Assembly: GCF_035609205.1 (NCBI RefSeq) | Contig: NZ_CP141184.1 | Location: 62,001-126,000, forward strand | DNA length: 64,000 nt | Origin: Hymenobacter sp. GOD-10R | GTDB taxonomy: Bacteria > Bacteroidota > Bacteroidia > Cytophagales > Hymenobacteraceae | Direction of reading: 5' to 3' | Shown: piece after piece, positions 1-64,000 of the stretch | Numbering within the stretch: the stretch's first letter is position 1 | How the letters are laid out: each line of letters opens with the position of its first letter | Position numbers and translations under genes: made by a program | The notes under the pieces: model-generated | What the model was told of the DNA's origin: nothing | Databases searched by the model: none | What the model saw: only the letters and a program-made list of their open reading frames with translations

Positions 1-2
1 AC

Positions 3-2081
3 AACCGCGTAGAAGTAGCCGTGAACGATTTGCCCAAGGGCGCGGCGCGTAGCCGCGTATTGCGCCAAATGACGGCCGTTGCCGACAGCCTAGGCCAAGC
101 CCGCGCGGACAACGGCAATCCTGTACTACCGATTTTCGCCTCTGAGGTGCTGTCGCGCTATTTCGCGCGGCGTGAGCCTCGGCGCAAGCGTGAAGAAATC
201 AAACGTACGCAGATGCGGGGCCTAGCGCCGCGCGATGGCTCAGTGCTGTCGCAAATCCTAGGTTCTTCCTTTCAAGACTGGGACTTTTATCCCAACTGGC
301 AGCAGTTGCTGGGCAAGGACTTTATCTCGCCTATCGCCGACGGCTGGAAGTTCACGTACGAGTACGAGCTGCAAGACTCGGTGTACTTGGGCAAAGACTG
401 GTGCTACAAGCTAGGGGTAGAGCCGCGCCGGCCCCAAGACCTAGCTTTCACCGGTACCATCTGGATTACAGCTGATACTTACGCGCTGCGCCGCGTCGAC
501 CTGACGGTAAGCCCCGAGGCTAACCTCAACTTTGTGAGTAAGATCCAGGTGTACCAAGACCTAGCTCCGACGGCGGCTGGACCGTGGCTACCTACGCGCA
601 CCCGCGTGTACATTGCCATTAAGCCGGGTGGGGTGCAGGTGGCAGGCGTCACGGCCAAGTTCACTACCGTCAACCAAAACTTCGATATCAACCACCCGCA
701 GCCGCTTGCCTTCTACGACCGGCCTGTGGTGGCTGCCTCCGATGCGTACGACGCACCCGGCGATTTTTGGGAGAAGAACCGTCCTGATTCGTTGTCGGTG
801 GATGATCAGCGCACCCTCGCCATCCTAGATTCCGTGCAGAAGCTGCCGTCGGTGCAGTCGTTAAAGAAGCTGGCGGATGTGTTCGTGAACGGCTACAAGC
901 GCGTGGGCATGGTGGACCTAGGTCCGATCTGGACTTTGTATGGGTTCAATAACATCGAAGGAAACCGTTTTCGGGTGGGCTTCCGTACCACGCCCGATTT
1001 TAGCCGTGAGTGGCAGATGCGCGCCTACCTAGCCTACGGCACCCGCGACACGCGTCTGAAATACGACCTGCGCATCAGTCGAATCCTGAACCGGGACAAC
1101 TGGACGGTAATTACCGCTGAGCGCCGCCGCGACCTCGACCAACTGGCGCTGATCGACAACGACTACGCTTTGGAAAATCCGCTGTTTGAGGCGGCGGCTC
1201 GCCTCGGCAACATCACCAGTAGTCGGCCGCTGATGCGTGATTTGAATACGCTCAGTATCCAGAGTGACTTGTTCCGGGGCTTTACGCAACGGGTTACGGT
1301 GCGCCAGCAGAACTTCGACCCGCTCTATCCTTTTGCTTATTACACCGACGAGCCTGCGCCTGGTGCGCCGCTAGCTGATCAGTTTTCTTTATCGGAGCTC
1401 GTGCTCGAATCGCGCTACGCCCGCGATGAGGTGTTGGTGCAAAGCCGTAACCAAAACCAGCGCTACGCCATCGGGCTGAAGAAATGGCCGGTATTTACGC
1501 TGCGCTACACATTGGGGCTAGACAAGTTCTTGAGCAGCGATTTTAAGTACCACAAGTTTACTTTCCAGGTCAGCCAAAGCGTGCGGCTAGGGCAGCTCGG
1601 TCGCACCGACTACATCGTAGATGCGGGCTACATCCCCAGCACCGTTCCTTACCTGATCTTAAAAACGCACCTTGGCAACCAATCGCCCTTTTACAACGTG
1701 GGCGCTTTCAACCTGATGCGTTACTCCGAGTTCATCAGTGACAAGTACGCATCCTTTCAGTTCGAAAACCACTTCGAAGGCTTTCTGGTGAATAGTGTTC
1801 CGGCCCTGAAGCAGCTCAACTGGCGCCTGGTAGCTACCGGCAGTTTGCTCTATGGTGGCGTAAGCGCCGCCAACCGCGCTATCACGCCGGCCCTCAGCGC
1901 AAACGGAGAGCCGTTGTTCACCTTCCAGTCGCTAGGTCGCTTACCCTACGCTGAAGTTGGCTACGGCATAGAAAACATCTTTAAGGTAGCCCGCGTCGAT
2001 TTTATCCACCGCCTCACCTACCGTAACTCTCCCGGCGCCAAGGATTTTGGGGTGAAAGTGAGCTTGCAATTCAAACTGTAA
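3..2081 (+). CDS. DUF5686 family outer-membrane protein, 5'-truncated by window edge
   Basis: The reading frame is already open at the first bases of the window, so the gene begins upstream. About 690 C-terminal residues are visible. The first visible residues match the end of the carboxypeptidase-regulatory-like domain that precedes DUF5686 in full-length proteins of about 800 residues. The remainder is rich in alternating aromatic strands and ends in Phe-Lys-Leu, as in an outer-membrane beta-barrel. The family is typical of Bacteroidota and its exact role is unknown; envelope location is inferred. It ends 39 bp before a long inverted-repeat element that separates it from a convergent esterase gene. 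Confidence 0.8.
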   Translation, partial: NRVEVAVNDLPKGAARSRVLRQMTAVADSLGQARADNGNPVLPIFASEVLSRYFARREPRRKREEIKRTQMRGLAPRDGSVLSQILGSSFQDWDFYPNWQQLLGKDFISPIADGWKFTYEYELQDSVYLGKDWCYKLGVEPRRPQDLAFTGTIWITADTYALRRVDLTVSPEANLNFVSKIQVYQDLAPTAAGPWLPTRTRVYIAIKPGGVQVAGVTAKFTTVNQNFDINHPQPLAFYDRPVVAASDAYDAPGDFWEKNRPDSLSVDDQRTLAILDSVQKLPSVQSLKKLADVFVNGYKRVGMVDLGPIWTLYGFNNIEGNRFRVGFRTTPDFSREWQMRAYLAYGTRDTRLKYDLRISRILNRDNWTVITAERRRDLDQLALIDNDYALENPLFEAAARLGNITSSRPLMRDLNTLSIQSDLFRGFTQRVTVRQQNFDPLYPFAYYTDEPAPGAPLADQFSLSELVLESRYARDEVLVQSRNQNQRYAIGLKKWPVFTLRYTLGLDKFLSSDFKYHKFTFQVSQSVRLGQLGRTDYIVDAGYIPSTVPYLILKTHLGNQSPFYNVGAFNLMRYSEFISDKYASFQFENHFEGFLVNSVPALKQLNWRLVATGSLLYGGVSAANRAITPALSANGEPLFTFQSLGRLPYAEVGYGIENIFKVARVDFIHRLTYRNSPGAKDFGVKVSLQFKL

Positions 2082-2119
2082 AGATTAACTGCTCACAAGG
2101 CTACTAGTCAAACAGAACG

Positions 2120-2244
2120 AAGCTCCCCTCCTTTTTTAAGGAGGGGTTGGGGGTGGTTCCTTGTCGTTGAACGACAGGCTAGGTCTAATCTTCTAGTTCT
2201 AGTCTGACCACCCCCAACCCCTCCTTAAAAAAGGAGGGGAGCTT
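2120..2244. repeat. Long inverted-repeat element, copy 1 of 5
   Basis: Two perfectly complementary 38-bp arms (2120-2157 and 2207-2244) flank a 49-bp spacer. Each arm contains an inner fold-back, CCCCTCCTT facing AAGGAGGGG. The spacer holds the 13-bp near-palindrome GTCGTTGAACGAC at 2163-2175. It lies between two convergent genes and could end transcription from both sides. Sister copies start at 17484, 26381, 28270 and 50615. Confidence 0.9.
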
Positions 2245-2264
2245 TTAGTTTTAACTAAAACTCT

Positions 2265-3482
2265 CTACTTATCCAACGACTGCAGCCACGGCAGGGCGTT
2301 CAGCATCATGGGCACAATGCTGGTGCGGTGGGTGCCACCCGGAATGGGGAAGAACGCTACATTGGTGGCGCCAGCGGCTTGGAAGCGGGCGTAAGTAGTG
2401 ACGGAAGTGCTGAAGAAAACGGACTCATCGTTGGTGCCGTGGTAGAGGCGCGTGGGGCTTCTGGGTACCCAGTTGTTGAAGCTGTTTTCGAGGAGCTTCT
2501 GCCGTAGCGCCGGTTCGCCGCTTGGGTTCTTTAGGTTGGCGTAGAAGGTGGGGTTAAACAAAGAAGCTAGGTTGGTGGTCAACTCGGCGTTGATTTGGTC
2601 GATGTTCTTGGTGCCATCGAGCAGCATGGGAATCTTGCCAGCGTAAGGTTGCTGAAAGAAATCAGTGAGTGGCCGGTTCCAGGTGTAGGTGGTGTTATAG
2701 GCCTGCAGGATAAACGCCAGAAACGACGGGCTAGCGTACGTCGGCACGGTGGCAACCTGGTTTAGGAACTCCGGCAGGTCATAGCCGCCCGCGCCTGCAG
2801 CGGCGGCCGTCAGCGTTAGTTGGTGACCGGGATGCGTCTCAATTTCCTGCTGGGCAGCCATCGTCACGTAGCCACCTTCCGAGTAGCCCGCCAAAAACAA
2901 GTTTTTATTGAGTGCTATACCGCCGCTTTTGAGAAAGTACTGGGCGGCCTTCAGCATGTTCACTACCGTCAGGGCGCTGGACTTCCGATCGAAGTACGGA
3001 TGAAAAATATTCCGGGAGGTGCCGTAGCCGATAAAATCGGGGATGACGGTAACGAACCCTGTCGAGGCGAAGAGCTCGAAGCCGCTAAAGGTAGCCGGGA
3101 AGTTCGAAGGGGCTTCCGCTTGTAGGAATGTGGTGCCGTGCTGGGCACTGAGCAGTGCTGGTGGGGCCGGCGTGCCTTGTGGAATGCCGAGTAACCCGGA
3201 GGCCTGCACGTTCTGCCCTTGGTAGTTCACTTTATACACCATGCGGTAAAACGTCACGTCGTACTTGGCGAAGGGCGCAAAGCTCTCAAAACCGGCCGCA
3301 GTTGCCAAACTCTTGAGGGTAGCCGCAGGCACCGTCCCAACCAGCTCAGCCGTCACGAACAAATCCTTTCCGCTTGGCTGCGGGTCCATGGGCACCGGAT
3401 CATCGTTCAAGTATTCGCAGCTGCTAAACACAGCTAGCCACAGCACGAGCAGCCACCGAAGGGAAGTGAGGTTTTTTTGCAT
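2265..3482 (-). CDS. Secreted lipase-like alpha/beta hydrolase (lipoprotein)
   Basis: 405 residues. A hydrophobic signal peptide ends in a lipobox with Cys22, so the protein is probably lipid-anchored in the envelope. The nucleophile elbow GYSEGG places the catalytic Ser at 201, and GGTHR near the C-terminus gives His385. Family resemblance is to secretory lipases and prolyl-oligopeptidase-like esterases, which hydrolyse ester substrates; the substrate cannot be told from sequence. It is transcribed alone, convergent with the DUF5686 gene, and ends at the copy-1 inverted-repeat element. Confidence 0.8.
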   Translation of the reverse strand: MQKNLTSLRWLLVLWLAVFSSCEYLNDDPVPMDPQPSGKDLFVTAELVGTVPAATLKSLATAAGFESFAPFAKYDVTFYRMVYKVNYQGQNVQASGLLGIPQGTPAPPALLSAQHGTTFLQAEAPSNFPATFSGFELFASTGFVTVIPDFIGYGTSRNIFHPYFDRKSSALTVVNMLKAAQYFLKSGGIALNKNLFLAGYSEGGYVTMAAQQEIETHPGHQLTLTAAAAGAGGYDLPEFLNQVATVPTYASPSFLAFILQAYNTTYTWNRPLTDFFQQPYAGKIPMLLDGTKNIDQINAELTTNLASLFNPTFYANLKNPSGEPALRQKLLENSFNNWVPRSPTRLYHGTNDESVFFSTSVTTYARFQAAGATNVAFFPIPGGTHRTSIVPMMLNALPWLQSLDK

Positions 3483-3725
3483 GGGTGTTAAGGAAGGTAT
3501 GGGTGTTCGATAGGTCTTGCGCTTGTAGGAAATTGAGAGCGAGTAGTTTACGTTTATTGTGGAACAAACCCAAGAAAAAGTTGAAAAATAGCTGGTCGTA
3601 GTAGCTTGTCAGGTCTGTACCCCGAGCAACCTTCCGGCGCGGCAGGCAGTAGACCCACGAAGAAGTTGCCCTGGGTAGCCTGTCATCGTGCCTGCCATTT
3701 TGGGTCAACCCAACTAGCCCCTCCT

Positions 3726-4331
3726 ATGAGCTTCTCGATTGAACAGATTCTGCGCGGGGATATTCCGCGCGTGGAGCACCGGCCGCCGTCTGCCGCGGAC
3801 CCTGGCTTAGTGCCCGTTAGCCTGCGCATCAATGGTCAAACCTATGACTTGCAGCTAGAGCCACGCGTAAGTCTGCTTGATGCCCTACGCGAGTTCATTG
3901 GCCTGACGGGCACCAAGAAAGGTTGTAACCAAGGCGCATGTGGTGCCTGCACGGTACTCATTGAAGACGAACGGGTTAACTCATGCCTGACCTTCGCCAT
4001 CATGCACGAGGGCCAGGAAATTACCACCATCGAAGGCCTAGGTACCCCAAACGAACTGCATCCGCTACAAGCCGCCTTCATCGAGCACGACGGCTTTCAG
4101 TGCGGCTACTGCACGCCAGGGCAAATCTGCTCGGCGGTGGCCATGTTGAAGGAGGTAGAACAGGGCGACGCCAGCGTCCTAACGCCCGACCTAGCCGCTA
4201 CCAAAGTAGAGCTGACCGATGAGGAACTGCGGGAACGAATGAGCGGCAACGTCTGTCGGTGCGGTGCCTACCTCGGTATTATCGATGCCATTCGCGACGT
4301 GTACGAGCAGCAAAAAGGGCCGCAAGCATGA
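3726..4331 (+). CDS. paoA: Aldehyde oxidoreductase, 2Fe-2S subunit (PaoA/YagT-like)
   Basis: 201 residues, small subunit of a xanthine-oxidase-family enzyme that passes electrons from the molybdenum site to FAD. Plant-type ferredoxin cysteines are C67, C72, C75 and C87. The second, helical 2Fe-2S domain has C126, C129, C177 and C179. I chose the ATG at 3726 because the preceding in-frame sequence lacks ferredoxin similarity. No obvious Tat signal precedes the ferredoxin domain, unlike E. coli PaoA, so location in cytoplasm or periplasm is open. The stop codon overlaps the start of the FAD subunit gene (ATGA), showing one operon. Confidence 0.9.
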   Translation: MSFSIEQILRGDIPRVEHRPPSAADPGLVPVSLRINGQTYDLQLEPRVSLLDALREFIGLTGTKKGCNQGACGACTVLIEDERVNSCLTFAIMHEGQEITTIEGLGTPNELHPLQAAFIEHDGFQCGYCTPGQICSAVAMLKEVEQGDASVLTPDLAATKVELTDEELRERMSGNVCRCGAYLGIIDAIRDVYEQQKGPQA

Positions 4332-5320
4332 GAGCATTTACCTACACCCGCGCCACGGATGAGCAAGCTGCGCTCAATGCCGTATTCCGGAACCCAGAAG
4401 CCAAGTTTATTGGTGGCGGTACCAACTTGGTGGATTTAATGCGCGAAGAAGTCGAGCGACCAAGTGAAGTAGTGGATATCAACGCGCTGCCCTTCAAACA
4501 GATCAATGAACTGCCCGATGGTAGCGTACGCCTTGGTGCCCTCGCGCGGAATAGCCACACGGCCAACCACCCCCTCCTTCGGCAGCGGTATCCGGTACTC
4601 ACGCAAGCTATGCTAAGTGCGGCCTCGCCGCAACTGCGCAACCTAGCTACCAACGCCGGCAACCTCTTGCAGCGCACCCGCTGCTACTACTTCTACGACA
4701 TCACGGCGCCCTGTAACAAGCGCCAGCCCGGCTCGGGTTGTGCGGCTATTCACGGCGTCAACCGCATTCACGCCATCCTCGGTACCAGCGAGCAGTGCAT
4801 TGCCACGCACCCTTCCGATATGGCTGTTGCATTGGCTGTTCTTGATGCAGTGGTGCAGGTACAAGGCTCCAACGGCGGACGTAGTATTCCGATTGAGAAA
4901 TTTCACCGTTTGCCCGGCGATACTCCCGAGCAGGATACCAACCTAGGGCACGACGAACTGATTACAAGCATTGATCTGCCAGCTTTGCCGTTTGCTACTA
5001 ACTCCCTCTACCTCAAAGTGCGCGACCGGCCTAGCTTCGCGTTTGCGCTGGTGTCGGTAGCGGTGGTGCTGGAGCTGGAGGATGATAAGATTAAGAACGT
5101 GCGCTTGGCCCTGGGTGGTGTGGCGCACAAACCCTGGCGGGCGCATACGGCCGAACAGGCGCTACTAGGTGCATCCGCTACGGCCGAGAACTTCCGGCAA
5201 GCTGCGGAAGCGGAGCTGCAAACCGCCATTGCCTACGAGCATAATGCCTTCAAAATCGAGCTAGCCAAGCGCACCATCGTGCGGGCTTTAACTACGCTCG
5301 CCGAACGCAACCTAGCCTAA
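4328..5320 (+). CDS. paoB: Aldehyde oxidoreductase, FAD subunit (PaoB/YagS-like)
   Basis: 330 residues. FAD-binding motif IGGGTNLVD lies near residue 28 and ATNAGNLLQ near 107, as in CO-dehydrogenase flavoprotein subunits. A cysteine-bearing insert with C119, C129, C138 and C157 matches the extra 4Fe-4S site known in PaoB, which separates this type from classical xanthine dehydrogenases. Start ATG overlaps the upstream stop by 4 bp and the Moco subunit begins 4 bp after its stop. The expected role is electron transfer from 2Fe-2S centres to the final acceptor. Confidence 0.9.
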   Translation: MRAFTYTRATDEQAALNAVFRNPEAKFIGGGTNLVDLMREEVERPSEVVDINALPFKQINELPDGSVRLGALARNSHTANHPLLRQRYPVLTQAMLSAASPQLRNLATNAGNLLQRTRCYYFYDITAPCNKRQPGSGCAAIHGVNRIHAILGTSEQCIATHPSDMAVALAVLDAVVQVQGSNGGRSIPIEKFHRLPGDTPEQDTNLGHDELITSIDLPALPFATNSLYLKVRDRPSFAFALVSVAVVLELEDDKIKNVRLALGGVAHKPWRAHTAEQALLGASATAENFRQAAEAELQTAIAYEHNAFKIELAKRTIVRALTTLAERNLA

Positions 5321-5324
5321 GCCG

Positions 5325-7568
5325 ATGAGAACGAAAGAAGTAGGCCGTCCCCTCGACCGCGTTGACGGACGCCTGAAAGTAACCGGCCAAGCACGCTACA
5401 CGGCGGAGTTTCCCGTCGAGCAGGTAGCGTATGGGGTTCTTGTGCGCAGCACCATTGCCCGCGGCCGCATTTTGGCTTACGCTACCAAGGCAGCGGAGCA
5501 AGCCCGCGGCGTGTTGGCGGTGATAACGCACGAAAACGCCCCTAAGCGCCACCCGACCAAAGAGTTTGACCCCAGCGACAAAGAGCCCAGCGCATCGCCC
5601 ACTACCATCCTCGCCCTTAATACCGATGAAGTAAGCTGGCACGGGCAACCTATCGTGGTCGTCGTGGCCGAAACGCTCGACCAAGCCGAGTACGCAGCTG
5701 ACTTGGTGCGCATCACCTACGCACCGGCCGAAGAGCCAGCTAGGTTGTCGATGCTGGACGAGAAATCGGAGGCGTTTGTGCCCAAGAAGGTGCTAAACGA
5801 AAAGCCAGAAGTAAAGCAGGGCAATGCCGAAGAAGCCTTGGCTGCCGCGCCGGTCAAAATTGACCACACCTATACCACGCCGCCCTACAACCACAACCCC
5901 ATCGAGGCGCACAATACCCTAGCTTACTGGGAAGAGGAAGACCGGCTGACGGTCTATGATTCAACGCAATATATCTTCGGCGTGCGCAAAATGCTTTCGG
6001 AAATGTTTGCGCTGCCGGAAGAAAATATACGGGTCATTTCGGCCTTTGTGGGTGGGGCTTTTGGCAGTAAAGGTCGGGCTTGGCCGCACGTTGGCCTGAC
6101 GGTAATGGCCGCCAAAGTGGTAGGTCGCCCGGTGAAAGTCGACTTGCCGCGTAAGGACATGTTCTACATGGTAGGCGGCCGCACGCCCAGCGAGCAACGC
6201 GTAGCCCTAGGTGCCAATGCGGAAGGCAAGCTGCAAGCCGTTATCCATACCGGCCTCACGGCTAGCTCTACCAGCAACACCTTCGCCGAGCACTTTTCCT
6301 TTGTCACGCGTCACCTCTATGCTAGCCCCAACTTCCTGATTCAGCAGAAGTTAGTGCGGCTCGATATGGTGCCGAATACCTTCATGCGGGCACCCGGCGA
6401 AGGTATCGGCACGTTCGCGCTGGAGTCGGCCATGGACGAGCTAGCCTACGCCCTGAACATAGATCCGATAGAGCTGCGCCTGCGCAACGAGCCCGAAAAA
6501 GACCCTACCATGCACGTGCCCTTTTCGAGCCGACACTTGAAAGAGTGCTTTGCGCTCGGGGCGGAGAAGTTTGGCTGGCACTCGCGCAACCCGCAGCCGC
6601 GTAGCCAGCGCGAAGGTCCGTGGCTTATCGGCCAAGGCACCGCAAGTGCTTTTTACCCGGCTAATAAGCGGAGCGCTGAGGTCAAAGTCCATCTTTCTAT
6701 TGATGGCACAGCGGTGTTGCAAAGTGCCACCCACGAAATGGGCACCGGTACCGCCACCGTGCAAGCCCAGAACGCTGCTGACCAGCTAGGCCTATCCGTC
6801 GAAAAGGTGCGTTTTGAGTACGGCGACTCGCTATTGCCGAAGGCCAACGGCAGCTACGGTTCCACCACCACCATTACGGTGGGCGGGGCCGTGGAACTAG
6901 CCTGCGAAGACTTAAAGCGCCAGTTGTTGCGCCTAGCCGTGAAGCACCCTAGCTCGCCTCTGCACGAAGCCAGCTACGACGACCTCGAAGCCCGCGACAA
7001 CGGCTTGTTCTACAAAGATAATCCTGCCCAAGGCGAAACCTACGCGACTATCATGGCCCGTGAAGGCAAAGCCGGCCTCGAAGCGCAAGCTAGCTTCCCG
7101 CCCTTTCTGAAGGAAAAGCTAGAAGAAATGGCGTATTCCTTCCAGTCATTTGGGGCGCAATTCTGCGAGGTGCGCGTGCACGAGGATACCGGCGAGGTGC
7201 TGGTGTCGCGCTGGGTGGGCGTATACGACTGCGGCACCATCCTAAACGAGAAAACCGCCCGCTCGCAGTTCCTCGGCTCCGTGACCATGGGCATCGGGAT
7301 GGCGCTGTGGGAAGCCACCCAGTGGGACCTGCGCGACGGTCGCATCCCGAATGCTAGCTTGAGCGAATACCACGTACCCGTTGCCGCGGGCCTGCCGCGC
7401 ATCGAAGTTCACTCCCTGGGCATACCGGACCCGCATACACCCCTAGGTGCGCACGGCGCCGGCGAAATTGCCGTGACGGGCGCGGCCGCCGCTATTGCCA
7501 ACGCCGTGTACCACGCCACTGGCAAGCGCATCCGTAATTTGCCGATCACGCCGGATAAGCTGCTGTAA
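5325..7568 (+). CDS. paoC: Aldehyde oxidoreductase, molybdopterin subunit (PaoC/YagR-like)
   Basis: 747 residues, the catalytic subunit that oxidises aldehydes to acids. The N-terminal Ald_Xan_dh_C hammerhead domain (about 15-130) is followed by the molybdopterin-binding domain with VGGAFGSKG, MRAPGEG and GSYGSTTT motifs. The C-terminal GAHGAGEIAVTG holds the catalytic Glu (about E714). Length agrees with PaoC (about 730). It is the last gene of paoABC. No XdhC/PaoD-type chaperone, needed to load sulfurated MCD cofactor in E. coli, follows here; a hairpin at 7584-7646 and a convergent AraC gene close the operon. Confidence 0.92.
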   Translation: MRTKEVGRPLDRVDGRLKVTGQARYTAEFPVEQVAYGVLVRSTIARGRILAYATKAAEQARGVLAVITHENAPKRHPTKEFDPSDKEPSASPTTILALNTDEVSWHGQPIVVVVAETLDQAEYAADLVRITYAPAEEPARLSMLDEKSEAFVPKKVLNEKPEVKQGNAEEALAAAPVKIDHTYTTPPYNHNPIEAHNTLAYWEEEDRLTVYDSTQYIFGVRKMLSEMFALPEENIRVISAFVGGAFGSKGRAWPHVGLTVMAAKVVGRPVKVDLPRKDMFYMVGGRTPSEQRVALGANAEGKLQAVIHTGLTASSTSNTFAEHFSFVTRHLYASPNFLIQQKLVRLDMVPNTFMRAPGEGIGTFALESAMDELAYALNIDPIELRLRNEPEKDPTMHVPFSSRHLKECFALGAEKFGWHSRNPQPRSQREGPWLIGQGTASAFYPANKRSAEVKVHLSIDGTAVLQSATHEMGTGTATVQAQNAADQLGLSVEKVRFEYGDSLLPKANGSYGSTTTITVGGAVELACEDLKRQLLRLAVKHPSSPLHEASYDDLEARDNGLFYKDNPAQGETYATIMAREGKAGLEAQASFPPFLKEKLEEMAYSFQSFGAQFCEVRVHEDTGEVLVSRWVGVYDCGTILNEKTARSQFLGSVTMGIGMALWEATQWDLRDGRIPNASLSEYHVPVAAGLPRIEVHSLGIPDPHTPLGAHGAGEIAVTGAAAAIANAVYHATGKRIRNLPITPDKLL

Positions 7569-7583
7569 AACAAGGTTTTTCAT

Positions 7584-7646
7584 AGCATACTACACGGCTG
7601 CCAGTTAGACGTCGTAGGGGTTTAAACGGCAGGCGTGTAGTATGCT
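7584..7646. terminator. Bidirectional hairpin between paoC and araC-type gene
   Basis: Arms 7584-7602 and 7628-7646 pair over 19 bp with at most one or two mismatches around a 25-nt loop. It sits between two convergent genes; the right arm reaches the stop codon of the AraC gene. No strong T-run, so the terminator role is inferred from position. Confidence 0.55.
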
Positions 7647-8575
7647 TACTGCACCGAGAACCGGAACGCCGCAGGCGTAACGCCTGTTTTGCTCTTGAAC
7701 AGGCGAGTGAAATATTGTGGGTACTCGAAGCCTAGCTGATACGCCGTTTCGTTGATGGTGAGCGACGTGCTGAGTAGCAGTTGTTTGGCTTTGTTGATCA
7801 ACGCATTGTGAATGTGCTGCTGTGTGTTCTGACCTGTGAGGGTGCGGAGCATATCGCTCAGGTAAGCAGGCGACACATGCAGGGCGTCGGCGAAGTGCTG
7901 CACCGTGGGCAACGGCAGTTCCGCCTCTTGAGCGAAATAGTTGGATAGCAGCGCCTCGAAACGAGTAAGCAGGTCGTGCTCGGCGGTGCGGCGGGTGTGG
8001 AACTGGCGGTGGTAGAAGCGGTTGGCGTAGCTTAGCAGCACGTCGAGCTGCGACACGAGCACATCCTGGCTGAAGGCGTCGATGGGTTGCTCATACTCCA
8101 TCCGGATGCCATCAATCATACCCGCCAGCAGGCTTTCTTCCTTGGCTGACAAGTGCAAGGCTTCGTGCGATTGGTACGAGAAGAACCCGTAGGTGAGTAT
8201 CTTCTTGGCCAGTGGGTACTTCAGCAGTAAGTCGGGGTGAAATACGAGCATCCAGCCATTTATTTCAGAAATGTCAAGCGTCTCATCAACCGCAAACACC
8301 TGATCGGGGCCTAGGAAGAACAGTACGCCCTCAGCGAAATCGTAGGACTGGCGGCCATAATAGATCGTACCCTTTATACCCCGCTTCAAGGCCACGGTAT
8401 AAAGCTGCTGCACCATCGGTGTGGTTGGGTGGGGCAGGCAACGGGCTTTTTCCAGGTCAATGATGGTGAGCAGCGGGTGCGCCGGAGCGGGTAGGTTGTA
8501 GAAGCGAGTGTAGTCCGTCACGGTTGACAGCACACGGAAGTTTTGCGCGGTTTGCTTCATAAAACATTGTGCCAT
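7646..8575 (-). CDS. AraC/XylS family transcriptional regulator
   Basis: 309 residues (294 if the second Met, at 8560, is the start; no ribosome-binding site decides). The N-terminal 190 residues resemble a cupin-like sensing domain. The C-terminal ~100 residues carry the two helix-turn-helix motifs of the AraC family, with the second in the usual INETAYQLGFEYPQYFTRLFK-type context. It lies directly downstream of and convergent with paoABC and upstream of a hydrolase and aldo/keto reductase genes on the same strand. It may control one of these; the inducer is unknown. Confidence 0.88.
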   Translation of the reverse strand: MAQCFMKQTAQNFRVLSTVTDYTRFYNLPAPAHPLLTIIDLEKARCLPHPTTPMVQQLYTVALKRGIKGTIYYGRQSYDFAEGVLFFLGPDQVFAVDETLDISEINGWMLVFHPDLLLKYPLAKKILTYGFFSYQSHEALHLSAKEESLLAGMIDGIRMEYEQPIDAFSQDVLVSQLDVLLSYANRFYHRQFHTRRTAEHDLLTRFEALLSNYFAQEAELPLPTVQHFADALHVSPAYLSDMLRTLTGQNTQQHIHNALINKAKQLLLSTSLTINETAYQLGFEYPQYFTRLFKSKTGVTPAAFRFSVQ

Positions 8576-8581
8576 AGTCTA

Positions 8582-9457
8582 CTAGAGCGCTCGTGATAAA
8601 AAAGCTAGCACTTCCGTGTTTAGCTCATCGTGAAAACGTGCTCGATCAAAGCCCGGCGGATCTTGGGAGGGCGGAAACGCAGGACTAACCCTAGCTTCCG
8701 GAAAAGGACTCAGGAAGGAGAAATGCCCGGCATTCTCAACCACGCGGTGCTGAATCTTGGTTGAGTCAGGTACTCCCGTGAGAATCACTTGAGCATGTTC
8801 GGAAGGCGTATGGACGTCTACCTCCGCCGTAAGTAACAACGTAGCAACGTGAACGTTGCGTAAGGCGCCTTCTGCCCTGAACCACATGGCTGCCGGCGCT
8901 AACAATACTAATGCTTTCACCCGGCTATCCGTAGGAGTCGATATGAAGTGGAATTGGTTATCGGCCGATTCCCAGGGGAAGGAGGTGGGCTCGCCGCCTG
9001 CTAGCGCCAAAGCCGTGTAACCCCCTACTGAGTGACCAATGAGCCCCACCCTAGTCGGTTCTAAGAACGCAGCGAACCTAGGATGATCCATCAAGTGGCT
9101 GATAGCCAGTTGTAAGTGTCGAGGACGATTCGCTAGGTTCTGCGCTGTTTTGGCCCAACTGTTATCCAGCCGATTATTGAACGGGTGGTCTGGCATGCCC
9201 ACCACGAACCCGTGGCGAGCTAGGTAATGCGCCAGGGTGCGGTACACGAGTCCCGAGCCACCGTTACCGTGCGAAATCAGCACCAGCGGAAACACGCCTT
9301 CTTGGATGGGGGCATCCGGCGCAACGTCGAGCTGGTACATTCCGACGGCTTGCAGGCTACTCGGCGTGCTAGTCGGGTAGAGCACCACCATCGGAAACGT
9401 CAAACCAAGCTCTGGATCAGCTACTTTGGTTGTCCAATATCCTACAAAGTCACTCAT
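8582..9457 (-). CDS. Alpha/beta hydrolase, dienelactone-hydrolase / PAF-acetylhydrolase-like
   Basis: 291 residues from the ATG at 9457. The frame is open for 49 more codons upstream, but that part runs through a perfect terminator-like hairpin (9491-9518), so the later start is preferred. Oxyanion region ISHGNGG is at about 61-67, the nucleophile elbow GHSVGG gives Ser143, and a late His occurs in ENAGHFSF. No signal peptide is present from the chosen start, so a cytoplasmic esterase or lipase is likely; substrate unknown. It lies 6 bp upstream of the AraC start codon and is probably co-transcribed with it. Confidence 0.75.
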   Translation of the reverse strand: MSDFVGYWTTKVADPELGLTFPMVVLYPTSTPSSLQAVGMYQLDVAPDAPIQEGVFPLVLISHGNGGSGLVYRTLAHYLARHGFVVGMPDHPFNNRLDNSWAKTAQNLANRPRHLQLAISHLMDHPRFAAFLEPTRVGLIGHSVGGYTALALAGGEPTSFPWESADNQFHFISTPTDSRVKALVLLAPAAMWFRAEGALRNVHVATLLLTAEVDVHTPSEHAQVILTGVPDSTKIQHRVVENAGHFSFLSPFPEARVSPAFPPSQDPPGFDRARFHDELNTEVLAFLSRAL

Positions 9458-9490
9458 CGTTTCTGTTCTGCTGCGTAGCTCATGGCGCGT

Positions 9491-9518
9491 AGCCCGGTCA
9501 GGATGCAAACCCTGACCG
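9491..9518 (-). terminator. Perfect hairpin downstream of aldo/keto reductase
   Basis: CCCGGTCAGG and CCTGACCGGG pair perfectly around an 8-nt loop, 46 bp beyond the stop codon of the minus-strand aldo/keto reductase and 34 bp before the preferred start of the hydrolase. A weak T-run follows. Attenuator or terminator; it also argues for the ATG at 9457 as the hydrolase start. Confidence 0.6.
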
Positions 9519-9563
9519 GGTTGTTGTCGCAAGTAACTGAAAGCTACGCAGCCTAGCAGCAGC

Positions 9564-10559
9564 TTAGAACATAACAGGGTACGCGGCGCCCGCAGAACTA
9601 CCAACCGGCATGATGGCTTCTAGTTCAGCTAGCTCTTGGGGGCTCAACGTGATACTAGCTGCCGCTACGTTGGCTTCCAAGTACTTGCGACGCTTCGTGC
9701 CCGGAATAGCCACGACACCTTGGGCCAAAACCCAAGCAATAGCGAGTTGGGCAGCTGTCACGCTTTTGGCCTGCGCCAAGGTTTGCAGCTTTTCCACTAG
9801 CTCCAGGTTCTTGTAAAAGTTTTCGCCCTGGTAGCGTGGGAAGTGGCGGCGCGAGTCGTTGGCTTCGAGGTCGTCGGGTGACTTGAGGTCGCCGGAAAGG
9901 AAGCCACGACCGAGCGGCGAGTAGGCCACAAAGCCAATACCTAGCTCCCGTGCAGCCTGCAAAGAACCCGTTCCCTCCACACCCCGGTCGAACAGGGAGT
10001 ACTCCGTTTGTAGGGCCGTAATGGGGTGTATGCCATGGGCACGGCGCAACTCCTCGGGCGTCGTTTCCGATACCCCTAGGTAGCGCACTTTGCCTTCTTC
10101 TACGAAGCGGCTCATCTCGCCGATGGAATCCTCAATGGGTACATTCGGGTCGACACGGTGCAGGTAGTACAGGTCAACGTAGTCGGTGCCGAGGTTCTTC
10201 AGCGACCGTTCGATGCACTTGCGGGCGTAGGCGGGGTGGCCGTTTAGCTTGCCGGTCCAGTTCTCGTCATCATCTACTTCAAAGCCGAACTTGGTAGCTA
10301 GAATAACATCTTGCCGGCGGCCGGTTAAGGCTTTGCCAACCAGCCGTTCATTGTGCATAGGGCCGTATAAGTCGGCTGTATCCAGCAGGTTAATACCTAG
10401 CTCCAAGGCGCGGTGCAGCGTGGCGAGGCTTTCAATTTCGTCGGCTTCCCCGTACACACTCATGCCAGCTACGCCGCTCGTCATGCCCATGCAGCCGAGG
10501 CCTTCGGCGGGAACTATTAACCCTTGGCTACCCAGGGGTACTCGTTTGATAGTGCTCAT
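9564..10559 (-). CDS. Aldo/keto reductase
   Basis: 331 residues from the ATG at 10559. NADPH-dependent carbonyl reductase of the AKR superfamily, (beta/alpha)8 barrel. The expected tetrad is visible: Asp in LLDTADLYG, Tyr of the same segment, Lys in ILATKFGF and His in YYLHRVDP. The C-terminal IPGTKRRKYLEAN is the usual cofactor-binding segment of the AKR13 (YajO/Tas-like) type. The frame continues upstream for 87 codons, but this extension starts in an intergenic inverted repeat and is not coding. A second, different AKR gene lies 300 bp upstream on the same strand. Confidence 0.88.
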   Translation of the reverse strand: MSTIKRVPLGSQGLIVPAEGLGCMGMTSGVAGMSVYGEADEIESLATLHRALELGINLLDTADLYGPMHNERLVGKALTGRRQDVILATKFGFEVDDDENWTGKLNGHPAYARKCIERSLKNLGTDYVDLYYLHRVDPNVPIEDSIGEMSRFVEEGKVRYLGVSETTPEELRRAHGIHPITALQTEYSLFDRGVEGTGSLQAARELGIGFVAYSPLGRGFLSGDLKSPDDLEANDSRRHFPRYQGENFYKNLELVEKLQTLAQAKSVTAAQLAIAWVLAQGVVAIPGTKRRKYLEANVAAASITLSPQELAELEAIMPVGSSAGAAYPVMF

Positions 10560-10722
10560 CTTGTGGCTATTGTAAGGTAATAGGGGTTGACTTTTTACCT
10601 TACAAAGGTCTGGCAACAACCTAGGCTGGGACTTATACAAACCGTCGCTTCTGCAACACAAAACGCCGTTACTGAGCCGGGAAAAAAGTAAAAAGGAACG
10701 TGGCTTTACTATTCTAAATGTG

Positions 10723-10826
10723 AACGTCATGCTGAGCTTGTCGAAGCATCTCGCGTGCAATGGTAAACCCTGAGGATTAGAGTTACTACTGCACGCGAGA
10801 TGCTTCGACAAGCTCAGCATGACGTT
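10723..10826. repeat. 37-bp perfect inverted repeat (TCATGCTGAGCTTGTCGAAG type)
   Basis: Left arm 10723-10759 and right arm 10790-10826 are exact reverse complements around a 30-nt loop, between two aldo/keto reductase genes on the minus strand. The arm sequence is a dispersed palindromic repeat that I recall from many bacterial genomes, where its translation gives spurious MLSLSKHL-type peptides. It occupies most of the ~300-bp gene-free stretch 10560-10858; the rest shows nothing clear. Confidence 0.85.
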
Positions 10827-10858
10827 CTACTTTGGACGTATTGGTGAGTTTACCAGGA

Positions 10859-11905
10859 TTACCAGCCCTGCACCGTATGGCCACCGAAGATGCCGCGGTT
10901 CACGGCTGGGGAGAAAATGGGGTACGGGTAAATAGGGTCGAGGGCACTAGCTTGGTCAAGCTTCTGGAGCTGATCAGCCGTTAGCCGGACCTCTATCGAA
11001 GCTAGGTTATCGTGCAGTTGCTCTAGTTTGCTGGCGCCGATGATGAGTGAACTCATACTCGGTTGCGCCGCAGCCCACGCTAAGGCCACTTGTGCCAACG
11101 GTAGGTTTGCCTCGGTGGCTACTTCGCGCAGCGAGTCGAGCACGCGCCAATTGCGGTCGGTAAATAGCTGGTCGCCAAACGGGTTAGGGCCGCTGAGGCG
11201 ACCGTCCGTCGTGGCTTTGGGGTCTTCACGGTGGTACTTGCCGGCTAGGAAACCTGCTGCGAGCGGACTCCACGGCGTGATACCTAGGCCCAGCGCCCGT
11301 GCCGCCGGCACGTGCTCCCGCTCGATGCTGCGGTCGACCAGCGAGTATTCGAGTTGCAAGGCAATAGGGCCGGGAATGGCGTGCGCCGAAGCTAGGGTAG
11401 CGGCCTGCGTGGCGTACCACGCAGGCACGTTGGAGAAGCCGAAGTAGCGAATCTTCCCGGCCCGCACTAGGTCGCCGAAGGTTTGCAGCACTTCCTCTAC
11501 GGGCGTCACCACATCCCAGGTGTGCAGCCAGTACATGTCGACGTAGTCGGTGCGCAGGCGGCGCAACGAGCCTTCCAGCGCCCGGTAGATGTTCTTGCGT
11601 CCGTTGCCGCCCGCGTTTGGATTGCCGGGTTGGGCATTAAAAGCAAACTTGGTAGCGAGCACCAGTTGGTTGCGCAGGCGGCGGTCGGCGATGTAGCCGC
11701 CTAGCAACTCTTCGCTGCGGCCTCCGGCGTACACATCAGCCGTGTCGAGGAAGTTGCCGCCGGCCTCCACATAGGCGTTGAAGACAGACGCAGAAACTTC
11801 ATCGGGCGAGCCCCAACGTGGAGTGCCGAAGGTCATGGTACCGAGACACAGCGGACTGACCACCAGGCCGGAGCGACCAAGTGTGCGAAAATTAGTAAGA
11901 CTCAT
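10859..11905 (-). CDS. Aldo/keto reductase
   Basis: 348 residues. Same superfamily as the gene at 9564 but only distantly similar, closer to the AKR11/AKR12-like group with CLGTMTFG at the N-terminus. Catalytic tetrad: Asp and Tyr in FLDTADVYAGG, Lys in LATKFAF, His in YWLHTWD. A cofactor segment IIGASKLEQLHDN is near the C-terminus. Predicted cytoplasmic NADPH-dependent reductase of aldehydes or sugars. Two AKRs and an aldehyde oxidase within 8 kb would suit handling of reactive aldehydes in both redox directions; that is an inference from neighbourhood only. Confidence 0.87.
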   Translation of the reverse strand: MSLTNFRTLGRSGLVVSPLCLGTMTFGTPRWGSPDEVSASVFNAYVEAGGNFLDTADVYAGGRSEELLGGYIADRRLRNQLVLATKFAFNAQPGNPNAGGNGRKNIYRALEGSLRRLRTDYVDMYWLHTWDVVTPVEEVLQTFGDLVRAGKIRYFGFSNVPAWYATQAATLASAHAIPGPIALQLEYSLVDRSIEREHVPAARALGLGITPWSPLAAGFLAGKYHREDPKATTDGRLSGPNPFGDQLFTDRNWRVLDSLREVATEANLPLAQVALAWAAAQPSMSSLIIGASKLEQLHDNLASIEVRLTADQLQKLDQASALDPIYPYPIFSPAVNRGIFGGHTVQGW

Positions 11906-12003
11906 GGGAGCAGCTTTTGCTAAGAAGATAAGACCTTCAAAGATCTAACTATCTTATACGGCTGAGCTTATACAAACCGCGTCTTCTGCTACACGAAATG
12001 CTG

Positions 12004-12633
12004 CTAGGCCAGCGGCTTGAGCAGCACCCGCGCCGGCGCCCCATCCGACCCTTTGATTTTTAGCGGTAAGCAAATCATCTCATAAGCGCCCGGCTCTACC
12101 TGCTGCAAGGCTAGCCCTTCAATTACCGTAATGCCGTTATCGAGCAACGCATGGTGCGCCTCGGGTCCGCCAACCGACAGATAATCAACACCCACGCAGA
12201 TCACACCTTTCTCTTGCAGGAACTTGGCCGCATCAGCCGCCAACGCTACAAAGTCTTTCTTGAAAGGTGCCGTGGCCCACTCCGACGATGAGTTGCGGGT
12301 CTTAAATAACACCCGCTCGCCGGGGGCCAGCGGCAAGTCCTGAATCTCGCTCAACTTGATGGCTTCTGGGTCCTGAATCTGCACCAGCCGCACGGGGCCC
12401 ATCAGGGTAGCTAGGTCAAGAGTAGTCACGTCGTCGCCGTTGGCGATGAAGTGCAGCGGCGCATCTACGTGGGTAGCTGTGTGGGCGCTCATCGAGAGCT
12501 TGGTAACGTTGGCCGCGTCACCGTTGGCAATGCTAGAGGTGTGCGTGATATGTACGGGCGCGTTGTCAGGCCAGTGGACCATGCCATCTTCAATGGTGGT
12601 CGTGACGTCAATCCAGGTGCTAGGAGTGGGCAT
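12004..12633 (-). CDS. Cyclase family protein (kynurenine formamidase-like metal hydrolase)
   Basis: 209 residues, the full length of the PF04199 cyclase family. The signature SAHTATHVDAPLHF gives metal ligands His51, His55, Asp57 and His61, and the C-terminal half has DNGITVIEGLAL as in the family. Members include KynB arylformamidase and isatin hydrolase. No kynurenine-pathway gene is in the window, so the substrate is left open. It stands 98 bp upstream of the aldo/keto reductase gene on the same strand and may be co-transcribed. Confidence 0.82.
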   Translation of the reverse strand: MPTPSTWIDVTTTIEDGMVHWPDNAPVHITHTSSIANGDAANVTKLSMSAHTATHVDAPLHFIANGDDVTTLDLATLMGPVRLVQIQDPEAIKLSEIQDLPLAPGERVLFKTRNSSSEWATAPFKKDFVALAADAAKFLQEKGVICVGVDYLSVGGPEAHHALLDNGITVIEGLALQQVEPGAYEMICLPLKIKGSDGAPARVLLKPLA

Positions 12634-12717
12634 AATGAGTTGTTAATGAAATGGGTACTTACGTGAACCTCAGTCTTAGCCTCGGTTTGCTTGCTGCGCA
12701 AAGTCCGAAAAACAAGG

Positions 12718-14679
12718 CTAGGGGTGAGGTTGCTTGAACTCAGTTGCTACGCGCAGCACTTCGGCTACGCTCCAGGCCTGCGCCATGCAGCCGCGCGGAT
12801 AGTGAGGCGCCTGGCCGTCGAAGATTTCGGAGATGGTACCCACACCCGCTTCGCGCAGGTGATACGTGAATGCTTCCAGCACCTGCTGCGCCCGTTCCTG
12901 CCCTAGCTTCTGCCCATGCACGTACAGTAGCGCATCGACGTACGGCCCGAGCAACCAACTCCAGACGGTGCCTTGGTGGTAAGCACCGTCACGCTGGAGG
13001 AGAGGACCTTCGTAAATAGGTTGGTAGCGAGTATCTTCTGGTGAAAGGCTGCGCAAGCCAACGGGGGTGTACAGGTGTTCTGCTACAACGGACAAAACCT
13101 GTTCAGCTCGCTCGCCAGTGAGCAAGGGAAATGGCAAGCTCAGCGCGAAAAGTTGATTGGGCCTGATGCTCGCGTCGGGTGTACCATCCAGGTGCAGGCA
13201 GTCGTAGAGGCAACCTAGGTCAGCGTTCCAGAAGTTGGGTTGAAAAGCGGCATAGAGGCGACTGGCTTGCTCCTCAAGTTGTTGGCCCGTGGTTGGCTGC
13301 TCAAAATCGTAAGCTAGGATGGAGCCAATACGTAGCGCGTTGTACCATAAGGCATTTATCTCTACGGCTTTGCCCTGGCGCGGCGTCACGACCCAATCGC
13401 CTACTTTGGCATCCATCCAAGTCAGCTGCTGCCCTTCTTCGCCGGCGCTGAGCAGGCCATCTTCTGCTACGCGAATGCCGAAGCGCGTGCCGCGCTGGTG
13501 CCAGGCTAGAATATCGAGCAGCACTGGTAACAACTCGCGCACAAAGGCCTCATCACCGCTGGCCTGCCGGTAGTGATGAATAGCCACAAAAAACCACAGC
13601 GTCGCGTCGACGGTGTTGTACTCGGGCGCCTCACCTGAGTCGGGAAAGCGGTTGGGCAGCATGCCTTCGCTCACCGATTGAGCAAACGCTTGCAGAATCA
13701 AGCGCGCATCATCGAAGCGGCTGGTCGCCAGACACAAGCCGGGCAGCGCAATCATGGTATCGCGGCCCCAGTCGGTAAACCAATGGTAGCCAGCTACTAC
13801 TGTTTTGAGTTGGGTGCCGCGGCGCACGATAAACTGATCAGCCGCTAGGGTTAGCTTGTAGAGCAGGCTATCGGGCGCAGCAGTGGGTGGCAGTAGGGCA
13901 GCACGGCGCTGTTGCTCCTGGGTCAGTAAGGCTGCCGCGTCGCGGCCTGCCGGGGAGTCGGTCGAGACTAGGATGTGCACGGTGTCGCCGGCTGCTAACG
14001 TGAGCGAGAAAGAGCCCGGACTAAACAGATCTTCGTGGTACTGCTCGCCCCGCTCTTGCTCAATGGCGTATTCTAACTGGTAGAACCACAGCGGCCTAGG
14101 TGCGTAGCTAGCGCCCGGTATCGCTAGGTACAGCTCTGGCGTGTTGGGTTGCGGCCGAATCTGAAAGATGGCGTCGGTGCGAGTGAAATCAGGCTGCGGC
14201 GTGTCGTCGGCGTGGCGGAAATCGTGCGAGTTGCGGCCAGCGAGCAGCGGCAACAGCTCCAGCGTAAACGAAGCCGGAGCTGCTAGCACTTCGTATCGGA
14301 CAAGGGTAGTGTTTTCGCCCGCCAGCGCCACGATGGTTTTGCGCAGCGTCACCCCACCTGCTTCGTAGGTAAACTCCGGAAAAAGGTTGCGCTGGAACTG
14401 GGTAAGGTATTGATAGCCTTGGGGCTGCACCGTGCCGGGGTACTGATTGCACCCTAGCTCGTAACGCTGTCCGCCAAGAACTAGTGTTTCGTCTAGCTTG
14501 GATAGAAGCACCTGCCGGTCTACCGGCGGGCGGGTGGCTGCCACCAGCAAGCCGTGGTAGCGGCGGCTGTGCGCCCCACTGATCGTGGAGCTAGCCCAGC
14601 CGCCTAAGCCATTGGTTTCTAACCACTCCCGGCTCAGGGCTTGTTCAAAGTCTTGGGTAACGGTAGCGTCAAACAGCAT
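12718..14679 (-). CDS. Glycogen debranching enzyme, archaeal/GH133-type amylo-alpha-1,6-glucosidase
   Basis: 653 residues, typical for the short bacterial/archaeal type. The N-terminal GDE_N domain (about 15-230) begins with the characteristic EWLETNGLGGWASST. The C-terminal (alpha/alpha)6 barrel has TDWGRDTMIALPG, DATLWFFVA and HQGTVWSWLLGP. It removes alpha-1,6 branches from glycogen-like glucans in the cytoplasm. It has no signal peptide. It follows the GH63-like glucosidase on the same strand, 130 bp downstream, which suggests joint use in glucan breakdown with the phosphorylase at 26524. Confidence 0.9.
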   Translation of the reverse strand: MLFDATVTQDFEQALSREWLETNGLGGWASSTISGAHSRRYHGLLVAATRPPVDRQVLLSKLDETLVLGGQRYELGCNQYPGTVQPQGYQYLTQFQRNLFPEFTYEAGGVTLRKTIVALAGENTTLVRYEVLAAPASFTLELLPLLAGRNSHDFRHADDTPQPDFTRTDAIFQIRPQPNTPELYLAIPGASYAPRPLWFYQLEYAIEQERGEQYHEDLFSPGSFSLTLAAGDTVHILVSTDSPAGRDAAALLTQEQQRRAALLPPTAAPDSLLYKLTLAADQFIVRRGTQLKTVVAGYHWFTDWGRDTMIALPGLCLATSRFDDARLILQAFAQSVSEGMLPNRFPDSGEAPEYNTVDATLWFFVAIHHYRQASGDEAFVRELLPVLLDILAWHQRGTRFGIRVAEDGLLSAGEEGQQLTWMDAKVGDWVVTPRQGKAVEINALWYNALRIGSILAYDFEQPTTGQQLEEQASRLYAAFQPNFWNADLGCLYDCLHLDGTPDASIRPNQLFALSLPFPLLTGERAEQVLSVVAEHLYTPVGLRSLSPEDTRYQPIYEGPLLQRDGAYHQGTVWSWLLGPYVDALLYVHGQKLGQERAQQVLEAFTYHLREAGVGTISEIFDGQAPHYPRGCMAQAWSVAEVLRVATEFKQPHP

Positions 14680-14809
14680 GCAGTAACGAGCTTGTAGGAA
14701 CGCGCTATGGCGCGCTCAGCATTAAACAACCTAGGGCCGGAAGCTGAGGATCATACCAGCGCCGTGGACATCGAACGGGCCGTAGCACGTGCTTATGAGC
14801 AGCCCGCTA

Positions 14810-17431
14810 CTAGGAACGAGGTTGCAGCAGCTTTGCAATCAGGCCCGTCCAGCCGGTTTGGTGGTTGGCACCTAGGCCGCGGCCCGTGTCGCCATGAAAG
14901 TATTCGTAAAACAGCAGATAGTCGCGGAAATTCGGATCGTTCTGCATACGCTTGTCGTCGCCGAAGGTGGGGCGCTGGCCTTTCTCATCGCGCAAAAACA
15001 GCTTGGTCAGTCGTGCAGTTAGCGCATCGGCAATCTCCAGCAGCGTCGAATACTGACCGGAGCTCGTGGGGAATTCTACCTTGAAGTCGTCGCCGTAGTA
15101 ATGGTGGAAGCGCTGTAACGACTCGATAAGCAGGAAGTTAATAGGGAACCAGATCGGGCCGCGCCAGTTGGAGTTGCCGCCAAACAAGTCGGTAGCCGAC
15201 TCGCCAGGCTCGTAGTTGATGGTGAAGTCCTCCTCGGGGGTGTGGTACACATACGGATGGCTGGCGTGGTAGCGCGACAACGCCCGCACGCCGTATTCCG
15301 ACAAGAACTCTGCTTCGTCGAGCATACGCTTGAGCAGCCTTTTTACGCGGTGGCCGCGCAACAACGAAAGCAGATGCCGGTCGCCTTTGCCGGGCTCTTG
15401 CCACCGAGAAACGAGGCTGGCAAGTGCTGGCCGGTTGTCGAGGAACCAGTTCATGCGCTTCACAAACCGTGGCGCTTCCTGGAGCAGATCTTCGTCGAGC
15501 ACCTCCACGGCAAACAGCGGAATCAGCCCCACGATGGAGCGCACCTTCAGCGGGTGGCGGCCAGTAGGCGTGTTTAACACGTCGTAATAAAACTCGTCCT
15601 CGTCATCCCACAGGTCCAGACCGGCGTTATCCGTATCAGTCATGGCCCCAGCGATGTAGAGGAAATGCTCGAAGAACTTGCTTGCTAGGTCTTGGTAGAC
15701 AGGGTTGGTTTTCGTCAGTTCCAAGGCCATTCGCATCATGTTCAGCGTGTACATGGCCATCCACGAGGTACCGTCGGCTTGCTCGATGTAGTAGCCGTGC
15801 GGCAGCTTGGCGTTGCGGTCAAACACACCAATGTTATCCAGCCCTAGGAAGCCGCCCTGGAAGATGTTGTTGTTGTGCTGGTCCTTGCGATTTACCCACC
15901 ACGTGAAGTTGAGCAGCAGCCGGTGAAATACCGACTCCAGGAACGCCGTATCGCCTTCTCCACCGCGTTGCTTTTGCTCGATCTTGTACACCCGCCATGT
16001 GGCCCAGGCGTGCACCGGCGGGTTCACGTCGGCGAGGGCCCACTCGTAAGCGGGCAGTTGCCCATTAGGATGCATATACCAGTCACGCAGCAGCAAGCGC
16101 AGCTGATTCTTGGCAAATTCTGAATCGAGCTGAGCTAGGGGCAGGCAGTGAAAAGCTAGGTCCCAGGCTGCGTACCAGGGGTACTCCCACTTGTCGGGCA
16201 TCGAGACGATGTCGGCGTTGTTAAGGTGCTGCCAACCGCTGTTCCGGCCCTTACGTCGCTGAGCAGGTGGGGGCGGCATGGCGGGGTCACCCTTAAGCCA
16301 CTCGGCTACATCGTAGTAGTAAAACTGCTTGCTCCACAGCATGCCCGCAAACGCCTGGCGCTGCACGTTGCGCGCGTCCGCATTTTGCAAGTCTTTCTGA
16401 ATCACCTGGTAAAAAGCGTCGGTTTCGCCGCGGCGCTGTTGCAGGATCCGGTCAAAATCGTCGAAGGGTTTCGCTAGGTCAGCGCTACCTAGGCGCAGGC
16501 GCACCACTTGAGTTTGGCCGGACGCCACGGTCAAGGTGTAGTGCGCGGCGGCTTTGGTGCCGTTTCCCTCAGCGTTGACGGCGTCCTTGTTGCCGTGCAG
16601 CAGGTACTCGTTGATGCCGTCTTTGAAGAACTTCTCGGCAGAGGTGCCCTGGTAAAGGCGCGGCACGTTGGTGGCATTTTCGCAGAATAACAGCTCTGGC
16701 TCCTGCTCACAGAAGAGACGGAGATTGTCAAACTCCCGGTGCTCAACGGTAATAGTTCCTTTTGCAGACGTACTCAGCGCTGGTCGATAATCGTCGTAGC
16801 CCCACGCCCAGGTGTTGCGAAACCAAATCTGCGGCAGCACGTGCACCGTGGCAGGTTCCGGTCCGCGGTTCACCACCGAGTATTGAATCAGCAGATCGTC
16901 GGGGCCTGCTTTGGCGTACTCAATAAAAACGTCGAAGTAGCGGTCTTCGTGAAACGTGGCTGTATCCAGCAGCTCAAACTCGGGTCGGCTGCGGCCACGT
17001 TGGGCGTTTTCCTGTACCAGCCACTCGTACGGAAATGCACGGTGTGGATACTTGTACAGCATCCGCATGTAAGAGTGCGTAGGCGTGTTTTCGAGGTAGT
17101 AATATACTTCCTTCACGTCCTCGCCGTGGTTGCCTTCGGGGCCACTCAATCCAAATAGGCGCTCCTTTAGAATAGGGTCTTGCCCATTCCACAGACCTAG
17201 CCCCAGGCACAACAGTTGATCGTCGTCGCTGACGCCGCCAATGCCCTCTTCGCCCCAGCGGTAAGCGTAGCTACGCGCCATGTCGTGGGTTACGTAGTTC
17301 CAAGCGTTGCCGTCAGGGCTGTAGTCTTCGCGCACTGTTCCCCATTGTCGTTCAGATAGGTAGGGGCCAAACCGGCGCCAAGGGGATTTCTTATCCTTGG
17401 CGTCGGCCAAGCGTTGGTGTTCTGGAGTCAT
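14810..17431 (-). CDS. GH63-like (MGH1-type) alpha-glucosidase
   Basis: 873 residues from the ATG at 17431; a TTG 33 bp upstream would add 11 residues. Family: glycosyl hydrolase 63 / mannosyl-oligosaccharide glucosidase-like proteins with an (alpha/alpha)6 catalytic domain in the C-terminal half. Recognisable blocks are YPWYAAWDLAFHCLPLA, LPAYEWALADVNPP, NSNWRGPIWFPINFLL and NHQTGWTGL. The N-terminal third is a beta-sandwich domain. Known bacterial relatives act on small alpha-glucosides; the substrate here is not known. No signal peptide, so it is cytoplasmic, upstream of the debranching enzyme in the same direction. Confidence 0.82.
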   Translation of the reverse strand: MTPEHQRLADAKDKKSPWRRFGPYLSERQWGTVREDYSPDGNAWNYVTHDMARSYAYRWGEEGIGGVSDDDQLLCLGLGLWNGQDPILKERLFGLSGPEGNHGEDVKEVYYYLENTPTHSYMRMLYKYPHRAFPYEWLVQENAQRGRSRPEFELLDTATFHEDRYFDVFIEYAKAGPDDLLIQYSVVNRGPEPATVHVLPQIWFRNTWAWGYDDYRPALSTSAKGTITVEHREFDNLRLFCEQEPELLFCENATNVPRLYQGTSAEKFFKDGINEYLLHGNKDAVNAEGNGTKAAAHYTLTVASGQTQVVRLRLGSADLAKPFDDFDRILQQRRGETDAFYQVIQKDLQNADARNVQRQAFAGMLWSKQFYYYDVAEWLKGDPAMPPPPAQRRKGRNSGWQHLNNADIVSMPDKWEYPWYAAWDLAFHCLPLAQLDSEFAKNQLRLLLRDWYMHPNGQLPAYEWALADVNPPVHAWATWRVYKIEQKQRGGEGDTAFLESVFHRLLLNFTWWVNRKDQHNNNIFQGGFLGLDNIGVFDRNAKLPHGYYIEQADGTSWMAMYTLNMMRMALELTKTNPVYQDLASKFFEHFLYIAGAMTDTDNAGLDLWDDEDEFYYDVLNTPTGRHPLKVRSIVGLIPLFAVEVLDEDLLQEAPRFVKRMNWFLDNRPALASLVSRWQEPGKGDRHLLSLLRGHRVKRLLKRMLDEAEFLSEYGVRALSRYHASHPYVYHTPEEDFTINYEPGESATDLFGGNSNWRGPIWFPINFLLIESLQRFHHYYGDDFKVEFPTSSGQYSTLLEIADALTARLTKLFLRDEKGQRPTFGDDKRMQNDPNFRDYLLFYEYFHGDTGRGLGANHQTGWTGLIAKLLQPRS

Positions 17432-17483
17432 GGGGAGGGCGGCAGTTGATCTTGTAAGAGCCAAGAAACCAGAAGCTAGGATG

Positions 17484-17606
17484 AAGCTCCCCTCCTTAAA
17501 AAAGGAGGGGTTAGGGGTGGTTCCTCTCGTCGAACGAAAAGCTAGCTCTAGTTATCTAACTCTAGTTTGACCACCCCAACCCCTCCTTAAAAAAGGAGGG
17601 GAGCTT
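17484..17606. repeat. Long inverted-repeat element, copy 2 of 5
   Basis: Arms 17484-17521 and 17570-17606 flank a spacer with CGTCGAACGAA. Pairing also extends outward (GCTAGGATGAAG against CTTCATCCTAGC), making this the longest copy. The inner A/T tract is turned round in the left arm: it reads CCTTAAAAAAGG, where the other copies have CCTTTTTTAAGG, so the two arms are not exact complements in the centre. Located between an SDR gene and the GH63-like gene, both on the minus strand. Confidence 0.88.
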
Positions 17607-17670
17607 CATCCTAGCTCTATCTCTAGTTCACTGTTGTAACTTAACCAGTATCAGGCTAAACCTACTTTTA

Positions 17671-18486
17671 TCAACCGTTATCCGCGAAACCGGGGTACAG
17701 GGTCATACCGCCATCGGCGAAGATGGTGGTACCGGTTACGTAGTCGGCCTCGTCGGAAGCAAGCCATGCAGCCACGTCGCCGATGTCTTTGGGCTCACCA
17801 ATGCGGCCATAAGGAATGAGCGTGAGCAGGCTCTTTTCTTCCTCGGGGGTGTCGCGGGCACTCAGGTTGATGGGCGTTGCAATGGCACCTGGTCCGATGC
17901 TATTTACCCGAATCTTGTGCGGGGCTAGCTCCTGGGCAATGCTCTTCATCATCAGCATGATGCCGCCTTTCGAAGTCGCATAGTTCACGTGCCCGGCCCA
18001 CGGAATAACCTCGTGTACGGAGCTCATGCAGATGATCTTGCCAGTTGCCTTGGAAATCTCGGGCTGCGGACCGCGCCGGATAAACTCGCGGGCGGCTTCG
18101 CGGGCGCACAGAAACTGACCGGTCAGGTTGACGCTGATGACCTTGTTCCACTGTTCCAGGGTCATATCCACGAACTTAGCATCGTCTTGAAGACCGGAAT
18201 TATTGATGAGGATGTGCACGGTGCCAAGCTGCTCAATGGTCTGCTTAAACATCTTCTGCACTTCCTCTTCCTTGCTCACGTCGGCTTGCATGATGATGGC
18301 CTTGCCGCCTAGGTCTTCAATTTCTTGCTTCGTCTTGTTAGCGCCTTCCTCATCGCTGTGATAGTTCACGACGATAGTTGCGCCGTCGGCAGCCAGGGAT
18401 TTGGCGACACCCGCTCCAATGCCGGAGCTGGCACCCGTGACGATAGCCACTTGGTTGATTAGTCGTTGTTTAGGTGAAAGAGCCAT
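17671..18486 (-). CDS. SDR oxidoreductase, glucose 1-dehydrogenase-like
   Basis: 271 residues from the ATG at 18486; 22 further upstream codons are open but lack similarity. Classical short-chain dehydrogenase: TGASSGIG cofactor motif at 17-24, NNSG structural motif (usual NNAG), catalytic Tyr-x3-Lys in NYATSKGG, and the C-terminal GTTIFADGGMTLYPGF ending seen in glucose 1-dehydrogenases of the Bacillus type. Oxidation of glucose to gluconolactone is the likely but unproven reaction. Upstream of the two glucan-hydrolysing genes on the same strand, separated by a copy of the long inverted repeat. Confidence 0.8.
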   Translation of the reverse strand: MALSPKQRLINQVAIVTGASSGIGAGVAKSLAADGATIVVNYHSDEEGANKTKQEIEDLGGKAIIMQADVSKEEEVQKMFKQTIEQLGTVHILINNSGLQDDAKFVDMTLEQWNKVISVNLTGQFLCAREAAREFIRRGPQPEISKATGKIICMSSVHEVIPWAGHVNYATSKGGIMLMMKSIAQELAPHKIRVNSIGPGAIATPINLSARDTPEEEKSLLTLIPYGRIGEPKDIGDVAAWLASDEADYVTGTTIFADGGMTLYPGFADNG

Positions 18487-18706
18487 GGTATGTGTGCAGG
18501 TTTGGAGCGCGAAAAGAAAGTTCAACAAACTAAAGACGAATGTTGCTCGCATGAAGTTGTGCCGACGGTTTTGTGCTTGTGTTGTGCTTTGCCAACACCC
18601 TAGCTTGTGCGTTCCTGGGTAAACTTACTGTCGGTGTCGGGTATCAGGCTCAACTATGTAAAAATGAGCTAGGGGCTAACCTTCGCATAGTGAGCACACT
18701 TGCTTC

Positions 18707-19774
18707 TTATTTAGTGCCCAAGGCAAAGCTGCGTACTAACTCGGTTACGCGTGCTACATCATCGGTAGTGTGTAGGCTGCTGAGTACGATGCGCGTGACG
18801 CAGGGGTCAGCGGGCGTAGGGTAGGCGAAGCTAGAAATCAGAACGCCGTTCTTTTCGAGGTAAGGCGCCAGGGCATTCACGCTCGTGTAGAAGACCGGAA
18901 AACCAGGCGCGAAATCGAACAAGCCGAGCGGACCAACCGCTTCGGCAAACTGCGCTACATTGGCTTGCAGCTGCTGTCGGGCTTGCGCATAAAGCGCCGT
19001 GGCTCGCGCAAAGGCATGCAAGTAGGCGGGTACTACCGGCGAGCTAGCTCCGAAAAAGCCGCTGCGCCGCAGTTGCGCCACGAAGTCAGCATCCGACAGC
19101 ACCACGCCGCCCGGAATGCCGCACGCTTTGCCCAAGGAGCTGATTACCACAACTCGTACCGAAGCGGGTGCCTGCACTTCGGTGATAATACCGGTGCCAT
19201 CCTGACCAATGACACCGAAGCCGTGTGAGTCGTCGATTAGCAGGGTGATGGGGCGGTCGGTGGGTAGGTGAGCGGTCCAGCTGAAGTCGTAGCGCTCCAC
19301 CCGGAGCGGGTCCAATGAGTTACTGACGATGACGAGGGGCTCGGGGGGAGTAGAGGCTAGGCGCTGAAGCAGTTGCTTGCTCCACGCATCGTAGGAGCTA
19401 GGATGGTTCATGGCCGCTGGGTGCTCGGCCAGCCAGGCCGCCGGGTGCGTACCGGGGGCATACTCGAAGTGCCCATGCTGGGCAAGGGTCCGCACGGCCA
19501 TCTGTCCCGCTAGGTAGCCGGAGGATACGGTGAGGGCTGCCGCGGCGCCGGTCTGGGCACATAGCAGCTGCTCGGCTTCCTCAAACACGGCGAGCTGTAG
19601 GTTGGAGTGGCGCGAGCTGCCATAGTTGGTGCCATAGTGCTGCATGCCTTCTGCCACTAGCGCCGCGAAAGCTGCGTTGCGGCCCATACCGAGGTAGCTG
19701 GTGCCGCTGCAAAACAAATATTCGTGGCCGTCGACCACAAGGGTGCGGCCGGGTAAGTGGTCAATGATAGGCAC
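18707..19774 (-). CDS. PLP-dependent alpha-oxoamine-synthase-like enzyme (BioF/KBL type)
   Basis: 355 residues, fold-type I aminotransferase family, most like 8-amino-7-oxononanoate synthase and 2-amino-3-ketobutyrate CoA ligase. Typical blocks are YLGMGRN near the start, NYGSSR, the Asp-His pair in LIDDSHGFG and the Schiff-base Lys in SSLGKACG. It is shorter than BioF (about 385) and no other biotin gene is nearby, so the symbol is withheld. It is divergent from the SRPBCC gene at 19902. Confidence 0.75.
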   Translation of the reverse strand: MPIIDHLPGRTLVVDGHEYLFCSGTSYLGMGRNAAFAALVAEGMQHYGTNYGSSRHSNLQLAVFEEAEQLLCAQTGAAAALTVSSGYLAGQMAVRTLAQHGHFEYAPGTHPAAWLAEHPAAMNHPSSYDAWSKQLLQRLASTPPEPLVIVSNSLDPLRVERYDFSWTAHLPTDRPITLLIDDSHGFGVIGQDGTGIITEVQAPASVRVVVISSLGKACGIPGGVVLSDADFVAQLRRSGFFGASSPVVPAYLHAFARATALYAQARQQLQANVAQFAEAVGPLGLFDFAPGFPVFYTSVNALAPYLEKNGVLISSFAYPTPADPCVTRIVLSSLHTTDDVARVTELVRSFALGTK

Positions 19775-19901
19775 AGTGGTGCGGGATGAGGGGAGGTGCA
19801 GAGTCTTATAAAGAGCCTAACGCAAGCTGATTGCAGCTAGATTAGGTCTCGGTATAAAGTGCTTACGGCAAACAAAACAGTATGGGCTACGTTGCCTAGC
19901 T

Positions 19902-20345
19902 ATGCACGTCACCCTGCGCACTCTCGTTCGCCAATCACCTGCCCAGGTGATGGCTGGTTTTACCCGCGCCTTATTCCTGAGTTTAGCGCCTCCTTTCCCT
20001 AAACTAAAGCTGCTGCGCTTCGATGGCTGCCGCCGCGGCGACCAAGTGGAAATAGAGCTGCAAACCGGTCCTTTGCGCCAACGCTGGACCAGCCTCATCA
20101 CCGACGACGGCGTGCTGCCCGACGGTACCCACTACTTTATCGACGAGGGCCAGACCTTGCCCAAGCCACTCCGCTACTGGCGCCACCGCCACCTGATCGA
20201 ACCTAGCCCTACCGGCACCGGCAGCGTAATTGTAGATGCACTGGAGTATCGCACTGCCTTTCGGTGGCTCGATTTGCTGATGTATCCGGCCATGTGGGCG
20301 CAATTTGCCTACCGCAAGCCGATTTACCGCCGCACGTTCCGTTAG
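19902..20345 (+). CDS. SRPBCC-superfamily ligand-binding protein
   Basis: 147 residues. The size, the strand-rich pattern, the early FTRALF helix, the central RRGDQVEIEL strands and the final helix (WLDLLMYPAMWAQFAYR) fit the START/SRPBCC fold that binds hydrophobic ligands. Similar small proteins are conserved across Bacteroidota without known function. Transcribed alone; neighbours give no pathway. Confidence 0.65.
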   Translation: MHVTLRTLVRQSPAQVMAGFTRALFLSLAPPFPKLKLLRFDGCRRGDQVEIELQTGPLRQRWTSLITDDGVLPDGTHYFIDEGQTLPKPLRYWRHRHLIEPSPTGTGSVIVDALEYRTAFRWLDLLMYPAMWAQFAYRKPIYRRTFR

Positions 20346-20502
20346 GTGTCGTCTGCCAGCCCGACTGCGCTCAGCCGTTCTATAAATTGTCGTTGCTGAC
20401 TCCTGCCGGTCCGACGCCCTAGGCAGCCGACCGCAGCCGACCATAGCAATACGGGTCGGGCGCAGGCGGAACTTTGCGCGGCGGTAACTGCTTCGGCGAA
20501 TG

Positions 20503-20510
20503 TACCTTTG
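20503..20510 (+). promoter_or_regulatory. Bacteroidota -7 box upstream of rlmI-type gene
   Basis: TACCTTTG matches TAnnTTTG exactly, 28 bp before the ATG at 20538, so a leader of about 20 nt is expected. The nearest TTTG (20473-20476) is 26 nt upstream, longer than the usual ~19. The box overlaps a TTG codon that would otherwise give a longer frame and so supports the later start. Confidence 0.45.
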
Positions 20511-20537
20511 TTGCTTTCATTTCCGAATCTGCTGCTC

Positions 20538-21731
20538 ATGCCCGCTACTGTCACCCTCAAACCTGGTAAAGATCAATCACTGCGCCGCTTGCACCCCTGG
20601 GTGTTTTCGGGCGCTATTGCCCGCATGCAAGGGGAGCCGCAGGAAGGAGAAGTGGTAGCAGTGCAGGCCGCCAATGGTGAGCCGCTAGGTGTGGGCCACT
20701 ATGCGCCCGGCTCTATTGCCGTGCGTATGTTGCGCTTCGGCGCCGATGCTGCCGAGCCGGGTGCTGCATTTTGGGAGGAACGCCTACGCAACGCCTACCA
20801 GCTACGTCAGAACCTAGGCCTAACGGGTTCCAACGATCAAACCAACGTGTACCGCCTCGTGCACGCTGAAGGCGATGGGCTACCGGGTCTCATCATCGAC
20901 GTGTACGACAACGTGGCGGTGCTACAGGCCCACAGCGCCGGTATGTACCACGCTCGCCCGCAAATAGCGGCAGCCTTGCAGCAGGTGTTAGGTGAAAATC
21001 TGAAAGCCATCTACGACAAGAGCGCCGAAACGGTGCCGGCCAAAGCGGCTCCCGACGCCAAGAACGGTTACCTCTTCGGCCAGTCATCAGGTGCCGAGCA
21101 CATCGTGCACGAAAACGGTCAGCCGTTTGCCGTGGATTGGGAAACGGGCCAGAAAACCGGCTTCTTCATCGACCAGCGCGACAACCGGCAGCTGTTGGCT
21201 CGCTACGCGCCCGGCCGCCGCGTGCTCAATACCTTCTGCTACACCGGTGGCTTCAGCTCCTACGCCCTACAAGCCGGCGCCGAGCTAGTGCACTCTGTGG
21301 ATAGCTCCAAGCGTGCCATCGAACTCACTGACCGCAACGCCGAGCTAACGGGCCTTGCCAGCAAGCACGAAGCGTACGCCCAAGACGTGTTCAGCTTTAT
21401 GAAAGCTAGCCAAGAGCAATACGACCTTATTGTGCTCGACCCGCCAGCTTTTGCCAAACACCTTTCAGCCCGCCATAATGCGCTGATGGGCTACAAGCGC
21501 CTGAACATTGAAGGCTTAAAGCGCATCGCGCCGGGTGGGCTGCTGTTCACCTTCAGCTGCTCGCAGGTGGTTTCAGCAGAGTTGTTTGAAGGAGCAGTGC
21601 TGGCTGCAGCTATCGAAGCGGGCCGGCCTGCGCGCATCCTCCACCGTCTCACCCAGCCCGCCGACCATCCTGTAAGCTTATTCCACCCAGAGGGCGAGTA
21701 CTTGAAGGGATTAGTGCTGGCAGTGGGGTAA
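20538..21731 (+). CDS. rlmI: Class I SAM-dependent rRNA methyltransferase (RlmI family)
   Basis: 397 residues, as expected for the m5C methyltransferase of 23S rRNA (RlmI, C1962 in E. coli). The N-terminal PUA domain (about 1-80) begins with LKPGKDQSLRRLHPWVFSGAI. The SAM motif is VLNTFCYTGGFSSYAL, the base-flipping/catalytic region is VLDPPAFAKH, and FSCSQVV carries the catalytic Cys. A near-consensus -7 box precedes it and a perfect palindromic terminator follows. Confidence 0.87.
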   Translation: MPATVTLKPGKDQSLRRLHPWVFSGAIARMQGEPQEGEVVAVQAANGEPLGVGHYAPGSIAVRMLRFGADAAEPGAAFWEERLRNAYQLRQNLGLTGSNDQTNVYRLVHAEGDGLPGLIIDVYDNVAVLQAHSAGMYHARPQIAAALQQVLGENLKAIYDKSAETVPAKAAPDAKNGYLFGQSSGAEHIVHENGQPFAVDWETGQKTGFFIDQRDNRQLLARYAPGRRVLNTFCYTGGFSSYALQAGAELVHSVDSSKRAIELTDRNAELTGLASKHEAYAQDVFSFMKASQEQYDLIVLDPPAFAKHLSARHNALMGYKRLNIEGLKRIAPGGLLFTFSCSQVVSAELFEGAVLAAAIEAGRPARILHRLTQPADHPVSLFHPEGEYLKGLVLAVG

Positions 21732-21748
21732 AGCTAGGTACTCGAACG

Positions 21749-21796
21749 ACGCAAAACAGAGAAGCCGCACCTAGGTGCGGCTTCTCTGTTTTGCGT
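21749..21796. terminator. Perfect 48-bp palindrome, bidirectional terminator
   Basis: 24-bp arms meet without a loop at a CACCTAGGTG centre. The outer part contains GCAAAACAGAGAAG and its complement, giving A/T runs on both sides. It separates the convergent rlmI and SPFH genes 17-22 bp from their stops, which fits termination in both directions. Confidence 0.8.
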
Positions 21797-21818
21797 CCAG
21801 CAATAAGCAATGCCTGCT

Positions 21819-22712
21819 TTACTTGGCAGCATTGCCAACCGGCGGAAGCTGTAACAAAAACTGACCGCCTCCGCCACCCGAAGTATACGTAGGTACGGAG
21901 CTGCCACCTTTTTCCCAGGCTTCAATCCAGCGCATTTGCACCAATAGCGGCGTAAGCGACTGTTGCTGCTTCTCGTTAGCGTATGCTTGCGCATCAGCAG
22001 CGATGCGGATAGCCTTAGCCCTGCCTTCAGCTTCAGCGATGTTAATGCGGGCTTGTGCTTCGGCTTGCCGAATGCGATTTTCGGTCTGCAAGCCGGTTTG
22101 TACGGCCGTATTCTTAGCATCGATGGCAGCTTTTAGACTCGCTGGGGGCTCTAGTTTCGTGGTGATTTGCTGAACTGTGAAGCCCATGGCCTGCAACTGG
22201 CTGACGAGATTGGCTTTTACCTGTGCTTCGTAGCTGCCTCGGTTGCTGATGAGGCTGTCGGCGGTGTAGCGGTTAGTGGCCACGCGGTACGCCTCATAAA
22301 CAGCGGTCTTCAAAAAGCCTTCTTCAATAGCGGGCAACGGGCGCCGATACTGGCGGAAGATATCGTCCACCTTACCGGATTGCACAAAGTAGTTGAGGCT
22401 AGGTGCCACGCCGAACCCTGAGCCATCCTTGCTTTGTACTTCAAACTCCTCGTATTCTTTGTGTTGGGTATAGATCGGAAACTCGTACACGGCCGTGCTT
22501 AGCGGACTGTAGAATACCCAGCCCGTGGTATAGGTGATGTCGTCGACACCGCGGGACGAACCTGCTAGGTTGACTTTGATGCCTACATTTCCGGCGTCGA
22601 TTCGCTCTACCTTGATCAGGCTGCACCCGGCAATAAGAGCCAAAAATACGAGCCCTAAGTAGATAATTGGTCTGAGCCAGCTGCTGCTAGGATTGAGTTG
22701 AAATTCTGCCAT
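21819..22712 (-). CDS. SPFH/prohibitin-family membrane protein with lipobox
   Basis: 297 residues from the ATG at 22712. One N-terminal membrane segment (about 14-30) ends in LIAGC, so Cys30 may be lipidated. It is followed by the Band-7/SPFH domain (about 36-200), then a coiled-coil rich in Ala, Glu and Arg (about 215-255), and a Gly-rich tail with GGGGGQ. Such proteins form ring or lattice assemblies on membranes; the exact role here is unknown. A tiny membrane-protein gene lies 37 bp upstream on the same strand. Confidence 0.82.
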   Translation of the reverse strand: MAEFQLNPSSSWLRPIIYLGLVFLALIAGCSLIKVERIDAGNVGIKVNLAGSSRGVDDITYTTGWVFYSPLSTAVYEFPIYTQHKEYEEFEVQSKDGSGFGVAPSLNYFVQSGKVDDIFRQYRRPLPAIEEGFLKTAVYEAYRVATNRYTADSLISNRGSYEAQVKANLVSQLQAMGFTVQQITTKLEPPASLKAAIDAKNTAVQTGLQTENRIRQAEAQARINIAEAEGRAKAIRIAADAQAYANEKQQQSLTPLLVQMRWIEAWEKGGSSVPTYTSGGGGGQFLLQLPPVGNAAK

Positions 22713-22749
22713 AGAGCGTAAGATATAGAGAGGAGTAAAGCGTATCAGT

Positions 22750-22956
22750 TTACAGGCGGCGTGTAAGCGCCCGTCCAGCTTGATACAAAGAAAAGGCCAC
22801 ACCTGCTGCTAGGATCAGTAGGCCTACGATGCCGCAGCTAAACTGCCAAGTAGAAGGATGGCTCATCCAATCGAGGCAGGCGGGCACAGCCTTCGGTAGC
22901 ACGCCAACGTAAAACGTTAGCCAGCCAATCAGCCAAACCCTAGACCAGCGGATCAT
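22750..22956 (-). CDS. Small two-helix membrane protein
   Basis: 68 residues with two hydrophobic stretches (about residues 6-25 and 38-60), positive residues at both ends and no known motif. It ends 37 bp before the SPFH gene in the same direction, so a shared transcript is likely. The non-random topology supports a real gene, but there is no family match I recognise. Confidence 0.45.
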   Translation of the reverse strand: MIRWSRVWLIGWLTFYVGVLPKAVPACLDWMSHPSTWQFSCGIVGLLILAAGVAFSLYQAGRALTRRL

Positions 22957-23166
22957 TGTTGTTAGTCGTATTGGTATCGTATTAAATCCTACCTATTCAG
23001 GCTATGGGCAAGCAAGGACCTAGCTTGGGCTAAGTTATCATTCAAGCGACGAAACGGCAGCGTTTAGGTTAGTGTTAATCCTATGCTTCCCACACACATG
23101 TGCTACCAACGTACTGGTGCAGCTAGTGTAGTGAGCTAGGTTTGAAATGAGCATTTTGCGCCGCTC

Positions 23167-24720
23167 ATGCTAAGACTAAAGCGAGCTTTGTGGGTTATAA
23201 GCATACGAAGTGCATCTTACATAAACTCAGTGGCCCGACCTAAACTCGCTTCCTCCCTCAAACAACCCGCCGCTATCATCGGCGCGGGCATTGCTGGTAT
23301 TGCTACCGCCGTGCGGTTGGCCTTGAAAGGTCATGCCGTTACGGTGTTCGAAGCGGCCGATACCTTCGGGGGCAAGATGCACCAGTTTGACCTGCCGGGC
23401 GGCTACCGCTTCGATGCGGGTCCCTCGCTATTCACCCTGCCGCAGCTCGTTGACGATATATTTCGGTTGGCAGGGCGCGACCCCAAGGAGCATTTCCGCT
23501 ACGAGCGGCTCGACCCGATTACGCACTACTTCTTCGCCGACGGTACGCGCCTCGATGCCTGGGCTGACACGGAAAAGTTTGCCGCTGAAATCGAAGCAAA
23601 GCTAGGAGTGCCGGCTCGCGACGTTGTGCAGTTTCTGGACCGGAGTGCCCACGCCTACCACGCCACCGAGAAGACCTTTCTGCATAAGTCGTTGCACAAA
23701 GCGGGCACCTACTTCAATGCCGACGTGCTGAAGGCGCTGGCCGCCTTGCCAGGCCTAGGCCTCACCGGGACCATGCACCAACGCCACGCCAAAGCCTTCC
23801 AAGACCCGCGTCTCGTGCAGCTCTTCGACCGCTTTGCCACTTACAATGGGTCCGACCCGTACCAGGCTCCCGCCACGCTCAGCCTGATTCCGCACCTAGA
23901 GCACGGCATTGGTGCGTTCTACCCGGAAGGCGGCATCTACAGCATAGCCCGCAGCTTGGTAGAGCTAGCCCAGGAGCTAGGTGTAACTTTCCGCTACAAC
24001 GAGCCGGTGGAGGAAATTCTGACCGCTGGTGGCCGTGTGACGGGCGTGCGTACCCCGCTGGATGTGTACGACATGGGCGTGGTAGTCAGTAATATGGATG
24101 TGGTGCCGACTTACCGGAAGCTGCTGCCGCATGAGAAAGCGCCGGAGCGCACCCTCGCTCAGCCGCGCTCCTCTTCAGCCCTGATTTATTACTGGGGTAT
24201 CGGCCATTCGTTCGACGAGCTAGGAGTGCACAACATTTTCTTCTCCCAAGACTACAAGCAGGAGTTCGACGCCATCTTTCAGCAGAAAACCGTCAGTGCT
24301 GATCCGACGGTTTACGTCAATATCACCTCTAAGAAAACGCCCACGGACGCGCCTGTCGGGCACGAGAATTGGTTTGTGATGGTGAACGTGCCCCACCACC
24401 AGGGCCAAGATTGGGAGGCGTTGATTCAGCAAACCCGCCAAGCGGTGCTCGATAAGGTGAGCCGGAGCCTAGGTGTGCCGATTGAGCCGTTGATTCGAGC
24501 CGAGCAGGTGTGGGATCCGCGCGGTATTGAGCAGCGCACGTCGTCGTTTGGGGGCGCGCTCTACGGCAGCAGTTCCAACAATACCTTGGCGGCGTTTCTG
24601 CGGCACCCCAATTTTTCGCGGAAGCTCGATGGGCTGTACTTTTGTGGCGGCAGCGTGCATCCGGGCGGCGGCATTCCGCTGTGCTTACTCTCCGCCAAAA
24701 TTGTGGCCGACTTGGTTTAA
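23167..24720 (+). CDS. crtD: Carotenoid desaturase, CrtI/CrtD family (1-hydroxycarotenoid 3,4-desaturase)
   Basis: 517 residues from this ATG; the conserved part starts at about residue 35, so the true start may be later. The Rossmann motif IIGAGIAGIATAVRL and the FEAADTFGGKM block bind FAD. The C-terminal LYFCGGSVHPGGGIPL is the carotenoid-desaturase signature. CrtI and CrtD are similar; I favour CrtD because the next gene encodes CruF, its usual partner in making 1'-hydroxylated, 3',4'-desaturated carotenoids such as those giving Hymenobacter its red colour. No crtB is in the window. Confidence 0.82.
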   Translation: MLRLKRALWVISIRSASYINSVARPKLASSLKQPAAIIGAGIAGIATAVRLALKGHAVTVFEAADTFGGKMHQFDLPGGYRFDAGPSLFTLPQLVDDIFRLAGRDPKEHFRYERLDPITHYFFADGTRLDAWADTEKFAAEIEAKLGVPARDVVQFLDRSAHAYHATEKTFLHKSLHKAGTYFNADVLKALAALPGLGLTGTMHQRHAKAFQDPRLVQLFDRFATYNGSDPYQAPATLSLIPHLEHGIGAFYPEGGIYSIARSLVELAQELGVTFRYNEPVEEILTAGGRVTGVRTPLDVYDMGVVVSNMDVVPTYRKLLPHEKAPERTLAQPRSSSALIYYWGIGHSFDELGVHNIFFSQDYKQEFDAIFQQKTVSADPTVYVNITSKKTPTDAPVGHENWFVMVNVPHHQGQDWEALIQQTRQAVLDKVSRSLGVPIEPLIRAEQVWDPRGIEQRTSSFGGALYGSSSNNTLAAFLRHPNFSRKLDGLYFCGGSVHPGGGIPLCLLSAKIVADLV

Positions 24721-24871
24721 GTCGAGTTGAGCGTTGAACTTTGAATGAAAATGCCGTACCCAGTGTCAGCAACCTAATGCGCGTATCATTCTCGGCAAAT
24801 CGACAGAACAATTCCGCGTAATCCCGTAAAGCCAATTCAGCTTTTACTACCTAGCCCCTCCGCTTTTTCTG

Positions 24872-25564
24872 ATGTCTTTTCCTGAATCGACCCAACAAGT
24901 TCCTCCGCCGCAACTAGCGGCCGCCAGTGCCTACAAGCGGCGGCTGCGTGTGGCGCAAGGCGTGTTGCTGCTTTTCCATGTTACCGGCTTTATAGGGCTA
25001 GCTTTTTCCAAGGACCCTAGCTTTTACTTGCAGTTTGTACCGCTCAACTTGCTGCTTACCATGTTGCTGCTGCTAGCCTTTCAGCCTGATCGTAGCGCCG
25101 CCTTCACGGTTTTCTGCGTGACAGTTGCCGCAGTGAGCTTTTTCGTGGAAGTGGCCGGCGTACAGACGGGCCGTCTATTTGGGCAGTATGAGTACGGGCC
25201 TGTACTAGGGTGGAAATGGATGGGTGTGCCCCTTCTGATCGGACTCAACTGGCTCATGCTGACCTACATGGCGGGTATTCTGGGTGAGTATGTGCGGGTG
25301 CCTAGCTTTGTGCGGGCGCTCATTGCCGCCGTGCTAGTGGTAGGCATGGATATCTGCATCGAGCCCGTAGCCGTGCGCTACGATTTCTGGACCTGGCAAT
25401 ACAACGTGATTCCAATGCAGAATTTCAAGGCGTGGTTTGCGCTGGCGCTCATTCTGCAAGTGTACTTCAACCGCACCTACTTCGTGAAGCGCAACCCATT
25501 GGTGCCGTTCGTGTACTTGCTTCAGCTCCTGTTCTTCTTTGGACTGAGCATGGTCATTCGGTAA
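24872..25564 (+). CDS. cruF: Carotenoid 1',2'-hydratase, CruF family
   Basis: 230 residues of PF04240 type with about seven hydrophobic segments, so an integral inner-membrane enzyme. Conserved features are VEVAGVQTGRLFGQYEYG, LLIGLNWLML and ICIEPVAVRYDFWTW. CruF hydrates the terminal 1',2' double bond of lycopene-type carotenoids in the myxoxanthophyll and flexixanthin pathways. It follows crtD by 151 bp and is closed by a strong terminator. Confidence 0.85.
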   Translation: MSFPESTQQVPPPQLAAASAYKRRLRVAQGVLLLFHVTGFIGLAFSKDPSFYLQFVPLNLLLTMLLLLAFQPDRSAAFTVFCVTVAAVSFFVEVAGVQTGRLFGQYEYGPVLGWKWMGVPLLIGLNWLMLTYMAGILGEYVRVPSFVRALIAAVLVVGMDICIEPVAVRYDFWTWQYNVIPMQNFKAWFALALILQVYFNRTYFVKRNPLVPFVYLLQLLFFFGLSMVIR

Positions 25565-25603
25565 TCTCCACTGCAACAGCGCAGGGCCTTCTTGCGGTAT
25601 ACC

Positions 25604-25649
25604 GAAAAGGCAGCGGGTACTCCAAGTCTGGAGCCCCCGCTGCCTTTTC
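25604..25649 (+). terminator. Rho-independent terminator after cruF
   Basis: 14-bp stem GAAAAGGCAGCGGG (25604-25617) pairs with 25636-25649, with a smaller CTCCA/TGGAG hairpin inside the loop, then TTATT. Located 40 bp after the cruF stop and 13 bp before the next gene. Confidence 0.8.
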
Positions 25650-25661
25650 TTATTCACTCGT

Positions 25662-26351
25662 ATGCGCCTCCTGCTGCTCCTTTTGCTGGCGTTCAGCAAC
25701 GTCTGCTATTCGTCGGGAACCGATGACGTTGTTCATCGGGTTGCCGCAGTCAAGCCTTTTCGTATGCAAAACATCATTTTCTTTGGCAACAGCCTGACGG
25801 CTGGTTACCAGCTTCGCGGCAGCGAGGCCTTTCCCTCTCTTATTCAACAACGTATTGATTCTCTGCACCTGCCCTACAAAGCCATTAACTACGGCGTGAG
25901 CGGCGAAACGACGGCTGGTGGGCGGCAGCGCATTGTTAGCGTATTAGCTCGCCAACCCGTCGATGTGTTCGTGCTGGAGTTAGGTGCCAACGACGGCCTG
26001 CGCGGCATTCCGGTTCGGGAGACCACGCAGAACCTGCAACACATCATCGACCAAGTGCATCTCAAGTACCCGAAGGCGCGCATCGTGCTCGTCGGGTTAG
26101 AGTTTCCCTTCGACCTGAGCATTCTGGGTGGTGGCTACGGCCGCTACGGCGCCGAGTTTAAAGCGCTATTTCGCACGCTCGCCGACAAGAACAACCTCGC
26201 CTTCGTTCCCTTCTTGCTGCAAGGCGTAATGGGCATTCGAGAGCTAAACTTACCCGACGGCGTGCACCCCAACGCACAGGGGCAGAAGATTTTAGCAAAC
26301 AACGTGTGGGCCGTATTGCAAACGGTTTTGACCGAGAAAGCAGCTCAGTAA
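25662..26351 (+). CDS. GDSL/SGNH-family esterase (TesA-like arylesterase)
   Basis: 229 residues with an N-terminal signal peptide. SGNH blocks are clear: block I FFGNSLTAGYQL with nucleophile Ser44, block II Gly in NYGVSGETT, block III Asn in LGANDGLRG, and block V DGVHPN with Asp199 and His202. Resembles E. coli TesA (acyl-CoA thioesterase I / lysophospholipase L1). Periplasmic or secreted esterase. Convergent with the phosphorylase gene, with repeat copy 3 between. Confidence 0.87.
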   Translation: MRLLLLLLLAFSNVCYSSGTDDVVHRVAAVKPFRMQNIIFFGNSLTAGYQLRGSEAFPSLIQQRIDSLHLPYKAINYGVSGETTAGGRQRIVSVLARQPVDVFVLELGANDGLRGIPVRETTQNLQHIIDQVHLKYPKARIVLVGLEFPFDLSILGGGYGRYGAEFKALFRTLADKNNLAFVPFLLQGVMGIRELNLPDGVHPNAQGQKILANNVWAVLQTVLTEKAAQ

Positions 26352-26380
26352 AGCAAGCTAGGGTTATACTTAAAAGCGAA

Positions 26381-26506
26381 AAGCTCCCCTCCTTTTTTAA
26401 GGAGGGGTTGGGGGGTGGTCCGGCTAGAGCTAGAAAACTAGACCTAGTCCGTCGTTCAACGACAAGGGACCACCCCCAACCCCTCCTTAAAAAAGGAGGG
26501 GAGCTT
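26381..26506. repeat. Long inverted-repeat element, copy 3 of 5
   Basis: Arms 26381-26419 (one extra G in the G-run) and 26469-26506. The spacer is in the opposite orientation to copy 1 and contains GTCGTTCAACGAC at 26451-26463. Fills most of the gap between the convergent GDSL esterase and phosphorylase genes. Confidence 0.9.
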
Positions 26507-26523
26507 TTTAGATGTAGTGCTAA

Positions 26524-28176
26524 TTATTTGGCGTTGTACATCTTCTCGTAGTACTCCGTGGCCATGCGGTTGGAGCCAAACTCGGGCTCAATCTCGCGCA
26601 TGCCGGTTTTGGCGATGCTCAGGAACTTGTCAGGCTGGCCGTAGTAGAGCGGCACGATTTCATTTTCGAGTACGTCGAGCAGGTTGCTTGCCTCGATATC
26701 ATCCTTTACGTTGTCGGGCTGGTTGATATCGGTGTGTTCGATGATGAAGCCGTTTTCGCCGTGGCGCACAAACTCCGGAATCCAGCCGTCGGCGATGCTC
26801 AGGCTGAGGCTAGCATTCATAGCAGCTGTCATGCCGCTGGTGCCCGACGCCTCGCGGGGGTAGCGGGGCGTGTTCAGCCAAACGTCGGAGCCCTTCTTCA
26901 TATAGGCTGACAGACCTAGCTCGTAGCCCGTTAGTACAGCACAATTCTTCAAGCCTTTGACGCGGCGGATAATGCTGTTAAACAGGTTGATAGCGCCGTA
27001 ATCTTTGGGGTACGGCTTACCTGCCCAAATCACCTGCACCGGCCGATCAGCGTTGTTGATGATCTTCAGGAAGCGGTCGAAGTGGTGCAGAATAAGGTCA
27101 GCGCGCTTGTAGCCAGCGAAGCGGCGAGCCCACACTACCGTCAGCTTGTCGGGGTCGAGCAAGGTGCCCGTTTGGTCGGCTACAACCTTAAAGAACTCGC
27201 GCTTTAGCTCGCGCTTGCGGGCTTTCAGGGCTGCGTCGTCGTTGGCTTCCAGCGCTTCATGCAGCGCTTTATCGCGCCAGTAGGTGCCGTTCTGGGCGTT
27301 GGTGATGGGGATGATGGGGCAAATGCCCTCATAGTGGCCCCACATTTCCTTTGCCACGTCACCATGCACTTTCGACACGCCATTAGAAATGCGCGAGAAG
27401 CGCAAAGCGGTGAGCGTGTAGTTGAGCGCATCATTTTCGACGCGGGCTACGCGGCGTACTTCCTCGCCTGGTACCGGCCCGAAGAAGCTCATTTCTTCGA
27501 GCAGGCGCATGCTATGCTCTTCATTACCAGCTAGTTCCGGCGTATGCGTGGTGAACACGAGGCGCTTCTGCACTTCCTCTAGCTTGCGGCCATGCTTCTC
27601 ATAAAGGTAGAAGGCGAGGGGCAGGCCGTGGCCTTCGTTGAGGTGGTATACATCTACGTTCACCCCTAACAGATCGAGCAGCTTGCCGCCGCCTACACCC
27701 AGCAGAATGGATTGGGCAATGCGAGCAGCCGTGTCGGCGTCGTAGAGGTGGTGGGAAATGGTACGCGAAATAAAGTCGTTCTCCGGAATATCGGTGGTCA
27801 GAAAGAACATCGGCGCCGTGCCGAACGTGTCAGGGGCTAGGTACATAGCTTTTACCTTCACCTCCGTATCGTGGATGGTGATGGGGAAAACCAGTCCGGT
27901 GTCTTCTAGGAAGGAGTAGTTCTTCTGACGGAACTCGGCGCGCATCGTCTGGTCCTCGTTGCGGTCTTGGTCGTAGTAGCCGAAGCTCCACAAGATGCTG
28001 ATACCGATGAGGTTTTGCTTTAGCTCATAGACCGAGCGCATGTGCGAGCCTGCCAAAAAGCCGAGGCCGCCGGAGTAGGTTTTGAGCGCTTGGTCGAGCG
28101 CGAATTCCATGGAGAAGTAAGCCGCCTGAGTCTTGAACTCGGGCGCGGGAGCGTAAGGTTTGAACTCGAAAGCCAT
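26524..28176 (-). CDS. glgP: Short alpha-glucan phosphorylase-family protein (GT35)
   Basis: 550 residues, the short type lacking the long N-terminal regulatory part of GlgP/MalP (about 800). Characteristic blocks are AYFSMEFALDQALKTYSGGLG, HLNEGHG, FTTHTPELAGNE, ITNAQNGTYW, VWARRFAGYKRADL and REASGTSGM. Expected reaction: phosphorolysis of alpha-1,4-glucan to glucose-1-phosphate in the cytoplasm. Odd point: the segment that normally carries the PLP Schiff-base lysine (SGxMK) reads SGMTAAMN, with Thr450 (codon at 26827-26829) where Lys is expected. Activity is therefore uncertain. Confidence 0.82.
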   Translation of the reverse strand: MAFEFKPYAPAPEFKTQAAYFSMEFALDQALKTYSGGLGFLAGSHMRSVYELKQNLIGISILWSFGYYDQDRNEDQTMRAEFRQKNYSFLEDTGLVFPITIHDTEVKVKAMYLAPDTFGTAPMFFLTTDIPENDFISRTISHHLYDADTAARIAQSILLGVGGGKLLDLLGVNVDVYHLNEGHGLPLAFYLYEKHGRKLEEVQKRLVFTTHTPELAGNEEHSMRLLEEMSFFGPVPGEEVRRVARVENDALNYTLTALRFSRISNGVSKVHGDVAKEMWGHYEGICPIIPITNAQNGTYWRDKALHEALEANDDAALKARKRELKREFFKVVADQTGTLLDPDKLTVVWARRFAGYKRADLILHHFDRFLKIINNADRPVQVIWAGKPYPKDYGAINLFNSIIRRVKGLKNCAVLTGYELGLSAYMKKGSDVWLNTPRYPREASGTSGMTAAMNASLSLSIADGWIPEFVRHGENGFIIEHTDINQPDNVKDDIEASNLLDVLENEIVPLYYGQPDKFLSIAKTGMREIEPEFGSNRMATEYYEKMYNAK

Positions 28177-28269
28177 GAAGGAAGAAAGGGGTTCGTAAAA
28201 AAGGTACTTATGTAGTCGGTTAAGGAAGCTTATGCCCTAATGGTGCTTGTAAAAACTAGAGCTAGTGGC

Positions 28270-28390
28270 AAGCTCCCCTCCTTTTTTAAGGAGGGGTTGG
28301 GGGTGGTTCTGGTGTTAGAACGAAAAGCTAGCTCTAGTTTTCTAACTCTAGCTAACCACCCCCAACCCCTCCTTAAAAAAGGAGGGGAGT
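28270..28390. repeat. Long inverted-repeat element, copy 4 of 5
   Basis: Left arm 28270-28307; right arm 28355-28390, slightly degenerate at its outer end (GGGGAGTTGC). The spacer carries GTTAGAACGAAAAGCTAGCTCTAG. It dominates the gene-free stretch 28177-28499 between phosphorylase and the DUF2383 gene, both minus-strand; a terminator at 28448-28481 takes up much of the rest. Confidence 0.88.
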
Positions 28391-28447
28391 TGCTAGCTCT
28401 AGTTGGTACTGTGGCCTAGCGGCTTAGTGGCAAGCTGCTCCGAAAAA

Positions 28448-28481
28448 AAGCGGAAACCAAACGCTCGTTCGATTTCCGCTT
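28448..28481 (-). terminator. Terminator downstream of DUF2383 gene
   Basis: Stem AAGCGGAAA (28448-28456) against TTTCCGCTT (28473-28481), followed on the minus strand by a seven-T run. It lies 19 bp beyond the stop codon of the gene at 28500. Confidence 0.75.
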
Positions 28482-28499
28482 CAGTTTAGTTGTTGCTTG

Positions 28500-28952
28500 C
28501 TAAGGATGACTCACGCCACCTAGACTCTTGAGCTTCTGATAGGTTTGCTGCGAAGTCTCGTATTGCCGTTCCACGGCTTGACGTACGGGCGCGGGCAAAT
28601 CGTGCGCTTCTAAGGCTTCTTTGTAGGCCTTAAGCGCCCACTCTTCGCCGTACACGTTGGAGTCGAGAATGGCTTTTTCGTCTTTACCGGTCACGAGAGC
28701 CTTTGCGTCCATCCAGCTGCGAAAGAACTTGCCTTTCGTGGTAGTGCCGGTTTCGGCATCGCCACCAGCGCTGCTTGCAAAGCCATTTAGCTCATTTGCA
28801 AACTGTTGGCTTTGGCTAACTAGCTGCTGATAGTATGCTTTGTGCTCGGGGTCTTTGCTATCGGCAGCGGCGTGCTTGTAGCCCTCGATGCGGTCGTTGA
28901 TGAAAAGGGTAAGCTCATTGAGCGTATCGGCAACTTTAGAATCGGTAGACAT
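28500..28952 (-). CDS. PA2169-type four-helix-bundle protein (DUF2383)
   Basis: 150 residues, almost wholly helical. The opening LNELTLFINDRIEGYKHAA and the acidic/His pattern over four predicted helices match DUF2383, a ferritin-like bundle family often induced by stress. Cytoplasmic, no signal peptide. The function in Bacteroidota is unknown. It has its own terminator, so it is monocistronic. Confidence 0.82.
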   Translation of the reverse strand: MSTDSKVADTLNELTLFINDRIEGYKHAAADSKDPEHKAYYQQLVSQSQQFANELNGFASSAGGDAETGTTTKGKFFRSWMDAKALVTGKDEKAILDSNVYGEEWALKAYKEALEAHDLPAPVRQAVERQYETSQQTYQKLKSLGGVSHP

Positions 28953-29223
28953 AATAGGAGAATCAAGGTTGAGAAAACAGCCGCTCGTGGCAAGCTGACG
29001 TTTCGCATTCAGAAACGGACGGGCCGCGAAAGAGTTGGGAAAAGCGCCGAAATCAGACGGGAAAGCTAGGGCCCCAAGATTTTGTACAAAATTTATAAGT
29101 TATTCATTTACTGTTATTTGATAATAAAATCATAACATAGAAGCCGGGAAGGGGCCGGCAAGAGCCCGCTAGCTTTGCCCTACGAAAGCCGTTCTGTTCT
29201 CATTCACCATTCCCCTCACGCGT

Positions 29224-30672
29224 ATGAAACATTCTTTTCGCTGGCTCTCGGCCTCCCTCATTAGCCTCACGGTTCTCTCCTGTGCTAAGCAGGAAATGGA
29301 TCCTAGCAGCAGTGCACCGGCCGTCGTTAATATTACAACCCAAGACGTTAGCGCCACAGGCTTCCCCGAAACGTTCGAGACGGGCACCAAAACGGCGTAT
29401 ACCACGGGCAGCGTTACCCTAGGGTCCGGCTCCTGGACGTTGAACGATGCCTTGATCGGCAACACGACCGCTGACGCCAAGACCGGCAGCCAGTCGGTGC
29501 GCATCCGCAATGTGGGCACGGTCTCCATGAACTTCAACACCACAGCCGGCGTGGGCGTCGTAACGGTGCAGCACGCCGTGTACGGCACCGACGGCAGTAG
29601 CCAGTGGGAGCTGTGGGCCTCTACGAGTAGCGGCAGCTCCTACGCCAAAGTCGGCTCGACCATCACGAGCAGCAGCGCTACGCTCCAAACGGCATCGTTC
29701 ACGGTGAATCTAGGTGGCAGCGTGCGGCTGCAAATCCGGAAAACATCGGGGGGCACCAACCGCATCAATCTCGACAACATCACGGTAGAGCAGTATGGCG
29801 GGGGCACTACTACGCCGCCACCAACTACCAGCGGCAAGAAGTTCCTCTTCGATGCTAGCCACGGCGAGCTAGCCGGCAATGCCGATTGGGTGCTAGATGT
29901 GGACAATGGCGCTACGTTGCGCTACCCATCGCCCGCGCAAAGTGGCATCACCAGCAGCACCCCCGAAACGTACTGGACGGGCGCGGTATCGGCCTGGGGC
30001 GTGGCGCTGGTAAAGCTAGGTAACACCGTGGAGCAACTGCCCAGCGGCACGGCTATCAGCTACGGCAACACCTCTAACCCGCAGGACCTAGCTAACTATA
30101 GCGTGTTTGTGATTGATGAGCCCAATACCTTATTCACCGCCGCCGAGAAAACGGCCATCGTGAACTTCGTGAAGAACGGTGGGGGCTTGTTTATGATTTC
30201 GGACCACGACGTATCGGACCGCAACAACGATGGCTACGATTCGCCCGCTATCTGGAATGACCTGATGACCAACAACTCGGTGCAGGCCAACCCCTTTGGC
30301 TTCAGCATCGACAAAACAAATATTTCTGAAACCAGCAGCAACGTGCTAGCCAGCAGCACCAATGTTATTTTGCACGGCTCGCAGGGCAACGTATCGCAAC
30401 TGAAATTCAGCAACGGCGCCACCATCACCAAAACGAGCGGCTCGGCGGCGCAGCCGCTCATCTGGCGGAGCAGTGCTACGCAGGGTCTCACTAATATTAT
30501 GTGCGCCAGCAGCACCTTCGGGACGGGCCGCGTGGTCGTTGTAACCGATTCGTCACCAGCCGACGATGGTACCGGAAGCCCCGGTAACACGGTATACCCC
30601 GGCTGGACAGAAATAGCCAGCCACGCGCCGTTGCATATGAATGCTTCGCTGTGGCTGGCGAAGCAGCAGTAG
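29224..30672 (+). CDS. Two-domain secreted lipoprotein (beta-sandwich plus GATase-like domain)
   Basis: 482 residues. Signal peptide with lipobox LTVLSC, Cys20. Residues about 45-195 are a Ser/Thr-rich beta-sandwich (FETGTKTAY, SGSWTLNDALIGNTT) that I recognise as an accessory domain of secreted Bacteroidota nucleases and hydrolases. A Gly-Thr-Pro linker follows. Residues about 210-480 resemble a class-I-glutamine-amidotransferase-like (ThuA/DUF4350) domain with FLFDASHGE, VFVIDEPN and GGGLFMISDHD. Enzymatic activity cannot be asserted. TAGCTTTG at 29170-29177 fits a -7 box. A terminator follows at 30694. Confidence 0.72.
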   Translation: MKHSFRWLSASLISLTVLSCAKQEMDPSSSAPAVVNITTQDVSATGFPETFETGTKTAYTTGSVTLGSGSWTLNDALIGNTTADAKTGSQSVRIRNVGTVSMNFNTTAGVGVVTVQHAVYGTDGSSQWELWASTSSGSSYAKVGSTITSSSATLQTASFTVNLGGSVRLQIRKTSGGTNRINLDNITVEQYGGGTTTPPPTTSGKKFLFDASHGELAGNADWVLDVDNGATLRYPSPAQSGITSSTPETYWTGAVSAWGVALVKLGNTVEQLPSGTAISYGNTSNPQDLANYSVFVIDEPNTLFTAAEKTAIVNFVKNGGGLFMISDHDVSDRNNDGYDSPAIWNDLMTNNSVQANPFGFSIDKTNISETSSNVLASSTNVILHGSQGNVSQLKFSNGATITKTSGSAAQPLIWRSSATQGLTNIMCASSTFGTGRVVVVTDSSPADDGTGSPGNTVYPGWTEIASHAPLHMNASLWLAKQQ

Positions 30673-30693
30673 GCTATATTTTCATAAAGCAAG

Positions 30694-30723
30694 AAGCTCA
30701 GCACTGCTAACGGTGCTGGGCTT
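30694..30723 (+). terminator. Terminator after two-domain lipoprotein
   Basis: Stem AAGCTCAGCAC (30694-30704) against GTGCTGGGCTT (30713-30723) with one mismatch, followed by a T-run to 30728. 22 bp after the stop. Confidence 0.85.
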
Positions 30724-30875
30724 TTTTTATGACTTTAAATAGTCTGTCAGCAAGCAAAATAATGCCTTGGTGCAACGCCTGCGCAATATTGCCTATGACG
30801 TAACATAAATACTTATATAAAACTATGTAATGCGTTGGTTTGGAAATATTTATGATTTATTTGCATCTTAGTACT

Positions 30876-31370
30876 ATGAAAACATTATCTACTTTCCGCT
30901 CTCTGGTACTCGTACCCTCCCTATCCTTGCTAGGATACGCGAACGACGCACCCAAGGAAGTCGTAAAGACAGCAGATACGCACGTAGTACAAGTGCGGGT
31001 TATGGGGCAAAACTTAGATGGCCTAGGTGCTGAATTATCGGTACGCTCGGTGTTGGATTGGAGCCCCCGCAGCTACAAGCCAGGACCAACACTTTCCAGA
31101 AACTTTGATAAGTCTATCAACGAAACATACACGATTGGCACCTTCGGAGAAAAGGACTATGTAGAAGCATCTATTTCCTTTAAGAACGTGATGTTTCACA
31201 ACAACATTCGACCCTCGGCGAATACGCAACTGCGGGTAGAAATCATCACAGATGGCAAAGTAGGAGAAAAAACGCGACTTGATGCTAACGCTCTGAATGA
31301 CAAAGTGTGGCGGGTAGAATACGATCCATACATGAAAGGTACGGTGACGGTCGAAACCAACAAACTGTAA
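30876..31370 (+). CDS. Exported protein of unknown function
   Basis: 164 residues from the ATG at 30876, with a hydrophobic N-terminus that reads as a signal peptide (cleavage near residue 23). The body is strand-rich and charged, with no motif I recognise. Upstream DNA is unusually AT-rich for this window and contains TTG at 30835-30837 and TTTATTTG at 30856-30863, a near match to the Bacteroidota promoter with 18-nt spacing. Monocistronic, with a terminator 40 bp after the stop. Confidence 0.6.
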   Translation: MKTLSTFRSLVLVPSLSLLGYANDAPKEVVKTADTHVVQVRVMGQNLDGLGAELSVRSVLDWSPRSYKPGPTLSRNFDKSINETYTIGTFGEKDYVEASISFKNVMFHNNIRPSANTQLRVEIITDGKVGEKTRLDANALNDKVWRVEYDPYMKGTVTVETNKL

Positions 31371-31409
31371 GCTGCGCGGGGTCATCCTCTAGCAGTTTGC
31401 TCATTACGT

Positions 31410-31441
31410 AGCCCGGCTTCCTCTTTGGAGCCGGGCTTTTT
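31410..31441 (+). terminator. Terminator after exported protein gene
   Basis: AGCCCGGC (31410-31417) pairs with GCCGGGCT (31430-31437) around a 12-nt loop, followed by TTTT. Confidence 0.8.
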
Positions 31442-31551
31442 GTTGCCTCATACCTCCTTGTTGCGCGTCGTGCTCGCGGCAGCCTAGGGCTAAAGCGCAG
31501 TTGATCGACTATAGAATAGTCTTGGAAGTCTCAACCCGCCGTTTCCTTCGC

Positions 31552-33456
31552 ATGAAACCCACTCGTCTACTCTCGCTGCTAGGCCTCACCACCCTGTTCG
31601 CTACCCAAGGAGCCGTTCACGCAAGCCCATTAGTCGGCTCTGCTCGCCCCACTGTTCCTGAAGTAGCTAGCCCCAAAGTCAGTACCATCAGCCGTATCGA
31701 TCCGACGTTCTGGTGGGTGAGCATGAAAAACCCGAAGCTGCAACTACTGGTGCACGGGCCAGGTATCGGCAGCAGCCAGGTAAGTCTGCGCTACGATGGT
31801 GTGACCCTCGACGGTACGCAGAAGCTGGAGAGCCCCAACTACTTGCTTGTCAACCTCACGATTAGCCCAGCGGCTAAGCCCGGTAAGCTAGCATTGATAT
31901 TTAGCGGCGATAAGAAGACCACTTACCAGTACGAGCTACGCGCCCGCAACACTGACAAGAGCCGGGTGCAAGGCGTCACGTCGGCTGACTTCATCTACAT
32001 GTTGATGCCGGACCGCTTCGCCAACGGTGACCCCAAGAATGACGTGGTGAAAAGTACCCGCGTCAACCACATTGCCCGCGACTCGATGTACGCCCGCCAC
32101 GGTGGTGACCTGAAAGGCATCGAGAACCACTTCGACTATCTGAAGTCGCTTGGGGTGACGGCCATCTGGCCCACGCCGGTAGTGGAGAACGACATGCCCA
32201 AAGCTAGCTACCACGGCTACGCCGTTACGGATTACTACGCCGTGGATCCGCGCTATGGCAGCAACGAGGAGTACGCGCAGTTTGTGCATAAAGCTCACCA
32301 ACAGGGCTTTAAGGTGATTCATGACGTGGTGCTCAACCACATGGGCAGCTACAACTACCTGTTTCTCGACCAGCCCGCCAAGGATTGGCTGAACCAGTGG
32401 CCCACGTTCACGCGCAGCAACTACAACTCGCAGGCCCTCAACGACCCCTACGGCTCCAAGCTCGATCAGGCCTTGTACAACAAGGGCTGGTTTGACACTA
32501 CCATGCCCGACGTGAACCAGTCGAACCCGCTGGTGGCTACCTACTTGATTCAGAACTTTCTCTGGTGGGTGGAATACACGGGCCTCGATGGTTACCGCAT
32601 TGATACATATCCTTATTCTGATCCTAAGTTCTTGATGGCGTGGGGAAAGGCCTTGCTGGATGAATACCCGCAGCTGTGCATGTACGGCGAGGCTTGGGTG
32701 GGTAGCACGGCGCAACAGGCGTTCTTCGCACGCAACATCTTTCAGCCAGTCGACGGCTTCAAGTCGAACCTGCCGGGCGTGCTGGATTTTCAGTCGAATT
32801 CCGCCATTCAGGATGCCTTGAAGGAAAATGGCAACGTGGGCAAGCTCTACGACGCTCTGCAAGGCGACTGGATGTACGAGGACGCCACTCGCAACGTAGT
32901 GTTCATGGACAACCACGATATGAGCCGCATCTACTCCGTGATAGGCGAAAACCTAGGTCGGCTGAAGATGGGCTTCGCTTGGCTTATGACCACGCGCGGC
33001 ATCCCGAACATCTACTACGGCACAGAGGTGCTGATGAAGAACTTCTCGAACCCCGACGGGCTGGTGCGCGAGGACTTCCCCGGCGGTTGGGCTACTGATA
33101 AAAAGAACTATTTCACGGCTGCGGGCCGCGCGGGGCAGGCAGGTGAGGCGTTTAACTACTTGAGCAAGCTAGGTCTGTACCGCAAGGCGCACCCGGTGCT
33201 GCAAACCGGTAAGCTGATGCAGTTTATCCCGCAGGATAACGTGTACACCTACTTCCGCTACGACGAGCAGGGCAACACGGTGATGGTGATGCTGAACGGA
33301 AACAAGGACGCCAAAACCGTGGATGGCGCCCGGTTCGCCGAGCGCACGAATGGGTACAGCGGCGGCACGGAAATTACGTCGGGTGCTGCGGTACCTAGCT
33401 TGAAGTCCTTCACTATCCCGGCTCATACGGCTTGGGTCGTGGAGCTGCGGAAATAG
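31552..33456 (+). CDS. Exported GH13 alpha-glucanase (neopullulanase/cyclomaltodextrinase-like, SusA type)
   Basis: 634 residues from the ATG at 31552, after a signal peptide ending near residue 25. An N-terminal cyclomaltodextrinase-type beta domain (about 45-130) precedes the GH13 barrel. Catalytic residues are visible: nucleophile Asp351 in GLDGYRIDTY, acid/base Glu380 in YGEAWVG, and transition-state Asp456 in FMDNHDM. Expected action: hydrolysis of alpha-1,4 links in starch, pullulan or maltodextrins in the periplasm. First gene of a glucan block with a second GH13 enzyme and an SLC45-type transporter; no susCD genes accompany it. Confidence 0.9.
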   Translation: MKPTRLLSLLGLTTLFATQGAVHASPLVGSARPTVPEVASPKVSTISRIDPTFWWVSMKNPKLQLLVHGPGIGSSQVSLRYDGVTLDGTQKLESPNYLLVNLTISPAAKPGKLALIFSGDKKTTYQYELRARNTDKSRVQGVTSADFIYMLMPDRFANGDPKNDVVKSTRVNHIARDSMYARHGGDLKGIENHFDYLKSLGVTAIWPTPVVENDMPKASYHGYAVTDYYAVDPRYGSNEEYAQFVHKAHQQGFKVIHDVVLNHMGSYNYLFLDQPAKDWLNQWPTFTRSNYNSQALNDPYGSKLDQALYNKGWFDTTMPDVNQSNPLVATYLIQNFLWWVEYTGLDGYRIDTYPYSDPKFLMAWGKALLDEYPQLCMYGEAWVGSTAQQAFFARNIFQPVDGFKSNLPGVLDFQSNSAIQDALKENGNVGKLYDALQGDWMYEDATRNVVFMDNHDMSRIYSVIGENLGRLKMGFAWLMTTRGIPNIYYGTEVLMKNFSNPDGLVREDFPGGWATDKKNYFTAAGRAGQAGEAFNYLSKLGLYRKAHPVLQTGKLMQFIPQDNVYTYFRYDEQGNTVMVMLNGNKDAKTVDGARFAERTNGYSGGTEITSGAAVPSLKSFTIPAHTAWVVELRK

Positions 33457-33463
33457 GTATATT

Positions 33464-33751
33464 TCGTTCTGGTGCTTTTTAGCCCGCAGAAGGCGCAGTG
33501 TTCTTACAGGTCGTTTACTTTTCGAAAAATACCGGCTTTGATAGCTGGCACGTTGAAGTTGATGAGTAGGCCTAGCTTGTGGCCGGAAAGCTTTAGGTAA
33601 GTGAGTAGTTGCATGTGGTGGACTTCAAGTAGTACCTCTACAGACTTTAACTCGACAATTACCTTATCTTCCACTACTATGTCCATGCGGAACCCATTCT
33701 CTAGCCGCAAGCCATCGTACGCCTTCTGCGGGCTAAAAAGCATCAGAACGA
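33464..33751. repeat. 31-bp inverted repeat bracketing a GxxExxY fragment
   Basis: Sequence at 33464-33494 (CGTTCTGGTGCTTTTTAGCC...) recurs inverted at 33720-33751 with one mismatch. The inner copy encodes the first residues of the minus-strand GxxExxY fragment; the other copy lies beyond its stop codon. The unit is about 290 bp. Confidence 0.8.
33504..33743 (-). pseudogene. GxxExxY protein fragment, N-terminally truncated
   Basis: 79 residues. [41 protein letters not shown] and IFRKVNDL match the C-terminal two-thirds of GxxExxY proteins (PDDEXK-like, usually 120-130 residues). The N-terminal segment with the naming GxxExxY motif is missing; the upstream frame is replaced by the inverted-repeat arm. 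It could still be translated from ATG 33743, but I read it as a remnant. It sits between a GH13 gene and an SDR gene on the opposite strand. Confidence 0.7.
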
Positions 33752-33781
33752 CAAAACCCGTGCTACTAAACAGAACCTACC

Positions 33782-34489
33782 ATGAACGACCTCACGAACC
33801 AAGTTGCCATCGTCACCGGCGCTAGTCGCGGTATTGGCCGGGCCACGGCCTTGCTTCTCGCTATGCAAGGCGTCAATGTAGTAGCCGTAGCTCGCTCTAC
33901 CGACGAGTTGGAAGAACTGGTACTCAAGACGCACGGCCTCGCCATTCCAGCTGATGTGTGTGACGAGGCAGATGTGCAGAATGTGGTAACGGAAACCCTT
34001 CGTCACTACGGTCGTCTCGACATTCTGGTCTGCAATGCGGGTATCGGCAGCTTCAATCCCCTCGAACAATTTGAAACGGCCGAGTGGGATCAGATCTTCG
34101 ACGTGAACGTGAAAGGCACTTTCCTGATGTGTAAAGCAGCGGTGCCACACTTCAAAGCCCAGCGCCACGGCCACATCGTCGGCATTGCCTCCGACGTGTC
34201 GAAGCGGACGTTTGCCAACGGCACCGCTTATGGGGCGAGCAAGTACGCCCAAGATGCTCTACTCGGGAGCCTGCGTAAGGAAGTGCGGCCCTACGGGGTG
34301 AAGGTGAGTACCATCTATCCCGGTTTGGTGGATACGTACTTCAACGATAGCCAACCCGGCAACCCCGAGTGCGAGAAAACTCACCTCAAGCCTTCCGACA
34401 TCGCACAAGCCGTGCGCTACGTGCTGGAAGCGCCCGCGCACGTTGTCGTCGACGAGCTGATGATCCATCCTGTTAGCCAAGAGTGGTAA
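33782..34489 (+). CDS. SDR-family oxidoreductase
   Basis: 235 residues. Cofactor motif TGASRGIG at 12-19, NAGIG in place of NNAG, catalytic Tyr-Lys in AYGASKYAQ. The ARS motif at the end of the second strand favours NADP. Close in form to 3-ketoacyl-ACP-reductase-like and sepiapterin-type SDRs; substrate unknown. It lies between the two GH13 genes on the same strand, which may be chance since no operon spacing links them. Confidence 0.82.
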   Translation: MNDLTNQVAIVTGASRGIGRATALLLAMQGVNVVAVARSTDELEELVLKTHGLAIPADVCDEADVQNVVTETLRHYGRLDILVCNAGIGSFNPLEQFETAEWDQIFDVNVKGTFLMCKAAVPHFKAQRHGHIVGIASDVSKRTFANGTAYGASKYAQDALLGSLRKEVRPYGVKVSTIYPGLVDTYFNDSQPGNPECEKTHLKPSDIAQAVRYVLEAPAHVVVDELMIHPVSQEW

Positions 34490-34493
34490 AAGC

Positions 34494-34556
34494 GTGACTG
34501 AGTGACTGAGTGCGGTCGTTCAGGAAAATCATTCAGTCACTCAGCCACTCAGTCAC
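34494..34556. repeat. Inverted repeat with GTGACTGAGTGACTGAG arms
   Basis: 19-bp arms 34494-34512 and 34538-34556 with one mismatch; each arm is itself a direct repeat of GTGACTGA. The loop contains GTCGTTCA, part of the motif shared with the long repeat elements. Located between the SDR stop and the next GH13 start, 6 bp before its ATG. Confidence 0.8.
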
Positions 34557-34562
34557 TTTCCC

Positions 34563-36410
34563 ATGAAGAAATTTCTAGTACCCGTTGCCGCAATTACGCT
34601 TTCGTTGGTTTCATTTAGGCTTCCATTTACCTTGAATCCGACGACTGCGCCTGTGACCGATTCCTTCACGCTTGCCGACCCGAACACCACCGACGAAGTA
34701 CCACAAGACCATAAAATGGTCATTTATCAGATGATGACGCGTCTGTTTGGCAACAAGACGAGCGTCAACAAGACGCATGGTACTATTGCTGAAAACGGCG
34801 TTGGCAAATTCAACGACATCACGGATACCGCGCTTCAGGCCATCAAAGAGCTAGGGGTAACCCACGTGTGGTACACCGGGGTGCTGGAGCACGCCACCAT
34901 GACCGACTACACGCAGTATGGCATAGCCCTCGACGATGCCGACGTGGTGAAAGGCCGGGCCGGCTCCCCGTACGCTGTGAAGGATTACTACGACGTGAGC
35001 CCCGACCTAGCCGTGAACGTGAAGGAGCGCATGGCCGAGTTTGAATCGCTGGTGAAGCGCACCCATACCAACGGCTTAAAGGTCTTGGTCGACTTCATTC
35101 CTAATCACGTAGCGCGCTCTTACAAGTCGGATGCGAAACCAGCCGGTGTGGTAGACCTAGGGGAGCAGGACGACAAAGCCAAAGCCTTCGCGCCCAACAA
35201 CAACTTCTACTACATCCCTGGCAAAGCCTTCGTAGTGCCGGCCGGAGCAAATCCGCTCGGGGCGGCCATGGGGCCGAAGGAAGACAATAAGTACTTCGAG
35301 ATGCCCGCCAAAGCCACCGGCAACGATGTGTTTTCGGAGCACCCGTCGATCAACGACTGGTACGAAACGGTAAAGCTCAACTACGGCGTTGATTACCAGA
35401 ACAATCGGCAACACCACTTCGCGCCGGTACCGGACACGTGGAAGAAGATGCGTGACATCCTGGTATTCTGGACGCGCAAAGGGGTGGATGGCTTTCGTTG
35501 CGACATGGCCGAAATGGTGCCCATCGAGTTTTGGGCCTACGTCATTCCCGAAATCAAGAAGATCAACCCCAACATCGTGTTCATCGGCGAGGCTTACAAT
35601 CCGCAGGTGTACCGGCAATACTTGGAGCAGGGTAAGTTCGACTTCTTGTATGATAAAGTAGGGCTCTACGACGGCTTGCGCCGCCTCATGCGGGGCGAAG
35701 GCACCACGGAAGACATCACAAAGGTGTGGCGGGAGGAAAGCCGCGGCTTCGGCTCGCATATGCTGCGCTTTCTGGAAAACCATGACGAGCAGCGGATTAC
35801 CTCGCCCGATTTTGCCACCGACCCACGCACCGCCATTCCGGCCATGACGGTTACGGCAACCCTAGGGTCGGGGCCCGTGATGGTGTACTTCGGGCAGGAA
35901 GTTGGCGAGCCCGCCGATGGCAACGAAGGCTTCAGCACCCGCGACGGCCGCACCACCATTTTCGACTACTGGGGCGTACCCGAGCACCAGAAGTGGATGA
36001 ACGGCGGCAAATTTGACGGTGGCCGACTTTCGGCGGAGCAGAAGCACCTGCGCGACTTCTACGGCCGCTTGCTGCGCCTCAGTGCCAGCAGCGACGCCAT
36101 CCGCCGGGGACGCTTCTACGAGCTGCAAGCCGCCAACAACCTAGGCCAGGACTACGATGCGCACTCCGTGTACAGCTATCTGCGCTACACCGACCAGCAG
36201 AAACTGCTCATTGTGGTCAACTTCAGCCGCGACAAAACGCTGAAGCCCACAATCCGCCTTTCAAACGAAGCCAAGCAAGCCGCTAGGCTCGATCCTAACC
36301 GGTCGCTCACCTTCACTGACCTCCTGAATAACGCGCCGTCCACTGAAAGCCTCTCACTGACCCTAGCCCCACTCAGCGCTTATGTATTTGAGATTAAGCC
36401 GAAAGAGTAA
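34563..36410 (+). CDS. Exported GH13 alpha-amylase-family enzyme
   Basis: 615 residues with an N-terminal signal peptide. GH13 conserved regions: VDFIPNHVA, nucleophile Asp314 in GVDGFRCDMAE, acid/base Glu343 in FIGEAYN and Asp408 in FLENHDEQR. The C-terminal beta domain (about 520-612) ends in LAPLSAYVFEIK. Long insertions after VDFIPNHVA (residues about 185-290) distinguish it from the neighbouring GH13 enzyme. Predicted starch- or maltodextrin-acting enzyme of the periplasm. The transporter gene starts 73 bp downstream, consistent with one transcript. Confidence 0.88.
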   Translation: MKKFLVPVAAITLSLVSFRLPFTLNPTTAPVTDSFTLADPNTTDEVPQDHKMVIYQMMTRLFGNKTSVNKTHGTIAENGVGKFNDITDTALQAIKELGVTHVWYTGVLEHATMTDYTQYGIALDDADVVKGRAGSPYAVKDYYDVSPDLAVNVKERMAEFESLVKRTHTNGLKVLVDFIPNHVARSYKSDAKPAGVVDLGEQDDKAKAFAPNNNFYYIPGKAFVVPAGANPLGAAMGPKEDNKYFEMPAKATGNDVFSEHPSINDWYETVKLNYGVDYQNNRQHHFAPVPDTWKKMRDILVFWTRKGVDGFRCDMAEMVPIEFWAYVIPEIKKINPNIVFIGEAYNPQVYRQYLEQGKFDFLYDKVGLYDGLRRLMRGEGTTEDITKVWREESRGFGSHMLRFLENHDEQRITSPDFATDPRTAIPAMTVTATLGSGPVMVYFGQEVGEPADGNEGFSTRDGRTTIFDYWGVPEHQKWMNGGKFDGGRLSAEQKHLRDFYGRLLRLSASSDAIRRGRFYELQAANNLGQDYDAHSVYSYLRYTDQQKLLIVVNFSRDKTLKPTIRLSNEAKQAARLDPNRSLTFTDLLNNAPSTESLSLTLAPLSAYVFEIKPKE

Positions 36411-36483
36411 AAGCTAGCAGGATCCAGTTGAATAGGCGACAAGCATCTAAACTAACCCCCACCTAACCCCACCCCTTACTGAC

Positions 36484-37896
36484 ATGGCCACCAGCGTAGC
36501 GGCTCCTACGGATACCCGCGACAAACCCCGCCTGAGTTTCTGGCAAATCTGGAACATGAGCTTCGGCTTCCTAGGTATCCAGTTTGGCTTTGCCCTGCAA
36601 AACGCCAATGTGAGTCGCATCTTCGAGACGATGGGTGCCAAAACCGATGATATTGCCATCCTGTGGCTGGCGGCGCCAACCACGGGTTTGTTGGTGCAGC
36701 CTGTCATCGGGTATCTCTCCGACCGCACCTGGAGCCCACGGTGGGGTCGCCGTCGCCCGTTCTTCATGATTGGGGCCGTCTTGGCCTCTATTGCGTTGCT
36801 GGTGATGCCCAACGTAACAGCCCTCTGGATGGCAGCGGGCATGCTGTGGGTAATGGATTCGAGCATCAACGTGTCGATGGAGCCTTTCCGGGCACTGGTA
36901 GGCGACTTGCTACCATCGGAGCAGCGTACGACAGGTTTTGCGGCTCAAACCTTCTTTATCGGGCTAGGTGCCATTGTGGCTTCGTCGCTGCCTTGGATAT
37001 TTACCAACTGGTTTGGTGTGCCCAATACAACGTCTGCCGGACAAATTCCTCCGTCGGTGCGGTATGCTTTCTACATAGGGGGCGTCGTGTTCTTCCTGGC
37101 TGTGCTTTGGACGGTGCTGCGCACGAAGGAATATCCGCCCGAAGACCTAGCTGCTTTCGAAGAAGAAAAGCAGCGCACCGCCGGTTTTCTCAATGGTCTG
37201 CGCGAGTCGTTCATGGGGATCTTTCAGATGCCTAAGACGATGCAACAGCTAGCCTTGGTGCAGTTTTTTACCTGGGTGGCGTTCTTTTCCGTCTGGATTT
37301 ATGCTGTGCCAGCAGTTACCAGCCACGTTTATCACGCCACCGATACCACTTCTAAGCTCTACAACGAGGGCGCCGACTGGGTTGGGGTGTGCTTTTCGGT
37401 GTACAATGGAGTGTCGGGGGTAGGAGCGTTGCTGCTGCCCTTCATTGCCCGGGCCACGAGCCGCCGCTTCACGCACCTGCTCTGCTTAGTAGTTGGTGGG
37501 TTGAGCCTAATTTCTATCTACTTCATCCCGTCGCCGTCGTTACTGCTGCTGCCCATGGTTGGGCTGGGCTTTGCCTGGGCTAGCACGCTTTCTATGCCGT
37601 ATGCTATGCTGGCCGGCGCGTTGCCCGCCAACCGCATGGGCTACTACATGGGCGTGTTCAACTTTTTCATCGTGCTACCACAGATGTTTGCGAGCCTAGC
37701 TTTGGGCTTCGTAACCAAGAACTTATTTGGCGGTCAGAGCATCTACACACTGGTGTTAGGCGGTGTGTCGATGGTAATTGCTGGTCTGTTCTCCCTGCGC
37801 GTGCACGACGCCGACGACGTGCCGGCCACCGTGGAGCCAACCGTTCTAGCCAACCCCGCTTACGATTCGCCCATCGAAATGGACCCGCGTTTGTAG
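36484..37896 (+). CDS. SLC45-type MFS sugar transporter
   Basis: 470 residues with about 12 hydrophobic segments. The loop after TM2-3 reads [15 protein letters not shown], the hallmark of the SLC45 / GPH-related sucrose and maltose carriers, and the N-terminus has [22 protein letters not shown] proton-coupled uptake of maltose or maltodextrin across the inner membrane is the likely role, given two exported GH13 enzymes directly upstream. It may replace the SusCD-dependent route or act after it; no SusCD pair is present nearby. Confidence 0.85.
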
Positions 37897-37922
37897 CAAT
37901 CATCTGACCTAGGTCATGTGTC

Positions 37923-37959
37923 AAAAGCCCCAACGCTCTAGCTAAGCATTGGGGCTTTT
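37923..37959 (+). terminator. Terminator after MFS transporter
   Basis: AAAAGCCCCAA (37923-37933) pairs perfectly with TTGGGGCTTTT (37949-37959), with flanking A and T runs; 27 bp after the stop. Closes the starch-use block. Confidence 0.88.
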
Positions 37960-38143
37960 TCGTGAAAAAGCGAGACCGTTATTAGGTACTGAGTTGCACA
38001 TTACGCATTTATACGGATCTGATTTGCACAAAATTCAGCACTTGCCCAAGCAACACGCTCTCATGCACTAGCCGTATGCAGTTAGTATTAACTGGCTTGC
38101 GGCGCCCAAGGGCAGCAGCGGCCACCAATGCTTGTGGCTGTTT

Positions 38144-39241
38144 ATGTTGTTTCCTGCTATTTTCTTCGGCGTCTTCTTCGGACTGTTTGTTGTTTTCTTG
38201 CTGCTAGCGGTGCGTGCTCGACGGGCGCCTTGGCCAATTGAGGAGCGGCCTCGGGTGAGCATTCTCATTGCCGCGCGCAACGAAGCAGCCAACATTGAGC
38301 GGTGCCTGACCTCGCTCACGCAGCTCAACTACCCACCCGAGCAGCTTGAAATCCTGATCGGCGACGATGCTTCTACTGATGATACGGTCGCCGTTGTCGC
38401 GCGCTTTATCGCTGATAAGCCCCAGTTTAAGTTGCTCCTTATCCGGCACCGGCTGGGTACCGCCCGCGGCAAAAGCAACGTGCTAGCCCACCTGAGCCGG
38501 GCTGCCACGGCCGACTACTTCCTCATCACCGATGCCGACATGGCCTTGTCGCCCGATTGGGTGCAAACGATGCTGGCCGCGGCGCCAGAAGGTGTCGGCG
38601 TCGTGACGGGCGTAACGACGGCCGAAGGAGGCTTGTTCGGCCGTATGCAAGGCCTCGACTGGCTTTTCGGTCTGAACGTCATCCGCTTGCTGACCGACCT
38701 AGGTTGGCCCATCACGGCCGTTGGTAACAACATGCTCGTGACCCGCGCTGCCTACGAATCTATTGGCGGCTACGAAGCTCTCGCCTTCAGCATCACCGAA
38801 GATCTACAGCTTTTTGAGTACATCGTGGCCCAAGGGTGGGGCTTCCGCAACCTGGTTGATGGGCGAGTGCTCGGCGTATCGGTTCCTCAGCCTACGGTGC
38901 ACTGCTTGCTGCACCAGCGCAAGCGCTGGATGAAGGGTACCGGACGCCTGCCCTGGCAGCTCTCCGGTCTATTCGGGTTCTATGGCTTATTCTACATGGT
39001 ACTCTTTTGGCCGGGCTTGCTGCCACCGTTGTACGTAGCGAGCTTGTTTGCCGCTAAAGTGGTGATACAAACGCTTTTCCTGTTCCTAACGCTGCGGCAA
39101 GTCAACCGGCGCGAGTCTTTGCACGTGCTGGTGCTGTACGAGTTCTACCTAGCCATTATGTCTATCGCTGTGATTGGCTATACGCTGCTACCCGTCAAGA
39201 TTCAGTGGAAGGAGCGCCGCTACCGTTGGGCTGAGGGCTAG
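38144..39241 (+). CDS. Membrane glycosyltransferase family 2
   Basis: 365 residues from the ATG at 38144; a TTG at 38132 would add four. One N-terminal membrane helix, then a GT2 catalytic domain with ILIAARNEAANIERC, GDDASTDDT, the metal-binding TDADMA, ITEDLQL and the QRKRWMKG (QxxRW) motif. Three C-terminal hydrophobic segments follow. The layout resembles processive polysaccharide synthases and glycolipid or carotenoid glucosyltransferases of Bacteroidota; product unknown. Confidence 0.85.
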   Translation: MLFPAIFFGVFFGLFVVFLLLAVRARRAPWPIEERPRVSILIAARNEAANIERCLTSLTQLNYPPEQLEILIGDDASTDDTVAVVARFIADKPQFKLLLIRHRLGTARGKSNVLAHLSRAATADYFLITDADMALSPDWVQTMLAAAPEGVGVVTGVTTAEGGLFGRMQGLDWLFGLNVIRLLTDLGWPITAVGNNMLVTRAAYESIGGYEALAFSITEDLQLFEYIVAQGWGFRNLVDGRVLGVSVPQPTVHCLLHQRKRWMKGTGRLPWQLSGLFGFYGLFYMVLFWPGLLPPLYVASLFAAKVVIQTLFLFLTLRQVNRRESLHVLVLYEFYLAIMSIAVIGYTLLPVKIQWKERRYRWAEG

Positions 39242-39263
39242 GCCTGTTTTATTACTATAGGTA

Positions 39264-42200
39264 CTATGGGTGTACCAGCGTAATGCTCTGTAAGCGTGTG
39301 TTTTGACGTAACGTCAAGAGGTATAGCCCAGAATGTAGGAAGGAGACTTCCGGTAAGGTGAACGTGGTAGCGCCTCGCATTAAAGTAAGTGTACGGTACA
39401 CAATTACCCGGCCTAGGACGTCCGTGAGCTGCAAAATGGCCGGACCAGGTTGCTCAACGTCCAGGCGTACCGTAAGCTGGTTCTGAAAGGGATTGGGATA
39501 TGCTTGTAATTGCAGGCCTGTTGATTGAGAGAGACTTACTGGTAAAGGAGTAGCAGAGTTGGTACTCTGACCGAGCTGCTGAGCATCTACATAAATCCAG
39601 GGACCATAGCGGGGTAAGGCGCCCGTACCTCCTGTGCCTGCTAGGAGCATTGTCGATGCGAGTGAGGAAGCCGAACTGTATTCTAGCCGGGCGCGTACGC
39701 GTGTAGTACGCCCGGCCTTCGGAATGAGACTTTTCAACTCTGTGGGGTTGCTTGCGAGTAAGTCCGTCCAGGCTCCGCGCCCAGAGTAAGCAGTGGAATT
39801 CGTGGTGGAAGCTCCGGTTGAGAAAGGAATGCCATTGCCTACGGCCTCCCATACCAAGCGAGCCTCTACGCGCCCAAAGGCTGAGCGCGCTACAAGCCCT
39901 AGGCCTACTTGCGGCTCCTTAACATTGGTCTGCGCTAATGGAGTAATGAGGTCAGTATTGTAAAAGCGTAACCTGCCAAGCCGGCTTCCGCCTTCGTTGC
40001 CGAGGTACAGATAGGCTTTGCCTTGCTGCGCACGTGTCCCAACGTTGGTACTCCACGCGCCCACCAGCACATCCGCGTAGCCGTCGCCGTTCACGTCACC
40101 GGTACCAGTTACGCTAAAGCCAAAAAAATCGGTACTACCCCCTGTTTGTCCTGTCACAAATGTGTTTGGTGTAGAGCTTAGGCCTGCGCCAGAACCTAGG
40201 AACAGGTAAGCCCGGCCGCCAGCGCCTCCGACCGGTAGATAGGCTCCTACAAAAATGTCGGAGTATCCGTCGCCGTTTATGTCGCCGGCTCCTGCTACAC
40301 TTTGGCCAAAGAAGCCGGGGGCACTGCCACCAGGATTGTTGAGCGTTGAACTCGGAGTTGCGCTAGGCCCTATACGGCGCCCTAAGTACAAGTAGGCACG
40401 ACCATTGCCGCCGATAGCCTTGCTGGCACCGATGACAATATCGGCGTACCCATCGCCATTTACATCGCCGGCCCCAGCTACGCTACACCCAAACGAATCA
40501 TATGAAGTTGTAGGATCCGGGAATGATACACTTGGAGTAGTAGCAAGACCTGTGCTGCCTCCTAGGTACAAATAAGCCCGGCCTTGAAGATTGCTGGCGC
40601 CAGGGGCTCCAATAATGACATCGGCGTACCCATCGCCGTTCACGTCGCCCGCACTGGCCAAGCTACTGCCAAACACATCGTTGGTGGTCGCTGTCGGATC
40701 AAAGAGGGAGATGCTGGGCGTTGTCGGCAGCCCGGTGCTACTACCTAGGTACAAATAAGCTCGACCCTGACCAGTGGAGTTACCATCGGCACTGATCAGC
40801 ACATCGGCGTAGCCGTCGCCATTCACATCGCCCGCGCTGGCCACGCACTTCGCAAAATTATCACTGATCACGGCCAACGGGTCACGAAGGGCAAGTGTGG
40901 GTTGTGTGCTCACCCCGGTGCTAGTGCCCAGGTAGAGGTAAGCGCGGCCCTCACCGCTGGAGGCACCAGGCGCACTCACAACGATATCGGCGTAGCCATC
41001 GCCGTTTATGTCGCCCATGCCGGCTAGGCCGTAGCCAAATTGGTCATTGTTCGTTGATGTTGGATCAGGCAGCGTAATAGCTGCAGTGGTACCTAGGCCC
41101 GTGCGGCCACCCAGGTAGAGGTAAGCTCGCCCCTGCGAGCCAGCAGTTCGGAACGCCCCAATAAGCATATCGGCGTAGCCGTCGCCGTTTACGTCGCCGG
41201 CGCCGGCCACCGTATACCCAAAGGAGGCGGCCTCTGACGCCGTAAGCGACTCACTGGCACTCGTTAATACCGTGGCGGTGCTACCTAGGTAGAGGTGGGC
41301 ACTGCCATTGCTGTTGTTACTCCCCCAAGCCCCGATAAGAACATCGGCGTAGCCGTCGCCATTTACGTCGCCGGCGCCGGCCGCACTGAAGCCAAACTGG
41401 TCATAGTGTGCAGCCGTTGGATCATTGAGGGTTGTGCTTGGCACTGTGCTCACGCCCGCCGCGCTACCTAGGTACACGTAGGTGCGCCCCTGTAAATCGT
41501 TGGTACCAGGAGCTCCGATGAGCACGTCGGCATACCCATCGCCATTCACGTCGCCCGCACTGGCCACACATTGGCCAAAGTTCTTGTCTTCCGTAGCGGG
41601 GTTGGTCATGAGGGTGCTAGGTGTGGCGCTTAGGCCAGTGCTGCTGCCCAAGTACACGTAAGCACGGCCGCGCAAATCATCGGGGCGGTAGGTGCCTACA
41701 ACTACGTCGGCGTAGCCATCCCCATTCACGTCGCCGGCCCCGGCTGCACTAAAACCAAACTGATCACCGCTGGTAGCAGGGCTGCTGAGCGTACTGCTGA
41801 GCGCTGCGCTAAGGCCAGTGCTGCTACCTAGGTACAGGAAAGCAGCCCCTCGACCATCATAGTCGGGAGCACCAATGACTGCATCAGCGTACCCGTCCCC
41901 GTTTACATCACCCGCGGCGGCTACACTCCGACCAAAGCTGCCAGTGTTCGTCAATATCGATTGGGAAGTTGCGCTGACGCCCGTGCTGCTACCTAGGTAG
42001 AGGTAAGCGCGTCCTTGGCCTGTGTTGCCATCAGCGCCGATGAGTATATCGCCGTAGCCATCACCGTTCACATCGCCAATGCCAGCTACGCTACGCCCAA
42101 AAAGACTATTGGGAATCGCCGGATTGAACGTGGTGCTAGGAATAGCGCTCAAGCCCGTGCTGCTACCCAGATACAAGTACGCACTGCCTTGGTCCGCGTT

Positions 42201-43373
42201 AGTTCCCCACGCGCCCACCAGTACATCGGCGTAGCCGTCGCCGTTCACGTCGCCGGCACCCGCCACACTGAATCCAAATAGGCTGTACAGCGCCGCGGCG
42301 GGGTCTTGGAGCGTAGCAACAGGGGTTTTACTTAACCCATTGCTGCTGCCTAAAAATAAATAAGCACGTCCCTGGCTATTGCTGCCCGGAACGCCGACAA
42401 TGGCATCGGCGTACCCGTCGCCATTTACGTCACCGGCACCGGCTACACTGTAGCCGAACTGTCCACTGTAGTTTGGCGCCGGGTCGGTAAGCGTAGCGCT
42501 AGGTGTGCTGGCAAGCGGATCGATGGTGATGGGATACGTGGCATGCGCATCGTCTACTTCCAACGTCAATGCCTGGGTGTTATTCTGCCAAGCTAGGTGG
42601 GCCGGCAGTACACGCCCCGTGGCGTCCCAGGCCTGCAAGCCGGAATAACGGAGTACCGTTGAGTCGGTGTTGGTGGCGAAAGTAAGCGTTGTGCTGTCTT
42701 CTTTCTGTACGTGCAACTGCGTTTCAAGCCGTAGCAGTACTTGTAGCGGACCGGTTGAGCCTGGGCGTTGGGCTACTTGATAGTTTTGTCGCACGCCCGC
42801 CGGGGAGTTTACGTAATCGACCGCAAAAGCGGCTCCGTGGGCGTAGTGAATAGTGGTGTCGGTGGCGGTAGCAGAAGCAGTAGCCTGTGGATGAATGCTA
42901 ACCTGCCCGCGTCGACCAAGACCGCGCAGGATAAAGCGCACGTTCCAGGCTGGTGGCGTAGCCTGGTCCTCCTGGTGGAGCTGATTGGAAGGCGATGGAT
43001 GAGGTAAAAAGCTAGCAGCCGCTAGGGTGTAAGTGGCAGCTCCTAAGTGAGCCGTTAGGTGCTGGGCAGCGTTGGCCGCCAGGTGCGTAGTAGATTTTTC
43101 AGCTACTGGACTGAGAAAGTAGGAACGGCGCTGAATATCGGCTAAAGCGCCCGTTAGGCCCGCCGCAGAAGTGTCGACCGGCAAAAGAACTGGCCTATGG
43201 GGAGGCGTTTTGAACCGTAGTGAAGCTGAAAACCTAGGAATAGCTACTGTTCGTGGACTAACCGACGCAGTATGTACAGCCGCAATGGGGCTCTTAGCTA
43301 CAAAACTAGCAATGAGTACTAACGTGCTCAACACGCTTATTCCGCCCACGCGGAGGATAGTAGAAAAGTGCAT
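39264..43373 (-). CDS. Giant secreted FG-GAP repeat protein with T9SS sorting domain
   Basis: 1369 residues from the ATG at 43373. Signal peptide, then an N-terminal region of about 280 residues. Next comes an array of 14 FG-GAP / integrin-alpha-like repeats (DNA 40040-42480), each with GDVNGDGYAD or a close variant; DxNxDGxxD binds calcium. After it a non-repeat domain (about 1130-1280) and a C-terminal YPNPF...LTLVHP-type T9SS type A sorting domain. Fourteen repeats of 60-66 residues fit two seven-bladed propellers. Cell-surface or secreted adhesion or carbohydrate-binding role is inferred. Confidence 0.9.
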   Translation of the reverse strand: MHFSTILRVGGISVLSTLVLIASFVAKSPIAAVHTASVSPRTVAIPRFSASLRFKTPPHRPVLLPVDTSAAGLTGALADIQRRSYFLSPVAEKSTTHLAANAAQHLTAHLGAATYTLAAASFLPHPSPSNQLHQEDQATPPAWNVRFILRGLGRRGQVSIHPQATASATATDTTIHYAHGAAFAVDYVNSPAGVRQNYQVAQRPGSTGPLQVLLRLETQLHVQKEDSTTLTFATNTDSTVLRYSGLQAWDATGRVLPAHLAWQNNTQALTLEVDDAHATYPITIDPLASTPSATLTDPAPNYSGQFGYSVAGAGDVNGDGYADAIVGVPGSNSQGRAYLFLGSSNGLSKTPVATLQDPAAALYSLFGFSVAGAGDVNGDGYADVLVGAWGTNADQGSAYLYLGSSTGLSAIPSTTFNPAIPNSLFGRSVAGIGDVNGDGYGDILIGADGNTGQGRAYLYLGSSTGVSATSQSILTNTGSFGRSVAAAGDVNGDGYADAVIGAPDYDGRGAAFLYLGSSTGLSAALSSTLSSPATSGDQFGFSAAGAGDVNGDGYADVVVGTYRPDDLRGRAYVYLGSSTGLSATPSTLMTNPATEDKNFGQCVASAGDVNGDGYADVLIGAPGTNDLQGRTYVYLGSAAGVSTVPSTTLNDPTAAHYDQFGFSAAGAGDVNGDGYADVLIGAWGSNNSNGSAHLYLGSTATVLTSASESLTASEAASFGYTVAGAGDVNGDGYADMLIGAFRTAGSQGRAYLYLGGRTGLGTTAAITLPDPTSTNNDQFGYGLAGMGDINGDGYADIVVSAPGASSGEGRAYLYLGTSTGVSTQPTLALRDPLAVISDNFAKCVASAGDVNGDGYADVLISADGNSTGQGRAYLYLGSSTGLPTTPSISLFDPTATTNDVFGSSLASAGDVNGDGYADVIIGAPGASNLQGRAYLYLGGSTGLATTPSVSFPDPTTSYDSFGCSVAGAGDVNGDGYADIVIGASKAIGGNGRAYLYLGRRIGPSATPSSTLNNPGGSAPGFFGQSVAGAGDINGDGYSDIFVGAYLPVGGAGGRAYLFLGSGAGLSSTPNTFVTGQTGGSTDFFGFSVTGTGDVNGDGYADVLVGAWSTNVGTRAQQGKAYLYLGNEGGSRLGRLRFYNTDLITPLAQTNVKEPQVGLGLVARSAFGRVEARLVWEAVGNGIPFSTGASTTNSTAYSGRGAWTDLLASNPTELKSLIPKAGRTTRVRARLEYSSASSLASTMLLAGTGGTGALPRYGPWIYVDAQQLGQSTNSATPLPVSLSQSTGLQLQAYPNPFQNQLTVRLDVEQPGPAILQLTDVLGRVIVYRTLTLMRGATTFTLPEVSFLHSGLYLLTLRQNTRLQSITLVHP
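40040..42480 (-). repeat. Tandem ~190-bp coding repeats (14 FG-GAP units)
   Basis: The calcium-loop coding segment (GTCGCCGTTCACGTCGCC-like on the + strand) recurs at about 180-200-bp steps fourteen times. Nucleotide identity is strongest around the loop and weaker elsewhere, so the repeats are old but recombination between them is possible. It is also a likely place for assembly errors. Confidence 0.88.
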
Positions 43374-43430
43374 GCAATCGAATCTATAAACTATAATATA
43401 GTGGTATAAAATTAACAAATCGATCAGCAC

Positions 43431-43480
43431 TTATGCAAAGCGACCCTACACTGCTATAGCATAGGGCCGCTTTGCATAAA
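43431..43480. terminator. Hairpin between FG-GAP gene and HAD gene
   Basis: TTATGCAAAGCG(A)CCCTA (from 43431) pairs with TAGGG(C)CGCTTTGCATAA (to 43479), interrupted by one mismatch. It lies 25 bp beyond the HAD gene's stop on the minus strand and upstream of the FG-GAP gene. A-rich flanks give a T-run on that strand. Confidence 0.65.
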
Positions 43481-43505
43481 TACAGCTCGTAGGTTGTTCG
43501 TTGAC

Positions 43506-44156
43506 TTATAAAAGCGCCTTAATAAATGGGTCGGTGAAGTCGTGAGCGAAGTGCAGCACATTCGGGAAGGCCGCAAACTCGTGGACTTCGTGGGTAGTGG
43601 TGAGGACTACGGCCTTCATCCCCGCATTTTGAGCCGCCTCAGCACCCTTCGGTACGTCCTCAAACACAATGCATTCGTTAGGTGCTGCGTTGAGTAGGGC
43701 CGCCGCTTTTAGGAAGGTTTCGGGGTGTGGTTTGCTCAATACCACGTCGTCGGCGCTGACGATGGCCGTGAAGTAGTGCCGTATGTTGAGGTTATCCAGC
43801 ACAAAATCGATGTTGAACGGAATGGCGGCCGAGCCAATCGCCATCGGAATGCCTTGCTGATGCGCTTGCTCCAGGAACTCAGTCAAGCCCGGCAAGAGCT
43901 GCAAATGAGGCAGGAATTCTTGCTGATAGCGCTTTTCCTTCTCAAAGGATAGCTGCTCCATTTCTGCCGCCGTAAACCGATCGGCTCCGAACATACGCAC
44001 CAGCACTTCGCTGTTCTTGCCGTACATCTGTGGCTTCACCTCTTCCCAGCTAAAATTGCCACCTAGCTCTTGGTTAAATAAGGATTGCCAAGCCCGTGTA
44101 TGGTATTCCATATCGTGGATCATGGTGCCATTCATGTCGAAAATAAACGCTTTCAT
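43506..44156 (-). CDS. HAD-superfamily phosphatase, beta-phosphoglucomutase-like
   Basis: 216 residues from the ATG at 44156. HAD motif I is FIFDMNGTMIHD: nucleophile Asp7 is present, but the second, acid/base Asp of the usual DxDGT is Asn9. Motif II Ser is in AIGSAAIP, Lys in LSKPHPETF and motif IV acids in IVFEDVPKGAEAA. The helical cap is subclass IA, as in beta-phosphoglucomutase and GPH phosphatases. Substrate unknown; small sugar or nucleotide phosphates are usual. Confidence 0.83.
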   Translation of the reverse strand: MKAFIFDMNGTMIHDMEYHTRAWQSLFNQELGGNFSWEEVKPQMYGKNSEVLVRMFGADRFTAAEMEQLSFEKEKRYQQEFLPHLQLLPGLTEFLEQAHQQGIPMAIGSAAIPFNIDFVLDNLNIRHYFTAIVSADDVVLSKPHPETFLKAAALLNAAPNECIVFEDVPKGAEAAQNAGMKAVVLTTTHEVHEFAAFPNVLHFAHDFTDPFIKALL

Positions 44157-44562
44157 GCTATAGCTCGCTAATGGCGTTTGGACGCAAACGCCGGGTTCGT
44201 TCAGGGCAAAGTTCGGCCTTTTCGCCGCTTTCGCCATGCTATAGGCGGCTGCTCTGCCAGGCTGAGAACCGGCTTGGTGTGCTGCCGCTGAGGGTATAAT
44301 GCTGACAAATAGAGATTTAAAGAACCTTACATACCTGATGCCATCTTGCTGTAGTAGGCGTCAAAAAAGAAACCCCAGCTAAGCTAGCCGGGGCTTCCAA
44401 AGGAGAGAGAGGTGGAAGGTCGGAGTTTGTTTGGCCTTTACCAAACAGCTGATCAAGTTCGCCTCGGTTTCTTACCAATTGTCAGGCCTATAGCCTACTA
44501 CGATGCCTTCAGGCACGAATGCTTGGGCACTGCACAGCCGGAAGCTGTTTAGCTAAGGCTGG
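44157..44562. other. Gene-free stretch
   Basis: About 400 bp without a convincing gene. It holds one terminator-like hairpin (44369-44397). Between it and the HAD gene is a region whose 27 in-frame codons could extend the HAD protein but show no family similarity. Nothing else was recognised. Confidence 0.5.
44369..44397 (-). terminator. Terminator-like hairpin
   Basis: GAAACCCCAGCTA (44369-44381) pairs with TAGCCGGGGCTTC (44385-44397) at 11 of 13 positions with a 3-nt loop; followed by six Ts on the minus strand. Probably ends transcripts of the gene at 44563, though it lies about 165 bp past the stop. Confidence 0.6.
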
Positions 44563-44985
44563 TTACTGCGACCTAGCTGCCAGCCACTGCTGAGCAAACT
44601 GTTCTTCTGTAAAAGCTTGTACCGCAGTCTGCTTGTCAGCTGGCAAGCCGGTGGTTGCTTCTAGTTGCTGTTGCCGTTCCTGAATGAGCGTAGCATGGTA
44701 GGGCGTCACGAAGTACGCCAAACGGCGGTCTACCTCCGGCAGCGTGGCAGCCAGCGTAAGCCTGAAATCCACCATCACCCACTGAAAATCTTCGGCCGAA
44801 GCTAGCCCACGAGTACGCAAATCGATCAGCCAGTGCCCAACCTGCATCTGGCGAGCTAGGGTCAGCGCCGCTAGGTACCCTTCCTGATGCTCGGCCGACG
44901 AAACCGGGCGCGTCCAGCGCAAAAACAACACGTGCAAATCGGGGCGATAAGCTAGGCGTACGTAGCTGAGGTCGAGGGTATGCAT
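44563..44985 (-). CDS. Hypothetical protein (possible STAS-like fold)
   Basis: 140 residues from the ATG at 44985. No recognised motif. The opening LDLSYVRLAYRPDLHVLFLRW followed by helix, then WLIDLRTRG and WVMVDFRLTL, resembles small alpha/beta proteins of the SpoIIAA/STAS-like type seen in Hymenobacter-type genomes. Soluble, cytoplasmic. The fold assignment is a weak guess. Confidence 0.5.
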   Translation of the reverse strand: MHTLDLSYVRLAYRPDLHVLFLRWTRPVSSAEHQEGYLAALTLARQMQVGHWLIDLRTRGLASAEDFQWVMVDFRLTLAATLPEVDRRLAYFVTPYHATLIQERQQQLEATTGLPADKQTAVQAFTEEQFAQQWLAARSQ

Positions 44986-45121
44986 AGGCTGGGAAAAGCA
45001 CCTAAAGAGGCGCTTCGGTAGCGAGGGCAAGCTAGGGTGTAAACGGGGGCATTGATCAGACGCTACGTTGCCGGAGCGTCAGCCGGTATGCAGTACCAGC
45101 ACCACGCTACCACTTCACGAA

Positions 45122-45150
45122 AAAAGCCCTGACTAGTTGCCAGGGCTTTT
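45122..45150 (-). terminator. Terminator after M28 peptidase gene
   Basis: AAAAGCCCTG (45122-45131) pairs with CAGGGCTTTT (45141-45150), loop ACTAGTTGC; A-run at its left gives Ts on the minus strand. It lies 42 bp beyond the stop of the peptidase gene. Confidence 0.8.
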
Positions 45151-45191
45151 CAACGATGGATAGTATAAAAGAGTTATACGGTTCAGCTTAT

Positions 45192-46907
45192 CTATTTGTT
45201 TGCTAGGCTTTTCTGCCGAATTGCTTTGAACTCGGAGCCGGGTTTCCACTGAGGGAAAGTTGTTTCGTTGGCCAAGCGTAAGCCCACTTGAAATAGCAAC
45301 CGGGCATCTTGTTCCATGCCGCGCAGGTCCCACTTGGGGTTGTATTCGTCGGAGGGCTGGTGGTAGTGCTTGGCTTCGTACTCCTGGTGCTGCTTCTCCA
45401 TGTACTCTTTGCCCTTGCTACGGCTATCAGCGCCGCCGCTGGCGTACAGCGCTGGCACGCCTACTTTGGCGAAGTTGAAGTGGTCGGAGCGGTAGTAGTA
45501 GCCCTTCTCGGCATTCTGGTCAGGCAAGATGTAGCGGTCTTGCTCCTTAGCTGCCGCACGGGCGTAGTCGTCAAGTTCCGACTGTCCGTAGCCAATCACC
45601 GTCAGGTCGCGCATGGGGCCGCTGGCGGGCAGGTCGTCCATGTTTAAGTCAGCCACCGTTTTGTTGAGCGGAAATAGTGGATGGGCGGCGTAGTAAGCCG
45701 AGCCAAGCAAGCCCTGCTCTTCGCCCGTGACGGCCAGAAACACGATGCTGCGCCCTGGTCCTTTCTCCAACTGCGTATACGCTTTGGCAATGCTGAGTAG
45801 CGCCGCGCAGCCACTGGCGTTGTCGAGGGCGCCGTTGTAAATAGAGTCGCCGGCCACCGGTGCGCCAATACCTAGGTGGTCCCAGTGCGCCGAATAAACA
45901 ACGTACTCGTTAGGGCGCTTCTCCCCCGAAATAACAGCCACTACATTTTTAGAGGCGGTGCGCTTGAGTTTGTTCTTGATGGTCGTGCTAACGTTCAGAT
46001 TCAAGGGAATGGCCTTGAAGCCGGGCTTGTTGGCAGCGGCGTAAGCGTCGTCGTAGCTCTGCCCCGCCGCCTGGAAGAGGCGCTTGGTGGCGTCCAGCGT
46101 TAGCCAGCCTTCGAGCGTACATTTGCTAGCGCCTTTGTCAGCGGTTTGGGGACGCAGCTTTGCTCCGGAGTAGCTGCTCTGTACTACCGACCAGGGGTAA
46201 GCGGCAGGCTTGGTATCGTGCACAATGAGCAAACCGGTAGCGCCGTGGCGAGCAGCTTCCTCGTATTTGTAGGTCCAACGGCCGTAGTAGGTCATGGCGT
46301 TGCCCTTGAAGAAGGTGGTATCGTTGCCCGCGTTGCCGGGGTCATTGACTAGCACCACCACGGTTTTGCCCTTCACGTCGAGGCCAGCGTAGTCGTCCCA
46401 CTTGTACTCGGGCGCTACCACGCCGTAGCCGGCAAATACTAGCGGCGAGTTGCTCACGGCTACCGAAGGTTTTTCTTGCTCGGTGAAGGCTACATAATCA
46501 GTGCTCAAGTTCAACGTAACGGGGCCGCTCTTACCACCAGTTATCTGCATGGTAGGGGCGGGCATCCCAGTAATTTCCACCAGCGGCACCTTCTGGAAGT
46601 AGCTGCCGTCGGGGCCCGGCTTCAGACCTAGCTTTCGGAACTGATCGGCTAGGTAGGCCGTCGCTTTTTCCTCACCCGCCGTGAAAGGCTTGCGACCCTG
46701 AAACTCATCGGAGGCTAATACCTTAATATGTTGTCCGATATCAGCTCCCGTGATGCCGTCGTTGGGGGAAGTGATGGTTGTATCGGCGGGGGCGGCGCCA
46801 GGCGTGCCGCTTTCCGTAGAAGCAGTTTGCTTGGTCTGGCTCTGACAACTAGCTAGCAAACCGAGTAGCAGCGCGGAGGCTAGCAAACGGGAAGAAAAAA
46901 TGTGCAT
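45192..46907 (-). CDS. M28-family metallopeptidase with PA domain (lipoprotein)
   Basis: 571 residues from the ATG at 46907. Lipobox LLASC with Cys21. A protease-associated (PA) domain lies at about 150-260. The M28 catalytic domain has zinc ligands in YSAHWDHLG, GALDNASGCAALL (bridging Asp), TGEEQGLLGS (Glu pair) and YYRSDHFNF (His). Expected aminopeptidase of the cell envelope. The C-terminal YHQPSDEYNPKWDL is typical of Bacteroidota M28 enzymes. Monocistronic with its own terminator. Confidence 0.9.
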   Translation of the reverse strand: MHIFSSRLLASALLLGLLASCQSQTKQTASTESGTPGAAPADTTITSPNDGITGADIGQHIKVLASDEFQGRKPFTAGEEKATAYLADQFRKLGLKPGPDGSYFQKVPLVEITGMPAPTMQITGGKSGPVTLNLSTDYVAFTEQEKPSVAVSNSPLVFAGYGVVAPEYKWDDYAGLDVKGKTVVVLVNDPGNAGNDTTFFKGNAMTYYGRWTYKYEEAARHGATGLLIVHDTKPAAYPWSVVQSSYSGAKLRPQTADKGASKCTLEGWLTLDATKRLFQAAGQSYDDAYAAANKPGFKAIPLNLNVSTTIKNKLKRTASKNVVAVISGEKRPNEYVVYSAHWDHLGIGAPVAGDSIYNGALDNASGCAALLSIAKAYTQLEKGPGRSIVFLAVTGEEQGLLGSAYYAAHPLFPLNKTVADLNMDDLPASGPMRDLTVIGYGQSELDDYARAAAKEQDRYILPDQNAEKGYYYRSDHFNFAKVGVPALYASGGADSRSKGKEYMEKQHQEYEAKHYHQPSDEYNPKWDLRGMEQDARLLFQVGLRLANETTFPQWKPGSEFKAIRQKSLANK

Positions 46908-47107
46908 GCGCGAAGTTGAAAAGGTGAGGAAATGCGTGGCTACCAAAATAAGCTACGCAATCCGATTTCGGTCATCTTCTGCGCTAGGGCTTGCACAAAA
47001 AGAAGCCACGTACAAGAATCGGGCTTTTGCTTATTGGCTGAGCAGTGTTCGTCACTCTGCGGCTGTACTACGCGTAAATGCTTCATTCCCAACATGCAAT
47101 TTTGACG

Positions 47108-47569
47108 ATGGAAAAGAAGACAACCGGGGAGCCAAAGAAAACGACGGCTAAGCCCAAGGCCAAACCCGAAGACACCTACACCGACCCCACCCTGCGCGAG
47201 CGGCTGAAAGAAGAAATCAAAGCCGGCGACAAAGGCGGCGATGCTGGGCAGTGGAGCGCCCGGAAGTCGCAACTGCTCGCCAGCGAATACAAGAAGGCGG
47301 GTGGAGGCTACAAGAGTAAGAAGCCCACAGAAGAGCAGAAAGACTTGAACCAGTGGACGAAGGAAGACTGGCAAACGGCCGATGGCAAACCAGCCAAGCG
47401 CGCCGGCGGCACCACACGCTACTTGCCCAAGGAAGCCTGGGAAGAGCTGACGCCTGCCGAGAAGAAGGCCACCAACGCAAAAAAGCAAGCGGCCTCGAAG
47501 GAAGGAAAGCCGAAAGAAGAGAACACGAAAGCAGCTAAAACGGCCCGCAAGAAAGCTACGAAAAGCTAG
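47108..47569 (+). CDS. DUF5872 domain protein, lysine-rich
   Basis: 153 residues, very rich in Lys, Ala and Glu. The centre matches DUF5872: ARKSQLLASEYKKAGGGY, then WTKEDWQTADGK, RYLPKEAWEELTPAEKKAT. Basic ends suggest nucleic-acid binding, but function is unknown. The family is shared with large DNA viruses. CAATTTTG sits 4 bp before the start, a near match to the -7 box. A long hairpin follows immediately after the stop. Confidence 0.75.
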   Translation: MEKKTTGEPKKTTAKPKAKPEDTYTDPTLRERLKEEIKAGDKGGDAGQWSARKSQLLASEYKKAGGGYKSKKPTEEQKDLNQWTKEDWQTADGKPAKRAGGTTRYLPKEAWEELTPAEKKATNAKKQAASKEGKPKEENTKAAKTARKKATKS

Positions 47570-47603
47570 GCGTAGCGCGAACTTGGTAGTTCGCGCTACG
47601 CCT
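47568..47603. terminator. 16-bp perfect hairpin (GTAGCGCGAA family)
   Basis: AGGCGTAGCGCGAACT and its exact complement around the tetraloop TGGT, beginning inside the stop codon of the DUF5872 gene. It has no T-run, but its position and strength fit an end-of-gene signal for both convergent genes. GTAGCGCGAA ends are shared with the repeats at 52079 and 59153. Confidence 0.7.
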
Positions 47604-47629
47604 AACGGTACCTTAGGTCCAAAATGCTT

Positions 47630-48886
47630 TTAGCCAGCGAGGATCATTTCGGCCACTTCGCGTCCGGTAGCAATAGCTGCGTTTAGTGAAGGGTATGCCG
47701 CCCAATCGCCGCAGCGGTAAAGGTTGTCGTCTAGCTTTAGAGGCTGGTACGCGGGCTGCCCGGCCGAGTAGACGGGCAGGGCGCGGTCGATTTTGTACGT
47801 ACGGAGGTGTTGCCACGTTCCGACTTCCGGGCCAAACCAGGTAGTAAGCTGCGGCTGCAATTGGCCTAGCAACTCCTCCTCACTTAAGCCATGCGGCCCC
47901 TGCGTGCTCACGGAAATAAGCGTCCGCCCGGCCGGGGCATAATCGGGCGCTACGTCGCTGATGAAAGCCACGTTGTGAGCCACCCCATCGGGCACTGAGT
48001 TGAGGCGTAAGAGCCGGTCGCCGTGCCCCGGCGAGCGGTCGGCGGCGAAGTACGTGCAAGTCGTTTGGCGCCATTCGGTGGCTGGTGTGCCGGCTAGTTG
48101 GGGTAGAAAGGTGCGGGCAGCATCACCATCGGTAGCGACCACCACGGTCGCCGCCGTCAGGATTTCGCCATTGCGCAAGCGGACCTGCGCGCCGTGTACC
48201 GCCTCTACGGGCGTGTTCAGGCGCACCGTGCCAGCGGGCAGACGAGCCGCTAGTTGCTCCGGAATTTGCTGGATGCCAAGCGCTGGTACCGCCGCCTCAC
48301 CCGCTATAAATTGTTGAAAGACAAACTCAAAGAAGTTGCTGGCCGTGCTCAGGTTGCGGTCGAGGTAGATGCCCCCGAAAAACGGACGAAAGAAAGTGTC
48401 GATGATGTAAGGACTCCAGCCATAATTGCGCAAGCACGAAAGTGTATCGGTGCTAGAGCGGGCCAGGAGTTCCTCGCTCGTGTACTGGCTGACTTGGCGG
48501 GCTAGCTTGGCAATCAGTAACTTATCGGTGAGGCTGCCCACCGGTGATGTCAAGGCTGAAAGGGCAGCTATTGGCTGTTGGAGGGGGTTCAGGAGCGTCG
48601 TTTCGCGGCCATCGGGCAAGCGCGTGATGGCACCCGAGCGAAACGCCTTTAGGTTCAGCGCCCCGTAGTCAATCAGGCGCTGCACCTCCGGGTAGCGCGT
48701 GAGCAGAATCTGAAATCCCCGATCAAGGCGGAAGCCTTCGGGTGTTACGTCGGTGCGCACGCGGCCACCCACGGCGTCCGCTGCTTCCAGCACTAGTACT
48801 TTCTGACCCGCACGATGCAAGTAGTTAGCGCAAGCCAGGCCCGCCATGCCTGCCCCAATAATGATGATAGGATCAGAGGAATTCAT
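47630..48886 (-). CDS. FAD-dependent oxidoreductase (amine-oxidase/protoporphyrinogen-oxidase-like)
   Basis: 418 residues from the ATG at 48886. Rossmann FAD motif IIIIGAGMAGLACANYL at 7-23, then VLEAADAVGGRVRTD, and C-terminal LYRCGDWAAYPSLNAAIATGR, all typical of the NAD(P)-binding_8 / amino-oxidase family that includes plant-type carotenoid and porphyrin enzymes. Substrate not known. The frame is open for 56 more codons upstream, overlapping the preceding gene, but these lack similarity. Confidence 0.83.
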   Translation of the reverse strand: MNSSDPIIIIGAGMAGLACANYLHRAGQKVLVLEAADAVGGRVRTDVTPEGFRLDRGFQILLTRYPEVQRLIDYGALNLKAFRSGAITRLPDGRETTLLNPLQQPIAALSALTSPVGSLTDKLLIAKLARQVSQYTSEELLARSSTDTLSCLRNYGWSPYIIDTFFRPFFGGIYLDRNLSTASNFFEFVFQQFIAGEAAVPALGIQQIPEQLAARLPAGTVRLNTPVEAVHGAQVRLRNGEILTAATVVVATDGDAARTFLPQLAGTPATEWRQTTCTYFAADRSPGHGDRLLRLNSVPDGVAHNVAFISDVAPDYAPAGRTLISVSTQGPHGLSEEELLGQLQPQLTTWFGPEVGTWQHLRTYKIDRALPVYSAGQPAYQPLKLDDNLYRCGDWAAYPSLNAAIATGREVAEMILAG

Positions 48887-48977
48887 AAACAAAGAGCAAT
48901 AGGAGGAAGTGAGAGGGGAGAGCGTCAAGTGTACAACAGCTATAAGTCGGTACTGTTGAGACTCGGTTGCGTTCCGC

Positions 48978-49766
48978 TCACTTCGGCGTTTCTGTGGGTG
49001 GGCAAGGTGGACCAATCTTGAACGTTTCGGCGGTGCTGTAGTCCTCCCAGTCATTCAAGGAGATACGCGACTGATCCATATAATACTCACCAGATGCTAG
49101 GGTTATTCCATTGCGAAAATGTCCTTTCGAATATTTTTCACTAGCTACCAAGTTTTTGTTACCCGTCAGATACTCTAGCCGCCAGCGGCCATCGGGGATG
49201 CCGTTGAATACAGCACCACCCCAACGCATTTCATCCTCGTCGCGGTACCAAGTGCCATTACCGTTGCGCACGAGCTGTTTGCCGGTTGCGTCCCAGAATT
49301 GTTGCACTGTAGGTTCGCCACCGGCTCCGAAGCTGAGCACCTGTCGTGGCTTACCCGACGGATACCAGTAGGCCCAGTCGCCTACCTGACGGCCCTCGTG
49401 GTAGTGCCCCCGAGCAGCTAGCTCCCCGGTGCGGTGGTACAGCTCAAATACGCCTTCCTTCTTGCCGTTGCGAAAAGCGCCGCTCAGCGCCAGCATGTTG
49501 TTGTGCATCCAATAGTCGCGCACGAAGCCCTTGAACACACGCGTACTATCGAAGCGCACGTGGCGGCGAATGGCGGCGCAGCCCGCTGGAGCAAGGAGGT
49601 AACGATCTGAATAAAAGAAGGCTACGCTATCCTTGCCAGCTATGCGGTAGCAGTCGCGAATATTGGCGGTAACTGGAGGCGTAAATGTGCGTTGTTGCCC
49701 CCAAGCTGGTCCTGCCCAACTGATGGCAATCAAACTAAGTAAGATTAAACAATAGCGCATAAACAT
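48978..49766 (-). CDS. Exported MORN-variant repeat protein (YwqK-like)
   Basis: 262 residues, signal peptide cleaved near GPAWGQQ. Repeats of the form ...G.F.NGKKEGVFELYHRTGELAARGHY...G..VGDWAYWYPSGKPRQ correspond to the MORN_2 variant (about 4-5 copies between residues 95 and 225). Such proteins are plentiful in Bacteroidota envelopes; function unknown. It ends 91 bp before the FAD oxidoreductase start on the same strand. Confidence 0.75.
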   Translation of the reverse strand: MFMRYCLILLSLIAISWAGPAWGQQRTFTPPVTANIRDCYRIAGKDSVAFFYSDRYLLAPAGCAAIRRHVRFDSTRVFKGFVRDYWMHNNMLALSGAFRNGKKEGVFELYHRTGELAARGHYHEGRQVGDWAYWYPSGKPRQVLSFGAGGEPTVQQFWDATGKQLVRNGNGTWYRDEDEMRWGGAVFNGIPDGRWRLEYLTGNKNLVASEKYSKGHFRNGITLASGEYYMDQSRISLNDWEDYSTAETFKIGPPCPPTETPK

Positions 49767-49849
49767 GGTAAGAAGCTAGGTGCTGGTAGCTAAGTAGCTA
49801 TACGGAAACGACGAAGCAAAAGAAGCAGAAGCCTGCCCAAGCGTAAAAA

Positions 49850-50527
49850 TCAAAACAGCTTGGGCCTAGGCTTCATGACTTTGCGCGTTTTCATGGTGTA
49901 AAACTCAGCTACGCCGGGCCGGGCTAGCTCTACTTGCCACACTCCCATCACTTGCCCGCGGCGGTAGCCAGTGGCTTGGTCGCGGGGGTAATTCTTCTTG
50001 ATCAGCGCATAGTCAGCCGCCGTGATGTCGCCGCCCACCGAGCCGTGGCAGCGTAAGCACAGTGCATCGTCGAGCACAATGGGACGCTGATAGGTGAACA
50101 CCTCTGCGCTAGGCCGCGCCACCAGCCGGGCGGTATCCGATTGAAGCTGAGCGGCTGGCAAGCTAGCTAGGTGCTCCGGGGTGCGTGGCCGGCTGCTCAC
50201 ACGGCGCGCCTTGGCTTTCAGGATTCGCGCCATCGAATCCGTGGAAGCGTAGCTTTCCGGGCGGCAGTAGGGAAGGGCTGCCGCCACACCGCCCTCAGCA
50301 AGCTTTGCTTTCAACAGGCGGTGCAACTCTCGGTCGGCCGTACGAGTGAGTGAGTCGCCCGCCCAGCGTGCTGCGTGTAGTAAGTCGGCAGGCATAATTC
50401 GCTTAACCTCCCAGTTGGCGGCTTCCACGGCAATCTTCTTCGTATCGCGCAGGTGTTGAATCTGGTCGGACGAACAAGCGGCAAGACTGAGCAGCAGAAT
50501 GGCAGTAGCGGGAAGAAGCAGGCGCAT
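49850..50527 (-). CDS. DUF3365 (Tll0287-like) haem lipoprotein
   Basis: 225 residues. Lipobox LAAC with Cys18. The single c-type haem site CLRCH has Cys157, Cys160 and His161. The surrounding FTYQRPIVLDDALC and GYRRGQVMGVWQVEL match the Tll0287-like domain, a PAS-related sensor fold found in secreted haem proteins and histidine kinases. Here there is no kinase part, so a periplasmic haem protein in electron transfer or sensing is inferred. Confidence 0.8.
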   Translation of the reverse strand: MRLLLPATAILLLSLAACSSDQIQHLRDTKKIAVEAANWEVKRIMPADLLHAARWAGDSLTRTADRELHRLLKAKLAEGGVAAALPYCRPESYASTDSMARILKAKARRVSSRPRTPEHLASLPAAQLQSDTARLVARPSAEVFTYQRPIVLDDALCLRCHGSVGGDITAADYALIKKNYPRDQATGYRRGQVMGVWQVELARPGVAEFYTMKTRKVMKPRPKLF

Positions 50528-50614
50528 AAGAAGAGGGCAATATGTACTAGAAACCTCGTTCTAAGGCAATAAGTTGAAAATGTAGACAGTGTTTAGAAGC
50601 TAACCCAAAAAGCT

Positions 50615-50738
50615 AGCTCCCCTCCTTTTTTAAGGAGGGGCTGGGGGTGGTCAGACTAGAACTAGAAAACTAGATTTACCTAGTCGTTCAACGACAAGGG
50701 ACCACCCCCAACCCCTCCTTAAAAAAGGAGGGGAGCTT
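50615..50738. repeat. Long inverted-repeat element, copy 5 of 5
   Basis: Arms 50615-50651 and 50701-50738 differ by one base (GGGGCTGGGG for GGGGTTGGGG). The spacer, oriented as in copy 3, contains GTCGTTCAACGAC at 50683-50695 and ACTAGAACTAG. Located between the start of the haem-lipoprotein gene and the end of thrC, all on the minus strand, so it is the last element downstream of the thr operon. Confidence 0.9.
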
Positions 50739-50765
50739 AGGCCTAGCTTTTAGCGCTAATGGCAT

Positions 50766-52064
50766 CTACGCCGTAGCTAGCAGGTACTCTTTTAGTTGCG
50801 CGAAATCGGGTGCTAGCGGAATGCTTTTCTTTTCCCTTCCTAATAGAACTTCCACGGCCGAAGGCAGCGCAATTTTCTCCTGCGTAATCGGCTCTACGGT
50901 GTCGTAGAATTTCACTGGGTGCGCCGTTTCGAGGAAGAAGCCTTGGTCGCTGGGGTGCTGACCTAGGTAGTCTTCCAACGCGTGATACGCTACGGCGCCG
51001 TGCGGATCGAGCAAGTAGTTTTGCTCGTTTTTCACGCGCTTGATGGTCTCGGCCGTGATTTCGTCCGTTACGGTGTAGCCGGTGATGGTGTTCTTGATGT
51101 GCTGATAATCAAGCTTAAACAGCTCTTGAATACGCACGAAGTTGCTAGGGTTACCCACGTCCATGGCGTTGGAGAGGGTCGGCACGGCTAGCTTCGGCTC
51201 AAACTCGCCGCTGAGCAGGTAGGCCGGCACTGAGTCGTTGATGTTGCACGCCGCCACAAAGTGCTTAATCGGCAAGCCCGACTCGTACGCCATTAGACCG
51301 GCACCTAGGTTGCCGAAGTTGCCGCTGGGCACCGCCACCACGGGCGGCTCTTCGCCCTGCCACTGCTGCCAGGCGTAGCAAAAGTAAAATTGTTGCGGCA
51401 GCCACCGCGCCACGTTGATAGAGTTAGCCGAGGTGAGCGACCGGCGCTGTGTAAGCTCCTGGTCCACAAAGGCCTGCTTCACGAGCTGCTGGCAATCATC
51501 AAAGGTGCCCTGGATTTCCAGCGCCGTGATGTTCTGCCCGAGGGTCGTGAGCTGTAGTTCTTGAATCGAGCTAACCTTGCCGGCTGGGTAAAGAATCACC
51601 ACATCCACGCCTTCCACGCCCAGGAAGCCGCTGGCTACGGCGCCGCCGGTGTCGCCGGAGGTCGCCACCAGTACCGTCACTTTGCCTTCGCGCTGCTGCG
51701 AAAAGTGACCTAGGCACCGACTCATGAAGCGGGCGCCTACATCTTTGAAAGCGAGGGTCGGGCCGTGAAATAGCTCTAGCGTGCTGATGCGGTCCGTGAT
51801 AGAAACTAGCGGAAACTCGAAGTCAACCGTTTCGGCGCAGATGCGGCGCAAGTCCTGCTCCGGAATGGCGTCGCCCACGTACGGTTGGATGACTTCAAAA
51901 GCTAGGTCCGCTTTGTTCTTGTGCTTGAGGTCTCGCAGAAACTCGGGGGAGAACTTGGGGATACGCTCTGGGAAATACAAACCCATGTCGGGCGCTTGTC
52001 CGGCAATCGTTGCTTGCCGGAAGTCGACAGCCGGCGCCTGCTTCTTAAGGCTGTAATACAGCAT
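50766..52064 (-). CDS. thrC: Threonine synthase
   Basis: 432 residues from the ATG at 52064. Converts O-phosphohomoserine to threonine with PLP. The N-terminal MLYYSLKK is usual for the ThrC family, the Schiff-base Lys107 lies in HGPTLAFKDVG, and SGDTGGA and SGNFGN bind phosphate. Length is right for the long bacterial type (about 430). Last gene of thrABC on the minus strand; an inverted repeat separates it from thrB. Confidence 0.95.
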   Translation of the reverse strand: MLYYSLKKQAPAVDFRQATIAGQAPDMGLYFPERIPKFSPEFLRDLKHKNKADLAFEVIQPYVGDAIPEQDLRRICAETVDFEFPLVSITDRISTLELFHGPTLAFKDVGARFMSRCLGHFSQQREGKVTVLVATSGDTGGAVASGFLGVEGVDVVILYPAGKVSSIQELQLTTLGQNITALEIQGTFDDCQQLVKQAFVDQELTQRRSLTSANSINVARWLPQQFYFCYAWQQWQGEEPPVVAVPSGNFGNLGAGLMAYESGLPIKHFVAACNINDSVPAYLLSGEFEPKLAVPTLSNAMDVGNPSNFVRIQELFKLDYQHIKNTITGYTVTDEITAETIKRVKNEQNYLLDPHGAVAYHALEDYLGQHPSDQGFFLETAHPVKFYDTVEPITQEKIALPSAVEVLLGREKKSIPLAPDFAQLKEYLLATA

Positions 52065-52078
52065 GATAGAAGTGTTGT

Positions 52079-52175
52079 AGCGCGAAGCTCCAGCTTCGTG
52101 CATCGGTTGCACAATGGTCGCTGAACGGACGCCGGCGCAAGTCGTTCGCAACGCGCAAAGCTGGAGCTTCGCGCT
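52079..52175. repeat. Inverted repeat of the GCGCGAAGCTCC family between thrB and thrC
   Basis: Left arm AGCGCGAAGCTCCAGCTTCG (52079-52098) against the right arm near 52154-52175; each arm also folds on itself. The loop carries GTCGCTGAACGGAC and GTCGTTCGC, similar to the loop motif of the long elements. It lies entirely between thrB and thrC and may modulate relative expression. Confidence 0.8.
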
Positions 52176-52181
52176 GTTCAT

Positions 52182-53123
52182 TTACTCAGTCACTACGCGC
52201 ACCCCTTCCGAGTTGATGGTGGTGACGTAGGTGTGAAAATCAATACCCAGGCGGGTGTAGGTTTCGCTCATGCCGGCCTCCACTTGCCGGGCCGTGTCTT
52301 CATCCTGGCTCAGCATGAAAATAGAGGGACCCGAGCCGGAAATGCCACCGCCTAGGGCGCCGGCTCTTCTCGCTTCCAACTTCACATCGGCAAAGCCTGG
52401 AATAAGAATGCTGCGCACGGGCTCGATGATAACGTCTTCTAGGGAGCGGCCAATCAGCGCGTAGTCGTTTTTCAGCAGGCCCGCTACTAAGCCGCCCACG
52501 TTGCCCCACTGCCGGATAGCATCTTTCAATAGCACTTGCTTCTTGAGAATGTCGCGGGCGTCGGAGGTACGCACTTCGATTTGGGGGTGCACCACCGTTA
52601 CCCACAGCGGCGGCGCGGCTAGCGGTACAATGTCGAGCGGCTGCGTGGACCGGATGAGCGTGACGCCGCCGTAAATGCAGGGCGCAATGTTGTCGGCGTG
52701 CTGCACACCGGACGCTACTTCCTCGCCAAACATGGCAAAGCGTACCAGCTCAGCCGGTGAGTAACGGTTGCTTAGTAAGTGGTTAGCCCCGACTACCGCA
52801 CCCGCTGCACTCGCCGCACTAGAGCCGATGCCGCTGCCCGGCATAATGGCTTTGGTAATTTCTACCTCAAACCCAACTACATCGGTTGCATCGCGCAGCA
52901 ACGCTAGCAAGGCGCCTCCTGCCACATTGCGCTCGGCTTCGGTAGGTAGGTTATAATCGTCTTTGTTGATGATGGTAACGCCAGGCTTGTCAGACAGGCG
53001 CATGCGCATCGTGTCGCAGGGCTCGTGCAGAGCAAAGCCAAGCACATCGAAGCCACACACCACGTTGGCTACCGTGGCGGGAGCCAGCACGGTTACTTGG
53101 CTGGAAGATAAAGTCGAGGACAT
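52182..53123 (-). CDS. thrB: Homoserine kinase
   Basis: 313 residues from the ATG at 53123. GHMP kinase: the ATP-binding loop PGSGIGSSAASAAGA is at about 95-109, the N-terminal VLAPATVANVVCGFDVLG is the ThrB signature, and GGGISGSGPSIF is the C-terminal GHMP motif. Phosphorylates homoserine, feeding ThrC. An intercistronic hairpin at 53143-53189 separates it from thrA. Confidence 0.95.
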   Translation of the reverse strand: MSSTLSSSQVTVLAPATVANVVCGFDVLGFALHEPCDTMRMRLSDKPGVTIINKDDYNLPTEAERNVAGGALLALLRDATDVVGFEVEITKAIMPGSGIGSSAASAAGAVVGANHLLSNRYSPAELVRFAMFGEEVASGVQHADNIAPCIYGGVTLIRSTQPLDIVPLAAPPLWVTVVHPQIEVRTSDARDILKKQVLLKDAIRQWGNVGGLVAGLLKNDYALIGRSLEDVIIEPVRSILIPGFADVKLEARRAGALGGGISGSGPSIFMLSQDEDTARQVEAGMSETYTRLGIDFHTYVTTINSEGVRVVTE

Positions 53124-53142
53124 GGAAGTTGCTGAGTGGTTG

Positions 53143-53189
53143 TGACTGAGCACCTAGCCTCCTACTATAGGAAGCTAGGTGCTCAGTCA
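53143..53189. repeat. 16-bp inverted repeat between thrA and thrB
   Basis: TGACTGAGCACCTAGC (53143-53158) pairs exactly with 53174-53189 around a short loop, inside the thr operon 16 bp after thrA. The TGACTGAG start recalls the repeat at 34494. A processing or attenuation site is possible. Confidence 0.7.
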
Positions 53190-53204
53190 AGCAAAGCGAG
53201 AGTC

Positions 53205-55649
53205 TTAAATCCGCGCGGCGCGCATTACGTCGGCAAATACGCCGGCGGCCGTCACGTCGGCACCAGCACCAGCTCCTTTCACCACGAGTGGCTGCTCGGG
53301 GTAGCGGTTCGTGTAGAAGAGCACCACATTGTCTTTGCCTTGCAGCTGGTAGAAGTCGCTGTCGGGGCCTACGTGTTGGAGGCCTACCGATGCTTTCCCA
53401 TCAGCGTAGCGCGCCACAAACTTGAGCTTCTTGCCATCTGCGCTAGCTTCATCATAGAGGCGGCGAAAGTGGGCCTCGTGCACGGCCAGCTGCTCGTAAA
53501 ACTCAGGCACGGTGCCTTCCATGCAAGACGCAGGCAGGAAGCTTTCGTTGGTGATGTCGTCCATCTCCATTACTTGGCCGGCTTCGCGCGCCAGAATCAA
53601 GATCTTGCGAGCCACGTCGGTGCCACCTAGGTCGAGGCGCGGATCGGGCTCCGTGTAGCCTTCCTGTTGGGCACGGCGCACTACATCGGCAAATGGAATG
53701 GTGCCGTCGTAGTTGTTGAATACGAAGTTGAGCGTGCCCGACAGCACCGCTTCGATGCGGTGCACTACGTCGCCGCTGCGCAACAAATCGTTCAGCGTTC
53801 CGATAACGGGCAAGCCAGCGCCTACGTTGGTTTCAAACAGGAAAGCCGCATTGTAACCACGCGCCAGCGCCTTTAAATTGGCGTACGAGGCGTAGGGCGA
53901 GGAGCACGCTACCTTGTTGCAAGCCACCACCGATACACTTTTCTCCAGCACGGCCGCGTAGGTTTTGGCTACTTCCCCGCTGGCTGTCACGTCCACGAAA
54001 ATGCTGTTACGCAAGTTCTTGGTGCGCACCATCTCTACGAACTCGTTGAGGTGCATGATTTCGCCATCAGCCAAAGCCGTCGACCAAGTAGCTAGGTCGA
54101 GACCTTCATCATTGGCTACAAAGTGCTTGCTGTTGGCAATGGCTACCACCCGCACCTGCAAGCGCAGCTTTTCGAGCAGGTAAGCTTCCTGCTGCGCGAG
54201 CTGTTCGAGCAGCTTGCTGCCCACGTTGCCGATACCAACAATGAACAGGTTGACCTGCTTATAAACCGTTTCGAAAAAGGCCTCGTGCAGCACGTTGATG
54301 GCCTTGCGTACGTCGCTCGCGCGGATTACCGTCGAGATGTTGCGCTCCGAGGAGCCCTGGGCAATGGCTCTGATATTCACGCCGTTGGTACCAAGGGCGG
54401 CAAATTTCCGGCCGCTGATACCAGGGTGATTCTTCATGTTTTCGCCAACTACTGCCACAATAGCTAGGTCGCGCTCCAAGTGTATAGGCTCTAGCTTGTG
54501 CACCGCAATTTCGGGCGCGAATTCATTGTTCGCAGCTGTCTGGGCGCGGTCCGCATCGAGGGCGCTGATGGCCACCGAAATCGAGTGCTCCGAGGAGCTT
54601 TGCGTGATCAATACCACGTTGACGAGCTCCCGCGACAACGCCTCAAACAAGCGCTTCGAGAAGCCAGGGATACCCACCATACCGCTGCCTTCCAAGCTCA
54701 GTAAAGCTAGGTTGCCCATACTCGAAATGCCGCGCACCACGTTCTGGCTCGGGGGCGGGGTTACCTCTACCAGCGTGCCGTAATCGTCTGGTGCAAAAGT
54801 GTTTTTGATCCAGAGTGGAATGCCGCGGTGCATCACCGGATGGATGGTGGGCGGGTATAGCACCTTCGCACCGAAGTGCGAAAGCTCCATGGCTTCTTGG
54901 TAGGAAATATGCGAAATCGGGCGGGCCGTGGATACGAGGCGGGGGTCGGCCGTCATCATGCCGCTGACGTCCGTCCAGATTTCCAGGGAGCTAGCATTCA
55001 GCGCCGCCGCAAACAGGGCCGCGCTGTAGTCGGAGCCGCCCCGACCTAGGGTCGTGGTAGTGCCTGCGCCGTCGGAAGCAATAAAACCAGGCACAACGTA
55101 CAACGGTTGTGCCGTGGTGGCTACGTAATCGGCAATTTGGGCGTAGGTAGTAGCTAGGTCGACCTCCGCAAAACCAAAGCGGCTGTTGGTGCGAATCAGC
55201 TCGCAGCTGTTCTTCCATTGATGCGCAATGCCAAGGGCTTGCAAGCGAGCTGCCACTAGCGACGACGACACGTATTCGCCGAAGCTCATGATGCGGTCGA
55301 GGGTACGGGTAGAAAGCTCGCCCAGCAGAAACACGCCGTCGCAGATGCCTTCCAGCTCGTTGCACTTCTTCTTGACCAAACTGAGCGCGGCGCTTTGATT
55401 AGCTACCGGAATCAGCGCTTTCACTGTTTCGAGGTGGCGTTCCTCGATAAGGCGGAGTTTTTCTTTGTAAGATTCTTGCCCGGCGGCAGCTAGGGTGCCG
55501 GCTTCAATCAGGGCATCCGTAATACCACCTAGGGCGGAAACTACAACGACGGTGGTGTCTTTCTGAGTTGCGGCTTCTACTACCTGTACTACTTTATTGA
55601 TATTCTCTGCGTTGGCAACCGATGTGCCCCCAAATTTTAAAACCTGCAT
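53205..55649 (-). CDS. thrA: Bifunctional aspartate kinase / homoserine dehydrogenase
   Basis: 814 residues, near the 820 of E. coli ThrA. The aspartokinase domain (1-285) begins VLKFGGTSVANAENI; two ACT domains (about 310-450) allow feedback control by threonine. The homoserine dehydrogenase part starts with the NAD(P) motif FIVGIGNVGSKLL (about 463) and has the catalytic region EPDPRLDLGGTDVARKILIL. First gene of thrABC. I see no threonine-rich leader peptide in the 210 bp upstream, so classic attenuation is not supported. Confidence 0.95.
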   Translation of the reverse strand: MQVLKFGGTSVANAENINKVVQVVEAATQKDTTVVVVSALGGITDALIEAGTLAAAGQESYKEKLRLIEERHLETVKALIPVANQSAALSLVKKKCNELEGICDGVFLLGELSTRTLDRIMSFGEYVSSSLVAARLQALGIAHQWKNSCELIRTNSRFGFAEVDLATTYAQIADYVATTAQPLYVVPGFIASDGAGTTTTLGRGGSDYSAALFAAALNASSLEIWTDVSGMMTADPRLVSTARPISHISYQEAMELSHFGAKVLYPPTIHPVMHRGIPLWIKNTFAPDDYGTLVEVTPPPSQNVVRGISSMGNLALLSLEGSGMVGIPGFSKRLFEALSRELVNVVLITQSSSEHSISVAISALDADRAQTAANNEFAPEIAVHKLEPIHLERDLAIVAVVGENMKNHPGISGRKFAALGTNGVNIRAIAQGSSERNISTVIRASDVRKAINVLHEAFFETVYKQVNLFIVGIGNVGSKLLEQLAQQEAYLLEKLRLQVRVVAIANSKHFVANDEGLDLATWSTALADGEIMHLNEFVEMVRTKNLRNSIFVDVTASGEVAKTYAAVLEKSVSVVACNKVACSSPYASYANLKALARGYNAAFLFETNVGAGLPVIGTLNDLLRSGDVVHRIEAVLSGTLNFVFNNYDGTIPFADVVRRAQQEGYTEPDPRLDLGGTDVARKILILAREAGQVMEMDDITNESFLPASCMEGTVPEFYEQLAVHEAHFRRLYDEASADGKKLKFVARYADGKASVGLQHVGPDSDFYQLQGKDNVVLFYTNRYPEQPLVVKGAGAGADVTAAGVFADVMRAARI

Positions 55650-55827
55650 ACAAACGCGGTTGGTGAACTATGTGAAAAGCAGCGGAAGCGTGTTTAGGTG
55701 CTTCCAGGCGGGGTGGGCCAGATTGCGGCGCCATATTAGGGCATTTTTGAACAAATCCGGTACTCCAAGGGCAGAAAACCAACGAACTAACGGGAACGAG
55801 AGCCCATGGCAGTCGTGTTATATTCTG

Positions 55828-55835
55828 TACCTTTG
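55828..55835 (+). promoter_or_regulatory. Bacteroidota -7 box of prfA
   Basis: TACCTTTG matches TAnnTTTG exactly, 29 bp before the prfA ATG. A short GAAGG purine tract stands 4 bp upstream of the start codon. No clear TTTG at the -33 position. Confidence 0.55.
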
Positions 55836-55864
55836 CATACTAAATACAATTCTCTGAAGGCACT

Positions 55865-56935
55865 ATGCTAGATAAACTGGAGGCCATTCGCCAGCGCTAC
55901 GAAGATGTAAACGAACAGCTCATGCAGCCCGAGGCGATGAGTGACATGAAGCGCTATAAGGCCCTCAATAAAGAATACAAAGACCTCGGCAAGATCGTAA
56001 CCGAGTATCGCAATTATCAACAGGTACTCTCCAACATCGAGGGTGCTCGCGAAGTCATTGCGACGGAAAAAGACGAAGACTTCCGCGAGATGGCAAAGGC
56101 CGAGCTCGACGAGTTGGTGCCCGAGCAAGAGCGTTTGGAAGCCGTTATCAAAGACCTGCTGATCCCGAAAGACCCCAACGATTCTAAGGATGTAATCATG
56201 GAAATCCGGGCTGGGGCCGGTGGCGACGAGGCTGCTATTTTTGCCGGCGACTTGCAGCGCATGTATATGCGCTACGCTGAAAAGCACGGCCTGCGCATGG
56301 ATCTGATTGATGCAACGGAGGGCACCTCAGGCGGCTACAAGGAAATTGTGTTGTCGCTGAAGGGGGAGGACGTGTATGGTAAACTTAAGTTTGAGTCGGG
56401 TGTGCACCGCGTACAGCGCGTGCCAGCAACTGAAACCCAAGGCCGTATTCATACCTCGGTAGCCTCTATCGTGGTAATGCCAGAGGCAGAAGAGCTAGAC
56501 ATACAATTGGATATGAACGACATCCGTAAGGATCTGTTCATGTCGTCGGGCCCTGGTGGTCAGTCCGTAAACACGACGTATTCGGCCGTGCGCCTCACGC
56601 ACATCCCAACGGGCCTTGTGGCGCAGTGCCAGGACCAGAAATCGCAGCTCAAGAACTTTGACAAGGCGCTGCAAGTGCTCCGCTCACGTATCTACGAAAT
56701 TGAGCTAGCCAAGAAAAACGAAGCTGAAGGCGCGCAGCGCAAGAGCATGATCGGCGGCGGCGACCGTTCGGATAAAATCCGCACCTACAACTATCCCCAA
56801 GGTCGGGTAACGGACCATCGCATTGGTCTGACCGTTTATAACCTAGCCAACGTGATGGACGGCAACATCGACGATTTCGTGGAGCAACTCCGCATCGCCG
56901 AAAGCGCCGAGCGTTTGAAGGAAGGTGTCGTGTAA
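55865..56935 (+). CDS. prfA: Peptide chain release factor 1
   Basis: 356 residues. Terminates translation at UAA and UAG. The peptidyl-hydrolysis motif SSGPGGQSVN has GGQ at 231-233, whose Gln is methylated by PrmC. The anticodon-like tripeptide PAT is at 187-189 (RVPATETQGRIHTS), which identifies RF1 and not RF2. Divergent from thrA, with its own promoter box. Confidence 0.95.
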   Translation: MLDKLEAIRQRYEDVNEQLMQPEAMSDMKRYKALNKEYKDLGKIVTEYRNYQQVLSNIEGAREVIATEKDEDFREMAKAELDELVPEQERLEAVIKDLLIPKDPNDSKDVIMEIRAGAGGDEAAIFAGDLQRMYMRYAEKHGLRMDLIDATEGTSGGYKEIVLSLKGEDVYGKLKFESGVHRVQRVPATETQGRIHTSVASIVVMPEAEELDIQLDMNDIRKDLFMSSGPGGQSVNTTYSAVRLTHIPTGLVAQCQDQKSQLKNFDKALQVLRSRIYEIELAKKNEAEGAQRKSMIGGGDRSDKIRTYNYPQGRVTDHRIGLTVYNLANVMDGNIDDFVEQLRIAESAERLKEGVV

Positions 56936-56975
56936 ACGTTACTTACAGAACATTCTGCGAACTAACCTCAGCTAG

Positions 56976-57057
56976 AGCGGAGTGAAGCGCCTTGATGTTG
57001 TTGAGCAATTATCGTCAAAACGAAACGTTCAACGGTGACAAGGCGCTTCACTTCGCT
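56976..57057. repeat. Inverted repeat downstream of prfA
   Basis: AGCGGAGTGAAGCGCCTTG (56976-56994) pairs with CAAGGCGCTTCACTTCGCT (57039-57057) with one mismatch. The loop contains CGTTCAAC at 57026-57033, as in the long elements. Lies between prfA and the beta-helix lipoprotein gene on the same strand; possible terminator. Confidence 0.8.
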
Positions 57058-57091
57058 TTGTTGTGTCTAGGTTGCTAACTGGCTCAATTAC

Positions 57092-58642
57092 ATGTCGTTT
57101 ATGCGCTACGTTTTACCCATTCTATTTCTATTTGCTTGCGCGCTTTGCTTACTTCCCGGTTGCGAACCAAAGGAAGATGTGCTTACCAAAGACAGTAGTG
57201 CCAAGCTAGAGTTCTCGGCCGATACCATGTTCTTCGACACGGTATTCGTGCAGACAGGCTCCGTGACAAAGCGTTTGTGGGTATATAACCGCAATAGCCG
57301 CGCGGTGAAAGTGGAGCAGATTGGCCTAGGGAAGCCGACCAACTCGCCGTACGCACTCATCGTTAGCGGCCAGCAAGGCACGGCGGTGCAGAATGTGGAG
57401 ATTCGCGGGAAGGATAGCCTGCTGGTGCTGGTGCGTACGACCATTACACCCGGTCAGGAAAATAAGCCTTTCGTGGTAGAAGACCAGTTGCGCTTTCGCA
57501 CCAACGGCAACGATCAGAACGTCAAGCTGCTTGCCTATGGACAGAACGCTTACTTCCACGCCGATCAAGAATACGTGGCGTGTAATAGCGTGTGGCGCAG
57601 TGATAAGCCGCACGTGGTCCTAGGTGCCGTGGGTGTTCGGCCAGGTTGCACGCTCAGGATTGAGGCTGGAACTAAAGTGTATTTCCACGCGGGTGCAGCG
57701 CTCGTGGTGCAAGGCAGCTTAGTAGTCAACCCTAGCTTCAATCCGGGGAACAACGAGGTGAAAGCCGACGATGCCAACATCGTACGCTTTGCCGGCGACC
57801 GGCGGGAGGCGTATTACAACGATATTCCCGGGCAATGGCGTGGTATTCAGTTTGATTCAACTAGTAGCCGCAACAACAGTATCCGCTACGCCGAAATCAA
57901 GAATGCGAACTTTGGACTGTTGATCTACAACCCAGGCAATAAAACCCACCCCAAAGTGACGGTTCAGAACACCGTTATCAAGAATATTTCCGCGGCTGCT
58001 TTGTCGTTTGCAAGTGGTGGACAAGGCTTCGATGGCGCTGGCATCTTTGGTATCGGTGGCGACTTCGACTTGGTTAATACGGTACTAACCAACTGCGGTG
58101 AGTACGCCATCCGGGCTATTGGTGGCGGTCAGTACAACCTTAACTTCTGCACCATAGCGAATTACACGCCGCAGTTTAAGCGCGAAAAAGCCTCGCTTGA
58201 TTTTACCAATGCGCCTGCCGTAAAGCGGGTAACCGGTCCGATTCCCACGAGCATCAGCATTACGAATTCCATCATTTGGGGAATCAACTCGGGCGCAGGC
58301 AAAGAAGAGCTGAATTTTCAAAACAGCGACAGTTATCGGGGCAACATAGATGTGCGCAATAGCCTGCTGCGCACTACCGCCTACCAAGGATCGACAGAAG
58401 CCCCCAATAAGCCTGGCCTAGGTCGCTCTGATTACCTGAACGTGCCGAACGTAGTGCCGAACTTCAAGCGGGCTTCTGATAGCCAAAAACCCGCGTACGA
58501 CAAGCTAGACTTCAGCCTCGACACACTTTCACCCGCCAGTAACCGCCCGCGGTACGATCCATTCATTGCGCGCGACTTGCTCAATCATCAGCGCGATCCG
58601 CGGAACCCTGACCTAGGTGCTTACGAGCGAGTAAACCCCTAA
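57092..58642 (+). CDS. Right-handed beta-helix lipoprotein
   Basis: 516 residues. Lipobox LPGC with Cys24. The N-terminal ~150 residues form an immunoglobulin-like beta domain (FFDTVFVQTGSVTKRLWVYN). From about 190 on, repeated short strand motifs (SIRYAEIKNANFGLLI, VTVQNTVIKNISAAALSF, DLVNTVLTNCGEYAI) indicate a parallel beta-helix with Asn ladders. The C-terminal DPRNPDLGAYE is common in these proteins. Surface or periplasmic; catalytic activity is not evident, although related folds include polysaccharide lyases. Confidence 0.82.
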   Translation: MSFMRYVLPILFLFACALCLLPGCEPKEDVLTKDSSAKLEFSADTMFFDTVFVQTGSVTKRLWVYNRNSRAVKVEQIGLGKPTNSPYALIVSGQQGTAVQNVEIRGKDSLLVLVRTTITPGQENKPFVVEDQLRFRTNGNDQNVKLLAYGQNAYFHADQEYVACNSVWRSDKPHVVLGAVGVRPGCTLRIEAGTKVYFHAGAALVVQGSLVVNPSFNPGNNEVKADDANIVRFAGDRREAYYNDIPGQWRGIQFDSTSSRNNSIRYAEIKNANFGLLIYNPGNKTHPKVTVQNTVIKNISAAALSFASGGQGFDGAGIFGIGGDFDLVNTVLTNCGEYAIRAIGGGQYNLNFCTIANYTPQFKREKASLDFTNAPAVKRVTGPIPTSISITNSIIWGINSGAGKEELNFQNSDSYRGNIDVRNSLLRTTAYQGSTEAPNKPGLGRSDYLNVPNVVPNFKRASDSQKPAYDKLDFSLDTLSPASNRPRYDPFIARDLLNHQRDPRNPDLGAYERVNP

Positions 58643-58648
58643 CAGGAT

Positions 58649-58716
58649 AACGGAGTAAGTGAGTAGCGGCGTAAAGGGGGCTTGATCCTTTTGCGCCGCT
58701 ACTCACTTACTCCGTT
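58649..58716. repeat. 23-bp perfect inverted repeat between beta-helix gene and yjbQ
   Basis: Arms 58649-58671 and 58694-58716 (AACGGAGTAAGTGAGTAGCGGCG and complement) are exact. It starts just after the lipoprotein stop and ends 6 bp before yjbQ. The GTGAGT units are similar to the arms at 34494. Confidence 0.85.
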
Positions 58717-58721
58717 CCTTT

Positions 58722-59150
58722 ATGATTTGGCTTCAGAAAAGATTGCGCTTACCAGCGGTGCGCCGCGGCTTTCACCTTATCACCGATTTGCTTAGCGCAG
58801 AGTTGCCAGAGCTAGAGCAGATCAAGGTCGGTACGGCGCACTTCTTTATTCAGCACACGTCGGCAAGTCTCAGCATCAATGAGAATGCTGATCCCACGGT
58901 GCGCCACGATTTCGAGGAGTTCTTCAACCGCACGGCTCCCGAAAAGGCCCCGTACTTCCGCCACAATACGGAAGGCTCCGATGATATGCCCGCGCACCTA
59001 AAAGCGGCAATGTTAGGCACTTCCGTTACTATTCCCATCACCAATGGGCAGCTGGCACTGGGTACGTGGCAGGGCGTGTACCTAGGTGAGCACCGCAACC
59101 ACGGCGGCCGACGTTGGGTAGTAGCTACGTTGATGGGGCAGGAAAGCTAG
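58722..59150 (+). CDS. yjbQ: YjbQ family protein (secondary thiamine-phosphate synthase, UPF0047)
   Basis: 142 residues. Family signatures are FIQHTSASLSINENADP, HNTEGSDDMPAHLKAAMLG and the C-terminal GTWQGVYLGEHR. Members show weak thiamine-phosphate synthase activity; the physiological role is unsettled. Full length, cytoplasmic. Confidence 0.9.
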   Translation: MIWLQKRLRLPAVRRGFHLITDLLSAELPELEQIKVGTAHFFIQHTSASLSINENADPTVRHDFEEFFNRTAPEKAPYFRHNTEGSDDMPAHLKAAMLGTSVTIPITNGQLALGTWQGVYLGEHRNHGGRRWVVATLMGQES

Positions 59151-59152
59151 GG

Positions 59153-59262
59153 TGTAGCGCGAAGCTCCTGCTTCGCGCCGCGTTGAACGTCGCGTTTGCA
59201 TAACCTAGGTTGTTGCAACGAATATCGTTCAACACAGCGCGAAGCAGGAGCTTCGCGCTACA
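59153..59262. repeat. 26-bp perfect inverted repeat of the GCGCGAAGCTCC family
   Basis: TGTAGCGCGAAGCTCCTGCT... (59153-59178) and its exact complement at 59237-59262. Each arm is self-complementary (GCGCGAAGC / GCTTCGCGC). The loop contains CGTTGAACG at 59181 and CGTTCAAC at 59226. Lies between the convergent yjbQ and lipoprotein genes. Confidence 0.88.
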
Positions 59263-59277
59263 AGGGGAGTTGCATCG

Positions 59278-59853
59278 TTATCTTACCCGCACGACCGCCG
59301 AGTAGCGCAGGGTGTCAAACAGAATTAGCTTCTGCACTCCGTTCACTTGATAATCACGCAGTACACCATTGCTAGCTCGAAGCTGTAGCTCCTTGCGTGA
59401 GAAGAACAGCGCGTTATCCTGACTTAGTGTAGCATGTACCTCACGCATACCTTTCGCGTCAGAAAGGACAGTCAAGCGCTCTACGGCATTTTCGATGCCT
59501 GGCTTACGCCGATACGTTTGCTGCTGCAAACCTTCTGCATTGGGTACTATCGGCTCAATGGTGTAGGCGCCTCGTAAAGCTGCCTTATTGATATCGGCCT
59601 GGTAGAAGAGTTGCAACTCCTTGGCCCAATCAGTATGAGGAACTTGGGCAGTTTCTTCGTGCCCGTCCCGAAGCCGCACAAGCTTCACTACGGCCGGATT
59701 GCGCCGATTCAGTAGTGAAGCTTGTGTGTCTAAGAAGCCTCTTAGGTCGTAGTACAGCGGTTTGCGCGCCGGGGCTGCCTGGCTGTTCCCTCCGCTAAAG
59801 TCGCAGGAGGTACCAACAAGTACCAACAGACCTAGCAGCCACCTACTACGCAT
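59278..59853 (-). CDS. Lipoprotein of unknown function
   Basis: 191 residues; lipobox GTSC with Cys17. The body is strand-rich with no known motif. Its start codon overlaps the end of gpmI by 8 bp, so the two are translationally coupled on one transcript. Small lipoproteins beside gpmI occur in related genomes as far as I recall; no function can be given. Confidence 0.72.
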   Translation of the reverse strand: MRSRWLLGLLVLVGTSCDFSGGNSQAAPARKPLYYDLRGFLDTQASLLNRRNPAVVKLVRLRDGHEETAQVPHTDWAKELQLFYQADINKAALRGAYTIEPIVPNAEGLQQQTYRRKPGIENAVERLTVLSDAKGMREVHATLSQDNALFFSRKELQLRASNGVLRDYQVNGVQKLILFDTLRYSAVVRVR

Positions 59854-61399
59854 TAGCCGATTGCGTTTGAGGAGCCGGCTGTAGCAGCGACTGACCGTTC
59901 ATCTCGGCGGGCTGTGGAATACCCATCAAGGCTAGCACAGTCGGGGCGATGTCACCTAGCTTGCCGTCGGCTAATGTGCCTCGGTAATCGTTATCAGCCA
60001 GAATGCAGGGTACCAAGTTGGTAGAGTGGGCCGTGTTAGGCGAGCCATCCGGATTGATCATCACGTCGGCGTTGCCGTGGTCCGCAATAACGATGCAGGC
60101 GTAGTTGCTGGCAAGAGCAGTTTCTACTACATCCTTGGCACATGCGTCGGTTGTTTCTACGGCCTTTACCACCGCATCGAATATGCCCGTGTGACCCACC
60201 ATGTCGGGGTTAGCGAAGTTCAGCACTACGAAGTCAGCAGATTTTTGCTGTAGCTCCGGCACCAAGGCATCGCGCAATTCATAAGCGCTCATCTCGGGTT
60301 GGAGGTCGTAAGTAGCCACTTTGGGTGAGGCACGAAGGAGGCGTTTTTCACCTTCAAACTCGTTCTCACGGCCACCCGAGAAGAAGAACGTTACGTGTGG
60401 ATATTTTTCGGTTTCGGCAATGCGAATCTGCGTCTTATGGTTGGCTGCTAACACTTCGCCCAAGGTATTTCCGAGATTGTCTTTATCGAAAATAGGGGTG
60501 ACGCCTGAAAAAGTAGCGTCGTAGTTGGTCATGGTCAGGTACTGCAGGTTCAGGCGATGCATTTGGAAGGCATGAAAATCCTGCTGCGTGAGTGCCTGCG
60601 TAATCTCCCGGCCCCGGTCGGTGCGGAAATTAAAGCAAAGAACCACGTCGCCTTCCTGGATGGTAGCTAATGGCAGGCCATCAGCACCCACCTTCACAAT
60701 GGGTTGCATGAACTCGTCGGTTACTCCTTCTCTATAGGAGTCGAGCATCGACTGGATCAGGTTCTGCGAAGGAGTGCCTTTACCGTTCACCAGCAAGTCG
60801 TACGCTACTTTCACCCGTTCCCAGCGGTTGTCGCGGTCCATGGCGTAATAGCGTCCTACAATAGAGGCAATCTTTCCCCCGTTGCGCTCCAAGTGCTTCT
60901 CTAGGTCGTTTACATACCCCACTCCACCTTTTGGGTCGGTATCACGGCCATCGGTGAAAGCGTGAATAAACACTTTATGCACCTCGGCGTCGTGCGCTAG
61001 GGTGCACAAGGCTTTCAGATGGTCAATGTGAGAGTGCACGCCGCCATCGGAGAGCAAACCCATTAGGTGTAGCGTTTTGCCGTTGGCCTTGGCATATTCA
61101 AAGGCTTTCGTCAGCGCCGGTATCGTACCTAGCTTCCGTTCCCGAATCGCTTTATTAATGCGCACCAGGTCTTGATATACTACCCGGCCAGCTCCAATGT
61201 TCATGTGACCAACTTCGGAGTTGCCCATCTGACCTTCTGGCAAGCCTACCGCCTCCCCCGAGGCCTGTAGTCTGCTGTTAGGGAACCGCTGAAGAAGCGA
61301 ATCGAAAAAAGGCGTTTTAGCGTGCGCAATAGCTGAAATTTCCTGGTTCTGTCCGAGGCCCCAGCCATCCAAAATTACCAGCAATACCTGTTTGTTCAT
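59846..61399 (-). CDS. gpmI: 2,3-bisphosphoglycerate-independent phosphoglycerate mutase
   Basis: 517 residues, full length. Interconverts 3- and 2-phosphoglycerate in glycolysis and gluconeogenesis. Alkaline-phosphatase-like metal site: Asp11 in ILDGWGLG, nucleophile Ser61 in GNSEVGHMNIGAGR, and later metal ligands in NFANPDMVGHTG and VIADHGNAD. The start follows a consensus -7 box by only 5 bp. The downstream lipoprotein gene overlaps its stop. Confidence 0.95.
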   Translation of the reverse strand: MNKQVLLVILDGWGLGQNQEISAIAHAKTPFFDSLLQRFPNSRLQASGEAVGLPEGQMGNSEVGHMNIGAGRVVYQDLVRINKAIRERKLGTIPALTKAFEYAKANGKTLHLMGLLSDGGVHSHIDHLKALCTLAHDAEVHKVFIHAFTDGRDTDPKGGVGYVNDLEKHLERNGGKIASIVGRYYAMDRDNRWERVKVAYDLLVNGKGTPSQNLIQSMLDSYREGVTDEFMQPIVKVGADGLPLATIQEGDVVLCFNFRTDRGREITQALTQQDFHAFQMHRLNLQYLTMTNYDATFSGVTPIFDKDNLGNTLGEVLAANHKTQIRIAETEKYPHVTFFFSGGRENEFEGEKRLLRASPKVATYDLQPEMSAYELRDALVPELQQKSADFVVLNFANPDMVGHTGIFDAVVKAVETTDACAKDVVETALASNYACIVIADHGNADVMINPDGSPNTAHSTNLVPCILADNDYRGTLADGKLGDIAPTVLALMGIPQPAEMNGQSLLQPAPQTQSANA

Positions 61400-61404
61400 G
61401 GTCG

Positions 61405-61412
61405 CAAAGATA
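61405..61412 (-). promoter_or_regulatory. Bacteroidota -7 box of gpmI, leaderless layout
   Basis: Reads TATCTTTG on the minus strand, exact TAnnTTTG, followed by CGACC and the ATG of gpmI. Since transcription starts a few bases after this box, the mRNA would have almost no 5' leader. The -33 element is not obvious. Confidence 0.5.
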
Positions 61413-61553
61413 GGCGCAAAGCCTGTAATGACTGCATTCAGCCCAATTACGTTTATTATAACTTAAAGTAGAATAAATTGCGTGGTAACCTTTTTTTATA
61501 AAGAGTAGTTGGCATAATTTTAGCAAATGATATGACGCAATCTTTACTCTAGT

Positions 61554-61958
61554 ATGAAACCTACTTTTTTACAAACCCTCGTTTTAGCGTGGTTGATGCT
61601 GCTGTCTGTAGTGGTGCAGGCCCAAGGCGAGGCATTTGTAGCCGTTGGCGGCGCTATTCGTAGCGGTTCGTCCAAAGATTTGGCTCAATATTTTGGTTCC
61701 TCCGTCGAGTTAGGCTTCAATGGCGATAAGCAAAGCTACAGCGCCACGCAAGCTGAATTCGTGATGAAAGACTTTTTTTCTAAGAATCCACAGGCCTCTT
61801 TCGACTTTAATCATTATCTAAATGGTCCGGAAGGAACCAAGTTAGGTGTGGGTAAATACAAGAGCAAAAATGGCGTTTACGACGTGTACGTGAAGATGAA
61901 ACAAGATCACGGGACATTAGTTGTCGATGCCATTGACTTCACCAAAGGTGAAGAGTAA
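61554..61958 (+). CDS. DUF4783 exported protein
   Basis: 134 residues with a signal peptide ending near VVVQAQG. The body matches DUF4783, a small cystatin/NTF2-like family of Bacteroidota: VAVGGAIRSGSSKDLAQYF, then FFSKNPQASFDFNHYL and VKMKQDHGTLVVDAIDF. Periplasmic; function unknown. It precedes nadC, as I have seen in related genomes, but a terminator lies between the two. Confidence 0.83.
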   Translation: MKPTFLQTLVLAWLMLLSVVVQAQGEAFVAVGGAIRSGSSKDLAQYFGSSVELGFNGDKQSYSATQAEFVMKDFFSKNPQASFDFNHYLNGPEGTKLGVGKYKSKNGVYDVYVKMKQDHGTLVVDAIDFTKGEE

Positions 61959-62049
61959 TTCTAGAGATGCGTCTAATAGATTGATTACATGACATTTGCC
62001 AGAAGATTGGCTGCGATTTTCTCGGTAGCTCTTCTCGGCTCACATTATA

Positions 62050-62083
62050 GAAAAAGGCCCCGGCGTAAGTCAGGGCCTTTTTC
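62050..62083 (+). terminator. Terminator after DUF4783 gene, abutting the nadC promoter
   Basis: GAAAAAGGCCC (62050-62060) pairs with GGGCCTTTTTC (62073-62083). The next base begins the TATTTTTG box of nadC, so end of one unit and start of the next share this spot. Confidence 0.82.
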
Positions 62084-62091
62084 TATTTTTG
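62084..62091 (+). promoter_or_regulatory. Bacteroidota -7 box of nadC, leaderless layout
   Basis: TATTTTTG matches TAnnTTTG exactly and is followed by CACC and the GTG start of nadC. Its upstream half overlaps the terminator hairpin. The -33 position falls inside the hairpin loop and shows no clear TTTG. Confidence 0.5.
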
Positions 62092-62095
62092 CACC

Positions 62096-62956
62096 GTGCA
62101 AAACACCTCTTATCTTACACCAGAAGCTATTTCTACTTTCATCCATACGGCTCTGGCCGAAGATGTAGGAGATGGTGACCATTCATCCCTGGCAGCCATT
62201 CCGGCTGAAGCGCGCAACCGCGCTAAGCTTTTGGTTAAGGGCGAAGGCATGCTGGCGGGCGTAGAGCTAGCCCAATTGATCTTTCGGGAGGCAGATGCTA
62301 GCTTAGCCATAGAACTGCGGCTCGCCGATGGCGCACCCGTAAAGCACGGTGATATTGCCTTCACCGTTGAAGGTCCTGCCCGCAGCATTCTGACGGCCGA
62401 GCGTTTGGTGCTTAATTGCATGCAACGGATGAGCGGCATCGCCACGCATACCGCTTACCTGACTAGCTTGATTGCGGGCACAAAAGCCAAACTGCTCGAT
62501 ACGCGCAAAACTACCCCCAACTTTCGGGTGTGCGAGAAGTGGGCTGTGCTCATCGGCGGCGGCGTAAACCACCGCTACGGGTTGTTCGATATGATCATGC
62601 TCAAGGATAACCACGTGGACTACGCCGGTGGTATTCGCGCGGCTATTGAGGCTACCCAAGCGTACCTAGCCCGCACGGGCCGCCAGTTGCCAATCGTTAT
62701 TGAGACCCGTACGCTAGCCGAAGTACAGCAAGTGCTTGACACGGGTAGTGTCGACCGAATTATGCTCGATAATATGTCACCTGAGTTGATGCACGAAGCC
62801 GTAACGCTTATTGACGGGCGCTATCCTACGGAAGCATCAGGCGGTATTACGGAGCAAACTATTGCCGCGGTAGCTGCCAGCGGCGTAGACTACATCTCGG
62901 TTGGGGCGCTCACGCACTCGGCCGGTATCATGGATTTAAGCTTAAAAGCCTTTTAA
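62096..62956 (+). CDS. nadC: Nicotinate-nucleotide pyrophosphorylase (carboxylating)
   Basis: 286 residues, standard length. Converts quinolinate and PRPP to nicotinate mononucleotide in NAD synthesis. Conserved ALAEDVGDGDHSSL near the start, LNCMQRMSGIATHT, LLDTRKTTPNFR with the substrate-binding Arg-Lys, KDNHVDYAGGI, and the C-terminal SGGITEQTIAAVAASGVDYISVGALTHS. The GTG start gives exactly the family N-terminus and no alternative ATG exists upstream in frame. Confidence 0.94.
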   Translation: MQNTSYLTPEAISTFIHTALAEDVGDGDHSSLAAIPAEARNRAKLLVKGEGMLAGVELAQLIFREADASLAIELRLADGAPVKHGDIAFTVEGPARSILTAERLVLNCMQRMSGIATHTAYLTSLIAGTKAKLLDTRKTTPNFRVCEKWAVLIGGGVNHRYGLFDMIMLKDNHVDYAGGIRAAIEATQAYLARTGRQLPIVIETRTLAEVQQVLDTGSVDRIMLDNMSPELMHEAVTLIDGRYPTEASGGITEQTIAAVAASGVDYISVGALTHSAGIMDLSLKAF

Positions 62957-63090
62957 ATGTGTTGAGTGGTCGAAGTGCGGATCAGTTGGGTGTTGCTTCC
63001 CATAAATAAGAAGTACGCATGCCTAGCATCTTCCCTTAGTTCATCATCCCATCAGCAAACCAGCACACGCAGAAATCAGCACATCATCTT

Positions 63091-63717
63091 ATGATGCAAC
63101 CCCCTACTAACCAGCGCGGATTCCGCCAGGCGCAAGGTCCTTCGCCGCTCGCTATTCGCACCAAAAAAAATCAACTCGATACCAATACCTACACCCGCAT
63201 GGCCATGGCCCAGGTGTGGCGGAAAGAATGGTGGTATGCCCTTATTCCATTGGCCATTGGGTTAGCTCCTGCCCTTATCTGGCATTCCTGGTGGTGGGTC
63301 CTGCTCGCGCTTGTGCTGGTACTACTGTTCGTGCTGCTACGCTCGGCACAGGTGACAGGCGTAACACAAATGGAACAGAGCAAACCGCTATTCGAACGGT
63401 TGAGCTACGAAATAGACCAGCGTCAGATCTTACTTCGCCGCAATGAGCGCGAAGGCATGAACCTAAGCTGGGACATGATTGGGCGTGCAGTGCGTGAGCC
63501 CGATGCGTTTGTTCTTTACCTGAAGCAGGGAGAAGCTCCGGCTGACCTAGCCGGATGGCGCCGTTGGATTGCTACGACGTTCGACGTGCCTGTATTTTTG
63601 CACCTACCGATTCGCATCTTCAACTCACCCAATGATATAAAGCTGTTTGACTCGATGTTGCGCCGTAAAAACTTGTTGCCGGTAGCTCCAGTAGCTTCGA
63701 GTGCTCCGGCAGCGTAA
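63091..63717 (+). CDS. YcxB-like membrane protein
   Basis: 208 residues. Two adjacent hydrophobic helices (about 52-85: WYALIPLAIGLAPALI and WVLLALVLVLLFVLL) are followed by a soluble domain with YEIDQRQILLRR, WDMIGRAVREPDAFVLYL and LPIRIFNSPNDIKLFDSML, as in YcxB-like proteins. Function unknown. The true start could be a Met at about residue 37-39, where the conserved part begins. Confidence 0.68.
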   Translation: MMQPPTNQRGFRQAQGPSPLAIRTKKNQLDTNTYTRMAMAQVWRKEWWYALIPLAIGLAPALIWHSWWWVLLALVLVLLFVLLRSAQVTGVTQMEQSKPLFERLSYEIDQRQILLRRNEREGMNLSWDMIGRAVREPDAFVLYLKQGEAPADLAGWRRWIATTFDVPVFLHLPIRIFNSPNDIKLFDSMLRRKNLLPVAPVASSAPAA

Positions 63718-63851
63718 CTTTCAGCTTTGCTAGGCGGTATCTTTAACTAGTTGAATGGCTACACGATAAGAACCTACTGCGTTAGGTGAGTCACCATTCG
63801 CTAGTTAACTGTCAATTTCTGAATAACTTAACCATTCAATGAATTTCACTA

Positions 63852-64000
63852 ATGACTAAGAACCTTCTGCTTTCAGGATTGGCTCTTGCTACTTTGGCAC
63901 TGAACGCGTGCAGCAGCGAACCTTCCGATTGGCGCCCCGATAAAAAAGTGTCGGTTGACATGATTGCGCCCGGTACTCGCCCAGAAGAAGACTTCGACGC
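63852..64000 (+). CDS. Lipoprotein, 3'-truncated by window edge
   Basis: The first 49 codons are visible. MTKNLLLSGLALATLALNAC is a clear lipoprotein signal with Cys20, followed by SSEPSDWRPDKKVSVDMIAPG. An ATG 13 bp upstream is out of frame and stops after six codons, so 63852 is the start. The family cannot be decided from this part. Confidence 0.65.
   Translation, partial: MTKNLLLSGLALATLALNACSSEPSDWRPDKKVSVDMIAPGTRPEEDFD

What the first reader, a model, noticed from the sequence alone, without database searches (positions are those of the whole stretch)
2120..50738. Five copies of a ~125-bp element with 38-bp inverted arms
Copies at 2120, 17484, 26381, 28270 and 50615 share near-identical arms (each with an inner CCCCTCC...GGAGGGG fold-back) and related spacers in both orientations. 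None interrupts a gene, and none lies in a divergent promoter region: two are between convergent genes and three between tandem genes. About one per 13 kb implies a large genome-wide family. They may be non-autonomous MITE/REP-like elements spread by a transposase encoded elsewhere, or a dedicated gene-end structure.
Basis: partly seen in the sequence, partly recalled or inferred. Interest (0 to 1): 0.72.

Follow-up and report, generated by a model that had tools for sequence, protein, structure and literature searches.

The report
Triplex-armed repeats with a nuclease partner
Five short palindromes in this Hymenobacter genome belong to a known but unexplained class of triple-helix-forming DNA repeats, and longer relatives carry a small nuclease gene (DUF559) between the same arms, which suggests that the repeats are stripped-down mobile elements with their own enzyme.

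Summary
The host is a Hymenobacter; the genome holds 49 places of the element, 47 with two inverted arms, none inside a called ORF (2 of 49 between divergent ORFs). Each arm is a C/T-loop-A/G hairpin, a short spacer and a mirror copy of the purine strand (A or T opposite A, G opposite G). That is the known intrastrand-triplex motif (PIT/BoxC/TM), whose origin Holder et al. 2015 left open. New here: in other Hymenobacter genomes the same arms stand 300-550 bp apart and, in 8 of 9 loci, enclose a DUF559 (PF04480, Vsr-like) nuclease gene. Of 91 Hymenobacter DUF559 loci, 74 have such hairpins on both sides, 16 on one. The arrangement recurs in Bacteroidota and in some Proteobacteria, Cyanobacteria and Deinococcus; E. 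coli ycjD has two motifs downstream (by eye). Arm type tracks nuclease clade (Mantel r 0.73; 0 of 2000 permutations). Sites differ between species and between E. coli strains. Best reading: the window's copies are non-autonomous, REPIN-like doublets of a nuclease-linked element. Cleavage and copying by DUF559 are inferred, not shown; a guest nuclease is the main rival. Small GIY-YIG genes show a parallel pairing with another palindrome family of this window.

The parts
2120..2244 (.). Element 1 (core with both arms), between a + ORF ending 2081 and a - ORF ending 2265 (convergent)
2120..2157 (+). Element 1 left arm: AGCT + hairpin CCCCTCC-TTTTTTAA-GGAGGGG + TTG + third strand GGGGTGGT
   Evidence: I9; hairpin
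2207..2244 (-). Element 1 right arm, inverted copy, 100% complementary
   Evidence: I9
17484..17606 (.). Element 2, tandem ORFs; left arm 17484-17521 (loop half inverted: TTAAAAAA on both sides), right arm 17570-17606; outer complementarity continues (AGCTAGGATG / CATCCTAGCT)
   Evidence: (I8)
26381..26506 (.). Element 3, opposite orientation, between convergent ORFs; left arm 26381-26419, right arm 26469-26506
   Evidence: site comparison (site A)
28270..28389 (.). Element 4, tandem ORFs; left arm 28270-28307, right arm 28354-28389; absent at the corresponding site of G013 and G019
   Evidence: (site B)
50615..50738 (.). Element 5, opposite orientation, tandem ORFs; left arm 50615-50652, right arm 50700-50738

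Best explanation
The five copies are non-autonomous doublets of a mobile palindromic element. Each arm is an intrastrand-triplex motif: on one DNA strand it can fold to a hairpin whose mirror-image G-rich tail lies back in the groove as a third strand. The autonomous form has the same arms around a single small gene, a DUF559 nuclease (PD-(D/E)XK, Vsr-like); in this genome the nearest relative of that gene (62% identical to the G002 protein, 128 aa, C1:4445737-4446123) starts about 50 bp from a copy of the element. Proposed working: when a strand is exposed (replication, cruciform at gene ends), the arm folds; the cognate DUF559 enzyme recognises that fold and cuts at its base; the cut element is copied or released and is installed by repair at other palindrome-bearing gene ends, sometimes replacing another palindrome. 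Shown here: anatomy, triplex sequence rule, gene between arms, arm/enzyme covariation, differences at the same site between species and strains. Partly shown: dispersal that goes with the gene. Inferred: that the triplex forms in this host, that DUF559 binds or cuts it, and the copying step.
For: Arms 300-550 bp apart in 9 loci of 7 other genomes; 8 of the 9 hold a DUF559 gene (all 8 places are also hits of the family or protein search; Pfam 115 and 104 bits for the two submitted); in the ninth (L125) none was found. 90 of 91 Hymenobacter DUF559 loci have an arm-type hairpin within 300 bp, 74 on both sides. Density 5 per kb within 200 bp of DUF559, 0-0.5 per kb further out in the genus. Fake genes in the window: 0 of 1248 with an exact inverted repeat of 15 or more across them; 0 of 2516 with hairpins on both sides, 157 with one side, from the five elements themselves. 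Third-strand rule met by 195 of 202, 63 of 70 and 18 of 25 hairpins beside DUF559 (genus, phylum, other phyla) against 7.7, 3.3, 1.5 expected from shuffles; in those that pass, the base opposite A is A or T in 570 of 578, opposite G it is G in 1895 of 1940. Arm sequence tracks protein: Mantel r 0.73, 0 of 2000; 6 label changes on the tree against at least 26 in 200 shuffles. Genomes with a close clade-A gene: 25 of 28 have 5 or more arms, against 13 of 92 (see against for the threshold). In 16 of 29 Bacteroidota loci the domain lies in a long ORF; Pfam confirms LeuS and MetH as hosts for the two submitted. Same-site differences.
Against: No cleavage, binding or transposition was shown. A PD-(D/E)XK nuclease alone has no strand-transfer chemistry known to me. 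The clade-A threshold (154 bits or more) was set after seeing the scores; the clear gap in the scores lies lower (132.9 to 95.8 bits), and with that cut 25 of 53 against 13 of 67 genomes have 5 or more arms (Fisher 0.0015); the 25 genomes with genes of 132-153 bits have at most 2 such arms. The counts include the gene's own arms; after subtracting 3, 18 of 28 keep 5 or more. 8 genomes without any such gene have 8-32 arms, one of them (G026, 20 arms) without any DUF559 hit: the enzyme was lost there or is not needed. The genome's own related gene has arms on one side only. No target duplication and no clean empty site with exact ends was found; flanks of the nearest relatives are 82-93% identical. 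Physical linkage alone would give the arm/protein covariation. In 14 loci of other phyla only 5 have hairpins on both sides and 3 have none; 5 of 29 phylum loci have none. My hairpin rule finds nothing at E. coli ycjD, whose motifs have imperfect stems and were read by eye.
Confidence: 0.58

Rival explanations
1. DUF559 is a guest, not the motor: a homing-type nuclease that has invaded pre-existing triplex palindromes (as homing endonucleases invade introns) and rides with them, while the repeats spread by some other route (replication template switching, recombination, RAYT or another transposase).
For: Most copies lack the gene (49 places and 2 DUF559 genes in this genome, one with another arm type); 8 genomes have many arms and no gene of that clade. 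DUF559 sits in frame inside LeuS, MetH and other host ORFs, as a homing nuclease might. Holder et al. found no mobility genes near E. coli motifs.
Against: Arm type tracks enzyme clade closely, and dispersed copies are commoner in genomes with a close relative of the gene (threshold set afterwards). The arms, not only the gene, are seen at in-frame insertions, where they appear to be translated (read by eye).
Confidence: 0.25
2. Gene-end structure kept in place: a bidirectional terminator or mRNA 3'-end stabiliser; not mobile, or mobility irrelevant.
For: 0 of 49 inside ORFs, 11 convergent against 2 divergent (window gaps 5 and 6); very stable fold; same slot filled by unrelated palindromes in relatives.
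Against: Arms, spacer and outer flanks are shared by scattered copies in both orientations; element 4 is absent at the corresponding site of G013 and G019; the gene inside longer copies is unexplained. 61 of 120 Hymenobacter genomes have no such arm.
Confidence: 0.09
3. REPIN/BIME moved by a RAYT (HUH) transposase, or a MITE of a DDE transposase not found here.
For: Doublet architecture is REPIN-like; one Y1_Tnp gene exists in the genome. No genome-wide search for DDE families was made.
Against: No YR hairpin in the 3.2-kb RAYT locus; no GTAG foot on the arms; the gene found between the arms is DUF559.
Confidence: 0.06

Closest known systems
Intrastrand triplex motifs: PIT elements / BoxC / TM (Holder et al. 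2015, PMC4666352: abstract, section 18 and passages read; Hoyne and Maher 2000, 2002: recalled, and cited there)
   Same: Hairpin with a pyrimidine and a purine arm, 3-nt second loop (TTA and CCG types in E. coli; TTG, CTA, TTA, CCG among others here), purine third strand; intergenic; some as inverted pairs; scattered over many genomes; rearranged loci.
   Different: Holder reports no mobility gene near the motif and leaves the origin open. Here a DUF559 gene is found between or next to the arms; arm type covaries with the enzyme; doublets extend into CTAG-rich outer repeats. The words Hymenobacter, Bacteroidetes, endonuclease, DUF and ycjD have 0 occurrences in its main text.
REP / BIME / REPIN with RAYT (TnpA-REP): PMC8266576 (passages read), PMC3733652 (abstract and one passage read)
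   Same: Short extragenic palindromes, many as inverted doublets, thought non-autonomous, partner enzyme encoded in the same genome, RAYT genes flanked by palindromes.
   Different: Candidate partner is a PD-(D/E)XK nuclease, not an HUH tyrosine enzyme; no GTAG; arm carries a mirror-repeat third strand.
DUF559 / Vsr-like endonucleases: E. coli YcjD, Caulobacter VsrA (PMC12907096, passages read), PDB 3hrl
   Same: Same domain; VsrA is needed for the DNA damage response of Caulobacter lacking a methylase.
   Different: No repeat association in the passages seen (12 of 18 places shown); here the gene is a component of a repeat element.
MITEs (defining features recalled)
   Same: Small, inverted termini, many copies.
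   Different: The parent found with these ends carries no transposase family; no target duplication resolved.

Membership tests
Intrastrand triplex motif (PIT/BoxC/TM, purine class) | Pyrimidine stem, loop, purine stem, short second loop, mirror purine third strand with G on G-C and A/T on A-T | tested here: met
   Hairpins beside DUF559: 195 of 202 in the genus. Element 1 left arm read directly: AAGGAGGGG, TTG, GGGGTGGTT; reversed it fits 9 of 9. Not scored by script for the 49 elements of this genome
Intrastrand triplex motif (PIT/BoxC/TM, purine class) | Triplex actually forms | not testable with these tools
   Shown in vitro for the E. coli motif by CD and NMR; in vivo only minor or temporary (PMC4666352)
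Intrastrand triplex motif (PIT/BoxC/TM, purine class) | Intergenic, multi-copy | tested here: met
   0 of 49 inside an ORF; 83 arms in G000
REP/REPIN with RAYT | Two palindromic units in inverted orientation | tested here: met
   47 of 49 places have both arms
REP/REPIN with RAYT | GTAG (or CGTC) tetranucleotide at the foot of the hairpin | tested here: not met
   In the five window copies the foot is AGCT (once AGTT) outside and TTG, CTG or TTA plus a G run inside
REP/REPIN with RAYT | RAYT gene associated with the repeats | tested here: not met
   Single Y1_Tnp match at C1:1935563-1935799; no YR hairpin in its 3.2-kb locus; an element lies about 5 kb away
MITE | Terminal inverted repeats | tested here: met
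   38-nt arms, 100% in element 1
MITE | Target-site duplication | tested here: inconclusive
   Flanks are themselves inverted, CTAG-rich and copy-specific; relatives too diverged for exact ends
MITE | Autonomous parent with a transposase between the same ends | tested here: not met
   Gene found between the same ends is DUF559, in 8 of 9 long elements fetched
DUF559 family (for the partner gene) | PF04480 above curated cut-off; conserved D and E-x-D-G-x-x-H core | tested here: met
   115.1 and 103.9 bits against cut-off 20.6; core residues conserved in 95% or more of 87 aligned proteins; own copy is an open 128-aa ORF with the core. That these are the catalytic residues is recalled
Intrinsic terminator | Stable GC hairpin followed by a T run, active in termination | not tested
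   Terminator scan not run; hairpin is followed by a G-rich tail on the inner side; no transcript data

The most novel reading that the evidence does not exclude
DUF559 is the dedicated enzyme of the intrastrand-triplex repeats: a single PD-(D/E)XK nuclease that reads a DNA triple helix as its mark and so spreads a repeat class found in several bacterial phyla, E. coli BoxC included. More generally, unrelated small nucleases each own a palindrome family: DUF559 with triplex arms, GIY-YIG with the GTCATGCTGAGC...CGAAGCATCTC palindromes (inverted repeats across 23 of 28 loci, triplex hairpins at 0 of 28), RAYT with GTAG repeats.
Probability: 0.4. Interest if true: 0.93.

Novelty: new variant of a known kind. 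Interest (0 to 1): 0.85.

Why it matters
Intrastrand-triplex repeats are known from E. coli and many other bacteria, and the 2015 survey states that their origin is open and that no mobility function was found near them. Naming a candidate enzyme, with matching arm and enzyme lineages, makes the question testable in E. coli K-12 (ycjD and its motifs). If right, it gives a role to a widespread domain of unknown function, points to a nuclease that may read triplex DNA, and suggests that REP-like repeats have several independent enzyme partners.

Tried and rejected
RAYT as partner: one Y1_Tnp gene, no arms beside it. Rfam: no family reached its gathering score in the window or in nine long-element loci. 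tRNA/tmRNA: none there. Defence system: no PADLOC match for one element DUF559 protein. Target duplications: not resolvable. Counting E. coli genomes with the motif at ypfG/tktB with an 82-bp query: inconclusive, because other copies of the motif match the query. ycjD as a clean empty-site case: not clean; strains without ycjD carry an efflux operon there (the same replacement is described in PMC12817139, passages read, which names eefRABCD and infers at least two independent losses).

Third-strand count on one strand side only looked weak, because the third strand lies on either side of a hairpin; the two-sided count replaced it. The strict exact-repeat test finds few inverted repeats in the wider phylum (15 or longer in 4 of 29 loci); the hairpin test and reading by eye were then used.

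Literature searches, all in the held library: DUF559 (14 papers; listing seen, passages of one read), PF04480 (1), Hymenobacter + MITE + inverted repeat (0), REP-associated tyrosine transposase + Bacteroidetes (3), potential intrastrand triplex (6), intrastrand triplex with E. coli or intergenic (10 listed of 13,472), ycjD or BoxC (15 listed of 164), REPIN + endonuclease + non-autonomous (3), GIY-YIG + palindromic + intergenic repeat (1, on organellar introns), endonuclease domain-containing protein + inverted repeats + mobile (0). Nothing that I saw in listings, abstracts or passages links DUF559 with these repeats; no preprints and few subscription journals are held, so this is not proof of absence.
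Full report
1. Observation. The five copies exist as described. Core of element 1: AAGCT-CCCCTCC-TTTTTTAA-GGAGGGG-TTG-GGGGTGGT, 45-50 nt of spacer in the window copies, then the inverted copy. The genome (7.5 Mb, 7 contigs; the window is C1:62001-126000) has 43 forward and 40 reverse arms at up to 3 mismatches and none for the backward control. These fall into 49 places, all taken; 47 have two inverted arms, two (L071, L074) have one. The exact 33-base arm was found in five stretches of three named species, all Hymenobacter (H. telluris, H. daecheongensis, H. crusticola; records of the window's own genome may be left out there). Five copies in 64 kb against 0.46 expected makes the window a cluster, noted after the fact.

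2. Real extent. CTAG occurs at 51 per kb in the 30 bp outside the arms and at 3.5-7.4 beyond (window mean 5.6), so those bases look like part of the element. Left and right outer flanks of a copy agree at 10.7 of 20 positions, those of different copies at 7.5 (0 of 5000 permutations; 47 of 49 elements). The two halves of one copy therefore change together. Several copies carry a mini-hairpin (GCCCGAAGGGC type) in one arm in place of the short second loop (by eye).

3. Longer relatives with a gene. Among 120 Hymenobacter genomes 59 have at least one arm. In seven I saw arms 300-550 bp apart in the listing, which shows only the first places of each genome. Nine such loci were fetched, with one ordinary doublet (L126). 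In seven my ORF script picked the DUF559 frame; for L124 it picked an antisense frame, and the family search placed DUF559 there (G021:C14:41700-42017); in L125 no DUF559 was found. In four (L117, L118, L119, L121) a third arm follows, i.e. arm-gene-doublet. In several ORFs the arm itself encodes the last residues and the stop (...TTPSPSSSEEGN). Two proteins give PF04480 DUF559 at 115 and 104 bits; the one solved relative found is 3hrl, called an endonuclease-like protein.

4. How general. PF04480 hits 103 of 120 Hymenobacter genomes and 222 of 392 drawn from the phylum. I examined 91 Hymenobacter loci: the 31 returned as loci plus 60 chosen from the list as free-standing ORFs, by rank and ORF length, not by flanks; lower-ranked and contig-edge hits were left out. 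Hairpins with a pyrimidine and a purine arm (stem 7 or more, 5 or more G/C) lie within 300 bp on both sides in 74, one side in 16, neither in 1. For 29 top-scoring loci of the phylum search: 21 both, 3 one, 5 none; for 14 loci of Proteobacteria, Cyanobacteria and Deinococcus, picked by me for spread from the 42 records: 5, 6, 3. Density falls from 5 per kb within 200 bp to 0-0.5 per kb further out in the genus; in the phylum set it is still 2.5 per kb at 200-300 bp. In the window itself the only such hairpins are the ten arms of the five elements; of 2516 fake genes 0 have one on both sides and 157 on one. The own genome's second DUF559 gene (L127) lies between 41-bp perfect inverted arms of another sequence type, GCGCCTCACCCCCCGG-CCCCCTCTCC-GAAAA-GGAGAGGGGG; that hairpin occurs at 13 places in the genome, two of them at L127 and eight as four pairs 73-116 bp apart.

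5. Triplex rule. In most arms the purine strand of the hairpin is followed, usually after 3 nt (228 of 276), by its own mirror image with A replaced by A or T: 195 of 202 (genus), 63 of 70 (phylum), 18 of 25 (other phyla) at 85% or more, against 7.7, 3.3 and 1.5 in shuffled tails; on both sides in only 0, 1 and 1. The base opposite A is A or T in 570 of 578 cells, opposite G it is G in 1895 of 1940 (these cells come only from arms that already pass 85%). This is the sequence rule of an antiparallel purine-motif triplex (established knowledge). It identifies the arms as the intrastrand-triplex motif of Holder et al. 2015 (PMC4666352; abstract, section 18 and passages read), earlier called PIT and BoxC (Hoyne and Maher, recalled and cited there). 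That paper describes inverted pairs in five cases, second loops TTA and CCG, intergenic position, stable triplex in vitro, rearranged loci, and says that the origin is unclear and that no activities providing mobility were found near the motifs.

6. Arm and enzyme go together. 88 of 91 loci gave a scorable arm; on 87 proteins without stops arm distance and protein distance correlate (Mantel r 0.73, 0 of 2000 permutations, best permutation 0.19). Four stem classes (my own classes) need 6 changes on the protein tree against 26 or more in 200 shuffles. Linkage explains this at least in part. A test in trans: genomes with a close clade-A gene (154 bits or more to the G002 protein) have 5 or more type-A arms in 25 of 28, the others in 13 of 92 (Fisher 3e-13); 18 of 28 still do after removing 3 arms for the gene's own flanks. 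This threshold was set after seeing the scores. At the clear gap in the scores (132.9 to 95.8 bits) the counts are 25 of 53 against 13 of 67 (Fisher 0.0015). Also against: 8 genomes with no such gene have 8-32 arms, and the 25 genomes with genes of 132-153 bits have at most 2.

7. Mobility. In 16 of 29 phylum loci the DUF559 domain lies in an open frame of 879-1402 aa. Pfam confirms LeuS (domain just before the editing domain) and MetH (between the two B12 domains) for the two submitted; HsdR-like, UvrC-like and methyltransferase hosts are my reading. Arms appear to be translated there (SPLPLGEDLGEG and the like, by eye). Site B (element 4): G013 and G019 lack the element at the corresponding site; flanks 82-89% identical. 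Site A (element 3): G021 and G112 have a type-A element at the slot, G013 an unrelated palindrome of the family seen in this window at 59153-59262, G019 another inverted repeat. E. coli: between ypfG and tktB, strains KE48 and MLI106K3 carry the triplex motif where MG1655, AR_0058, 19SZHZ869Rt and 2018-01-1CC carry REP-like sequence (recognised by me), flanks otherwise near-identical (6 strains read, of 5375 genomes with a match). E. coli ycjD, annotated DUF559, has one degenerate and one intact motif downstream, read by eye; my hairpin rule missed both. The ycjD region is present in 3334 of 5426 genomes at 80% coverage.

8. Parallel case. The window's palindrome at 10713-10836 belongs, by eye, to a GTCATGCTGAGC...CGAAGCATCTC family. 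A 106-aa GIY-YIG gene of this genome lies between 34-bp perfect inverted repeats of that kind, and 23 of 28 small GIY-YIG loci of the genus have inverted repeats of 14-58 bp across the gene, most with this motif by eye; 0 of the 28 has a triplex hairpin within 300 bp; two long GIY-YIG ORFs have no such repeat; fake genes 1 of 1254 (30 top-ranked loci plus L283, 3 edge loci skipped).

9. Judgement. Element identity and the DUF559 association are well supported; that DUF559 drives spread is the best reading but rests on association. The main rival is that the nuclease is a homing-type guest of the repeats. Triplex formation in Hymenobacter, cleavage and copying are untested.

Noticed in passing
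window 10713-10836: Second palindrome family, 54-nt arms (GTCATGCTGAGCTTGTCGAAGCATCTCGC), 16 nt apart; in this genus such arms flank small GIY-YIG nuclease genes (inverted repeats at 23 of 28 loci).
   Followed up: partly
window 59153-59262 and 52080-52174: Third palindrome family (GCGCGAAGCTCCNGCTTCG); G013 has a member in the slot where the window has element 3. Partner gene unknown.
   Followed up: no
L127 (G000 C1:6400335-6403655): DUF559 gene between 41-bp perfect inverted triplex arms of the GGAGAGGGGG type; 13 places of that hairpin in the genome.
   Followed up: yes
L162, L165, L180, L185 (LeuS) and L168, L170, L176, L178, L186 (MetH): DUF559 in frame inside host enzymes, apparently at about the same site in several genera (by eye; Pfam for L165 and L178); homing or old inheritance not separated.
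   Followed up: partly
window 40043-42494 (within ORF 39264-43430, - strand): Long protein with about 13 repeats of roughly 180 bp; FG-GAP-like is my guess.
   Followed up: no
L275 2087-2690 (E. coli MG1655 sapF-ycjD-fabI): ycjD with two triplex motifs stands where other strains have the eef efflux operon; PMC12817139 infers at least two independent losses of eef with ycjD in its place (passages).
   Followed up: partly
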